The notes under the pieces are model-generated. The model saw only the letters and a program-made list of their open reading frames with translations. It searched no databases and was not told where the DNA came from. From the NCBI RefSeq assembly GCF_032884065.1, contig NC_088867.1:27699007-27763006 (forward strand): a DNA stretch of 64,000 nucleotides, in the 5' to 3' direction. Shown here one piece after another: positions 1 to 64,000 of the stretch. The position numbers were made by a program, and so were the translations under genes. Each line of letters begins with the position of its first letter. Position 1 is the first letter of the stretch. The DNA is from Artemia franciscana (Eukaryota; Arthropoda; Branchiopoda; Anostraca; Artemiidae).

Positions 1-876
1 ATAAAGACAGGAAATATTGTTCTAATTGAATAGAAGAATCCTGAACAAAGATAAAATTAAAAAGAATTATCAAATAAAATTAAAACGAACAAAAATTAAC
101 ACAAGTAAGAGTAGGGTGTCTGCTCCAAGAACTTTCTAGGACAAAAGAGTGACACCAGTACTAAACTGAAAATGTAATGACTTTTAAATAGTCTTTATTC
201 TATAAATAGAACATTGAAAGTTCCAATTTTGCTGAGACTTCCAGAAATTAACAGTATTATATTTTTTATAATAAGTGTAATTTTACTAGTCTAATACGCA
301 GTAAATTTTTGTTAATTCTTTCTTTCAAAGGTGTAGAAAATGAATCGTTAAAAACTTTATTTTGATAGGGAGTTTTATAGGGATTGATATAAAACTTTAT
401 TGATAGGGATTTTATTTTGTTGCAGTGATGATTTTAATATAATGAATATTTAAAAACATTGCTAGAACTACAAATAATTTTAATTGAAATGCTAATCATT
501 CTCTTGCCTTAGGGAGATACGAAGCTAGCTGTGATGTTGTTTATATTAATTTCTTTTCTGCTTAAGTTTGGCTTGGCTCTTCATTGTGATTTCTCTTCGT
601 ATAATGATTTATCTGTTCATCCATATAACTGTCTGTTTCTTTGTTTTTTCATACATTTTTTACTGATTTACTTTTTAGGTTGAAATTCTTATACCGCTTG
701 ATTTCTGCTCTTTTTAGGTTGTAATACGGGACTCTTTAATTTTCATTGAAAAAAGTTTTCGTTGGAATTTTTTTATCTAGTTGGAGAAAGCAACTTGTGC
801 TAATCTGATAAATGTCACAATTTTTTTCTGAGTGTATAAAATTCAAGTGAAATCTATATTCGAGTATAATCATATT
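1..876. other. AT-rich DNA downstream of the TMC gene
   Basis: No coding exon, RNA gene or recognisable transposon seen. AT-rich with short homopolymer runs. It probably starts just past the 3' end of the TMC transcript. Confidence 0.5.
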
Positions 877-882
877 TTTATT
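877..882 (-). promoter_or_regulatory. Candidate poly(A) signal of the TMC gene
   Basis: Canonical AATAAA on the minus strand, 63 bases after the TMC stop codon. The cleavage site would lie around 845-865. In such AT-rich DNA the hexamer is common, so only its position supports it. Confidence 0.5.
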
Positions 883-945
883 CCTCCTTTCAAAATTTTC
901 AGCCTCTGATAATAATTTTCTAATAAAGCATGGTTTCCAGAGCAG

Positions 946-1025
946 CTAACCGTGAGCAATATCAAAATCAGGAACCATTCTTCTTTCTATTCGTGGTACA
1001 GAGTAAACTCTTTCACTTGGAACGT
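946..1025 (-). CDS. TMC gene, terminal coding exon (C-terminus and stop)
   Basis: Last coding exon of the TMC-like gene. On the minus strand a pyrimidine-rich tract and CAG precede base 1025. Two bases complete the codon left open by the exon at 3300-3214, and 25 codons plus TAG follow. The tail reads DVPSERVYSVPRIERR and ends MVPDFDIAHG. It is hydrophilic and basic, as expected for the cytoplasmic end of a TMC protein, but I recognise no domain in it. The match in splice phase and the stop close to a poly(A) signal are the main support. C-terminal tails vary strongly in this family, so homology alone would not prove this exon. Confidence 0.7.
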
Positions 1026-2260
1026 CTGAAAATAAAACACGTTAAGGCAACTTACAGACACAGTTATGATTTTTAAAACACCCTAACCCCCATCCTAGGA
1101 AATTAATGTCAAACACAAGATATTTTGTGTGTTTAAAGGAACCCAGGAGAAACAGTTATACTAAAGACAACAAAAAGGTTATGCTTATTCGTAGGAAGAC
1201 AGAGTGGTTATCAACAGTATTATAAAAATGTGGGATTGCTTTTCGTAATTATTAATTATTTCAAAAACAGCAACTATTTCATTTCAAAACAGGAACCATT
1301 TCAAAGAAACAGCCGAAACTATTTTTTTTTTCAGTAACAAAATACATTGCGCCAGAGCAAATTAGTGTTTTCATCCATTATACGAAATCAAACGTCCATT
1401 CATATAAAATAAAAACCTATGATTTATATTAGATTTTCTGTGATAAAAAACCCTCAGAAGTTTTGAGCCCAATTTTGACAAGCCACAGCAAAGTGTTGTT
1501 TTTTTACCATTTTGTGCAACAAAACATCAGTAAATATAGACATATTTATATAATTTGTAGTAAACGATTTTATTAAAAGATTGTCTATTGTAGCTTATTC
1601 AGGAATGACAACTATTATTTGCATTAGTCTTAATATTAAAATATTATTTGCGAAACAAGTTTGCGGGAATTTTTAACAGTATCCTGAAATTCCTCGAGAA
1701 ACTTGTCACAGAAACAGAAAAACACACCATTATTGAAAAACCATAAAGAAAAAATTTGCAACTTCAGCGTTGAACAACAAGAAGACTCACTGTTTTTCAT
1801 GGGTATACAGACGCATGCTTTTTTTTTCTTTTATTTTTGCTGATAGGGCACTGTAATACCAGAGAATGTTATTTAACACCTTCTTTCAAAGGTACATTTT
1901 ATATATAATTATTGTTAAAATAATTTTTCAATCTTATTACTTAGTCTGAAAACTAAGAAGAAGAAAAATAAGTTATCTTGAGGGACCCAATTAAGGGCTC
2001 AAAATAGAATATACCTTAGAAGTTATGATCGATTTTGAAAAGAGAATAAAAAAAACATCAGGTAGTGTATTTATTTTGTTCCTTGCCAATATATATGATT
2101 ATGCATGATATACGTTCAACAAATAATCAAAGTTCAAACAGTAGTAGTAACCCTTCAATTACCCCGAGCATGGCCATACCCCTCTATTCCAAGTACGCCC
2201 AAAGGGATCTATTCTAATTCTGCCCATAGTGGGTATACTGAAGCCATTTGACAAACCCAC
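1026..2260 (-). other. TMC last intron, unassigned part
   Basis: The intron runs from 3213 to 1026. This part holds AT-rich sequence with no open frame of note and no repeat I can match elsewhere in the window. Confidence 0.45.
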
Positions 2261-2560
2261 AAAGACAGACACTGAGACAGGCAAATAGACGGTCAGACAC
2301 ACAAGCATAGAGAGAGAGAAAGATAGATAGAGGAAGAGAGAGTAAGAGAGAGAAAGATAGAGAGAGGCCAAAACACACACAAACGCAAAGAGTCAAACAC
2401 ACAATTACAGAAAGAAAGGCACAAATAAACAGACGGTGAAGACACACAAACACACAAAAGAGACAAAGAAACAGGCAAACAGATGGTCAGACACGCAGAC
2501 ACAGGAAGAGAGAAAGAGTCAAAACATTAATATATAAAGACAGACACAAGTAAACAGACG
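2260..2560. repeat. Degenerate CAGACGGTCAGACAC / GAGAGA low-complexity tract
   Basis: Purine-rich on the + strand. Imperfect recurrences of CAAATAGACGGTCAGACAC-like words (about 2280, 2428, 2475, 2548) are interspersed with GAGAGAAAGATAGA runs. The open frames it produces on the minus strand are Ser/Leu/Cys-rich translations of the repeat and are not genes. Confidence 0.7.
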
Positions 2561-2574
2561 GTCAGAAGAGTTAG

Positions 2575-3065
2575 TTCTATATCAGACTCTATATAGAAAT
2601 GTGGAATTTTGCATTCTTTACCGGAAGCAAGATCACAGATACGGGTTTATTTTTTGTTTTCTTTGTCCTTCCCAGGGTGACAGTATTGAACTAGTTATCC
2701 TATACGATCGAAATAGGGAACATTTGATCAGGAATCAAAAGTTTGAGTGCCCCTTTGAAATGACCAAAAATATTGGAAGGCAGCTAGCTCCCCTCCCATG
2801 CCTGTTTTTTTTTCCCAAAGTCTTCCGATCAAAATTTTAAGATTGCCATTTTGTTTACCATAGTCAAAAAATCTAATGTGTATGTCTTTGATGATGCCTT
2901 GCCCCAGGCCCCGGGTGAGGTGGTGCATGTTGTGAACTTAGCCCAATGTGTACATATAGTATTGGCTATTGGGAAGTGCACAGAAAATTGTCAGAGGGGG
3001 GATGGCACATTTTCTAGCAGGGGGGAACTTGACGTTTTCAGTTCACCCCAAAGAAAAATATGATG
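2575..3065 (+). mobile_element. Foldback element, diverged internal fragment (C12)
   Basis: A diverged copy of the middle of the foldback family. It contains recognisable versions of the AAAATGTGGAATTTTG block, the CCAGGGGTGATCGTATCGAC block, the GGAGGGCACCTAGGCCCC block, and the ATATAGTAATGGTTATTGGG block near 2955. Neither terminal hairpin is present. Divergence is much higher than among the right-hand copies, so this is an old insertion. It lies in the last TMC intron. Confidence 0.8.
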
Positions 3066-3213
3066 TGCTATTTTCAAAATCTAGCTCTATTCTTGTCATT
3101 CGTCATTTATCATGTGCTTTCTGTTTTACCAAATGATTAACCATTTTTAGTATCCTTGAAAATTCTTAAAATAAGAAGCTAGTCTAAAATTAAAATGAAT
3201 GAAAGATGCCTAC

Positions 3214-3300
3214 CGTATACGCTGACTTGGTCTTTATCTGTCAGTACATTTTTTCGCATTATGATATCACTACACTCCCGGATTTGGATTTCTTCCTGAT
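3214..3300 (-). CDS. TMC gene, penultimate coding exon
   Basis: 87-base exon in the cytoplasmic C-terminal tail. It follows TTTTGTTATAG and ends before GTAGGC. In the frame dictated by the exon at 7577-7355 it is fully open, reads D-QEEIQIRECSDIIMRKNVLT and continues to VSVY, and leaves one base that is completed correctly by the last exon. Charged, with no membrane segment. Read in the frame that would follow inclusion of the 3469-3399 exon, it reaches a TAA after 13 codons. Assignment rests on open frame plus matching phases; I do not recognise a domain. Confidence 0.7.
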
Positions 3301-3398
3301 CTATAACAAAATTAAAGCCCATGTAGCTAATTAAAGACCATCGCTCATGAGAATCCTAACTTCCTATTCATTTTCTTAAAATATTGACAAAAACCTAC

Positions 3399-3469
3399 CT
3401 TCTTGTTCTTAGATAGTCTTATAGTTGATGTGCAAAGAGGTCCGCCGTCTAAAGAAAATATTTGTTTGC
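3399..3469 (-). CDS. Candidate alternative C-terminal exon of the TMC gene
   Basis: A second exon-like block between the 7355 donor and the 3300 acceptor. It has a CAG acceptor before 3469 (a TAG acceptor before 3448 gives a 50-base version in the same frame) and an AAG|GTAGGT donor after 3399. Only the frame phase-compatible with the 7355 donor is open; the other two contain stops. It encodes GKQIFSLDGGPLCTSTIRLS followed by KNKK. Inclusion shifts the next exon into a frame that adds 13 residues (IRKKSKSGSVVIS) and stops. It could be an alternative ending, a poison exon, or chance. No transcript evidence is available here. Confidence 0.4.
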
Positions 3470-3924
3470 CTGCAGAATTTAAACGTGGAGTAAAATGAGT
3501 TAATTCCTGACGCAAAGTGAAAACAAGCTCAGTTGAAACTGGGGAGGGAAGTTATGCAAAAAATAAAAATAAAAATGCTAGGTCTTAACCCAATGAAAAC
3601 ACAAGGTAAGTCCTGACTTGGCACAGAAATGAGCTAAGTCTGACATTCTGCATACAAAAGGGAACTAAGTTTTGATTCAGCGTTACATTGATCTATATCC
3701 AAGCTGAGGAATTTCAGCTACCTGATGTAATTTTTAGCTAAGTCTTTATTCGGTGCAAAAATTGCTAAAAGCTTTTTCGATTTGTATTCTTTGATAACCA
3801 AAACAAGTTCATGGGCACCTAAATCGATGCCCACCCCTTCTTTGGTCAAAACTAGATTTTTAGCAAACATCGTTCTTGCTGCAGCCTGATATTTAGCTTA
3901 CATGTTCTGCTAGAGGAATCAAAC

Positions 3925-5150
3925 CAATGGCAAGTACATGTTATTTTGGTGTTTATAGACTTCTTGAAAGCATTTGACCGAGATCCGTTGATTCCTGAAT
4001 TTAGAAAAAGGGAATAGTTGTGGGAAAAGTCAAAGTCATGGCCAATTGTAGAAAAAAGCCAAGACAGATTGTTCAATTAAGTGGGCAGCCCAGTCAAGGT
4101 TAATTTTATCCCTTTGATTGCCGTGAAAATTACGAGAAAATTCTCCTAATGTATTGAAAGCCTCCGAAAATTGTGAATATGATTAAATTCCTGTGTACTG
4201 CACAGGTTTTTGCAGTCCAGATGGAAAATGGGCTATCAGAGTGGTTTCCTGTTGAGTCTGGTGTACGTCAAGGATGTTTAGCAATGCTTATTGATTTTGT
4301 TCTTCGAGCTTACCACGTTAGAGGATGCCTACAACTAAGCCCCGAGCGACTGCGATTTCGCTGAACGATATTATTCTCGTGGCTCACTTCCAAGAGGACA
4401 TTCAACATAATCTGAATGAATTAGCTCCAAGAGCTTCCCCTATGGGTCTGAAGATTGATATAAAACGAAATGTATGTCAAACGCAGTTGTGACGACCATT
4501 GCAGCTGGAATTCGATACGAAGGCACTGATATAGAAGAGGTCAGAGAATTTAAGTACCTCGGTAGTACAATTACCCAAGATGGGAATTGCGACAGAGAAG
4601 TCTTGCTACGCATAGTGTATGCAGGTGGAGCATTTTCTCAGCTGTAATATATTTGGAGATGTAGATATTACTCTCAGAAGTTGAAATTGCGATTGTTTAG
4701 GGGTTAATGTACTCTCTGTACTTTTATATGGATGTGAGCCTTTCAAAGAATGCTGAGAAAAGACAATTAGTCTTCGAGAGTAATTGCCTGCGTCGAATCT
4801 TTGCGTTACATTGGACCAATCGAGTAACGAATGCCCAGATTAGGGCTGATACCGAACAACCACTGGTGACTGGCGAGATCAGAATGAGAAGATAGGAAGT
4901 ATTGGGGACAGATGACCCGCATGAGCGAAGGACGCCTCTCACACAATTTATGGTGTTGGACCCCACCTGGCTTTCGAAGGAGTGGAAGACAATGCAACAC
5001 ACTTGGTAGATCCCTGGAGAAAGAGGCAACGAGTCTCTGAGCCCTTTTGAATGAACTTTGGTCTTCGGCACAACACCGTTTAGCTGGAGGTCAACCGTCG
5101 TTGCCCTTTGCACCCTCAAGTGTAGGAGGATCTAAGTAAGTAAGTCTTAG
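3925..5150 (+). pseudogene. Decayed non-LTR reverse transcriptase relic
   Basis: Remains of a LINE polymerase with many frameshifts and stops, lying in a TMC intron. Reverse-transcriptase motif A is legible as VFIDFLKAFDR (about 3948-3984). The pre-motif-B block reads SEWFPVESGVRQGC near 4234-4276, after a VQMENGL segment. The thumb region reads EEVREFKYLGSTITQDG near 4534-4580, followed by NCLRRIFALHWTNRVTN near 4783-4834. The end is a short TAAG-type tail (GATCTAAGTAAGTAAGTC). The catalytic YxDD block is not legible. It differs from the LINE at 11378 and looks much older. An open frame on the opposite strand (5119-4724) is antisense to it. Confidence 0.8.
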
Positions 5151-7354
5151 CAAAAAGGGTATTTAACATCTGTTTGACTCTGGACTAATCCAAATAATTC
5201 CACTCTGTATTAAAGAAAGAACAAAGTTGGTCTATGACCCCTCGATACCACCCTAACCTTAACTTTTCAGCACACAGGAATTTTTTTTCTTTGCTGATTA
5301 CATAGAAACTTACGGGAAAGTACCTTTGACCAACAGGACACGAGAATAGCGAATTTCACAAGCGTAAACCACTGTTCTGAATGCGCAAATTATATTGATT
5401 TTTGAATATGCTTGAAATTTATGACCCAAATACCTTGGATAAAGAGGACAAAGGTGACAGATATTGAGATGTGTTATTTATTTCAAAACCCCACTATTTG
5501 CGGGGAAGTGTCCAAACCTAATGGAAATTTGGTAAATTTAACCTATAGGAAAGTCCTTCACAAGATTTTGGGCTGCTAGCTCTTTCCAAATTACCGCGAA
5601 AGAATAATTTGAGCCCAAAAAGTATATACATTAAAATGAATGTCACATATAAGAAAAGTAACGTATTCAGCAATAGATGAATAAAGGAATCATAAACCAA
5701 ACAAAAAAAAAGAACTAAGATGAAAAATCAAGTCAAACTTTCGCAACTTAAATCTTAACGATTTATCACAGCTTAAAACGAAGAAAAATTATCACAAATA
5801 AGTGTAGGCTACCTTTCCAAAAGTAAAATTGTTAAAGGCCAGAACGTCATTTACATTCCTTGTCTTTTGGCCAAACAAACTGAAATGCAGGTGGAAAAAT
5901 AGAAAAAAAATATTAGCAACTCCCCCTCCCAGAAACCAGCTTCTGGCGAAGCACCAGAAAAATTTAGTAACTTTTTCTCCAACCATTTTCCAGAGACAGG
6001 GTGGTCCTAGGAACTGGGAAGGGAGCACCTTCGATTGCAAGTAAAAAATCATCGCCCATTTTTAAAGGCTGATAGTTATCAGAAGGTCACTAACTTCTCC
6101 CCTCCTCTCCTTGTACCCTTCTCTGCTTTACAAAACTCACTAAGTAGTAGTAGGGGCTAAATTTGCTGTATCTCCGGTAAAATTAAATAGTTTTGCTCTA
6201 TAAGCACCTTTGGAACTTAAAATCTGCTAACGGTTAAGCAACGAAGTAAACGAAAATACACTTTGTTTTGTCAGACTACCAAAATAGCCTATGAGTAATA
6301 TCCTGAGAATGACATGGAAAATCATGGTGGAACTTATAGAAGCCTTTCGAAGAGAAAACTGAACTTCGAATTTTTACTTGGGAAAGAACCCAGAAAAGAT
6401 TTAAGCAAATTTGTTTCAAATCTGTCTGAAAGTCTTGGCACTTTAAGCCCCTATGTGCCAAGAATATACTTATAGTTAAGTAACATTATAAAATGAATGA
6501 CACTAGACTACATGCACCCATGCTAAAAAAAAATAATAGAAAAACATAATATCTGTAACATCTCAAGAACTGCTTGGGAATAAAACTGAAATTTTCAGGA
6601 GATGCCGGGATTAAGGCATATCAAACTTTTTGGCAGTATGCCTTTTTAAACATTTAAAATAGTGTGCATGCAATATTTCAGGAGTACCATGGCTGATGCC
6701 GTACTATGGCCGATGCACTGTTTCGCCGAAAAGATACAAAAGAGTTCTTCTGGTTTTTTTTCCATCATGGAAGAAACCATACTCTGCTTTACAGTTGTGT
6801 CAAAAAACAAATAAGCATAAGGTAAAAAAAAGGACAAATAAACGCATACGTCTTTGATACATTTTACAAATACATATATGCAATTTTTTCATATATAGCA
6901 AAAAACAATTTCCCCACAAATTTTGATATACAGAGAAGTGTTCATTACAACCAAGGTATGCATACAGACATGTACGTTTGTTTCAGAAATGGGACACCTC
7001 GCTGCGCTACAGACGGACGGGGTTCAACGGAGTGAAGTATTGGTTAGTTTCCTAATAGTTTGATTCACTACTTGACATTCAAACAGATATGATAAAAATA
7101 AAATATTTTGTTAAAGATAGTGGTATGATCGTACTACCGTGATTTCTTCAATCGAGGGTAGGAACGCTAATTACTGTATAGATACCTTTGCTGTGGTGTA
7201 CATCGACATACGCTGCGAGAGTTGACTGTTTCTGAAAATTTTCTGAGATTTTGTAATTGAGTCACTCAAATTCCATCAGATTTGGTGGCTAATATATTCA
7301 ACAACCGTGCAAAACATGCTTAGTGTCTACCAAATTTCAAGGACAGAATTGTAC
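5151..7354 (-). other. TMC intron, no recognised feature
   Basis: Intronic DNA between the LINE relic and the exon at 7577-7355. I see no coding exon, RNA gene or match to the window's repeat families. Several short open frames occur (for example around 5829-6044) without recognisable content. Confidence 0.5.
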
Positions 7355-7577
7355 CTTTGTTATTAGTTGTATATGTCCTTCGCAGTCTCTTTAGACTGTC
7401 TTTTTCTAGCTTCAATTGGTTCTTCAAATCTACAACAGCTTCTTTCAAAGATGAGTTCAAGGATGTTAGGTAGTAAATAACCAGAACAAGGAGTATAAGC
7501 AAAGGTATGACAACACCAGGTGATGCTAGGTAACTTAGCACCCAATGAAAAGAACTTGGTGCGATTGCAAATATCTC
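7355..7577 (-). CDS. TMC gene, exon with the last conserved membrane segment
   Basis: Exon bounded by AATTTTAG before 7577 and G|GTACAA after 7355; it starts in phase 0 and ends with one extra base. It encodes EIFAIAPSSFHWVLSYLASP, then GVVIPLLILLVLVIYYLTSL, then a charged coiled stretch (NSSLKEAVVDLKNQLKLEKD and on to NNK). A short loop, the SPGVVIPLL segment, a hydrophobic helix ending IYYL, and then an EAxxDLKxQL amphipathic stretch are typical of the last membrane helix and start of the cytoplasmic tail in TMC proteins. Phase agrees with the preceding exon at 20893-20620. Protein role: ion-channel or scramblase-type membrane protein; TMC1/2 form the hair-cell mechanotransduction pore, but the role of this paralog cannot be read from sequence. 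Confidence 0.9.
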
Positions 7578-7697
7578 CTAAAATTAAAGGTGTCATAATT
7601 TGTAAAGTTATAGACTTGACCATAAGAAAAACTTATTTGAAGATATTGATCAGTATTAATATTCTGAGAAACAGAGAGGATTAACTAAACGCAATTT

Positions 7698-9397
7698 CAA
7701 ACAGTTCGTGGTAACGAACTGTAGTAAGGAGCGACCCGGCTCAATAGCAACCAAAACTCTAAAAAATGGAATTTTGATACCAATACCTACATAAAAAAAA
7801 ATCGCATTTTAATGCTGATTTTAAATATATAAGTTTCATCAAGTTTAGACTTACCCGTCAAAAGTTACGAGCCTGGGAAAATTTGCGTTATTTTAGAAAA
7901 TAGGGAGAAACGCCCCCTAGAAGTCATAGAATCTTGACAAAAATCACACCATCAGATTCAGCGTATCATAGAACTCTACTGTAGAAGTTTCAAGCTCCTA
8001 TCTACAAAAATGTGGAATTTTGTATTTTTTGCAAGAAGGCAGATCACAGATGCGTGTTTATTTGTTTTTTTGTTTTTTTTTTTTTTGTTTTTTTTTTTTC
8101 CCAGGGGTGATCGTATCGACCCAGTTGTCCTAGAATGTTGCAAGAGGGCTCATTCTAACTGAAATGAAAAGTTCTAGTGCCCTTTTTAAGTGACCAAAAA
8201 AATTGGAGGGCACCTAGGCCCCCCCCCCACGCTAATTATTTTACCAATGTCAACGGATCAAAATTCTGAGATCGCCATTTTATTCAGCGTAGTCGAAAGA
8301 CCTTATAACTATGTCTTTGGGGACGACTTACTCCCCCACAGTCCCCGTGGGAGGGGCAACAAGTTACAAACTTTGACCAGTGCTTACATATAGTAATGGT
8401 TATTGGGAAGTGTACAGGCGTTTTCAGGAGGATTTTTTTGGTTGGGGGAGGGGTTGAGAAGAGGGGGATATGCTGGGGGAACTTTCCATCGATAATTTGT
8501 CATGGGGAAAGAAAATCTCCATGAAGGGAGCGCAGGATTTACTAGCATTATTAAAAAAAAAAACAATGAAAAAATAAATATGAAAACGTTCTTTCAGCTG
8601 GAATTAAGGAGCAGCATTAAAACTTAAAACAAACAGAAATTATTACCCATTTGAGGGGCTCACCTCCTCCTAATACCTCACTCTTTACGCTAAAGTATTT
8701 TTAGTAATTTCAACTATTTATTCTGCGGCTTTTGTGATTATGGGGTCATTCTTAATGAATTGGGACAAAATTTAAGCTTTAGTGTAAAGAGCGAGGATCT
8801 GACAAGGGGGCGAACCCCCTCATATATGTAATAAAAATATGAGAATGCAAGAGTTCTTTACGTAAGCTAATTTATAAGTTACGTAAATCTTTTACTAATA
8901 AAAATTCTAGTTGCCTTTTTAATTAACCAAAAAATCGGAGGGCAACTAGGCTTCCTCCCCCGCTCTTTTTTTCTCAAAATCATTCGATCAAAATTATGAG
9001 AAAGTCATTTAGCCAAAAAAAAAAATGCAAATTTTGTTTTAATTATTCCTCTGCGGAGAGCCAAAATCAAAACATGCATTGATTCAAAAACGTTCAGAAC
9101 TTAATAAAAAAAACAAGTTTTTTTAACTGAAAGTAAGGAGCGACATTAAAACTTAAAACGACCAAAAATTACTTCGTATATGAAAGAGGCTGCTTCCTCA
9201 TCAACGCCCCGCTCTTTACGCTAAAGTTTTTTTACTGTTTTAAAAAGAAGAATTGAGAGAAAGAGTCAAACTTTAGCGTAAAGAGCGAGGCGTTGATGAG
9301 GAAGCAGCCTCTTTCATATACGAAGTAATTCCTGGTCGTTTTAAGTTTTAATGTCACTCCTTACTTTCAGTTAAAAAACTTGTTTTTTTTATTTAAT
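7698..9397 (+). mobile_element. Foldback element, complete copy C1
   Basis: About 1.7 kb, non-coding. The head hairpin at 7702-7721 has stem CAGTTCGT / ACGAACTG and loop GGTA, and is followed by GTAAGGAGCGAC. The tail hairpin has arms near 9112-9227 and 9268-9387 that pair almost perfectly, then CTTGTTTTTTTTATTTAAT. Internal landmarks include GGGGTGATCGTATCGACCC and the CCTAGGCCCCCCCCC block. No open frame has transposase character, so movement would depend on another element. A sequence like AATT flanks both ends, but a consistent target duplication was not found across copies. Confidence 0.85.
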
Positions 9398-10284
9398 TAG
9401 GAAAAAAATGGCAGGTACTTGCTACCAGTAACCTACATCCAAATGGCTCAGATTCTAATCCCTGTTTAAGAAAAAATTAGAGGAACTAATGATAATATAA
9501 GCCTGACTATTGTGTTAAGACTAAACACCAACTCAAAATTTTAAGTATTCAGATTCAGCAGACGAAAGATTTTTATGTTCAAATAAGTTTTTCTTATTTC
9601 CACTCTCACTATCACTTTCAATTGGGAAGAAGTAAAAAATAAAACAAAAACTAGATGGCAGAAATGGGATCTGAACACTAAGACTTTGAAGTATCTTTCC
9701 AAGCGTTTTTATCATATAGGGATTTATGGATACTTAGTAAATAATTCCAAAAATACTTCACCGAATCTTTACAAAAACGGTGTTGGGTACTTATGAATAG
9801 GGAGGAACCGACATAAAATTTTCCAATTTCCAACCAGTTTACATTGTGTTTCTATTTAATACGACCAGGGCAGTATTCAGGATTTTTTTCGAGGGAGTTT
9901 TACAAGAAGATTTTAATTTTGGAGGGGGGGGGACAAAGAACCTTTTTAAGCGCATCAAAAATTTGTTTTGGTACTTGTAGGAAATGCCCCCTACCTAATA
10001 TTCTTCAAATATGTTTTACTGACACTGAACCCTAATGAAATACACCTAAATATGATAAAAATATAATATTTAAAACAAATTTGGGCTATATTTTTATATA
10101 TTGGGGTAGGGGGTGGAATGGTGTAAAGTATTGTGGGTTTGCATGCCTAATGTGTTAGGTACAATTATTCTGCTTATTATTTAGTAAGAATTATTTTCTA
10201 CCTTCACACTGTCCAAATACTTTAGCACCACCTCACCACCCCTAATGTAAAAATATATAACCCAAATTGCATATTTTCTAATTA
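9398..10284. other. Intronic AT-rich DNA
   Basis: No gene recognised. Around 9865-10030 there is a poly-G bearing segment (GAGGGGGGGGGACAAAG) resembling the short repeat near 14115-14180, which reads GGGGAGGGGGGTCAAAATCC. Both could be remnants of one dispersed element. Confidence 0.4.
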
Positions 10285-11367
10285 ATCTGTCACTTCTCTT
10301 TGTCTTGTCTCACGTTAAGCTAGAAAAAAAGACAAGAGCTAAGAGCTCATATGGCACTTCTGACGAGGCAAGAAGAGCTAAGAGCCAAGAGATCATATGG
10401 CATGAGCTCTAACAAAATTTTATGAATCAATAGATTGATTTAAAAAGGAAAAAATGAGACTTAATGCCGGTCAGGATTTAAAATAAGAGCTCTGAGTCAC
10501 GATGTCCTTCTAAAAATTAAAATTCATTAAGATCTGATCACCCACTCGTAACTTATAAATACCTAATTTTTCTAATTTTTCCTCTCCCTTTAGCCCCCCA
10601 GATGGTTGAATCTGGGAAAACGACTTTTTGAAGTCAAATTGTGCAGCTCCCTGGCACGCCTACCAATTTTCATCGTCCTAGCACGTCCAGAAGCACCAAA
10701 CTCACCAAATCACTGAACCCTTCCCCCAACTCCCCCAAAGAGAGCGAATCCGGTCCGATTCTGTCAATCATGTATCAAGGACATTTGCTTATTCTATCCA
10801 CCAAGCTTCATCCCGATTCCTCCACTCCAAGTGTTTTCCAAGATTTCCCCCTCCAACTCCCCCCAATGTCAAAAGATCTGGTCGGGATTTGAAATAAGAG
10901 CTCTGAGACATAAATTCCTTCTAAATATCAAATTTTATTAAGATCCGATCACCTATTTGTAAGATAAAAATACCCCAATTTTCACGTTTTCCAAGAATTC
11001 CAGTTTCCCCCTCCAACTCCCCTCAATGTCATAGGATCTGGTCGGAATTTAAAATTAGAGCTTTTTTTAAATTAGAGCTCATTTAAAATTAGAGCACAAG
11101 ATCCTTCTAAATATAAAATTTCACTAAGATCTGGTCACCCTTTCGTAAGTTACAAATACCTCAATTTTAAAAATTACCCCCCACCCAACTCCACCAAAGA
11201 GATCAGATCCGGTCCGGTTATTTCAGTCACGTATCTTAGACAGGTTTCTATTCTTCCCATCAAGTTTCATCCTGATCTCACCGCTTTAAGTATTTTCTAA
11301 GATTTCCGGTCCCCCCCCCCAACTGCCCCCCACAATTACGCTTGATCCGGATGAGATTTAAAATAAG

Positions 11368-11377
11368 AGATCTGAGT
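11368..11377 (+). repeat. LINE target-site duplication, left copy
   Basis: AGATCTGAGT immediately before the LINE body; identical to 13274-13283. It belongs to the family B monomer that was the insertion target. Confidence 0.85.
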
Positions 11378-13273
11378 TGAGATTTAAAGGAATGTAAAGA
11401 AAGCGGAGAAAGCATTAAAATATGAACTAAGGAGATGTGAAGTGGAGGCGATGGATAAAATTGCTGAGGATCTGGAAGATGCGGCTAGACAGCATAATAG
11501 TAAAATATTATACTGGCATGTTAATAAATTGAAAGGGAGTAGCCAATCCGGACTAGTCCCAGTTTAAGATAGAAATGGGGCCACAATTAGTGATAAGGAA
11601 AAAGTTAAAGAAAGATGGGTGGAACATTTTGAGAATGTGCTAAACCGAGACACAGTTGCAGGAAAAGATATAGATGAAAATGAAAAAGTTTGTGATACCT
11701 TGGATGTGAAGGAATATTTGTTTAGTGAGGAAGAATTAGCGACAGTACTAAAAGGATTAAAAAATAATAAGGCCCCAGGTGCTGATAGTATGATTAATGA
11801 GTTTCTTAAATATGGTGGCTCTGAGGTTAGGAATAAGCTACTGAAGATTATGAACATGATTTTTGAAAAAGGGGAAGCACCCAATGATTTTAGGAAAACC
11901 TTAATTAAACCACTGTATGAGAAAGGTGACAAGAGTGAGTGTCGTAATTATCGAGGCATTAGTCTGGTCTCTGTAGGTAGCAAATTACTGAGTAATATGA
12001 TACTTTTTAGACTGAGACATGCTGTAGACAAAGTTTTAAGGGAAGAACAATGCAGTTTTAGGAAAGGTAGAGGATGTGTCGACCATGTTTTCACTCTTAG
12101 GTTAATAATTGAGAAGTCCCTTCGTTGTCAAACACCTTTGGTCCTCATGTTTTATCGATTATGAGCAAACTTTCGATTCTGTTGATAGAACAGCGTTAAC
12201 AAAGGTCTTGTCGTTATATGGTATACCTGAAAAATATATTAAAGAGATTTGCGCCATGTACGAGAATAATACTGCTGCCGTTAAGGTAGGAAATGAGGTT
12301 AGCAACTGGTTTTGTATTAAATCAGGAGTTAAGCAGGGTTGCGTTCTATCCCCCTTTATATGGATCATTTTGATGGACTTCGTCTTAAGGAGCACAGGAA
12401 AGGCAATTGGAGACCATGGAATCAAATGGGGAGAAAGAACGCTCCTGGACTTAGATTATGCTGATGATTTAAGCATATTAGATGAAAGTGTGAGCAAAAT
12501 GAATTAATTTTTAGAGGTTTTACGAGTTCAGGGTGCTAAAATAGGCTTGAAAATTAATGTTAAGAAGACTAAGTTACTAAGGCTAGGAATAAGTGAAGAT
12601 GAACATGTGACATTAGGTAACGAAAAGATTGATCAGGTTGGGAGCTTCAGTTACCTTGGTAGTATTATTAGTAAAGATGGTGGGAGCAGTGAAGATGTTA
12701 AAAGTAGAATAGCTAAGGCCCAGGGTGTTTTTTCACAGTTAAAAAAAGTTTGGAAGAATAGAAAGATAAGTCTACAAACCAAGATTAGAATATTGGAAGC
12801 TACAGTGATGACAGTGGTCAAGTATGGCTCTGAAGCATGGGTACTCCGAAAAGCAGATGAAAATTTACTAGATGTTTTCCAGAGAAATTGCCTACGGATT
12901 GTTCTGGGTACCCGGCTGACTGACCGTATTTCAAACAGTAGGTTGTACGAAAAGTGTGGTTCAATCCCGCTTTCTGGGGCCATAATGAAAGAAAGGTTGA
13001 GATGGCTAGGCCACGTTCTACGGATGAAGGATGACAGATTACCGAAGATTGTCCTTTTTGGCCAACCGTCTGGGGCTACACGGAAAGCAGGTCGTCCTTG
13101 TCTGGGTTGGGAGGATGTCATAAATAAAGATTTAAAGGAAATGGGAACTTCCTGGGAGGGTGTAAAGAGGGAGGCTTTAAATAGACTAGGTTGGAGGAGG
13201 AGCGTGCGTAGCTGTGTTGGCTTCAGGCGGCTTGGTGCTGCAGTGAGTTATTATTAGTAGTAGTAGTAGTAGT
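11378..13273 (+). mobile_element. 5'-truncated non-LTR retrotransposon, recent but defective
   Basis: Encodes most of a LINE polymerase protein without its endonuclease domain, which would be upstream and is missing by 5' truncation. In order: a linker (NVKKAEKALKYELRR, about 11391); fingers and palm (NKAPGADSMINEFLKYGG near 11770; KGDKSECRNYRGISLVS near 11922); motif A as FIDYEQTFDSVDR (about 12151-12190); GVKQGCVLSPFIW; the catalytic motif YADD within DLDYADDLSIL (about 12450-12480); and thumb plus C-terminal region (LGSIISKDGG; RNCLRIVLGTRLTDRISNSR; ERLRWLGHVLRM). Breaks: in-frame TAA at 11565-11567, a frameshift near 12150, and TAA at 12505-12507. The short tail and TAG repeat end resemble RTE/CR1-like elements, but I did not settle the clade. 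Confidence 0.93.
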
Positions 13274-13275
13274 AG
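13255..13275 (+). repeat. (TAG)7 tail of the LINE
   Basis: Seven TAG units form the 3' end of the element, directly followed by the target duplication, which shares the last AG. The first unit is also the stop codon of the polymerase frame, so the element has essentially no 3' untranslated region. Confidence 0.85.
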
Positions 13276-13283
13276 ATCTGAGT
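13274..13283 (+). repeat. LINE target-site duplication, right copy
   Basis: AGATCTGAGT, identical to 11368-11377; the family B monomer resumes here (AACGAGTTCCTTCTAAATAT). Confidence 0.85.
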
Positions 13284-14549
13284 AACGAGTTCCTTCTAAA
13301 TATGAAGTTTCATGAAGATCCGATCACTCCTTCATAAGTTAAAAACACGTCGTTTTTTCTTATTTTCAGAATTAACCCCCCCCCCCCAATAGAGCAGATC
13401 CGTTCCAATTATGTAAATCACGTATCTAAGACTTCTGCTCATTTTTCCCACCAAGTTTCATCCCGATCCCTCCAATCTAAGCTTTTTCCATGATTTTAGG
13501 TTTCCCCTCCCCAAACACCCCCCCCCCCCAATGTCACCAGATCCCGTCAGGATTTAAATTAAGAGCTTTGAGACACGATATCCTTCTAAATACCGAGTTT
13601 CATTGAGATCCGATCACCCGTTCGTAAGTTAAAAATACCTCATTTTTTCTCATTTTTCAGAATTACCCCCCCCCCCCAACTACCCCAAAGAGAGCGGATC
13701 CGTTCCAGTTATGTCAATCATGTATCTAGGACTTTTTCCCACCAAGTTTCATCCCGACCCCCCACTCTAAGTGTTTTCCAAGATTTTAGGTTTCCCCCTC
13801 TCCACTCCCCCCTAATGTCATCAGATCCGGTCGAGATTTAAAATAACAGCTTTGAGACATGACATCCTTCCAAACATCAAATTTAATTAAGATCTGATCA
13901 ACCATTCGTAAGTTAAAAATACTTAAATGTTTCTATTTTTCGAATTAACAGGCCGCCCACTCCCCCCCCCAGATGGTCAAATCGGGAATGTCACTTGGTT
14001 AATACCAAGCGCCATAAAAACGGTTTTGCAATGCGTAAATGCATAAACAACTTGAGTGGTAGGGGGTATATCATACAAGTACATTTGCTTATAAACATTT
14101 TTGTTACCTTTTTAAGAGTGGCGCAAAAATTTCGGGGAGGGGGGTCAAAATCCCTAACTCCCCTCCTAGACACGGCCTTGAATACAACTAATTATGATAT
14201 TTGTCTGTTATATAATGGGCAGTCGAGAATTTCTATCACGAAGACGGATAGTTTTTTTTCACGCTGTCTACACCAAACAATTACATAAGGCCTGTTGGGA
14301 AACTACTTTATAACTTCTTTTTTAAATACAAATTTATTTGGTATTTTGGTTAGGCTAGGTTAGAATATGTTTGTGTAGGTTACGTATTTAATATATGCTA
14401 TGCTTTAACCCCCCCCCCCCTAATGTGCAACATACAGCCGATTTTCGCTTCTAAACTATTATATTTTTATCTTACTCGGGTATATTTCACTAGCGTTAAC
14501 CAAATGTAACTTCTCGAATGTTTCTCGTATAATGCTTAAGCTTATACAA

Positions 14550-15092
14550 ATAATGCTTTTTACTGTTTTAAAAAGCTGAGTTGAGAGAAAGAGTCAAACT
14601 TTAGCGTAAAGAGCGGGACGTTAATGAGGAAGCAGTCCCTTTCATATACGAAGTAATTTCTGTTCGTTTTAAGTTTTAATGTCGCTCCTTACTTTCAGCT
14701 AAAAAAAACTTGTTTTTTTATTTAATCAACTGAAAGTAATCACCCCTAGGAATAACAACAAAACAAATCAATGCACATTTTTGTAAATAGGAGCTTGAAA
14801 CCTCTGTAGCAAGGCTCTTAAAGAGTGGCAAGATTTTCATTATGATCATTTGATTTTTTGGTCTGTTTCCCTCCTTTTTCAAAAATTATAAAAGTATTCT
14901 AAGGCTCGTAGTTTACGATTGTTAAAATTAAACTAAATGTTAAACTGAAATTTATACATTTGCAATTAACATAAAAAGCCAATTCTTTTGAATTATCAAC
15001 TGTTATCAAACCTTCATTTTCTGAAGTTTCGTCTACATTTGGACAGAGTCACTCCTTACTTAAAGTTCGTTACCATGAACTGTATGATAGGC
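14550..15092 (-). mobile_element. Foldback element, diverged internally deleted copy (C13)
   Basis: The left part (14550-14745) is a loop-plus-one-arm piece of the tail hairpin ending in CTTGTTTTTTTATTTAATC. It is followed by an inverted stub (AACTGAAAGTAA), then fragments in minus orientation: CACATTTTTGTAAATAGGAG near 14773 and a head palindrome GTTCGTTACCATGAAC near 15066. The middle of the element is gone. This is an older equivalent of the miniature at 24208. Confidence 0.65.
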
Positions 15093-15094
15093 CG

Positions 15095-15785
15095 CAGGCC
15101 CCATCTGCAAGAGCCGGAATTAGGAAGTCCTGTATAAGGGAGCTAGGGTATTAAATTGTTAGTGAAGAATGCTATTCCTAATACAAATTGAAACTCTGAA
15201 AAAGGGAACTTTGAATTAAAATATATGCATCAATCATTTCACTTTTTACACTGACTCTAAATGCTCGAGCTTCTTTAATATTTCACTTACCGCTTAAAAT
15301 TTATTAGGTGAAGAAAAAAACTAATTAAAAAAAATAATGATATACACCTTATAAAATTTAGGGTAATTTCAACGAAAATGATGCTGTGAAATTGAACATG
15401 TCTGAAAACCCTAAGAAAGAGTTTTTAACCTGCTAACTATTAACGTAGAATTCTGTTATTTACAAGTAGGATGGTCAGGGATACGTGCTTTTTTGGTTAA
15501 GCAGGGTTGAAGTCACCAAAATACTGTTCATAGATTATCCAGATAAATTTATTAGAACGTCTGCCCTAAGAACTCTTCACATTTCCTCAGAAACAATAGA
15601 ATTTTCGGCTCATATGTTTTGAAAGGCAATCGATTGGTAAACCAAGTGTAATTATCTCCCGGCTGTATTTGCTTCATTCTTAAATAAAGTAAAAATTTTA
15701 TGGAAAGAAGAGGGGGTCAGGGTGGTGAAATCTCCTTCGTATGGAACATGGAATTGTCCTTTTAATGGAATAGAAGAGTTTCTCA
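15095..15785 (-). other. Intronic DNA with a diverged direct duplicate
   Basis: No gene. The stretch 15480-15770 weakly resembles 16290-16590: AGAACT...ACAATAGAATTTTC, then GGTAAT/GGCAAT...TTGG, then GGTGGTGA. This suggests a larger old tandem duplication that includes the exon relic at 15790-16190. Confidence 0.4.
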
Positions 15786-15789
15786 GACA

Positions 15790-16190
15790 GTGGCGATCAG
15801 CAAATGTCTATTAGGGAGACAATTAATCTAAGGTTACTAAGATTTACAGATAATTCAGAGCATAATTTACATCAAAGTTGCAAGATCGTTCTATTTTCAG
15901 TTTCTAAATGCACTTTCTAACTTTGTTTAAAAAGGGTTTCATCGGTAGGAAGATATGAAATCTGTATCTTAAAGGAATGATTCTCCTGTAAAAAATCAAA
16001 CGAGTATAGATTCCAAACTGGGCTAGATACTGATAATAAATGTAGCCATTGAATGGATCTAAGACAGGTTATTTAAACAGGATCTATTTTTTTTAGCGGC
16101 AAAAGGGTAAATTTTCTTATAGTCACTAAATGGACCATAGTGCCATGATGTAGCGAGCCAGACAATGGACTCTAAACATACTAGCTTCAA
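15790..16190 (-). pseudogene. Relic of a duplicated TMC exon with its downstream intron
   Basis: Matches the 3' part of the TMC exon at 20893-20620 and about 290 bases of the intron after it. Shared blocks include GTCACTAAATGGACCA (16122 and 20651), GAGCCAGACAATGG (16156 and 20682), TCGGTAGG with a GATTTTC/ATGAAATC context, and CTAAGGT. Translated on the minus strand it still reads IVWLATSWHYGPFSDYKKIY, against IVWLEPSWHCGPFSDYNKMY in the real exon. The splice donor is lost (AAAAAAAATAG instead of AAG|GTAATA), the first half of the exon is absent, and the conserved Cys is Tyr. It is therefore not a usable exon. Confidence 0.8.
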
Positions 16191-16776
16191 CAATATTTAG
16201 TTTACCCATTAAAAGTTATTTACTGATAAAAAAATTAAAAAAAGAAAACAATGAAAATCAGTTTATGAAAATTGCTGTAATGCTGAGGAGAATAATCCTG
16301 ATAAAACTGCCCTAGGGATGATCTTGTCAAATCATTGGCCACAGATTATCGAAGAGGATATATTGGAATCCCTGACTAAAAGAACTATTCAATTTTGTTC
16401 TAAACAATAGAATTTTCAGCACTTATTTTTTTAAAGGTAATTGGCTGGTAAAACAAAGGTACTTACGAGCTGGCTATTTTGTTGCATTCTAGAATTAAAC
16501 AAAACCAAGCTGGAAAGAGGGGATAGGACTCATGGTGGTGAGGTCCCTCCGTGTACAAAATAACTCAATTTCGTCTTCATTTTTAATGAAAACTGAGTTT
16601 TAACGACTGTGGGTGTCCACAGTCATTAGCGAATGACCCGAAAGTAGGAAATTCAGCTCAATTATCTGGTTTTTTTTTACACTGCTGAAGAGTTGAAAAG
16701 AGCATAACAAGCATTTGGCGGTTTCTGTTTTGACCACCGCAACAGTCACAGACAGGCTTACTGTCTTGACAGTACC

Positions 16777-18229
16777 TCAACTATCAATTTCTCTAATCCA
16801 CCGCGACAGACAAGTTGCTATTTCGTTTGCCCCTTGGTTTCCGTTCTTCTGCTCCCTGAAGAACCAACATCCATACTCAGTCACATGCTCGTAAACTGTA
16901 AAATTGTAGCAAGCATATTTTTGAGAGAATCCTATCAACATTCCTTCTCCGTGTGGTATGCTAAGTATTTTTTCTAGATCAAGCACGCATCAACGTGAGA
17001 CTGGTCAGCTTCAGCATGCTGGGGGGTGGCTTCCGTATAGTGCCTGGTTGCCTTCTTCTCTATTATGTGGCTCGTGTAAGCCAAATTTTTACTTTCTGTC
17101 GTATTCTGGGCAGACTGCACAATTTCACAGAGCTTACACTTATCCTTCGTCGGCTTATGGAAGCTGAAGTTAAACTCGTTGAGGATGTTCATGAAGGTCC
17201 CAAGCAAAAGGATGGGCTTTTTAATTTTTCTGCAGTGTTCGGTGTACAGTCTGAACAGGCTTGACTTTTTTGAAGGTTTGAGGCAGGTGCTTCTTGGTTG
17301 TAGAAGAACGACAGTAATGAGAGTCCACAGCAGGTAAGTCTTTCATCCAATTTCTTATATGTTTATAGACCCCTGGGTTTCTTATTGGGAGGGTCTGATT
17401 TCTTATCCTTTCTTCGAGAAAATCCTAGATCATTGTTCTTAGCTGAATTTCTGACAGCAAACTCCCCAAGATCAAGGGTTGCACAAAAGAATTTCAGAAA
17501 ACTTTCTTCTTGTTTCCATTGTCATGGGGCATAAAGTACCTAACAGTGTTCTTTCTTCTTGTTTCTTCTTTTAGAGTCTGCTCTGAAAGGTTCACAATGA
17601 AAGTGGGCACAAAATCAATGTTTCTGTCTGATTGCTTTGCCAAGCTCCCAGTAAAAAGATCTTATTTCTTTGTTCGTCTGAGAAAGTTTTGCAAAACTTG
17701 CACCTTGATTTGTCTGAAAGACAAAGGTTTTGCCTGATTTCTCTTGCCTTTTCTTCCTCCACCTCTTCTCGGTTCTCTTTCATATTCTTTTCCTAAAACT
17801 CTCCTTGTTTTTATTTGCACGTCTTTTTTTAAGTGGAAGACCTCCTTCACTTTCTGAAGCAGATTCAAACACTTGGTCTGGAAGAGGACCTTCTTCTTCA
17901 TCTGAGGTTGCCTCTCCGGATTCTTGTGTCCCAGTTGTATCTGCTTCCTTAATTTCTGAGTCAAAGGCTTCATTGCTGGTACCTTCACCATTCGAAGGAC
18001 TAGCTTCGGGTATTTCTAAAACTGGTTCCTACGAAATGGAGTGAACAGCCTTGGGTTTTGGCTCAGAGTTCTTTGGTACCAGTTAAGGCGGCTCAGCTTC
18101 GTCGTCACTACTGAGAATATAGTCGCATCCTGAGGATTTGTGGCTTAAATCCTTGGAGCTACTGTGAGTCCCCATTAGAGTCTTCATCTCTGCCTCAGTC
18201 AAACGGGGGCTCTTTCTTCTTGACGTCAT
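16777..18229 (-). pseudogene. Decayed transposon-like ORF (family not assigned)
   Basis: A coding relic on the minus strand inside a TMC intron. It starts at ATG 18229 with MTSRRKSPRLTEAEMKTLMG, followed by an acidic Ser/Glu/Asp-rich stretch and a basic segment (LPLKKRRANKNKE). Then KFFCATLDLGEFAVRN is legible near 17500, AVDSHYCRSSTTKKHLPQTF near 17310-17260, LNEFNFSFHKPTKDKCKLCE near 17180-17120, and LDLEKILSIPHGEGMLIGFS with VYEHVTEYGCWFFREQKNGN near 16984-16830. Stops and frameshifts separate the pieces. The order (a FFCATL block, a SHYCR block, a zinc-like CxxC after SFHKPTKD, then a VYNFT-like core) matches a dispersed invertebrate ORF I believe to be a DNA-transposon protein, but I cannot name its superfamily. 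Confidence 0.6.
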
Positions 18230-18414
18230 GGCCACTGAAGAAAAATATAACTTACAATCAAATAAAAGTAAACAAAACAAAATTGTAACATGCAACGCAA
18301 CCACTTTTGTCATGAAGAGATTCAAATTTCTCTCAACACAAACCCTGTGAGAGACGAAATGCCCCTTCTCTAGCAGGAAACATAATTCAAGTCCATACTA
18401 TGAACCTAGAATTT

Positions 18415-18459
18415 TATTCTCGACTGACTTGTCAAAATTTGACAGGTCAGTCGAGAATA
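18415..18459. repeat. Near-perfect 45-base palindrome
   Basis: Arms of 22 bases (TATTCTCGACTGAC... and its complement) separated by one base, with a single mismatch. It sits 186 bases upstream of the decayed transposon-like ORF and could be a relic terminus of that element. A second, shorter hairpin (AAGGGTTATAGTATAACCCTT) lies near 18567-18589. Confidence 0.75.
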
Positions 18460-18741
18460 TATGCTTCTTTGTTTTTTTCCTTGGCTGCCTCAAAAGGCAT
18501 TAGAACCAAGGTCATAGAGCTAAGATAGTGATAGAACCTATAGTTTTCCAAGCATATATTTAATATACAAGGGTTATAGTATAACCCTTTTTCCTAATCA
18601 ACACACTTGCCTAAAAATATGTTAAGTAACGTTAGGAATTCAGAAGGAACAATAACTGTCTTACATGTGATTGTGTTTTGCTGTATCATTGGTAACGACT
18701 CTTTTGTTCTGGAGGCAACTTATGTCGTGTGGAAGAAGCTG

Positions 18742-18923
18742 CGAGATACGTAGTTTCCGCTTGACAGCCCCCTATGTTAATGCGAGATATTTGGTTTCTA
18801 GCTTGGTTGTATTCGGCGACAACCGAGATAGGCACCGTTTGACGCAGAATCTTTCGGCGAGTAGAACTGTGTTTCAAAAAGTGAAAATCCCAAACTTGGT
18901 CAGATACGTTGTTTCCGCTTGAC
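18742..18923 (+). repeat. Spaced direct repeat, GAGATACGTAGTTTCCGCTT type
   Basis: A word of about 22 bases (AGATACGTwGTTTCCGCTTG) occurs at about 18743 and again at about 18901, just before the (TA)n tract. Its role is unknown. Confidence 0.6.
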
Positions 18924-18930
18924 ACCGACG

Positions 18931-19143
<213 letters not shown>

Positions 19144-19147
19144 TGAA

Positions 19148-20298
19148 ACGTTCGATAGTTCGATAGCAAACGAAACTCTAAAAAACAGAATTTTGATACT
19201 AATAGATACATCATATGAATCGGGTGTTTATGATGATTTTAAATATACAAGTTTTAACAAATTTAGTCTAACCTATCAAAAGTTAAGAGCCTGGGAAAAT
19301 GTACTTTATTTTGGAAAATAGGGAAAGCACCCCCTAAAAGTTGTAGAAGCACAAAAATCATACTATCGCATTTAGCGTATCAGAGAACCCTTAAGAAAAA
19401 TCATATCGTCACATTAAGCATATCAGAGAACCCTACTGTAGAAGTTTCAAACTACTATCTACAAAAATGTAGAATTTCATATTTTTTGCCAAAAGACCGA
19501 TCACGGTTGCGTGTTAATTTTTTTGTTTTTTTTTCCCAGGGATCGTATCAACCCAGTGGTCATAGAACGTAGCAAGAAGGTTGTTCTAACAGAGAAACAA
19601 AAATGGAGGGCACCTAGGCCCCCTTCCGCGCTCATTTTTTTCCAAAAGTCAATGGATTAAAATTTTGAGATGGCCATTTTGCTCAGCATAGTCGCATAAC
19701 CTAATAACTTTGTCTTTGGGGATCAGTTACTACTACCTCATGACTTACTAGTCTCCGTGGGAGGGCCTAAAAGTTACAAACTTTGAGCAGCGTTTACATA
19801 AAGTAATGGTTATTGGGAAGTGTACAGACATTTTCAAGCGGATTTGTTTTGGTTGAGGGGAGGGGGGCTGAGGAAAACGGGCTACGTGGGAGGGTCTTTC
19901 CATGAAGGAATTTGTCATGGGGGAAGAGAGTTTCCATGGAGGGGGCACAGGATTTTCTAGGATTATTTAAAAAAAATACAAATGAAAAAGTTTTTCAACT
20001 GAAAGTAAAGAGCGGAATTAAAACTTAAAACGAACAGAAATTATTCTGCATATGAGGGGCTCATCTCCTTTTAAGTACCTTGCTCTTTACGCTAAAGTAT
20101 CTTTTGTAGTTTCAACTGTTTTATAGTTTTTTACTGTTTTAAAAAGTAGAGTTGAGAGAATGAGTCAAACCCTAGCGTAAAAAGCAGAGCGTTGAGGAGG
20201 GAACAGCCCCTTTCATACACGGAGTAATTTCTGTTCGTTTTAATTTTTAATGTCGCTCCTTTATTTCAGTTTAAAAAAAAATTGTATTATTTAATTTC
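19148..20298 (+). mobile_element. Foldback element, diverged copy C11
   Basis: A recognisable but older copy beginning inside the head (GTTCGATAGCAAACGAAACTC). It runs through AAAATGTAGAATTTC, CCCAGGGATCGTATCAACCC and ATAAAGTAATGGTTATTGGG, ending in one arm of the tail hairpin and a degraded AATTGTATTATTTAATT terminus. The head hairpin is degraded and the tail has lost its first arm. The left side is fused to the (TA)n tract. Confidence 0.8.
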
Positions 20299-20619
20299 AA
20301 ACAGCGCTTATTAGAAAATATGTATTGGATGAGCAACTGATCTAAGGTGGCTGAGATTGAGAGGTTATTGAGAGTACAATTCTTATTAAAGGAGCAAGAT
20401 TGTTCTTTTTTCATTCTCTAAATGAATTTTCCAAATGGATTGGAAAGGGGTTCCGTCGGTAGGGAGATTTTCCATCTGTATCTCTAACGAGTGATTTTCC
20501 TGTATAAACCAAAATGAATGGAAATTCCATACTATGCCAGATAGTGAAAACAAATATGCTGATTAACTGAACTAAGATACCCTATGCCTAACATAGGTTA
20601 TCTATACAAGATTTATTAC

Positions 20620-20893
20620 CTTAGTAGCAACATGGTACATCTTATTGTAGTCACTAAATGGACCACAGTGCCATGAAGGTTCGAGCCAGACAATGGTATA
20701 AACAACTGGAAGAGTGCACAAGAATAACATCATTAACAATAGCCACAGATAAAAGTTGTTCGACTTGGAAGCCTTGAATATCCTTTCGTGGGGTACATTA
20801 CAAGTCAAAAGTATCCAAGACCGGAAATACATAAGCAGAATCAGTTTAAAGATGTTGAGGAATGGCAGAACAGGTGCAAAAAACATACCCATC
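20620..20893 (-). CDS. TMC gene, exon with two conserved membrane segments
   Basis: 274-base exon after CTTTATAG and before AAG|GTAATA. Its first base completes the Trp codon opened by the exon at 28512-27752. It encodes MGMFFAPVLPFLNIFKLILL, then MYFRSWILLTCNVPHERIFK, then ASKSNNFYLWLLLMMLFLCT, and ends ...GPFSDYNKMYHVATK. The GMFF-P-LP-x-N-xxK helix, the basic VPHERIFKAS...NNFY loop, the next hydrophobic helix and the W-x-PSWHCGPF segment are strongly conserved across TMC proteins. It ends in phase 0, as required by the next exon. A broken partial copy lies at 15790-16190. Confidence 0.95.
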
Positions 20894-21810
20894 CTATAAA
20901 GATATGAAAATATAAATTAGTCTCACTTTTTATTTGGATAATAAAAATATTTAGCTTCATTCATAAGTCATATTCAGTCAAAACTAAACCGAAAATAATC
21001 CTCCAAATTGGATGGGAGTGGGTAATACACAAGAAAAATATTACCATCAACATAGGATTAGAACATCAATTATATTCTAATATCTTTTTACAAAATAGAA
21101 TCATTCAGATAGAAATAAGGATTTTTTCATTAAAGTTTAAATTGTGCTCTGAAGGGGAGGGGCGTGAGCCCTCCTCATGCTAGTTTCTGCTCATTTGAGT
21201 TTGACCCACTTATTTATTGCAAGTTCTGTTCATTTTGATTTCATTATTTGTTGATGGGGATTTATGTTAGTTTTACATTTGAAAAATTGCGCAGCTTTTC
21301 TACTCATTTTGAATTTAATGTTGCTCTTTACTTTTTTCTGAAAACGTGTTTTTTTCTATTTAAAAAAAATAATACCCCACAAAGATACTTGCGACTGTCG
21401 GAAGATTTTGAAAATGAGACTAACAACAAAACTTTCACCCAAATAAGAATTGGCAATTTATAAGAGGCTGCTTATAATCAAATTGAACAGACCCATATAC
21501 TCTACTATAGCGGAAGAAATAGTTCCTATTCAAGAAGAAGATTGTGATTATAAAGACACACCTTTAAAAATCGCTTACGATAGTTTAGCTTGAAACCGCA
21601 GTTAAATGTAGTTACTACTGCTCCTTGGCAAATTATTGAAGGATTAAGGAATACCTTGGGAGATAGTACATTCTTTCACAGCAGAAAGAAAAGCTTGCGC
21701 ACGCGACTAGAAACCAGTATTCTCTTTTTTAGTGACTGGAAGGAGTATGTATGCAATATTGTATTACCCTGTATATAGTATTTCGATAAGAAAGGAGATA
21801 TTCATGATCT
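20894..21810 (-). other. TMC intron, no recognised feature
   Basis: AT-rich intronic DNA between the exon at 20893 and the SINE. No coding exon or repeat match seen. Confidence 0.45.
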
Positions 21811-21820
21811 TTTCGATAAA

Positions 21821-22135
21821 CATGGCCGAGTGGATTGGTGCGCTGGGTTCAGGATCCTTTGTCTAAGAGGGCGAAGGTTCGAACCCTAGTGTATCCAAGT
21901 ATTTAGTTTGGGACGAGTGTCAGAGGCGTGACTCTGTAAGCTCAGCCAGAGTCGACCCAGCTCTAAAAGGGTACCTAGAAATCTGGAGAAGGTAAACAGG
22001 AAGAGTGTGTGAAAGCACAGGATGGTTGGACCCCAACCCCCTATTGCACTTCCAGGCTGAAGGGCCAAGGAACGGAGATCAGCACCACCAGTAGGGACTG
22101 TAAAGTCGAATTCCGTATTCTTTACCTTTTTTACC
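21821..22135 (+). mobile_element. tRNA-Leu-derived SINE with target-site duplication
   Basis: A 315-base element flanked by TTTCGATAAA on both sides (21811-21820 and 22136-22145). The head is tRNA-like: A box TGGCCGAGTGG (21823-21833), a GCGCTGGGTTCAGGATCC anticodon arm with loop TTCAGGA (anticodon CAG, Leu), and B box GGTTCGAACCC (21876-21886). These form a type 2 RNA polymerase III promoter. A unique body of about 230 bases follows, with GTGACTCTG, GAGTCGACCCAGC and GGGTACCTAGAAATCTGG blocks. The tail is pyrimidine-rich (TCTTTACC TTTTTTACC). The acceptor stem does not pair, so it is not a functional tRNA gene. The clear duplication suggests a moderately recent insertion. Confidence 0.9.
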
Positions 22136-22794
22136 TTTCGATAAATGTATTTCGAAAAAAAAATAATCTGAATAGTGGGATATTTGAAAGATAAATATTC
22201 CAAATATGGCATTCGGTTCACAATATCTGCTGTCCAAGGTCTGGATGTTCATTTGGCCCTGTAGAATCATACATATAATCTAGTTTGAACCATCACAATT
22301 ATAATTCACTCCATTGAAAATGGTAACACAACTAGGCATGCTTGCCCCAGAACTTATATTTTGATACTTATTTGTTTTAAATGATAATGAAATCTCTATT
22401 CTATCCCTCCCCCAATATACTTAAGATACCTTTTCACCCTTTAAAGGTCTTTAAAGCATCATAGCGTATTCTAGACGAAGGATGACATAGTTTTCACCCT
22501 TTATAAAACAAGTGATAATTACAACTCATTTTATCGGCAAACCTGAAAAACTTATGCAGGCTTCAAATTTGAAGGTTTTTAACAAACTTAAACTTTCCTA
22601 TTTCAATATTTTCCTTTGTTTAACCCCCATCCACCCGATGTGTGATTTTTTAAAGGTGGTGGTAAAAACATTACAGATTCCGATCATGCCCTCGACAATA
22701 AGAAAATACTTCTGTTATAAACTGAAATAGTGAAATTTAGCTTTTACCGTTATAAATAAAGATAATTGATGCATCGACTATCGTCCTAATGGGT

Positions 22795-22940
22795 GCTCTT
22801 AATGTATCTCTTACCTTGTCCAAATTAAACTGATGCAAATTTGTGTCCTAAGTTTTTGAAAGGTTTTTTAATGTATCCCTTACCTTGTCCAAATTAAACT
22901 AATGCAAATTTGTGTCCGAAGTTTTTCAAGGTTTTTTTAA
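22795..22940 (+). repeat. Two-copy tandem duplication, period about 70
   Basis: The block TTAATGTATCTCTTACCTTG... through TTTGTGTCC(T/G)AAGTTTTT is repeated once with few changes. After it (22940-23300), T-rich sequence reuses words such as AAGTTTT and TTGT and looks like slippage-derived low complexity. Confidence 0.8.
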
Positions 22941-23554
22941 TTGATGTCCAGATTTTTTCTTCAGTTTCAGTTTTGTTGTATTATTTCCAATAATTTGCTA
23001 TTTTTAATACAAAGTTTAAAATCACATTGTTTGTAGAATTTTTCCACCATTTTCAATTTTTGTTGAGCGAAAACACAAGTTTCTAACTTTTGTCAATGAT
23101 TTTTTTTGCGGTTTTTCACTTTTGTCCTTAAGTTTTCAACGTTTTGTCAAGGTTTTTCGCTAGTTTCAGTTTTTTTCTAAGGTTTTCCAAGATTTTTGGC
23201 TTTTGTTCAAATTTTCTCGAACGAAAACATAATTTTATGATCTTTAGAGAGTTTTTAGTTGTTTTCAAGTTTTGTTCATCCAATTTCACGATATTTGGTT
23301 TCTTTAATTGATTATGGTGTATTTTTTCGTTTTATGGCTTACTGAATAGCAAAAGATACGTGTGGAGCTATAAAGTAATGTGTATATGCAGTTTTCATAC
23401 ATATGCTGACTTCCTTGATGATAAGTTTTCTGTTTTGAATCACGAGGGCGATGAATCCATTCACTTAGGTCTATAATGGCTCTTGAAAAATCAGGGCTAC
23501 AAGCCTTCCTATGATTTGATAATTCTGATTTCTGATAAAAGTATTAGTACACAT

Positions 23555-23870
23555 TTAGTATTCATATGCCTTTTCTCCAGTACGAAGTCTTTTATGATGC
23601 TCAACATGAATAACCTGCTTAAATCTTTTATCGCAGTAAGAGCATATGCAAATTTTTTGCCCCATATGAACTCTTATATATAAGGATAAATTGAAGTCTG
23701 ATCAAAGATTTTACTTTACAATTTGTAATTGTAAATTTTAAGCTTAATATGATTGGCAAAGTAAGTATTAAAAAAGAACTGTTTACCTAATATCTCGAAT
23801 ATACATGGTTTTCCTCCTATATGAATTATCAGATGTTTGTATAAGAGCCCTCCCAAGGGTCTCTTTTTCC
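23555..23870 (-). pseudogene. C2H2 zinc-finger relic
   Basis: On the minus strand one finger is nearly intact: CSYCDKRFKQVIHVEHHKRL, followed by RTGEKAYEY and a stop. The first Cys pair, the central Phe, the first His and the TGEK linker are at canonical spacing, but the second zinc-binding His is Arg. Upstream (about 23860-23800) a weaker linker-like piece reads HIGGKPC. This looks like a fragment of a multi-finger protein or a processed copy, inside a TMC intron. It is too short to place in a family. Confidence 0.65.
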
Positions 23871-24207
23871 TAAATTCTTTATTTTCTTATTTCTGAAATA
23901 GCTTATCTTTAATTATCTGATAACCCAAAATCATTTCAGCATTTTGTCCGCTGTTAGTGGGTAAGGGCCGGGTCAATCCTACCTCAACTTAATTGATAGT
24001 GCCAACTCTTCCTAATAATTCATGCAGGTCCTTAATTCGTATTTGTTTTTCTAGTTCTTCTTCTACTTGACTGAGATGGTCGTCATCCGATTCATTTCTG
24101 TAACTTATTTTGAGTCACCAGAGATTTTATCTATTTGTAAAAAGTGTATATATGTTGAATATACGCTGGTAAATTTGAACCAACCAAAAATTCGATTTCG
24201 GTGGTTT

Positions 24208-24737
24208 CAAACAGTTCACGGTAACGAACAACCCGGTAAGGAACGACCCGGCTAAATAGTAAATGAAACTCTAAAAAATATAATTTTGATACCAATAGTT
24301 ACAATTAAAAAATTGCACTTTAATGATGATTTTAGATATAAGTTTCATCAAGTTTAGTCTTACCCATCAAAAGTTACGAGCCTGAGAAAATTTGGCTTAT
24401 TTTAGAAAATAGGGAGAAACGCCCCCTAAAAGTCATAAAATCTTAACGAAAATCACACCGTCGCATTCAGAATATCAGAGAACCCCACTGTAGAAGCTTG
24501 AAGCTCCTATCTACAAAAATGTGGATATTCGTATTTTTTGCCAGGAGACCGATCTCAAATCGTGTTTATTTGTTATTTATGTTTTTTGTATTTTTTTTTA
24601 TTTCTTTTTCCCAGGGGTGATCGTATCGACCCAAAGTTCCTAGAATGTTACAAGAGGGCTCAGTCTAACGGGAATTAAAAGTTTTAGTGCCCTTTTTAAG
24701 TGACTTTCAGTTGAAAAAACTTGTTTTTCATTTGATT
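24208..24737 (+). mobile_element. Foldback element, internally deleted miniature (C2)
   Basis: Begins at a slightly altered head hairpin (CAGTTCACGGTAACGAAC) and follows the family consensus for about 495 bases to CCTTTTTAAGTGAC. It then jumps directly to the extreme tail, TTTCAGTTGAAAAAACTTG. About 1.2 kb of the middle and the whole tail hairpin are missing, yet both ends remain. The break lies at about 24704, with a base or two shared between the two sides. Confidence 0.9.
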
Positions 24738-28530
<3,793 letters not shown>

Positions 28531-28984
28531 TTAAATTAACTAAAAATGCTAAATAATACTTAAATTAAAATACTTTAAATTAACAAAACTTGAAATTTTT
28601 ATAGAAAACATGAAATAAACCTTTTAAGTCTAATAATTTGATTGCTTTTTAAATAATATGTAATTGTAAAACAGTCAATATTGATTTTTTTTTTTCGTTT
28701 CGACTCTTAGTTGAATGGATTAATAAATCTGGAAGGGTTAATAAGATGGGTTAATAAATCTGGAATGTCCAAGGACAAATAGTGTGGCACCTCTATATTA
28801 TTTCTGGGTCATCATAAAGAGTCTTATGTTTTCTTCTCGGACATAAAAAACGGATAATAAAGAGCTTACAAAACTGCTTGTAAATAAGATGGATGACCAA
28901 CTATTGATTTCTAGTAGTTTTTAAATCAATTAGTATTTTCTTGACCAAACTGAAATTTTTTAACATTTGAAGTTGACCAAACTG

Positions 28985-29440
28985 CGTCCCATTAGCGTTA
29001 GCTAGGTTAACCTCGGATTCTTTCGCGACCCATAAAGATATGTTTACCTCAGGAAATTCGCCAGACTCGTAATGAAAATTACCAAAATATCACTTATTTC
29101 ACGTTAGTTTAGCTAGCCTTCCTTCAATACATATGTGGATGAAAACATAATACGAACTAGAATTGATTCTTTAAAATGACAGTGAATGTTAAAGTAACAC
29201 GTGAAGGCGTCCATTAGCATTAGCTAGGTGGGTTTCAGGTTCATTCGCGATCCACATTAGCTTTATTTACATCAGGATTTGTAGCAGACTCGTAATAAAA
29301 AATTACCAAAATATCACATATTTTACGCGAGTTTAGCTAGCCTTACTTCAATACAAATGTGGATGACAACATCATATGAGTTAGTATTGATGCTAAAATA
29401 ACATTGAATGACTAAGTAACACGTATTCACTCGCATTAAC
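28985..29440 (+). repeat. Two-copy tandem repeat, period about 220
   Basis: Both units contain, in order, CATTAGCrTTAGCTAGGT, ATTCGCGA(C)CCA, AGACTCGTAATrAAAA, ATTACCAAAATATCAC, TTTAGCTAGCCTT and AAGTAACACG. They differ by many point changes, so the duplication is old. No coding potential. Confidence 0.8.
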
Positions 29441-29494
29441 TAAGCGTTGGAAACACGTAGTAACACCAGCCAGATGATGCTGATTAATTAAAAT

Positions 29495-31160
29495 TAAATG
29501 AAAAAAAACAAGTTTTTTTTAACGGAAAGTAAGGAGCGACATTAAAACTTAAAACGAACAGAAATTACTTCGTATATGAAAGGAGATGCTTCCTCATCAA
29601 CGCCCCGCTCTTTACGCTAAAATTTGACTCCTTCTCTTAACTCTACTTTTTAAAACAGTAAAAAACTTTAGCGTAAAGAGCGGGGCGTTGATGAGGAAGG
29701 ATCTTATTTCATATACGAAGTAATTTCTGTTCGTTTTAAGTTCTAATGTCGCTCCTTACTTTCTTGTTTTTTTTTAATTTCTGAACGTTTTTGAATCAAT
29801 GCATGTTTTGATTTTGGCTCTCCGCAGATGCATAATTAAAAAAAATTTGCATATTTATTTTTTTGCTAAATGGCTTTCTCGTAGTTTTGATCGAATGATT
29901 TTGAGAAAAAAAGGAGCTGGGGAGGAGGCCTAGTTGCCCTCCGATTTTTGGTTACTTAAAAAGGCAACTAGAACTTCTAATTTTTTTACGAATGTTTTTA
30001 TTAGTAAAAGATATACGTAACTTACAAATTAGCTTACATAGCGAACTTCTGTATTCTCATTTTTTTTTTACGTATACAAAGGGGTTCACCCCTTCGTCAA
30101 AACCTCGCTCTTTACACTAAAGCTTAAATTTTGTTCCAATTTCTTAAGAATGACCCCTGAATCACAAAAGCCGTAGAATATATAGTTGAAATTACTTAAA
30201 ATACTTTAGCTTTAAAAAGAGCGAGGTATTAGGAGGCGGTGAGCCCATCATATGCGTAATAATTTCTGTTCGTTTTAAATTTCAATGCTTCTCTTTACTT
30301 TCAGTTGAAAAAACATTTTTCATATTTATTTTTTCATTGTATTTTTTTAAATAGTGCTAGATAATCCTGCGCTCCCTTCATGCAAATTTTCTTCCCCCTT
30401 GACAAATTCCTCCAAGGAAAGTTCCCCCAACATATCCCCTTCTTCTCAACTCCTCCCCCAACTTAAAAATCCCCCTGAAAACGTTTGTACATTTCCAAAT
30501 AACCATTACTATATGCAAGCACTGGTCAAAGTTTGTAACTTGCGGCCCCTCCCACGGGGAGTAAGTCGTCCCCAAAGACATAGTTATGAGGTTTTTTGAC
30601 TACGCTGAATGAAATGGCTATCTCAAAATTTTGATCTGGTGACCTTAGGAAAACAATTAGCGTGGGAGGGGGCCTAGGTGCCCTCCAATTTTTTTGGTCA
30701 CTTAAAAAGGGCAGTAGAACTTTTGATTTCAGTTATAATGAGCCCTCTCGAAAGATTCTAGGACCACTGGGTCGATACGATCACCACTGGAAAAAAACAA
30801 CAACAAACAAACAAATAAACACGCATCCGTGATCTGCCTTCTGGCAAAAAATACAAAATTCCACATTTTTGTAGATAGGAGCTTGAAAATTCTACAATAG
30901 AGTTCTCTGATACGCTGAATCTGATGGTGTGATTTTTGTTAAAATTCTATGACTTATAGGGGTTGTTTTCCCCTATTTTCTAGAATAAGGCAAATTTTCT
31001 CAGGCTCGTAACTTTTGATGGGTAAGACTAAACTTAATTAAGATTATATGTGTAAAATCAGCATTAACATGTGATTTTTTTGATGTAGCTATTGATATCA
31101 AAATTCCATTTTTTAGAGTTTTGGTTACTATTGAGCCAGTTCGTTTACACGAACTGTTTG
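29495..31160 (-). mobile_element. Foldback element, complete copy C9
   Basis: The tail hairpin lies at the left (29507-29770) and the head hairpin at the right (CAGTTCGT TTAC ACGAACTG, 31138-31157). The usual GTAAGGAGCGAC segment next to the head is deleted (GAGCCAGTTCGTTTAC). The arms of the tail hairpin match well, with one side carrying AGGATCTT and the other AGGAGATG. Confidence 0.85.
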
Positions 31161-31259
31161 ATAGATCACTTCAGAGACACAAAACTTAAAATTAAGCAAG
31201 GGAGCAAGAGGGAACTCATTACCGTCCCTCTGAAGTTTGCTAAAGTTTCACTATTAATT

Positions 31260-33582
<2,323 letters not shown>

Positions 33583-33652
33583 CATGTGCTGAACTTTTCT
33601 AAAGAGGGCAATAATCAATGTATAAAAACTCAGAAGATTGAGCAGCATAACC
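33583..33652 (-). CDS. TMC gene, short membrane-segment exon
   Basis: 70-base exon after TATTTTCTAG and before ATG|GTGAGT. Its first base completes the Arg codon left by the exon at 40815-40561. It reads VMLLNLLSFYTLIIALFRKV then QHM, a hydrophobic helix with the NLLxxYTLIxALF pattern found after the YHPR-x-xLRxQLGR block in TMC proteins. It ends in phase 0, as the next exon requires. Although short, the double phase match and the motif make it convincing. Confidence 0.9.
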
Positions 33653-35324
33653 CTAGAAAATATTTTCAATTTAATCAGTAAAATTTGTCTTTAGAATTGC
33701 TCTACAATTAATTTTTTCCAATTTTTACTTCATTATTTTTCTGTGTCATGAGCTTCCTGAAAAAAAGCAGAAAAACCATAACACTGGAACCCTAACGTTA
33801 ATTCACCCTCACTCTGCAAGACACCTAACCAAGAAAGGAACTGGTGCCGTGCTAATGTAGCCCTATTGCAGACTCAATTTTGACGTTAAACAATTGTCGA
33901 AAGGACAATAACTTATTGATCATCACTGAAAGAGAAATTAATCAAAACTCTTAAGATTCGTATCGATTCTCCCATTTCTTTTGATAGTTTATGTTTCTGA
34001 ATGTAGTCACTACAATGTTGGTGGCACCACTAATATCTAATCCCTGTCGTCCCATGTTAATTCACCAAGAGATACAACTCTAATTAGTTTCTCATTCTGT
34101 TTGCTTCATGCCATTAGGGTTTATACTCCAGGAATCAAAATTTATGTTTTATCATTGAACATCTTTCTAAGCATGAAATCACAGGAATTTCTTACAATGA
34201 TATTCATTACAACACTTTTAATCAAATTTTAAAACATAGCTACATTTGATGAGCTCCTAGGGTTATTATTTTCTCAAGGGTCAAATCCTCCAAATAAAAA
34301 ACAAAAAAAAAACAAAGGAATAATGTTAAAAATTAGTTACAAACAGTCGGTAATATAAGTTTCAATCTTCAGTAATGAAGTTGTGTTTTAATACTTTTAG
34401 AGAAAACAAAGATATACCCACTTATATAGAGGATTTAAGTATTAGATTTCTGTATTTTCGTCTTTTCCCGTATTTTTGTTTATTTTTTTCTTATTCTTTT
34501 TTTTTATTTTATTTTTATCTTTGTCCATTAGTATTGACACTTTTTGTTATATATTGGTGTATAGCTTTACTTTATATCAGTTTGTTTTCTCTTTTTTCCG
34601 CATTTGAAATTGTTGTTGTATTGATTGGGCCCCCTACAAGCTCAGCTTTTGGGGCTATAATATCTGACGTATTTATTTTTCTTCCTCTGTTATTCTTTCA
34701 GTTTTATTTTTATTATTTTATTTATCTTTTTATAGTGCTAATAAAAATAAAATGAATTAATTGAAATTAAAATGAAAGTTCGATATCCCTATTTGTAATG
34801 GAGTAGTTTTTTGGGGAGCATGACTTCACGAACTTATTCAAAAAGGAAAAAAAAATTTGAAGTTCGGGTTAATGAGCACAAATTGTTTGCTTGCCCAGGG
34901 ATACAAAAGTGCTGACTGAAAAGAATTGTTAGCTAACGCTTCGCAGAAGCGTCTAAGCTGGGTAGGAAATACATAAAAAAATGATCCCACCTACTATGAA
35001 CGCATGTCCAAGAGGATTTTTAATAGGCCTTCCGAAGAATTCTGTTTGCGACTTTTCAGTATGCCTGCTAGCGCTGGAGAAAAAGGAGGGTGCATAGGCG
35101 ATATCATTTTCAGTAATCTGTAACTTAAGTCACGATTTCAGTTAGCGATTTATTCATTTCAAGTTGACTTCAGGTCATGTGTGTGGGGTTTAACACTCTT
35201 TGCGAAATTCTAATAAAATGTTTTCGCAATAAAAATTAGCGTTCTATTGAAACCGTATAACAGTTAATATTTCCAAACCTATAGTCAACCGGGTTGCTAC
35301 AACTGCAATTTAAATTGTGATTAA
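33653..35324 (-). other. TMC intron, T-rich segment
   Basis: No exon. The 34430-34760 part is strongly T-rich on the + strand and yields a long hydrophobic open frame (34375-34755) that I regard as compositional. GGCCCCCTACAAGCTCAGC... followed by an A-rich end near 34750 might be the 3' end of a retroelement, which I could not confirm. Confidence 0.4.
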
Positions 35325-36995
35325 ATAAAAAAAAAACAAGTTTTTTTAAATGAAAGTAAGGAGCGACATTAAAACTTAAAACGAACAGAAATTACTCCGT
35401 ATATGAAAGGGGCTTTTCCTCCTCGACACCCCGACAAGTTTTTTATTGTTTTAAAAAGTAGAGTTGCGAGAAAGAATCAAATTTTAGCGCAAGGAGTGGG
35501 GTGTCGAGGAGGAAAAGCCCCTTTCATATACGGAGTAATTTCTGTTCGTTTTAAGTTTTAATGTCGCTCCTTACTTTCATTTAAAAAAGCTTGTTTTTTT
35601 TATTTAATTTCTGAAAGTTTTTGAATTAATGCATGTCTGATTTTGGCTCTCCGTACATAAATTACTAAAATGAAATTTGCATATTAATTCTTTTTTTGGC
35701 TAAATGGCTTTCTCTTAGTTTTGATCAGACGATTTTGAGAAATAAGGGGTGGGGTAGGAGGTCTAGTTGCCCTCCAATTTTTCGGTTACTCAAAAAGGCA
35801 ACTATATCTTTTAATTTTTAACGAACGTTTTTATTAGTAAAAAAAACGTAACTTAAGAATTAACTTACGTAACAAACGTACATAACTTACGTAACTTACG
35901 TTACGTTTTATCCCAATTCATTAAGAATGACCCCTGAATCAGAAAGGCCGTAGAATAAATAGTTGAAATTATTTAAGATTTTTTTAGCATAAAGAGCGAA
36001 GTATTTATCTCCTCCTAAATACCTCGCTCTTTATGCTAAAGTATTTTTAGAACCCTTCATATGCGTAATAATCTCTGTTCCTTTTAAGTTTTAATGCTTC
36101 TCCTTACTTTCAATTGAAAAAACTTTTCATGTTTATATTTTCATTGTTTTTTTTATAGTAATACTAGAAAGTCCTGCGCCCTTTTCATTGAATTTCTCTT
36201 CCCCCATGAAATACTCCTCCAAGGAAAGATCCTCCCATATAGCCCCCTCCCCTGAACCCCACACCCAAACCAAAAAAATCCCCCTGATAACGTCGGTACA
36301 CTTCCCAGTAACCATTACTGTATGTAAACATTGGTCAAAGTTTGTAACTTGCAGCCCCTCCCCCAGGGACTGTGGGGGGTAAGTCATCCCCAAAGACATA
36401 GTTATTATGGTTTTCGGCTATGCGGAACAAAATGGCTATCTCAAAATTTTGATCCGTTGACTTTGGGAAAAAATGAGCGTGGGAGGGGGCCTAGGTGCCC
36501 TCCAATTTTTTTGGTCACTTAAAAAGGGCACTAGAACTTTTCATTTCCGTTAGAATGAGCCCTCTTGCAACACTCTAGGACCATTTGGTCGATACGATGA
36601 CCCCTGGGAAAAAAAAACAAAACAAAAAAACAAATAAACACGCACCCGTGATTTGTCTTCTGGCAAAAAATACGAAATTCCACATTTTTGTAGATTGGAC
36701 CTTGGAATTTTTTCTATAGGGTTCTCTGATACGCTGAATGCGATGGTGTGATTTTCGTTAAGATCCTATGACTTTTAGGGGGTGTTACCCCCTATTTTCC
36801 AAAATAAGGCAAATTTTCTCAGGCTCGTAACTTTTGATGACAAAGACTAAATTTGATGAAATTTATATATTTAAAATCAGCATAAAAATCCGATTCTTTT
36901 GATATATCTTTTAGTATCGAAATTCCGTTTTTTAGAGTTTCGTTTACTATTGAGCCGGGTCGCTCCTTACTACAGTTCGTTACCACGAACTGTTT
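35325..36995 (-). mobile_element. Foldback element, complete copy C10
   Basis: Tail hairpin at 35333-35598, head hairpin CAGTTCGT TACC... at 36972-36991. The hairpin arms share a set of private differences from the other copies: ACTCCGTATA opposite TATACGGAGT, and CTTTTCCTCCTCGACACCCC opposite its exact complement. The loop is short. No coding potential. Confidence 0.88.
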
Positions 36996-38153
36996 GACTT
37001 ATATTTTGGTTTGACGTGAGGCTATGGTTAGAGGGCTGAAGACTTGTCAAAATTCTAAAAATACTTTTTTAAAACTCAATTTAGAGATTTGGTTAGTGTG
37101 GATGTGGTTCACTCTTTACTGGGCTGCTGCTAATGCTGCAACTATTATGGGAGACATTAAACGTGCAAATTTGGTTTTCACCGATGATGATATAAATGAT
37201 ATAGTCTTTATCCTTCTAAGCATTTTCCACTCTTGGACTGAAATTAGATAGTTTCTTTTTTGGCATCGTATAAAACTGCAAACTGTTGGAACTATGACTA
37301 GGACAAAGTGGATTAGCCAAAATAGGCATGGAAAAAGAATTGCGTTGAAATAGGAGAATTATGGACTTTTGAATATTCTTTACGTTTGCAAGACAGGCAA
37401 AATGGGTCAATACCGACGGATTGATGTAAATCGACAAAAATCAAGAGATAAAAGTGAAGTAGAGAAAGCGGAAAGGATGTCAACAAAACACTAATAGAGC
37501 ACTAAGATCTCATACAGCACAAATAGTACTAATAGAGCACAAGGACAATAATACACTCTTTCGTTGTGAAAAAGTACGTTACCTTTGAATAATATTTTGT
37601 GGATCAATTTATTAACTTTTTTAAATACTGAAAAAAAGAGGAACACAAAGGAGAAATTCATAGGGACAGAAATAGGAAGTCTGTACATCGGTGGTTTTTC
37701 TTAAATTGATTGAAATTGATTATAATGCCGGCTGCTCTGCCTGCATTTTTTTTTTCGAAGCTGTATCCAACCCACCTCTGAAACAATTGCTTACGCACTT
37801 GTCTACGTTTTGAAATTTAGTTTTGGGGGAGCTGCGTTTTCGATCTAAAAAAAACTATGAAAGTCTCAGCTGTTCAAACTTAAAAACCATAAAAGGATCA
37901 CACCACTAATTCTTATCTTTTAAATATTTTTTTATAGTAATATATATTGCAGTGAAAGTACACAGTTAATGATTTTGCAGTAGACTCTGTATAATTTGGC
38001 TTTCTTTATGGTTCAACTTAAATAAATAATCATTGCTTAGAAGAAAGGGAGGAACCATAAATCGGACATGATGTGTTTCAGAACTCCCTTCATGACTATG
38101 ATGGACTTGACTTCTTGACGCGTTTCGGCTCTCTTTCATGCGTGTCAGTTCAT
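36996..38153 (-). other. TMC intron, no recognised feature
   Basis: No exon, RNA gene or repeat match seen between foldback copies C10 and C3. Confidence 0.45.
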
Positions 38154-39880
38154 CAAACAGTTCGTGGTAACGAACTGTAGTAAGGAGCGACACGGCTCAA
38201 TAGTAACCAAAACTCTAAAAAATGGAATTTTGATACCAATACCTACATCAAAAGAATCGAATTTCAATGCTGATTTTAAATATATAAGTTTCATCAAGTT
38301 TAGTCTTACCCATCAAAAGTTACGAGCCTGAGAAAATTTGCGTTATTTTAGAAAATAGGGGGAAACGCCCCCTAGAAGTCATAGAATCTTGACGTCATAG
38401 AATCACACCATCAGATAGAGCGTATCAGAGAACCCTACTGTGGAAGTTTCAAGCTCCTATCTACAAAAATGTGGAATTTTGTATTTTTTTTCCAGAAGGC
38501 AGATCACGGATGCGTGTTTATTTTTTTTTTTTTTTTGTTTTTTGTTTATTTTTTTTTCCAGGGGTGATCGTATCGATCCAGTTGTCCTAGAATGTTTCAA
38601 GAGGGCTCATTCTAACGGAAATGAAAAGTTCTAGTGCCCTTTTTAAGTGACCAAAAATAATTGGAGGGCACCTAGGCCCCCTCCCACGCTAATTATTTTA
38701 CCAAAGTCAACGGATCAAAATTCTGAGATAGCCATTTTATTCAGCGTGGTCGAAAAACCTTATAACTATGTCTTTGGGGACGACTTAATCCCCCACAGTC
38801 CCCGTGGGAGGGGCAACAAGTTACAAACTTTGACCAGTGCTCACATATAGTAATGGTTATTGGGAAGTGTACAGGCGTTTTCAGGAGGATTTTTTGGTTG
38901 GGGGAGGGGTTGAGAAGAGGGGGATATGCTGGGGGAACTTTCCATCGATAATTTTTCATGGGGGAAGAAAATCTCCATGAAGGGAGCGCAGGATTTACTA
39001 GCCCTATTTAAAAAAAAAAACAATGAAAAAATAAATATGAAAAAGTTCTTTCAGCTGGAAGTAAGGAGCAGCATTAAAACTTAAAACAAACAGAAATTAT
39101 TACCCATTTGAGGGGCTCACCTCCTCCTAATACCTCGCTCTTTGCGCTAAAGTATTTTTAGTAATTTCAACTATTTATTCTACGGTTTTTGTGATTCTGG
39201 GGTCATTCTTAATGAATTGGGACAAAATTTAAGCTTTAGTGTAAAGAGCGAGGATCTGACAAGGGGGCGAACCCCCTCATATATGTAATAAAAATATGAG
39301 GATACAAAAGTTCTTTACGTAAGCTAATTTATAAGTTACGTAAATCTATTACTAATAAATATATTCGTAAAAAATTAAAAATTCTAGTCGCCTTTTTAAT
39401 TAACCAAAAAATCGGAGGGCAACTAGGCTTCCTCCCCCGCTCTTTTTTTCTCAAAATCATTCGATCAAAATTATGAGAAAGCCATTTAGCCCCAAAAAAA
39501 ATGCAAATTTTGTTTTAATTATTCCTCTGCGGAGAGCCAAAATCAAAACATGCATTGATTCAAAAACGTTCAGAAATTAAATTAAAAAAAAAACAAGTTT
39601 TTTTAACTGAAAGTAAGGAGCGACATTAAAACTTAAAACGACCAGAAATTACTTCGTATATGAAAGAGGCTGCTTCTTCATCAACGCCCCGCTCTTTACG
39701 CTAAAATTTTTTACTGTTTTAAAAAGAAGAATTGAGAGAAAGAGTCAAACTTTAGCGTAAAGAGCGAGGCGTTGATGAGGAAGCAGCCTCTTTCATATAC
39801 GAAGTAATTTCTGGTCGTTTTAAGTTTTAATGTCGCTCCTTACTTTCAGTTAAAAAAACTTGTTTTTTTATTATTTAATT
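38154..39880 (+). mobile_element. Foldback element, complete copy C3
   Basis: Head hairpin 38158-38177; tail hairpin arms near 39594-39709 and 39750-39868, ending TTTTTTTATTATTTAATT. Close to C1 in sequence: both carry the CGACCA version of the hairpin arm, mirrored as TGGTCG in the other arm. A small internal duplication of GACGTCATAGAATC is present near 38391. Confidence 0.88.
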
Positions 39881-40560
39881 CTTACTAGCTCAAAGACCAT
39901 CTAGGGCAAGCTTCTGTTCTAAAAGTCATATTGAAGCATCCTTTGGCCTCACACTATAATTCTAGCCATTTTTATAATTTAAATCCTTGTATCAAAATAT
40001 ACCACACCCCCAAAAAAATTTTAAACACTTTAGTTTTGCCGTCTTAAAAAAGTAGAAAACATACGATATGCAGCGGCGGATACAGGAGGCCGGGGGACCA
40101 CGGCTCCCCAGGATTTTTCTAGTACCCTCTTTTCTTTTTTCTCTTTTTTCCCTTTTAAAAATAAACTTGTCAACTTGGTTATTTATTGGTGCCCTTGTCA
40201 CATACCCCCTCCCCCATGATTTTGCTCTAGATCCGCCTTTCCGATAGATCTTTTACTTAACGATTTACTCTTAACACTTCAAGAAACTTTTATTTTTTAC
40301 TATTTTGTCTTCGACCTCATTTTTACTTTCATGGTAAGAAAGTATTTCTTTTAACATATATATATCAAGTGTTGCCTCACAATGCCTTTTTCACGTATTT
40401 TTAAACTGAAGCTTCCCACTGACTGCAACCTTAAACCTCGTTTTGCTTCTACCAGCGAAAAAATAGATTTTTTTTGACACATTAAGAATAAAAGCCTCCC
40501 TAGTTTTGTAGCATTCATTTTTCCATATGCTAACAATAGAATAAAAACGGGTTAATTTAC
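39881..40560 (-). other. TMC intron between C3 and an exon
   Basis: Contains GCAGCGGCGGATACAGGAGG near 40070 and CTAGATCCGCC near 40228, which could be the ends of a small undetermined element of about 160 bases. Nothing else recognised. Confidence 0.35.
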
Positions 40561-40815
40561 CTTCCAAGCTGCCACCTCAAAGCTCGTCTAGGATGGTAGC
40601 CCTCCAGTAATCCAATTGCTTCAAAAACGTTGGGGTAAATCACCGTAATTGCTGACATAACAATCGTGATTTCATTCTGAATCCACCAGCCAGCACGTGG
40701 ATCAATTTTTTTGGACCTGTCAACTACTAAGACCACTATGTGTGCTGCAGCCACTAACAGCAAGACGATTAAAATATTGGAAATGCAGCGTTTTATTGTT
40801 AGTTTAATTGGCGTC
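40561..40815 (-). CDS. TMC gene, exon with two membrane segments
   Basis: 255-base exon after TATTTTTAG and before GGAAG|GTAAAT. It completes the Lys codon of the preceding exon and leaves two bases of an Arg codon. It reads TPIKLTIKRCISNILIVLLL, VAAAHIVVLVVDRSKKIDPR, then WWIQNEITIVMSAITVIYPN, VFEAIGLLEGYHPRRALRWQ, LGR. Two hydrophobic helices separated by a short exposed loop, the QNExTIVMS...PNxFExxGLLExYHPR block and the following basic segment are characteristic of the TMC family. Length and order agree with neighbouring exons. Confidence 0.95.
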
Positions 40816-41130
40816 CTAAAAATATAAATCAAGAAGATGAAGCAAAATTTAAAGCATACATTGGCTTTTGAAAGCTAAAAGTAGTTTTATTGTTAAAGTC
40901 ATAAAATCGACATTGATTTAAATCAGATCATTCGATTAATTTTTATTGTTAGAACATATTTATATGAATTATTGTTATTTGCTTTATAAGCAAATTATTA
41001 TTATGATTATTATTATAATTATGATTATTTAAAATAATTATTATTATATTAAAACATTATTATTAGCAATAATAGATTTATTAGCAACAATCAAAGCTTA
41101 AATACAAATATTTTGAAATAGTTATTTGCA
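40816..41130 (-). other. AT-rich intron edge with ATT-type repeats
   Basis: TATTATTATGATTATTATTATAATT-like low complexity near 40970-41090. No other feature. Confidence 0.6.
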
Positions 41131-41139
41131 AAAGCTAAT

Positions 41140-42290
41140 TTTTATGTCCATGACATGGCGACTCTCTTTCTACACCGCCTGGCATAAACTTTATACACGG
41201 TGCAACTTCCCGATGGATTCTCGAGTAATTTAGTTGGAAAAATACATTTTTATAATAATTCGGTCGGTGTGTGTGTCCTTTGGTTTTTATGGCACTTGGT
41301 ATTAACCAAGTGACATATAGCGATCGCAAATTCAGTCGGTCTGTCTGTCGGTCTGTCGGTCCTAGTTTTGCTACTTTAGGCACTTCCATGTAAGCTAGGA
41401 CGATGAAATTTATAGTAACAAAATTATAGGAAAATTATAGCAACAAATACGTAAGTATTTGTAACTTATGAACGGTCGATCAAATCTTAGTGAAATTTGA
41501 TATTTAGAAGGATCTTGGGCTTTAGAACTGTCATTTTAAATTCCAACCAGATCCGGTGACATTGGGGGAAGTTAGAGGAGAAAACGTGAAAATCGAGGTA
41601 TCTTACGAATGGGTGATCGGATCTGAATGAAACTTTATATATAGAAGAATATTATGTCTCAGATGCTCCATTGACAATTGGAAGCGGATCCCGCGACATA
41701 GAGGGTTGGAGGGGGGACCAGAAATCTTGGGAACCGAAAATCTTGGAAAACGCTTAGAGCGGAGAGATTGAGATGGGAAGAATAAGCACAAGTTATAGAT
41801 ACGAAATTGACATAATTGGAACGAATCCGTTTCTTTGGGGGAGGTGGGGTGATAATTTGGAAAAATTTGAAAAATTGAAGTATCTTTAGCTTAAGAACGG
41901 GTTACTGAATCTTAATGAAATTTGATGTTTAGAAGGAACTTATGTCTCAGTTCTTATTTCAAATCCCGACCAGATTTGTTGACATTGGGGAGAGTTGGAG
42001 GGGTAAACCAGAAATCTTGGAAAACGCTTATAAATGTCGTAGATACGTGATTCACGTAACCGGACTGGATCCACTCTCTTTGGAGGAGTTAAGGGGTGGG
42101 GTTCAGTGCTTTGGGGAGTTTGGTGCTTTTGGACGTGCTAGGACGATGAAAATTGATAGGTGTGTCAGGGAGCTGCACAAATTGACTTGATAAGGTCGTT
42201 TTCCCCGACTCGACCATCTGAGGGGCTGCAGGGAGAGGTAAAACCTCGTCACAAGTGCCATATGAGCTCTTAGCTCTTGTTTTGTTTTGT
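41140..42290 (-). repeat. Composite tandem repeat family B, reverse copy
   Basis: Reverse complement of the 10285-14015 family. About four monomers are legible, each with the complements of CCTTCTAAATATCAAATTT, ATTAAGATCCGATCACC and TTTTCCAAGATTT. It starts with the AAGAGCTCATATGGCACTT block at its right end (42270) and finishes with the hairpin word CTTGGTATTAACCAAG near 41297 and a GTCGGTCTGTCGGTC run at 41336-41362. It has no LINE insertion, so it shows the uninterrupted layout. Confidence 0.8.
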
Positions 42291-43304
42291 ATTCTTATTT
42301 CTTCCAGTACGACTCCTATTGCACGTATCATTAAGATAATTAAGTGAAAAAAAAACACAAAAACAAAAATTCATTTGGTGATCTACATAATGTATTTGAA
42401 TTTACATTGGCAAAATATTTTTGAATTTCACATCCATTATTACCGATTCAATAGTTGAGTGATTACAAGAAAAGTCGTAGTTTACCACGAAGATTAGCAG
42501 ATCATAAGGTTGCAGAACTGTGAAATTAGGGAATCTTTTTTATAGGCTTTGAGTCTGTAAAAAAAAAAGATACAAGCTTTGGTAATAAAATCTTAATTAC
42601 AACATGAATATCTTTACCCATACCTGTCAAAGTCGAAAGATACACTATTTTTCGCTATGCACAGGCCCTAAATTCTCTTGAATTAACTATACCCTTTCGA
42701 AACAAGATTTCTTTTAGGTAGATTTTAGTTTCAGCAAAACAAAAAAATTGTATGGAGCCATGTCTGGAGAGTACGGAAGATGGGGAAGAAGGCTGTTCCG
42801 TTATCGACCAAATGTCAAAAGACTTTACATATGTGCAACCCAAACGTATTTTCTTCGATACCCGTACGAAATTAAAAGGAAGAAAGTTTTGGTACTCCTT
42901 TCAAGAAGCTCGTTAATTTCTTTTGAAGTAGTGTTCCATGGTTTCAGCAGAATTGCAACCTAGGAAAGAGGAAACCGCGGCCTATAGTAAGTGAAACTTT
43001 TATAAAGCCTACTGATGTAAGCGTTGTAGCAGGAGCTGTAATTGAAAGAGCGACGAGGCGAGAGTAATTCACCCCCTGAATTTTTGTAAAATGTTTTTTC
43101 GTACTTTCCTGAAAACAAAAAAGAAAACTTGCTGCCCTCTAGATTTTGCCCAATGCTGATTTTGGGTCTTCATTAAAAAGAAATTAAAAAAAGCCGTGCC
43201 CCTCTCCTTTCATTTTCGATAACTTGTATCTCTGCATTCAACACATTTTTATGGGAATTTCTACAGCCCTTTGAGCCAGACCAAAGCAAATGAAACCTAC
43301 TTAC
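42291..43304 (-). other. TMC intron, no recognised feature
   Basis: No exon or repeat match recognised. Confidence 0.45.
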
Positions 43305-43496
43305 TTCGATTTATCTTGTTTGATTTCAAGTTCCTCAAGAAGAGCTTCACGAAAGCCGAGAGCAATAGATGATTTCTTACTGAAAGCAGTTTCTTCACTT
43401 CCAATCATATAATCCCAGCCATTAAACAGTTTCCAAATAAATGAATAATCGTCACTATCATCCATACCTCTTGATTGTCGATTGTTGGAAGCCATT
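43305..43496 (-). CDS. TMC gene, exon with the cytoplasmic WxYMIG block
   Basis: 192-base exon after TATTGTGCAG and before TCGAA|GTAAGT. Its first base completes the Lys codon of the exon at 50378-50149. It encodes MASNNRQSRGMDDSDDYSFI, WKLFNGWDYMIGSEETAFSK, KSSIALGFREALLEELEIKQ, DKS. A hydrophilic stretch with the WKLF-x-x-WDYMIG-x-x-ETA and FREALLEE motifs is the conserved cytoplasmic loop between early membrane helices of TMC proteins. It ends with two bases of a Lys codon completed by the next exon. Confidence 0.95.
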
Positions 43497-43687
43497 CTGC
43501 ACAATAGATATTTTTTTAAAGTAAAACACACATTTTTTGTAGGTTTGACACTGTTATTTACAATTAGATTCTTCATTTTGTGCCCTTTCCAGATGTCATA
43601 TCCTTGTTTGATATACTACATCCTATCCGCCTGATAATCTCAGATACAGTCATAGGATATACATAAAACTAAAGTAAACTAGACCTA

Positions 43688-43705
43688 CGTTGCCCGGGCA
43701 ACGTG
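43688..43705. repeat. 18-base perfect palindrome ACGTTGCCCGGGCAACGT
   Basis: Followed by a GTGTTGCGGCAAC / GTCCGGCTTTGCCGAC structured segment. It lies just outside the inverted repeat arm at 43745. It may belong to the edge of the outer repeat that hosts the Helitron. Confidence 0.7.
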
Positions 43706-43744
43706 AAGTGTTGCGGCAACCTTTGTCCGGCTTTGCCGACTAAA

Positions 43745-43773
43745 GTGTTACGAGAGCAACAGTTTGGTTTTGT
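43745..43773 (+). repeat. Left arm of a spaced inverted repeat
   Basis: GTGTTACGAGAGCAACAGTT and following bases are complementary to 47565-47593 with one mismatch over 29 bases. The interval of 3.85 kb contains the Helitron and the 46085 tandem array. Confidence 0.6.
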
Positions 43774-43999
43774 TTCTTCGCTATCAATCAGTAACCACAT
43801 GATCAAAGGCTATTCCTCAGCGTTGAAAAAAAAAACAACAACAAAATAGTATCGAAAGAATGGAAATTGACTTTGCAGCCAGTTGAACTTTATCCTTTTC
43901 AATCATAGACATCGTGAAGGATGAAAACTCGAAACAATCTATATATATAAAAATAAGTTGTCTGTGTGTGGATCTGTGGATGGATCAGGTGACGTCACC

Positions 44000-44920
44000 T
44001 GAAAAAACTGGATCAGGTGACAAAACTGAAAACTGAAAAAACTAAAAAAAGGCAAAAACTACAAAAAAAACTAAAAACTAATAAAAAAAATAAAAAAGCT
44101 AAAAAACTAAAAAAACTAAAAAAAGGCAAAAACTCCAAAAAAAACTAAAAACTAATAAAAAAGCTAAAAAACTAAAAAAACTAAAATAAGGCAAAAACTA
44201 CAAAAAAAAACTAAAAACTAATAAAAAAAATAAAAAAGCTAAAAAACTAAAAAAACTAAAAAAACTAAAAAAAGGTAAAAAACTAAAAAAACTAAAAACT
44301 AAAAAAAAACTAAAAAAAAAGGAAAAAACTGAAAAATAAGCTAAAATAAAGGTAAAAACCAATAAAAAACTAAAAAAAAAACTGAAAAAACTAAAAAAAA
44401 GGCAAAAACTACAAAAAAAAACTAAAAACTAATAAAAAAAGTAAAAAAGCTAAAAAACTAAAAAAACTAAAAAAACTAAAAAAAGGTAAAAAACTAAAAA
44501 AAATAAAAAAAAAAAACTAAAAAAAAGGAAAAAACTGAAAAATAAGCTAAAATAAAGGTAAAAACCAATAAAAAACTAAAAAGAAAAAAAGAAAAAACTA
44601 AAAAAAATTTTCATCTAAAAAACTAAAAAAAACTAAAAAAGGTAAAAACTAAAAGAACTAAAAAAGAAAAAAATAAATGACGACACTCAAAGAGAAAGCG
44701 ACCAGGACAAAAGGAATGTTCGATTAGCAATCAACAAAGCACCGGGACACAGGGAGTATAAATGACGACCAGGACATAAGTAAAAAAAAAACTAACAAAA
44801 CTAAAAAGAAGGTAAAAACTACAAAAAAAAAAGAAAAAAAAACTAAAAACTAATAAAAAAACTAAAAAATCTAAAAATCTAAATAAACTAAAAAAGAAAA
44901 AAAAAAGGAAAAAAATAAAG
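44000..44920 (+). repeat. A-rich tandem repeat inside the Helitron
   Basis: Irregular repeats of AACTAAAAAAACTAAAAAAA, GGCAAAAACTAC, AATAAAAAAGCTAAAAAACT and GGTAAAAACC. A longer period of roughly 300 bases (about 44200-44400 and 44430-44590) is visible. Confidence 0.9.
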
Positions 44921-45094
44921 GAGAAAAACAAAACTAAAAAACGAATGTATATACAGACCGGGACACCGGGATACAAATGACGACCGGGACACAGGGAATA
45001 TAAATGACGACCGGGACACAGGGACACAACTACAACGGGGACACCGGGGGAAACAGGGGGATATAAATGACGACCGGGACACCGGGACAGGGAA

Positions 45095-45290
45095 TGGTCG
45101 ATTAGCAATCACCATCAACAAAGCTCAAGGGCAATCATTAGAATCATGAGGTATAGATCTGAATACAGATTGTTTTCCCATGGACCATTATATGTTGCAT
45201 GTTCAAGAGTCGGTAAACCTGACAATCTATTTATATGCAAAGACAATGGGACAGCAAAGAATGTTGTATATTCGCAAGTTTTACGTAGTT
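45095..45290 (+). pseudogene. Helitron helicase C-terminal fragment
   Basis: Reads RLAITINKAQGQSLES, then TGA, then GIDLNTDCF. After a one-base frameshift near 45177 it continues SHGPLYVACSRVGKPDNLFI, CKDNGTAKNVVYSQVLR and a stop. INKAQGQSL and LYVACSRV are the last conserved helicase motifs of Pif1-like proteins of Helitrons. A duplicated shorter echo of its beginning (RLAINKA) lies near 44718-44742. Confidence 0.85.
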
Positions 45291-45294
45291 AAAA

Positions 45295-45296
<2 letters not shown>

Positions 45297-45352
<56 letters not shown>

Positions 45353-45362
45353 ATCTATCTAT
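45297..45362. repeat. (TA)n plus (CTAT)n microsatellite in the Helitron
   Basis: About 53 bases of TA followed by CTATCTATCTAT. Confidence 0.95.
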
Positions 45363-45448
45363 ATTCACAGGTGGGACATAGGGACACAACTACAATGGCG
45401 CGTAACTATTATGGCGCGTAACGACTTACGCGCGCGGGGGGGCTTGGG

Positions 45449-45476
45449 GGGGGCGCGAAGCGCCCCCACCAACTAG
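45449..45476 (+). repeat. Additional upstream Helitron 3' end
   Basis: Stem GGGGGCGC, loop GAA, stem GCGCCCCC (45449-45467), then ACCAA and CTAG (45473-45476). Complete in form, 37 bases before the terminus actually used. Confidence 0.8.
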
Positions 45477-45794
45477 GTATTGGGGTGGCGCGAAGCGCCA
45501 CCCCAACAGCTAGTATCTTATATAATCTAGTTGGTATTATAAAGCTATCCCTAACTTTTCAGGATCAAAAATGGCACTCTATTACCATAGATGGCACTCT
45601 ATTAATTATTACGAAACTATCTCATTGCTTTACATTCTCGTTTGTGCTTGTTTCTTCATTATAGTTAAATGATGAAGTTGCCAGCCTATTGAATTTTTCA
45701 AAACTATATGTTCAAACAAGAACGCAATCAGTTATCACACGACCAAAGGCTATTCTTCAGCGTTGAAAAAACAACAACTACAAAATAATATCGA

Positions 45795-45920
45795 AAGAAG
45801 GGACTAAATTGACTTTGCAGCCAGTTGAACTTTATTCTTTTCAATCGTAGACATCGTGACAGATGAAACTTGGAACAGTATCTTATATAATCTAGTTGGT
45901 ATTATAAAGCTATCTGTAAC
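45795..45920 (+). repeat. Related flank carrying the empty Helitron site
   Basis: Homologous to 43865-43937 joined to 45514-45560: TTGACTTTGCAGCCAGTTGA, GACATCGTGA, then CTTGGAACAGTATCTTATAT without the Helitron, then AATCTAGTTGGTATTATAAA. It is a diverged direct copy of the repeat into which the Helitron inserted. Confidence 0.85.
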
Positions 45921-46084
45921 TTTCATATTAAAGTACCATAGGTGACACTAATTATTACGAAACTGCCTCATTGTTTTATGTTATTGTTTTTACCCGTTGC
46001 GTAAACACTTAATTCTGTCAAGTTTAAAGAGAACGAATTCAATGTGCTCCAATTTGCACAAATTTCTTGCCCAAAGTGAACAGA

Positions 46085-46685
46085 TTCTTACTAACAAGTC
46101 CCTCTTCCGTGATAGACATCATGTTCACCGGAAACAAATAAATGGGTACACCAACTAGCAAACGTTGTAAACCCCTGATCGCTGAAGATGATTGTAGCCC
46201 AACAGCTGATCATTACTTACAAGTCCCCTGCATGTCTTACCACTGGAACCAATTTGGTTTAACCATCAAATACACCGGAAACAAATAATAGGTACACCAA
46301 CTAGCAAAAGTGGCAAACCCCTCATTGCTGAAGATGATTATGAGCTAACAGCCTTTTCTCGCCCAAAGTGAACCGATTCTTACTTACAAGTCCCTCTCCC
46401 GTGATAGGCATCAAGTTCACTGGAAACAAATATATAGGTACACCAACTAGCATAGTTGCAAACCCCTCATCGCTGAAGTTGACTGCTGCCTAACAGCAGA
46501 TTATTACTTAAAAGTCCACTACATGTCTTACCAGAGGAACCAAATTGGCTTTACCATCAAATACACTGGAAACAAATAATAGATACACCAACTAGCAAAA
46601 GTTGCCAACCCCTGATTGCCGAAGGTGATTATTACTTAACAGCCGACTGTTGCTTACAAGTCCTCTATATGTCTCACAATTTGTA
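46085..46685 (+). repeat. Tandem array with two alternating monomer types
   Basis: Monomers share TTACTTACAAGTCC, ACACCGGAAACAAATAATAG, GTACACCAACTAGCAAA, GCAAACCCCT and GCTGAAGATGATTA. Type A (about 46087 and 46377) has CCCGTGATAGACATCA-like sequence; type B (about 46212, 46500 and a partial at 46648) has CATGTCTTACCA(C/G)(T/A)GGAACCAA. A-B pairs repeat every 288-290 bases. A partial monomer recurs at about 51995-52060. Confidence 0.85.
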
Positions 46686-48388
46686 TCGGCCTAGATTTCG
46701 TTTCAGTGTGTACCTTACTACTGAATTTGTCAATCCCTTGAAACTGTCAAACTGGTATACCTCATGAAGGAATTTTTGTACCAAAAAATGGATGTCATAT
46801 ACTTGATTAGCTCATCAAGAGCTATTGATTGCCTTTGAAAAAAATTCTATCTGTCTTAGTTCAAAAGTTAATTTTTTTGCCATAGGCCAGCTTTCTAACG
46901 TCACCACTTAGAAAGGAGAAAAAGGATAAGCTCCAATTTCTTTAGCAATGAGAGAACTTTTAAAGTTTATTAGGTACATCTGATACCATTTCTCTACCGC
47001 GATCCCAAGTCCAAAAAACCGAATGATAAACTCAGATGAAATCACGAACAGAAATTGGTAGAAACAATAGATTCTTTCGGACCCGGGGGAAAATGTCACA
47101 TCTTTGATTCTGTAAATGTTTCTATTTATCACTCAAAGAAGATATATTGGCCGTGGGGCCGGGTGACTGCCGCATATATTTAACACTTATAGAATTTAGT
47201 CCATCTTCAATTTGAAAGTGGTGCCTGCCTGCTTGCCTGCTAGAACGAAGCTTTCCACTCGAAAGCAGAAACATGGTTTGATGAAACGAAAGCATGACTG
47301 CACAACTTCAGGTACTCCTCTCTGACGTAGGCTATATAACCTCACTTTACTTCGCACACCATAGGCTCTGGCTTGTGGACAAGCAAAAACCATCCTTTTT
47401 GGCCCCAGGCAAGAGTTCTGCGAAGCTTTCCAAAATGTAATGTTATATTCATTAATCCGGCCTGAGGTCCACACTTTCCGTTAAAACCGCACAGGTTAGA
47501 CCCTTACCAGTTTCCGGGGATAAGCCGAGATCGGTGGCATAGGAAAAAAAAAACAAAAAAAGGGACAAAACCAAACTGTTGCTCTCGCAACACAATTCTA
47601 AAACAACAAAATTCTTGCCTTACAATATGCAGCATGTTTCCTGCCATTGTCATCAGCATTTTAAAATCATTTTAAATAATGATTTATTCAACTTCTATTT
47701 ACTTTTATTGTTTCTTAATCATATTCATTTGAATGATTTCAAATTTTTTTGTAAGCTGGTGGAGCTTACAATCTACGTCAAGCAAACTTGATTCTACAAG
47801 TTTAGAACTGGAATAATCAGGTGCGCTAACCTTAGGAATTGCCTGATAAGCAAGAGCTCTATGAAACTCAACAAGATTTCGTCCTATCACCGTTTTGTTT
47901 TCTAGCCATTATAATTAATAATAAGATATGGTTGATAAAAAATAAAATCAAAAAAGTAATATTGTGCCATTTGGGATACAGATAAAGGCCATATTCAGGC
48001 ATTGAATATTCGTATTCATTTTTTTTTTGCAAGCTATTTCTAAGTAAAATTTGTCCGTCTTTTGTCTTTTCGCAGGAGAAGGGTTGACAAACTTTGCAAA
48101 CCAAAAAATATATTTCTTAACGCGTGCCTGGTAATACATATTTGTAATAAATATACTAAAATACGTGACTTTTTTGTAAGAAACGGGAGGGGGAATAAAA
48201 ATAATATTTTTCAGTCTTGTCCCCCTCTTCTTCGAAAGGAATTGCTTTGCGTAAGCTAAAATAATTTTGAAAAAAAAATATAAAGTGGCTAATTTGGTTT
48301 TTTAGACATTTTGCTATTTACTATAATAGGCAAATTTATATCCAGATTAGCAAGAATCACGTTTTCGCTCAAAATTTTGTATCGCTAT
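46686..48388 (-). other. TMC intron, unassigned
   Basis: No exon recognised. Contains a moderately GC-richer stretch (47160-47560) and the right arm of the spaced inverted repeat at 47565-47593. Confidence 0.4.
47565..47593 (-). repeat. Right arm of a spaced inverted repeat
   Basis: ACAAAACCAAACTGTTGCTC and following bases; complementary to 43745-43773 with one mismatch. Confidence 0.6.
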
Positions 48389-49838
48389 CAAACAGTTCGT
48401 GGTAACGAGGAGCGACCCGGCTCAATAGTAAACGAAACTCTAAAAAACGGAATTTCGATGCTAAAAGATATATCAAAAGAATCGGATTTTTATGCTGATT
48501 TTAAATATATAAGTTTCATCAAATTTAGTCTTTGTCATCAAAAGTTACGTGCCTGAGAAAATTTGCCTTATTTTGGAAAATAGGGGGTAACACCCCCTAA
48601 AAGTCATAGGGTCTTAATGAAAATTACACCATCGCATTCAGCGTATCAGAGAACCATATAGAAAAAATTACAAGGTCCAATCTACAAAAATGTGGAATTT
48701 CGTTTTTTTTGCCAGAAGACAAATCACGGGTGCGTGTTTATTTGTTTTTTTGTTGTTTTTTTTTTTCCCAGGGGTCATCGTATCGACCAAGTGGTCCTAG
48801 AGTGTTGCAAAAGGGCTCATTCTAACGGAAATGAAAAGTTCTAGTGCCCTTTTTAAGTGACCAAAAAAATTGGAGGGCACCTAGGCCCCCTCCCACGCTC
48901 ATTTTTCTCCAAAGTCAACGGATCAAAATTTTGAGATAGCCATTTTGTTCCGCATAGTCGAAAACTATAATAACTATGTCTTTGGGGATGACTTACCCCC
49001 CCACAGTCCCTGGGGGAGGGGCTGCAATTTACAAACTTTGACCAATGTTTACATACAGTAGGTTAATGGTTACTGGGAAGTGTACCGACGTTATCAGGGG
49101 GATTTTTTTTTGGTTTGGGTGTGGGGTTCAGGGGAGGGGGCTATATGGGAGGATCTTTCCTTGGAGGAATATTTCATGGGGGAAGAGAAATTCAATGAAA
49201 AGGGCGCAGGACTTTCTAGCATTACTATAAAAAAAAACAATGAAAATGTAAACATGAAAAAGTTTTTTCAATTGAAAGTAAGGAGAAGCATTAAAGCTTA
49301 AAACGAACAGAGATTATTACGCATATGAGGGGTTCTAAAAATACTCTAGCATAAAGAGCGAGGTATTTAGGAGGAGATAAATACTTCGCTCTTTATGCTA
49401 AAATTTTTTTAAATAATTTCAACTATTTATTCTACGGCCTTTCTGATTCAGGGGTCATTCTTAAAGAATTGGGATAAAACAAGATTTAGTGTGAAGAGCG
49501 AGGTATTAACGAGGGGACCAACCCCCTCATATATATAATCAAAAATATAAGAATATAAAAGTTTGTTACGTAAGTTAATTCTTAAGTTACGTATTTTTTT
49601 TTACTAATAAAAACGTTCGTTAAAAATAAAAGGTCTAGTTGCCTTTTTAAGTAACCGAAAAATTGGAGGGCAACTAAACCTCCTTCCCCACCCCTTATTT
49701 CTCAAAATCGTCTGATCAAAACTAAGAGAAAGCCATTTAGCCAAAAAAAGAATTAATATGCAAATTTCAAATTTGTTTGTTTTAAGTTTTAATGTCGCTC
49801 CTTACTTTCATTTAAAAAAACTTGTTTTTTTATTTAAT
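48389..49838 (+). mobile_element. Foldback element, copy C4 lacking the tail hairpin
   Basis: The head is present but shortened (CAGTTCGTGGTAACGAGGAG; the ACTGTAGTA part is deleted, so the head cannot pair fully). The body is typical and most similar to C10. Near 49760 the body jumps to the last 60 bases of the distal arm, so the tail hairpin is missing, although the terminus CTTGTTTTTTTATTTAATT is kept. Confidence 0.88.
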
Positions 49839-50148
49839 TTCAATTTAGGATCGTCATAACTAACATAGGGATCAATTGCACTTTCTTCGTAAGTAAGAAG
49901 TATAGAATTTCTCTCTAAGCATTAAGTTAACTTAAGCTTCAAGGATCTATGCTGAAGATTCTCTTCTCTCCCAAGGTCAAAATAAATGAATCCTTAAGAT
50001 TTCGCTATAATGAGAAGCAAAATGTCTACTATCCTGAGAATTGATCATTTTTTATTTTCAAAAACCTGTTGTTTTTTTCACAGATTTTTTCCTTAACTAG
50101 ACTTTATGACAATTGGAATTGGCCACAGAATATGAGGATTTGACTTAC
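49839..50148 (-). other. TMC intron between C4 and the first recognised exon
   Basis: No other feature seen. Confidence 0.5.
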
Positions 50149-50378
50149 TTTCGAAGAATGACAAAGTAGCTATAAACGAAAAGTAAAACTCCTGAAAGGA
50201 AGTAAGCAAGCGGTAGCTTGTAAAACCGGATTGAATTGTTAGTGTAGAATCCATAGAAAAGTGGTGAATACTTTAGAACCCCATCAAAATTCCAAAATGA
50301 CTGGAAGTTAAAAGCAGTAGCTTTTTCCTCTTCTAGCAAATTCTGGCGGTTAATGTCACCTTCATTTGGAAATAAGAC
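50149..50378 (-). CDS. TMC gene, first recognised exon in the window
   Basis: 230-base exon after TCATTATAG and before CGAAA|... with donor GTAAGT. It is open from its first codon in phase 0 and encodes VLFPNEGDINRQNLLEEEKA, TAFNFQSFWNFDGVLKYSPL, FYGFYTNNSIRFYKLPLAYF, LSGVLLFVYSYFVILRK. The FDGxLKYSxLFYGFYTN block, the YKLPLAYFL helix and the terminal VILRK, which runs into MASNNRQSR of the next exon, are typical of TMC proteins just before the first cytoplasmic loop. Exons for the N-terminus and first membrane helix should lie upstream (higher coordinates). I searched for them to 64000 by eye and did not find them. Confidence 0.95.
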
Positions 50379-52070
50379 CTATAATGAGGATATAATCATT
50401 TTCTGTTTATTTATTATTCATCGTGGCTACTATAACTAAAAGATTGTTGCATACCCTAGTAATTTTTTCAGCAGTAAGAAGCAGGGATATACCCTATAGC
50501 AGACCATAGCCTGGAATTTAAATCTAGGGGGGGGGATTTTCGGCTAGGTTTCAAATGTGTTAAGTTGCAAGTAAATCCTATACTTAAAAGGTATTTAATT
50601 AGCATTAGTCATGAAAATTACCAATTAATTAGCCACAAATTTAGATATAGAAATGTAATTTTTGTATTGCTTTGGGGTAGATGGGGAAGTAAAAAGTTGT
50701 ACCAGGTTCCAGGCGTCGTAAGGAGCCTTATGTCTTGTAGTGGATTGATTACCTAAGTAATCTCTTTAATTTATGAATTGTGATATAATATTAAGAGAAA
50801 CTTCAGAATAACTACAATTTTCTTTCTAAAGAAAAGTAAAACACTAAACAAATGTCTAAATTCGTATGTGCAATACCCTTGGAACGGCTTTCGGGAAGAA
50901 GTGAAATTTATCAGTAGTTTATTAGGGGCCAAGCGGACGTCAAATCTTGACACGAGGGAGTGGGAAGGGGTAAGGATCTAAAAGTTTGGTCTACCCCTGT
51001 TGGACTAAAATGTATCTCCGATGAAGTAGTGACACACTCTAAATAAACCATGCATACCCAGACTATTAAAATAGCATATTTGCATTGCTTCGGGACGCCT
51101 TGGGGATTAGAGTTAAAAAATTTCAAGGAATTCTGGGGGAAGGAGGAAGGTGGACCTATAATCCCCGGGACTCCAGGAGTGTGGTCTACATAAAATATTA
51201 GACCAGGTTGAGGAGGAAGAGACAAGGAGACTAAATATTTTATGCTTAGAAGAAGAGGATGTGAGGGAAATCCAATGTGTATTTCTGATTTACCTAGAAG
51301 TTTTGGCACTATTAGCTACAGTAGAATTTTGAATCCGTTGAAGGTTATTTAGTGACCTAAATGTAAAGACTATAGGCCTACATTCACCTAGACAATAAAA
51401 ATAGCATAATCTCAGGAAAGACAGGGGACAAAGTTGGAAGTTTAAAGGATTGTTTCGGGAAGGCAAGAGGAAATTAAACGGTATGCTCGGCGAAATAAAA
51501 AGTGTGTCAATTATTTAAATAAAGATACAAAGGCGGGAATTTTAAATATTGGTTTGTCCAAAATATATTGGTTCCCTTGCCAAGGTTAAGGACGGCGGGG
51601 AGACGAAAAAAATAAAATAAATTTAACAAGTTTCTGATGCCTCGTCCTTGAAGAGAATCCTCCTCTAACAGCATATTATTGCTTACACGGCTCCCTCCGT
51701 AGCCGACATTTAACCGAATTTTTCGTATCCTCAAATGCGCCAAAAGCCAATAATAGGTAAACCCACTGTAAACTCCGAAAAAATGCTTTTCCGTGTTAGA
51801 TAAATAATCAAATTCTCAAGTTCTTTCAATTGCCCATTTCCTAGATGACTACATTTGAATACACTGAGTATTTGCAGTAGCTGACAGATTAAAATAGGCC
51901 AGTTCCTGTCACATGCTTCGATGTTTATTTCTACCATAAGAATCTAAGGAAGAGAACACAGAGAAAGTCCCAATTTACAGAGAGTAAAGTAGGGAAAACT
52001 TTTACACCACTATCACTAGCAAAATGCAACAATCCCTCATCACCGAAGATAGTCACTGTGTAAGAAGATA
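50379..52070 (-). other. TMC intron, weakly repetitive
   Basis: No exon recognised. A word like AAAATAGCAT(A)nTTGCATTGCTTyGGG recurs near 50650, 51066 and 51400 with G-rich context, perhaps an old tandem repeat. At 51995-52060 there is a partial monomer of the 46085 array (ACTAGCAAAATGCAACAATC). An open frame at 51309-50911 is not recognisable. Confidence 0.4.
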
Positions 52071-52072
52071 CG

Positions 52073-52255
52073 CTAAATTTTTTTTTACTGTTTTAAAAAT
52101 TAGGATTAAGAGAAAGAGTCAAACTTTAGCGTAAAGAGCGGGGCGTTGATGAGGAAGCAGCCCCTTTCACATAAGAAGTCATTTCTGTTCGTTTTAAGTT
52201 TTAATGTCGCTCCCTACTTCCCATTAAAAAAACTTGTTTTTTTTAATTAATTGTT
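52073..52255 (+). mobile_element. Foldback element, single tail arm
   Basis: Loop and distal arm of the tail hairpin only (ACTTTAGCGTAAAGAGCGGG to CTTGTTTTTTTTAATTAATT). The body and proximal arm are absent. It follows directly on the 46085-type monomer. Confidence 0.85.
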
Positions 52256-53865
52256 TTAAAATTCAACTTCCTGTGAATAGGCAGTGCAGAAGCAAAGTGT
52301 ACGTGGTGCTTTGAGGATAAATCACATCAGTCCAGATTTTGTTAAGAAAAAAAATTGCTCAGTGGTTTTTTTGCGCTCTTCAGCATTGTTTGCCCCTAGG
52401 CCTAGGTCTATGTGTACATCCTGGCCTGTATTTATTCCTAACCTATTAGAATCATTTTAATGCAGTTATTTTTCACGATTATTCTCGGAATTTCTTGACT
52501 CTATTGGAGAAAAAAGGGGATTAGTCATAAATCATAAGGGTAATGGTCATACAGAGAGAGAGGTTAGTTTTCGAAGGGACTTTAAAACCAGGGTAGAAGA
52601 ACATGGATCCAGCACCAAGCTCTTTCTTGGTACAAATGTCTATATCAATTGATTTCTCTTTAGAAGAATCAAAAAGAGTTTTAAAGATGAATATGATTTT
52701 AAACAAAACTACCAGATAATTATATTAGAATTTGGATTCAGGTTCAAGTCTACTGTCTAACACTAGTGAGTTTCAATTTACCAACTAGAATGCGACCTAT
52801 TCCACTATGCATTATTTCAAATATCGGTATTTTTTTTAGGTGTAAGAAAAGTTTACAATCTAAGTTTGTTTAATAGGGTAATAATGAACTACCACTGGGC
52901 ATCAAAAAACAAATCTTTCCTTCATATATAGTGGCGGTAGGTAAATTTTTCAAGGGTTTATAGCCCTGTAAATGGGAAATTTTCTCTTCAATTACAATTA
53001 ATTAAAAGAGACCTTCCAAAAAAAGTTTTTAAAGAAAAGTAAAGGTCATATAAAACTTAAGATCAGCAGAAATAATTCCTGTAATATTCACATAATTCAA
53101 ACTCAAAACGACGAGAAATTACAATTAAAAAACAAATGGAACCCAAAAGGAACAGAAATTAAAAAACAATCATAGCAAACAAACAAAAAACAGGTACTAA
53201 TATAAATGAATAAAGAAATCTTAAAACAAGTCAAGTTTGAATTAAATATCAAAATCAAGCTTAAAATGAGCAAAAACATTTTGCTATTGAAGTATAAATG
53301 AAACCCAAGACGAGCATAAATTAAATAGACAATCATAGCAAATAATCATGTACTTATATCGATAAATAAATAAATCTCAAAACGAGTGAAACTTAAATTG
53401 AGAATGCAAATCAATCTTCAAACGAACAAAAATCACTACAGACAAGAGTTTCGGTTTTGCCTCCTTTTCTTACTGTAAAAGTCTAAAACCTAATGCGTCA
53501 TTTGTGCTTTAAAGCTTTGACACTTCTACGTCCAAGTGTTTTTGCCGCTCCGTTTTAGCAAAATTTTTGGAGAAATCGCCAAAAACTTCGGGAATAGTTA
53601 AAGCCGCAGGGCTTAGTCGGGCCAGTAGTGGTTCCTGTTCTGGTTTCACTGTATTTTCATTTTATTTTCAATGTTGTAATAAGTCCAAAGAAAATATTTG
53701 TGATGTAATTCATTTTAGTAAAGCGTCAAATATGCAATAGGCCTTATGCATTTACCGTTAGGGAAACCGACCAAACTATTTTTTTGTAGTGAAGAATTTG
53801 GGTTGTCTTGAACTGTTTTGGAAAGAGCTAATAAACTGATTTCCCGTAATTTTGACAATAGAATT
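52256..53865 (-). other. Unassigned AT-rich DNA
   Basis: No exon or repeat identified. It might still contain upstream TMC exons that I failed to see. The 53090-53450 segment reuses AAACGAGCAAAAAT(T)AAA-like words and seems to be low-complexity tandem. Confidence 0.4.
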
Positions 53866-53869
53866 TCGT

Positions 53870-54300
53870 TAATAAGTTTTTTTTGGGTGGAGGGGAGGCT
53901 GTGGAAGGAAGGCCAGGGGTCAGCTCCCATGACCTATGGAATAACATTTTTTAATATGTTTTTCTTTTGGGGGAGGGTTGGGCCATGGAAGATGGGCCGG
54001 GGCCCGCTCCCGTTATTTCTCGATCCTTGAAATTTTTTGGGGAGGGAGGGGTATCGGGCCATGGATGACCAGGAGTCAGCTCCCATATGATTTGAAATAA
54101 ATATTGTTAATTAGATGTTGTTTTTTGAAGGTCATGGTCGGTTAATGGATAGCCAGGGACGAGTCACCATAATTTATGGAATAAAATATGATTAACAATT
54201 CTTTTTTGGGGGGGGGCAAGTAGAAATTGCCAGGGGTAAGGTCCCTTAAGTTTTGGAATAAAATAGCGTTCATAAGTTTTTTTTTTTTTAGTTTAGGTGG
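53870..54300 (+). repeat. GC-richer degenerate tandem, about 90-base units
   Basis: Four to five units with GGGCCATGGATGACCAGG-like and GTCAGCTCCCAT blocks followed by ATTTATGGAATAAAAT and a T/G run (about 53890, 53975, 54050, 54130, 54215). Strongly diverged; non-coding. Confidence 0.75.
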
Positions 54301-55445
54301 GGGTCAGACATATCTGTTCTTTGAGTTTTTTCAAAACCCTCGCATAAGAGCCTTATATGCCCCCAGGATTTAACATAAAACACTTGCCCCTGAGCTCCAG
54401 AGGCTATTTGCCGTCAGATCAATTTTGACTATTAAAAGAGGAACTAGAAATTTTATTTCTAATCATTTGAGTCCCATTCGAAATTTATACGACCGCCTCT
54501 TCCAAAAAACTTTTTGCCCCGGGCTCAAGTTACAACCCTTCCCCCTGATTTTGGAAGGGGAGGGGATATTTTGATTCTGAACTTTTTGCCATCCGATCAT
54601 TAGACTATTTTAAATGAAATGGCTATCTCAAGATTTTGGTCAGATGCATTTGGGGAGAGGACGGTGTGGCTAAGGGGTATGTGCCGACCGATCACTTTTG
54701 ATGACTTTTACAAACTTTGACTGACTCTTGAATGACTCTTGAAAGAACTTCATATTTCCAATGAAATGAGCCTCTATGATGTTTATACGACCACCCTTTA
54801 CACAAAACCTTATCTGCCCCCGAGGGATAGCTTATGACACTTCCCCTGGGCTCTGGAGGGTTGTATCGACCCTGAGTTTGTGTTATTTGGTCTTTAAACT
54901 ATTTTGAATAAAATGGCGATCTAAAGATTTTGATCGGATGCATTTGGGAAAAAAGGACCTAGGGGAACTATTTACACTTTGATCACTCTCAACTCTTAAA
55001 AAGCTTTAAAAATTCAAATTTACAATCGAATGAGCCCCCTCCGAAGTATATATGACCATCCCTTCCATAAAAACCTTATACATAGTTTACAACACTCGTC
55101 CCAGGTTCTGGGAAGGGGGCTAGTTGCCATTAGATCACTTTTGACTCTTAAAAAGGGAATTGGGATTATCAGTTTATCCATTTTTCCATAAAAATTTTAT
55201 ATGCCCCCAGGGCAAATTGTAATCCTTCCCCCGGGCTCTATGGGGGGGTGGGGATTATATTGACCCCAAAATAGCTATTATCTGATCGTTGGACTATTTC
55301 AAACAACCTGGCTATCTCAAAATTTTGATCAGATACATTTGCAGACACAATGGTGTGTAGGGGGGTGTAGATGCCCTCTGGACCCTTTTGACTCATAAAA
55401 AAGCAACAAGAACTTTTAATTTTCAGTCACATGTGCCGTGTATGA
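54301..55445 (+). repeat. Diverged tandem related to the foldback body
   Basis: Units of about 300-350 bases with AACCTTATATGCCCCCAGGG, GCCATCAGATCACTTTTGAC, TTAAAAAGGG(A)ACTAGAA, TTTCCAATCAAATGAGCCCC and TTTGATCAGATGCATTTGGG. The order (KAAAAGGGCACTAGAACTTT, then AATGAGCCC, then GATCAAAATTTTGAGATAGCC) parallels the body of the foldback family. A further unit lies at 59570-59995. It may represent an ancestral or sister repeat. Confidence 0.65.
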
Positions 55446-55539
55446 AAATACGACCAACCAGGGGACAAACCAGGGGGATAATGGGGATAAATCCCCCTGC
55501 CCCGAAAATCGGTAAACCTCTACATTCTTATAGATCTTG

Positions 55540-55852
55540 GCTAATACAAAAGGATAATATATCATCCATGATATCAAAACGAAGATCAACAATTATAGAC
55601 TTTTTCAAAAGGAAACATTGGGTTGAAAGAAGACCTTTGTTGTTTGATAAAAACCTTATATGCACTATGAGGAAAATTCAGGAACACCCTGATTCAGATT
55701 CTGAATCTTCAAGCAAAGCTTATTCTTTGTTCTTTGCTATCTGCTTTTGAGACATGCAGTTTTGTTTGCAGCTATGCTTATTGTCAGTAAAGTTTTTAGT
55801 CTGTCACACAATTTGTCGACATCTTTGCAATCAGAAACTAAATATCTTGTAT
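55540..55852 (+). pseudogene. hAT-like transposase, N-terminal fragment
   Basis: Reads MISKRRSTIIDFFKRKHWVE, a charged linker with DSDSESSSK, and then, in another frame, VLFAAMLIVSKVFSLSHNLS followed by TSLQSETKYLV just before foldback C5. A start such as KRRSTIIDFFKRK and an SK-x-LS-x-xLQSE block are familiar from ZMYM1-like hAT transposases. The middle of the protein is missing. The identification depends on the C-terminal piece on the other side of C5. Confidence 0.5.
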
Positions 55853-56546
55853 CAAACAGTTGGTGATAACGGACCGTAGTAAGGAGCGAGTCGGCTCAAT
55901 AGTGGCCGAAACTCCAAAAAAAAGAATTTTTGTAACAATAGTTGCATCAAAAGAATTGCATTTTTATACTGATTTTAAATATATAAATTTTATTAAGTTC
56001 AAACTTACCCATCAAAAGTTACGAGCATGAGAAAATTTGCCTTATTTTAGAAAATAGGGGGAAACACCCCTTAAAAGTCGTAGAATGTTAACGAAAATAT
56101 AACTATCAGATTCAGCGTATCATAGATCCCGACAGTAGAAGTTTCAAGCTCATATCTACAAAAATGTGGAACATTTCATTTTTTACCACAAGACAGATCA
56201 CGGATGCGTGTTTATTTGTTTTTTTTTTTGTTGTTTTTTTTTTTGTTTTTTGTTGTTGTTTTTTGTCGAGGGGTGATCGCATCGACTCAGTGGTCCCAGA
56301 ATGTCGTCAGAGGGCTTATTCTAATGTAAATTAAAAGTTCTAGCGTCCTTTTTAAGCGACCTAAAAAATTGGAGGGCACCCAGGCCCCCTCCCACGCTCA
56401 TTTTTTCCCAAAGTCACCGGATCAAAATCCTGAGATAGCCGTTTTATTCAACATAGTCAAAAAACCCAATAAATATGTTTTGGGACGACTTACTCCCCTA
56501 CAGTCCCCGTGGGAGGGGCTGCAAGTTACATACTTTGACCAGTAAT
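55853..56546 (+). mobile_element. Foldback element C5, left part (split)
   Basis: Diverged head (CAGTTGGTGATAACGGACCG) and first 690 bases of a foldback element. It is interrupted after TTTGACCAGTAAT by the complete copy C6; the remainder is at 58268-59188. Confidence 0.9.
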
Positions 56547-58267
56547 CAAACAGTTCGTGGTAACAAACTGTAGTAAGGAGCGACCCGGCTCAATAGAAAC
56601 CACAACTCTAAAAAATGGAATTTTGATACCAATAGCTACATCAAAAGAATCGCATTTTAATGCTGATTTTAAATATATAAGTTTCATCAAGTTTAGTCTT
56701 ACGCACCAAAAGTTACGAGCCTGAGAAAATTTGTGTTATTTTAGAAAATAGGGGAACACCCCCTAAAAGTCATAGTATCTTAACAAAAATTACACCATCA
56801 GCTTCAGCGTATCAGAGAACCCTACTGTAGAAGTTTCAAGCTCCTATCTACAAAAATGTGGAACTTTGTATTTTTTGCCAGAAGGCAGATCACGGATGCG
56901 TGTTTATTTGTTTGTTTTTTTTTCTTTTTTCTTTTTTTCTTTTTCCCAGGGGTGATCGTATCGACCCAGTTGTCCTAGAATGTTGCGAGAGGGCTCATTC
57001 TAACGGAAATGAAAAGTTCTAGTACCCTTTTTAAGTGACCAAAAAAATTGGAGAGCACCTAGGCCCCCTCCCACGCTAATTATTTTTTCAAAGTCAACGG
57101 ATCAAAATTCTGAGACAGCCATTTTATTCAGCGTAGTCCAAAAGCTTATAACTATGTCTTTGGGGACGACTTACTCCTCCACAGTCCCCGCGGGAGGGGC
57201 TACAAGTTACAAACTTTAACCAGTGCTTACATATAGTAATGGTTATTGGGAAGTGTACAGGTGTTTTCAGGAGGATGTTTTGGTTGGGGGAGGGGTTTAA
57301 AAGAGGGGGATATACTGGGGGAACTTTCCATCGAGGAATTTGACATGGGGGAAGAAAATTTCCATGAAGGGAGCGCAGGATTTACTAGCATTATTTAAAA
57401 AAAAAAACAATGAAAAAATAAATATGAAAAAGTTTTTTCAGCTGGAAGTAAGGAGCAGCATTAAAACTTAAAACGAACAGAAATTATTACCCATATGAGG
57501 GGCTCACCTCCTCCTAATACCTCGCTCTTTACGCTAAAGTATTTTTAGTAATGTCAACTATTTATTCTACGGCTTTTGTGATTTAGGGGTCATTCTTAAT
57601 GAATTGGGCCAAAATTTAAGATTTAGTGTAAAGAGAGAGGTACTGACGAGGGGGCGAACCCTCTCATATGTGTAATAAAAACATGAGAATAAAAATTCTT
57701 TACGTAAGCTAGTTTATAAGTTACGTATATCTTTTACTAATAAAAAGATTCGTAAAAAATTACAAGTTCTAGTTGCCTTTTTTACTAACCAAAAAATTGG
57801 ATGGAAATTAGGCTTCCTCCTCCGCTCTTTTTTCTCAAAATCATTCGATCAAAATTATGAGAAAGCCATTTAGCCAAAAAAAAAAAAAAAAAATGCAAAT
57901 TTCGTTTTAATTATTTCTCTGCGGAGAGCCAAAATCAAAACATGCATTGATTCAAAAATGTTCAGAAATTTAATAAAAAAAAACAAGTTTTTTCAACTGA
58001 AAGTAAGGAGCGACATTAAAACTTAAAACGAACAGAAATTACTTCGTATATGAAAGGGGCTGCTTCCTCATCAACGCCCCGGTCTTTACGCTAAAGTTTT
58101 TTACTGTTTTGAAAAGAAGAGTTGAGAGAAAGAGTCAAACTATAGCGTAAAGAGCGGGGCGTTGATGAGGAAGCAGCCCCTTTCATATACGAAGTAATTT
58201 CTGTTCGTTTTAAGTTTTAATGTCGCTCCTTACTTTTAGTTGAAAAAACTTGTTTTTTTTTATTTAA
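56547..58267 (+). mobile_element. Foldback element, complete copy C6, nested in C5
   Basis: Head CAGTTCGTGGTAACAAACTG (56551-56570); body close to consensus; tail hairpin arms about 57986-58100 and 58138-58252, ending TTTTTTTTTATTTAATT. It is inserted in C5 between CCAGT and GCATATAGTAATGG, which are adjacent blocks in intact copies. AAT appears at both junctions. Confidence 0.92.
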
Positions 58268-59188
58268 TTGCATATAGTAATGGTTATTGGGAAGTGTACA
58301 GACACTTGCAGGGGGAATTTTTTTGTTGGGGTGGGGGAGGGGTTGAGGGGAGAGGTTTATGCGGGGAAAACTTTCCATGAAGGAATTTGTCACGGGGGAA
58401 GAAAAATTTTCATGAAGGGGACGCAGGATTTTTTGGCATTTTTTTTAAGATCAATGAAAAAATAAACGTGAAAAACTTTTTTCAACTGAAATTAAGGAGC
58501 AGCATTAAAACTTAAAACGAACAGAAATTATTACGCATATGAGGGGTTCACCTTCCCCTAACACCTCGCTCATTACGCTAAAGTAATTTTATTAATTTCC
58601 AGTATTTATTCTACGGTCTTTGTGATTGAGGGGTCATGCTTAAGGAATTGGGACAAAATTTAAGCTTTAGTTTAAAGAACGAAGAGGTTGACGAGGGGGT
58701 GAACCCCCTTATATACGTAATAAAAACATGGGAGTTATGTGAGTTAATTTATAAGTTACGTATATTTTTACTAATAAAAATTTTCGTAAAAAAATTAAAA
58801 GTTCTAGTTGCCTTTTTCAATAACCAAAAAATTAGAGGGTAACTAGGCCTGCTCTCCCACTCCTGTTTTGTCAAAATCGTCCGAATAAACTATGAGAAAG
58901 TCATTTAGCCATAAAAGGAAATTAATATGTAAATTTCGTTTTAATTATTCATTTGTGGAGAGCCAAAATCAAAACATGCATCAATTCAAAAACATTCAGA
59001 AATTGAAAAAAAGCAAGTTCTTTTAACTGAAAGTTAGGAGCGATATTAAAACTCAAAACGAACAGAAACTACTCCGCATATAAAAGGGGCTGTTCCCTCC
59101 TCAAAGCCCCGCTTTTTATGCAAAAGTTTTTAACTGTTTTAAAAAGTAGAGTTGAGAGAAAGAGTCAAACTTTAGCGTAAAGAGCGAA
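58268..59188 (+). mobile_element. Foldback element C5, right part (split)
   Basis: Resumes at GCATATAGTAATGGTTATTG and continues to the tail hairpin. It has the proximal arm and loop but breaks off in the distal arm at GCGTAAAGAGCG, where hAT-like sequence follows. More diverged than C6, in line with its greater age. Confidence 0.9.
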
Positions 59189-59189
59189 C

Positions 59190-59435
59190 ATCTTTCCCAC
59201 CCCACCTCGATTTTTGAAGATTGGTGCAACTATTCCCGTCACTACGGCTATGTGCGAGCTTTCTTTGTCTACCCTTAAAAGAGTGAAATTTTGTGCTAGA
59301 AATGCCTCAGGTCAGGAATAGCTTAATAGATTGGCATTATTATCCGTATACAGATATGTTCCAGTCAATGCAGAAGAAGTTTTGGAGAAACTAGCCCATA
59401 GAAAAAAAAGGCAGCTTGATTTTATTTTATAGTTA
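59190..59435 (+). pseudogene. hAT-like transposase, C-terminal fragment
   Basis: Reads IGATIPVTTAMCELSLSTLK, RVKFCARNASGQE, a TAG stop, then LNRLALLSVYRYVPVNAEEV, LEKLAHRKKRQLDFIL and TAG. The IPVTTAxCE-SxSxLKRxK block and LNxLALLSxxR...ExVLEKxAxxKxRxLDFIL are the C-terminal dimerisation region of ZMYM1-like hAT transposases. One internal stop; Arg/Phe positions after CE are changed. AATAAAG follows near 59458. Confidence 0.8.
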
Positions 59436-60044
59436 CATATTTGTAGAGTTGTCCCAATAAAGAATGTACCTTATATTCTAAAAAATTTATTTATCTTTTT
59501 TAACTAGTTTAAACAGTTTTAAAAAGTTTAAACAATTTTTGACAAAATAACTTTCTAAAAATTTTTATCGGATGGGTTTGGGAAAAACGGTATTGGGGGC
59601 TAGGGGGCTAGTTGCCATCCGATCTTGATTTTGACTCTTAGAGGATGAGCCAGAACTTTCGATTTCCAATCAAATGAGCCCTGTTTGAAGTTTATACGAG
59701 CATCCCTTCGATAAGAACCATATATGCCCCCAGGGCATAACTTATAACGCTTGCCCCGAGCCCTGGGAGATCTTTATCGACAATGAAGTTTTGTTATCTG
59801 ATCTTTTAATTATTTTTAACAAAAGGGTTATTTCAAAATTTTTATCATATGCATTTCAGGGAAAAAGACATGGACCACTTTTGACTCACTCTGGTCACTT
59901 TTGATGTTAAAAAGGGCACTAAAACTTCTGATTTCCAATCAAATGATCCCCCTCCGAAGTTTATATGGACACCCCTTCCGTATGAAGTGTCTCTAGAAAA
60001 ATAAATTAATAAAACTTTGGAGCCGTACGGCCTTTAGTATAGAT
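59436..60044 (+). repeat. Further unit of the 54301-type repeat
   Basis: 59570-59995 contains ATTTTTATCGGATGGGTTTG, TTTCCAATCAAATGAGCCC, ATATATGCCCCCAGGGC and AAAAAGGGCACTAAAACTTC, in the same order as 54301-55445. The hAT fragments and C5/C6 therefore sit between blocks of the same repeat. Confidence 0.65.
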
Positions 60045-61772
60045 TTAAATAAAAAAAACAAGTTTTTTCAACTGAAAGTAAGGAGTGACATCAAAACTTA
60101 AAACGCACAGAAATTACTTCGTATATGAAAGAGGCTGCTTCCTCATCAACGCCCCGCTCTTTACGCTAAAGTTTGACTCTTTCTCTCAATTCTTCTTTCT
60201 AAAACAGTAAAAAACTTTAGCGTAAAGAGCGGGGCGTTGATGAGGAAGCAGCCTCTTTCATATACGAAGTAATTTCTGTGCGTTTTAAGTTTTGATGTCA
60301 CTCCTTACTTTCAGTTGAAAAAACTTGTTTTTTTTATTTAATTTCTGAACGTTTTTGAATCAATGCATGTTTTGATTTTGGCTCTCCGCAAAGGAATAAT
60401 CAAAACGAAATTTGCATATTTTTTTTTTTTTTTTGGCTCAATGGCTTTCTCATAATTTTGATCGAATGATTTTGAGAAAAAAAGAGCGGGGGACGAAGCC
60501 TAGTTGCCCCCCGATTTTTTGGTTAATTAAAAAGGCAACTAGAACTTTTAATTTTTTACGAATCTTTTTATTGGTAAAAGATTTACGTAACTTATAAATT
60601 AGCTTACGTAAAGAACTTTTGTATTCTCATGTTTTTATTACATATATGAGGGGAATCGCCCCATCGTCAGTACCTCGCTCTTTACACTAAAGCTTAAATT
60701 TTATCCCAATTCATTAAGAATGACCCCCTGAATCACAAAAGCCGTAGAATAAGTAGTTGAAATTACCGAAAATACTTTAGCGTAAAGAGCGAGGTATTAG
60801 AAGGAGGTGAGCCCCTCATATGGGTAATAATTTCTGTTTGTTTTAAGTTTTATTGCTGTTCCTTACTTCCAGCTGAAAAAGCTTTTTCACTTTTATTTTT
60901 TAATTGTTTTTTTTTAAATAATGCTAGTAAATCCTGCTCTCCCTTCATGGAAATTTTCTTCTCCCATTACAAATTCTCGAAGGAAAGTTCCCCTAGCATA
61001 TCCCCCTCTTCTCAACCCCTCCCCCAAACCAAAAAAATCCTTCTGAAAACGCCTGTATACTTCCCAATAACCATTACTATATGTAAGCACAGGTCAAAGT
61101 TTGTAACTTGTTGCCCCTCCCACGGGGACTGTGGGGGAGTAAGTCGTCCCCAAAGACATAGTTATAAGGTTTTTCGACTACGCTGAATAAAATGGCTATC
61201 TCAGAATTTTGATCCGTTGACTTTGGGAAAATAATTAGCGTGGGAGGGGGCCTAGGTGCCCTCCAATTTTTTTGGTCACTTAAAAAGGGCACTAGAACTT
61301 TTCATTTCCGTTAGAATGAGCCCTCTTGCAACATTCTAGGACAACTGGGTCGGTACGATCACCCCTGGGGAAAAAAAAAAAACAAAAAAACAAAAAAACA
61401 AATAAACAAATAAACACGCATCCGTGATCTGCCTTCTGGCAAAAAATGCAAAATTCCACATTTTTGTAGATAGGAGCTCGAAACTTCTACAGTAGGGTTC
61501 TCTGATACGCTGAATCTGATGGTGTGATTTTCGTTAAGATTCTATGACTTTTAGGGGGCGTTTCCCCCTATTTTCTAAAATAACGCAAATTTTCTCAGGC
61601 TCGTAACTTTTGATGGGTAAGACTAAACTTGATGAAACTTATATATTTAAAACCAGCATTAAAATGCGATTCTTTTGATGTAGCTAATGGTATCAAAATT
61701 CCATTTTTTAGAGTTTTGGTTACTATTGAGCCGGGTCGCTCCTTACTACAGTTCGTTACCACGAACTGTTTG
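60045..61772 (-). mobile_element. Foldback element, complete copy C7
   Basis: Tail hairpin 60057-60331, head hairpin CAGTTCGT TACC ACGAACTG at 61749-61768. Nearly identical to C8, 1.89 kb further on. Both have the private arm variants GTGACATC and CGCACAG, mirrored exactly in the other arm (GATGTCAC, CTGTGCG). No coding capacity. Confidence 0.93.
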
Positions 61773-61934
61773 ATAACAGTATAGCGTGGCCTCTGATAGC
61801 GGTTGAAAGTGCGATTGAAAAAATTAAAAAAATTATAGACGAACTCTAGGCTATAGTCTTGCGTAAAAATAACATTGTAATTCACCTCTTTTCTCATCTA
61901 CGCTTGAAATAAGGAAACCATCCTTACAGATTAA
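61773..61934. other. Spacer between the two near-identical copies
   Basis: About 160 bases of sequence not repeated beyond C8 or before C7. This argues against a simple tandem duplication that included flanks. Confidence 0.6.
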
Positions 61935-63655
61935 TTAAATAAAAAAAACAAGTTTTTTCAACTGAAAGTAAGGAGTGACATCAAAACTTAAAACGCACAG
62001 AAATTACTTCGTATATGAAAGAGGCTGCTTCCTCATCAACGCCCCGCTCTTTACGCTAAAGTTTGACTCTTTCTCTCAATTCTTCTTTCTAAAACAGTAA
62101 AAAACTTTAGCGTAAAGAGCGGGGCGTTGATGAGGAAGCAGCCTCTTTCATATACGAAGTAATTTCTGTGCGTTTTAAGTTTTGATGTCACTCCTTACTT
62201 TCAGTTGAAAAAACTTGTTTTTTTTATTTAATTTCTGAACGTTTTTGAATCAATGCATGTTTTGATTTTGGCTCTCCGCAGAGGAATAATCAAAACGAAA
62301 TTTGCATATTTTTTTTTTGGCTCAATGGCTTTCTCATAATTTTGATCGAATGATTTTGAGAAAAAAAGAGCGGGGGACGAAGCCTAGTTGCCCCCCGATT
62401 TTTTGGTTAATTAAAAAGGCAACTAGAACTTTTAATTTTTTACGAATCTTTTTATTGGTAAAAGATTTACGTAACTTATAAATTAGCTTACGTAAAGAAC
62501 TTTTGTATTCTCATGTTTTTATTACATATATGAGGGGATTCGCCCCATCGTCAGTACCTCGCTCTTTACACTAAAGCTTAAATTTTATCCCAATTCATTA
62601 AGAATGACCCCCTGAATCACAAAAGCCGTAGAATAAGTAGTTGAAATTACCGAAAATACTTTAGCGTAAAGAGCGAGGTATTAGAAGGAGGTGAGCCCCT
62701 CATATGGGTAATAATTTCTGTTTGTTTTAAGTTTTATTGCTGTTCCTTACTTCCAGCTGAAAAAGCTTTTTCACTTTTATTTTTTAATTGTTTTTTTTTT
62801 AAATAATGCTAGTAAATCCTGCTCTCCCTTCATGGAAATTTTCTTCTCCCATTACAAATTCTCGAAGGAAAGTTCCCCCAGCATATCCCCCTCTTCTCAA
62901 CCCCTCCCCCAGACCAAAAAAATCCTCCTGAAAACGCCTGTATACTTCCCAATAACCATTACTATATGTAAGCACAGGTCAAAGTTTGTAACTTGTTGCC
63001 CCTCCCACGGGGACTGTGGGGGAGTAAGTCGTCCCCAAAGACATAGTTATAAGGTTTTTCGACTACGCTGAATAAAATGGCTATCTCAGAATTTTGATCC
63101 GTTGACTTTGGGAAAATAATTAGCGTGGGAGGGGGCCTAGATGCCCTCCAATTTGTTTGGTCACTTAAAAAGGGCACTAGAACTTTTCATTTCCGTTAGA
63201 ATGAGCCCTCTTGCAACATTCTAGGACAACTGGGTCGATACGATCACCCCTGGGGAAAAAAAAAAACAAAAAAACAAAAAAACAAATAAACAAATAAACA
63301 CGCATCCGTGATCTGCCTTCTGGCAAAAAATGCAAAATTCCACATTTTTGTAGATAGGAGCTCGAAACTTCTACAATAGGGTTCTCTGATACGCTGAATC
63401 TGATGGCGTGATTTTCGTTAAGATTCTATGACTTTTAGGGGGCGTTTCCCCCTATTTTCTTAAATAACGCAAATTTTCTCAGGCTCGTAACTTTTGATGG
63501 GTAAGACTAAACTTGATGAAACTTATATATTTAAAACCAGCATTGAAATGCGATTCTTTTGATATAGCTATTGGTATCAAAATTCCATTTTTTAGAGTTT
63601 TGGTTACTATTGAGCCGGGTCGCTCCTTACTACAGTTCGTTACCACGAACTGTTT
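61935..63655 (-). mobile_element. Foldback element, complete copy C8
   Basis: Same layout as C7; tail hairpin 61947-62221, head hairpin 63632-63651. Differences from C7 are few (for example AAAGGAATAATC versus GAGGAATAATC, GGAATCGCC versus GGATTCGCC, CTAGGTGCC versus CTAGATGCC, and poly-T length). Confidence 0.93.
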
Positions 63656-64000
63656 GAACACAAACTTTTCACAAGCTTTCAACGAACTAACTCAAACACA
63701 TATATCCTCTAACGCGCCTCGAATCGAATGTCGAAGCGAAATGATATTCAAAATCTGATTCGACAGTATCCATAAATTGAAATCAATGGGGAAAGACTTA
63801 CTAACCTACTGTGGTGATTCATACACAATACTAATGCTAAAAGCCACCATAATTTTTACGAAACATTTACGTTTACAAAATTATTACATTTGAAGCACAA
63901 CTGAAAGTAGTTTGCGTAAGAGAATTTACAGCGCGGGTACAATAAGGCCCAAGGTGTGAGGGGGGAGCTCTCCCCTTATTGCAAAGATGATAGTTTGTTT
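63656..64000. other. Right-edge DNA, nothing recognised
   Basis: No repeat match or exon. The last bases contain GGGGGGAGCTCTCCCCTT. The upstream TMC exons may begin beyond this edge. Confidence 0.4.

Follow-up and report, generated by a model that had tools for sequence, protein, structure and literature searches.

A high-copy foldback family of Artemia franciscana with Helitron2-like ends and matching hairpin arms

A non-coding, high-copy transposon family of Artemia franciscana, ~1.6-1.9 kb in length, carries a large foldback at one end whose two arms agree better within a copy than between copies. We consider it reasonably probable, though by no means assured, that this is a non-autonomous rolling-circle family of the Helitron2/Helentron type (HINE-like), the arms of which are kept alike by template switching in the source lineage or during transposition. 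The element would then have to be read in reverse of the initial annotation: the foldback described there as the “tail” would form the 5′ end, an enlarged hairpin that encloses the 5′ subterminal repeat, while the “head” palindrome would be the 3′ terminal hairpin. Either while an element transposes or in the line of active source copies, one arm would serve as template for the other, the switch taking place inside the hairpin or between strands at a fork. Such switching would fix differences between the arms in one direction or the other and now and then flip the loop; once a copy is inserted, its arms would decay independently. The family presumably moves by a rolling-circle route with a putative autonomous helper.

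Copies and layout

The window is the whole stretch of DNA analysed, 64,000 nucleotides. The layout previously described, a small head hairpin or palindrome, a body and a large tail foldback, was confirmed; in the window, seven copies keep both hairpins, while an eighth (48387 to ~49841) keeps its outer ends but has lost nearly all of its foldback. Copies and fragments are as follows.

7697..9398, + strand: full copy; foldback 9101-9396, loop forward
29492..31161, - strand: full copy; foldback 29492-29763 with one arm shortened, loop forward; head without the AGTAAGGAGCGAC repeat
35320..36997, - strand: full copy; foldback 35320-35609, loop inverted
38153..39880, + strand: full copy, used as reference; foldback 39575-39880, loop forward
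48387..~49841, + strand: copy with head and outer end; foldback deleted almost entirely, leaving an outer end fragment at 49774-49840
55850..56543, + strand: leading part of an older copy, into which the copy at 56546-58269 has inserted
56546..58269, + strand: full copy nested in the older copy; foldback 57967-58269, loop forward; target-site duplication not seen
58268..59187, + strand: second part of the older copy; end-side arm mostly gone
60045..61773, - strand: full copy; foldback arms 100% complementary, loop forward
61933..63657, - strand: full copy, 98.7% identical to 60045..61773 with differing flanks; arms 100% complementary, loop forward
19160..20298, + strand: diverged copy with a chimaeric hairpin, an arm of the inner (older) type paired with one of the terminal type
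8560..8840, + strand: inner degenerate hairpin in the body, example from the first copy; ~76% identical to the terminal arm
24205..24704, + strand: head fragment
52069..52252, + strand: lone half-hairpin, loop and end-side arm
14551..15089, no strand assigned: rearranged short copy; single arm and loop (14551-14727) adjoining a reversed head piece (14757-15089)

In the seven copies with both hairpins, the foldback arms are 101-133 nt long, 92-100% complementary and separated by 37-65 nt. The tail of the reference copy (306 nt, 39575-39880) folds as DNA at -142.8 kcal/mol, with z = -34 relative to 100 shuffles. The arm pairs quoted in the initial annotation were all recovered: GTGACATC and CGCACAG on both arms at 60045 and 61933 (there C7/C8), CGACCAG/CTGGTCG in the copy at 38153-39880, and CTCCTCGACACCCC with its complement in the copy at 35320-36997. 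The labels given to the copies there (C1 to C10) differ from their positional order.

A known structured RNA as the identity of the element is rejected for the window, where a scan with Rfam gave no family at its gathering score. Two ORFs (141 and 99 aa) overlapping one copy were without match in Pfam at E up to 1, and as far as these two ORFs go protein remnants in the body are rejected.

Agreement of the arms and orientation of the loop

Arms were surveyed in one 264-kb stretch, composed of the window and 200 kb adjoining it, which contains 23 tail hairpins. Four of these are without orientation, and one of the 19 oriented hairpins was left out for its truncated arm; the remaining 18 copies include two low scorers that were retained, L012:8307 (69.5%) and L023:5786 (84.2%). 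The arms within a copy are closer to each other than arms of different copies (93.7% versus 86.8% agreement), and in no case out of 200,000 did re-pairing of the arms reach the observed value; for the window only, with eight hairpins, one of them chimaeric, it was reached by 4 of 40,320 pairings. The own partner arm is best or tied-best in only 6/18 copies, and arm agreement follows subfamily more than it strictly follows the individual copy. Clustering by side is absent from a tree of 34 arms (17 copies, two of the 19 oriented ones left out), in which the side label requires 11 changes, versus 11.5 on average after shuffling.

The hairpin loop is forward in 12 and inverted in 7 of the 19 oriented hairpins of the 264 kb, and a tree of the bodies of 15 copies, which leaves out four oriented copies with partial or composite bodies, forces at least two changes of loop orientation. 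Both orientations occur inside one close group; there, two copies have unlike blocks by the loop, a third carries the body-side type on each arm, and a fourth carries the end-side type on each arm together with a flipped loop. Changes private to a single copy are one-armed in 57 cases and two-armed in 3, whereas 21/28 subfamily-diagnostic sites, a one-base deletion among these, are changed on both arms. Therefore, arm-to-arm copying occurs in transposing lineages or around transposition, and the arms then decay independently. The loop in both orientations and the one- versus two-armed split of private and subfamily changes go beyond what had first been observed. The earlier proposal of one arm being rebuilt from its partner is thus supported, with the lack of a side signal, the two-armed subfamily sites and the two loop orientations in its favor, except for an ongoing conversion of resident copies, against which the one-armed private changes speak. 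Terminal branches contain unsampled source history, and branch lengths were therefore not used for dating.

Homogenisation of arms and inversion of the spacer, attributed in yeast to template switching, are its published signature (PMC8604942), and traces of both are present here among close relatives; therefore, template switching is most likely the copying step, as judged from these traces. Known cases of switching between inverted-repeat arms share both features with the present family but are reported mainly for short arms and loops (PMC8604942, PMC8794818), while here arms of ~130 nt and a loop of 37 nt belong to a mobile family. Mitochondrial genes of Nematomorpha likewise contain perfect inverted repeats as long as 284 bp, but these lie within coding genes and not in a mobile family (PMC6649704).

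It is conceivable, if unlikely, that the foldback is renewed at each transposition, the transposing strand of a rolling-circle element folding at its end and having one arm rewritten from the other, such that new insertions start matched and with the loop either way. This would agree with the 100% complementary arms of the youngest pair (60045 and 61933), with the mainly one-armed private changes (57 versus 3) and with the loop being found both ways round; yet the related copies L010:1480 and L011:4552 have identical unlike blocks on their two arms, which means that these two, at any rate, had escaped renewal up to and including their insertion, and ordinary template switching in source copies accounts for the same data. 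Were renewal to take place, which we regard as an outside chance, a eukaryotic transposon would have a hairpin-copying step akin to the hairpin-primed replication of some single-stranded DNA viruses. Quite unlikely is ordinary gene conversion that goes on after insertion, with the host recombining the arms of resident copies: it is reported to homogenise long inverted repeats elsewhere and might explain the three two-armed private changes, but these could also come from unsampled sources, and the 57 others affect one arm only.

Ends, target sites and class

One end of the family is marked by the head palindrome and the AGTAAGGAGCGAC repeat, the other by TTTATTTAA, and the two ends have only ~13-20 nt in common. 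Seventeen copies were scored for ends, excluding the full copy at 29492-31161, whose head has no repeat. The head palindrome is present in 16/17; a 13-nt repeat occurs in 16/17 heads, lying 26-28 nt from the head end, directly inward of the palindrome, as well as in 17/17 tails, 33-41 nt inside the tail end, the foldback containing it on both arms. The base before the head is A in 12/17 copies (p = 0.001), T in four and G in one, and T is usually next after the TTTAA end. A target-site duplication is absent at the two insertion sites read, only two in number and the second with an unusual right end of the copy. At the nested site, relatives have GY where the interrupted copy has AA, so a small target change may have occurred there.

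Although the initial annotation recognised no standard transposon class in the family, its ends, read in reverse, have most, though not all, of the end structure of Helitron2/Helentron elements. Helitron2 carries short asymmetric terminal inverted repeats, one of which lies immediately inside the 3′ hairpin, at 20-30 bp from that end, and the other within the 5′ hairpin, 0-2 bp from the end (PMC3627910). With the foldback taken as the 5′ end, the brine-shrimp family likewise has a short repeat at both ends, the 3′ one 26-28 nt from its end and just upstream of the hairpin, the 5′ one inside the 5′ hairpin. It differs in the 5′ hairpin arms of ~130 nt, in the 5′ offset of the repeat, which is 33-41 nt in all 17 copies and not the 0-4 nt of Helitron2/Helentron-HINE elements (2-4 nt in HINE; PMC4067079), and in the target, apparently A|T, which is that of canonical Helitrons, whereas Helentrons prefer TT and Helitron2 TTTT|T/C (PMC5148889). 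Similar to DINE-1/HINE elements, it is non-coding and very abundant, with 12-15 bp subterminal inverted repeats, a 3′ stem-loop and T-rich ends of variable length, and as in DINE-1 the 5′ inverted repeat is nested in the 5′ subterminal repeat; there, the target is TT, the 5′ inverted repeat is short and the repeat offset (in HINE) small (PMC4067079).

A canonical Helitron (Helitron1; 5′ TC, a hairpin ~10-12 nt before CTRR, A|T target) fits in the TC head and in A|T, but a CTRR end with such a hairpin is absent; the TC with which the head starts, as canonical Helitrons do, speaks against reading the element in reverse. The rolling-circle class makes up 8.81% of the Artemia franciscana genome (PMC11492255), and in this abundance the family resembles the genome's own canonical Helitron, which has other ends: on the 3′ side it finishes with a GC-rich hairpin and then CTAG, and neither the family sequence nor its end motifs were found in 15 canonical-Helitron loci (L025-L039) and two 10-kb stretches (L040, L041), so it is rejected as a partner. 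As for an autonomous RepHel partner, none with the ends of the family was found in the sequence read; PF20209, which would mark candidates, occurs at 47 places in the genome, and the 1,551 bases read beside one of them are all upstream coding sequence.

Membership in a cut-and-paste superfamily, as a foldback or MITE-type element which has kept its foldback at one end, appears very unlikely. The body is non-coding, a long inverted repeat is present and animals are known to have foldback transposons of this long-repeat kind, but the ends have too little in common and both sites read are without duplication. Foldback transposons of the Galileo and Tetris type are flanked by long repeats at either end. 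The present family shares with these the large inverted repeats (PMC4168063, PMC2775673, PMC4079207) but has a foldback at one end only.

Selection for a paired hairpin, by which compensatory point mutations would arise one at a time and without copying, is the least credible reading: compensatory changes are reported for the 5′ hairpins of Helitron2 (PMC3627910) and a paired 5′ hairpin may matter in transposition, but whole-loop inversions, multi-base block changes with a concerted one-base deletion, ~130 nt of pairing, and the change GTCGC to GTCAC, kept in the arms at 60045 and 61933 despite a weaker match to their own heads, argue against it. Covariation of stem bases thus need not imply selection for pairing.

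Genomic abundance and its use

A first look with one query copy gave 16,828 candidate places in the genome, of which 40 were scored. If most of these are real, nature has recorded arm-to-arm copying in a 130-bp inverted repeat with many replicates, and the direction, tract length and rate of copying as well as loop flips could be tallied against the age of the copies; if the copying is tied to transposition, it would bear on the role of the 5′ hairpin in Helitron2-type elements. At least a dozen of the genome matches end near query positions 77 and 1295. One such match, C1:9214107, was read on both sides and has the head and most of the foldback; another type of element with just the middle in common is therefore disfavored and, judging from this one match, the stops near 77 and 1295 are probably alignment breaks.

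Abundance and anatomy of the family

Self-comparison of the window shows a dispersed repeat family, seven copies of which have both the small head palindrome and the large tail foldback, the others being deleted, interrupted or fragmentary. Family sequence covers ~27% of the window as against ~15% of the neighbouring 200 kb; when the genome (1,270,528,402 bases, 6,468 contigs) was searched with one copy as query, 16,828 first-look candidates were obtained, 40 of which were scored and gave 95 matches on many contigs. In the published Artemia franciscana assembly, Helitrons are put at 8.81% of the genome (PMC11492255). Two copies lie head to tail on another contig (G000:C1:9213700-9215750; loci L042 and L043), where a shortened end-side arm is followed, after ~20 nt, by the head of the next copy; upstream of the pair lies an inverted, diverged head.

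In the orientation of the initial annotation (head first, tail foldback last), a copy starts with TCAAACAGTTCGTGGTAACGAACTGT, a palindrome, followed by AGTAAGGAGCGAC, and ends with a foldback of ~300 nt (arms ~130 nt, loop ~37 nt), which carries GTCGCTCCTTACT in its outer part; the terminus is T-rich, with ATTTAA(TT) as final bases. The 13-mer is present at both ends and therefore constitutes an inverted repeat, whose copies lie 26-28 nt inside one terminus and 33-41 nt inside the other. Among the 17 copies used for insertion-site reading it occurs (≤2 mismatches) in 16 heads and all 17 tails, and the head palindrome (≤3 mismatches) in 16 of 17 heads; copy 29492-31161, whose head is devoid of the 13-mer, was left out of this count. 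The tail DNA of the reference copy (38153-39880) folds with -142.8 kcal/mol (z = -34), the head palindromes of the two copies folded with z = -3.1 and -5.1, and a similar hairpin, older and degenerate, is found within the body (e.g., 8560-8840). Two ORFs overlapping one copy had no match in Pfam.

Arm agreement, loop flips and their origin

The window and 200 kb beside it (264 kb) contain 23 hairpins, of which 19 could be oriented by their body and 18 were used for arm identity. The observation of the initial annotation that the two arms agree within a copy was borne out: on average, arms are 93.7% identical within and 86.8% between copies, an agreement reached by none of 200,000 random pairings; same-side arms average 86.5% (body-side) and 87.3% (end-side). 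Clustering of arms by side, the observation named there as contrary, was not found; when 34 arms of 17 copies were placed on one tree, the label for side required 11 changes (shuffled mean ~11.5), values as low being given by 253 of 500 shuffles for one label and 262 for the other, and since the label thus behaves like shuffled ones, this test does not refute the proposal made there that one arm is regenerated from the other. The agreement is mostly one of subfamilies: over five subfamilies, 21 diagnostic sites are shared by the two arms as against 7 that are not, only 6 of the 18 copies have their own partner arm as best or equal-best match, and copy-private changes are one-armed in 57 cases and two-armed in 3. 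Thus, the arms were made alike around transposition or in the source lineages, whereas copies once resident for the most part decay.

Of the 19 oriented hairpins, 12 have a forward and 7 an inverted loop, and well-supported branches of the body tree (15 copies) force two changes of orientation. Forward L010:8746 and inverted L011:6616, both copies of the 264 kb, are sisters on this tree; in L010:1480 and L011:4552, of the same group, the blocks next to the loop are unlike, L011:6616 carries the body-side block type on both arms, and L010:8746, with the loop flipped, has the end-side type on both. Such two-way copying plus a flip in one small group is hard to explain by compensation one by one.

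The simplest account of both homogenisation and flips would be template switching, by which one foldback arm would be copied from the other and the loop flipped at times. According to PMC8604942, template switching between inverted-repeat arms homogenises the arms and inverts the spacer, reversibly; it has also been put forward for the stems of RNAs, in a study that counted loop inversions too (PMC8794818). A bolder reading, that the hairpin is renewed as a regular step of transposition, fits the matched arms of young copies; it is less easily reconciled with the unlike blocks that L010:1480 and L011:4552 have in common. Selection for pairing alone leaves unaccounted for the loop flips, the block changes, a concerted one-base deletion, and the change of GTCGC to GTCAC on both foldback arms of copies 60045 and 61933, which is absent from their heads.

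Half-hairpins of ~160-185 bp, comprising the loop and only one arm and starting near the stem-loop junction, also stand alone:

L012:6367-6541, half-hairpin
L012:8667-8844, half-hairpin
L019:5313-5476, minus strand, half-hairpin
L022:8098-8270, half-hairpin
window 52069-52252, half-hairpin, less clean

The recurrence of this start point suggests that the junction may serve as an alternative element end or breakage point. At L012:544-1618 (positions 134544-135618 of the 264 kb) two foldbacks without body are found, one with two loop copies and an insert between them, the other with a complex centre and loops in both orientations.

Structural class and probable Helentron-like frames

The probable structural class and the proposed copying process are both known already. 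In Helitron2 the 3′ repeat is described as lying 20-30 bp from the 3′ end, directly upstream of a hairpin, and the 5′ repeat as lying within the 5′ hairpin, at 0-2 bp from the end; compensatory changes are reported for one element pair (PMC3627910). DINE-1/HINE elements are described with subterminal repeats of 12-15 bp, a 3′ stem-loop and a preference for TT or T-rich targets, the 5′ inverted repeat of DINE-1 being nested within the 5′ copy of the subterminal repeat (PMC4067079). Read in reverse, the family fits both kinds of ends save for three features: the 5′ repeat lies 33-41 nt inside the end, the 5′ hairpin greatly exceeds theirs in size, and the apparent target is A|T, A being the base in front of the head in 12 of the 17 copies (p = 0.001) and T usually coming after the other end. 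No target-site duplication was seen at two sites, the nested insertion 56546-58269 and one paralogous empty site; at the former, two bases adjoining the insertion differ from the relatives. In the open-licence literature searched, mostly at the level of listings, no Helitron2-like element was found whose 5′ foldback is giant, flips and is self-copied.

The canonical Helitron of the genome encodes a RepHel protein and, unlike the family, ends 3′ in a GC-rich hairpin and CTAG; the loci read (L025-L039 and two 10-kb stretches, L040 and L041) have no match to the family anywhere. A 3′ remnant of it, with GC-rich hairpin and CTAG terminus, lies at window 45100-45500 (compared with L040/L041). PF20209 (DUF6570), a domain characteristic of Helentron-like proteins, is matched at 47 places in the genome, with open frames of up to 2,701 aa. 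The 1,551 bases read upstream of one match (G000:C4112:9950-11500; loci L045 and L044) are coding and specify a long stretch of charged repeats as well as a ubiquitin hydrolase domain (PF00443); this frame probably encodes a large Helentron-like polyprotein.

The window further contains a broken reverse transcriptase like that of non-LTR retrotransposons (11568-13257; PF00078, E 4e-6, narrowly under the curated cut-off) and, probably as an exon of a host gene, an open frame that encodes a TMC (transmembrane channel-like) domain (27748-28530, minus strand; PF07810, E 2e-20). Long TA-type microsatellites adjoin or lie near family copies (18931-19150, 31200-31470, 43990-44430), with a distinct short-unit array at 43990.
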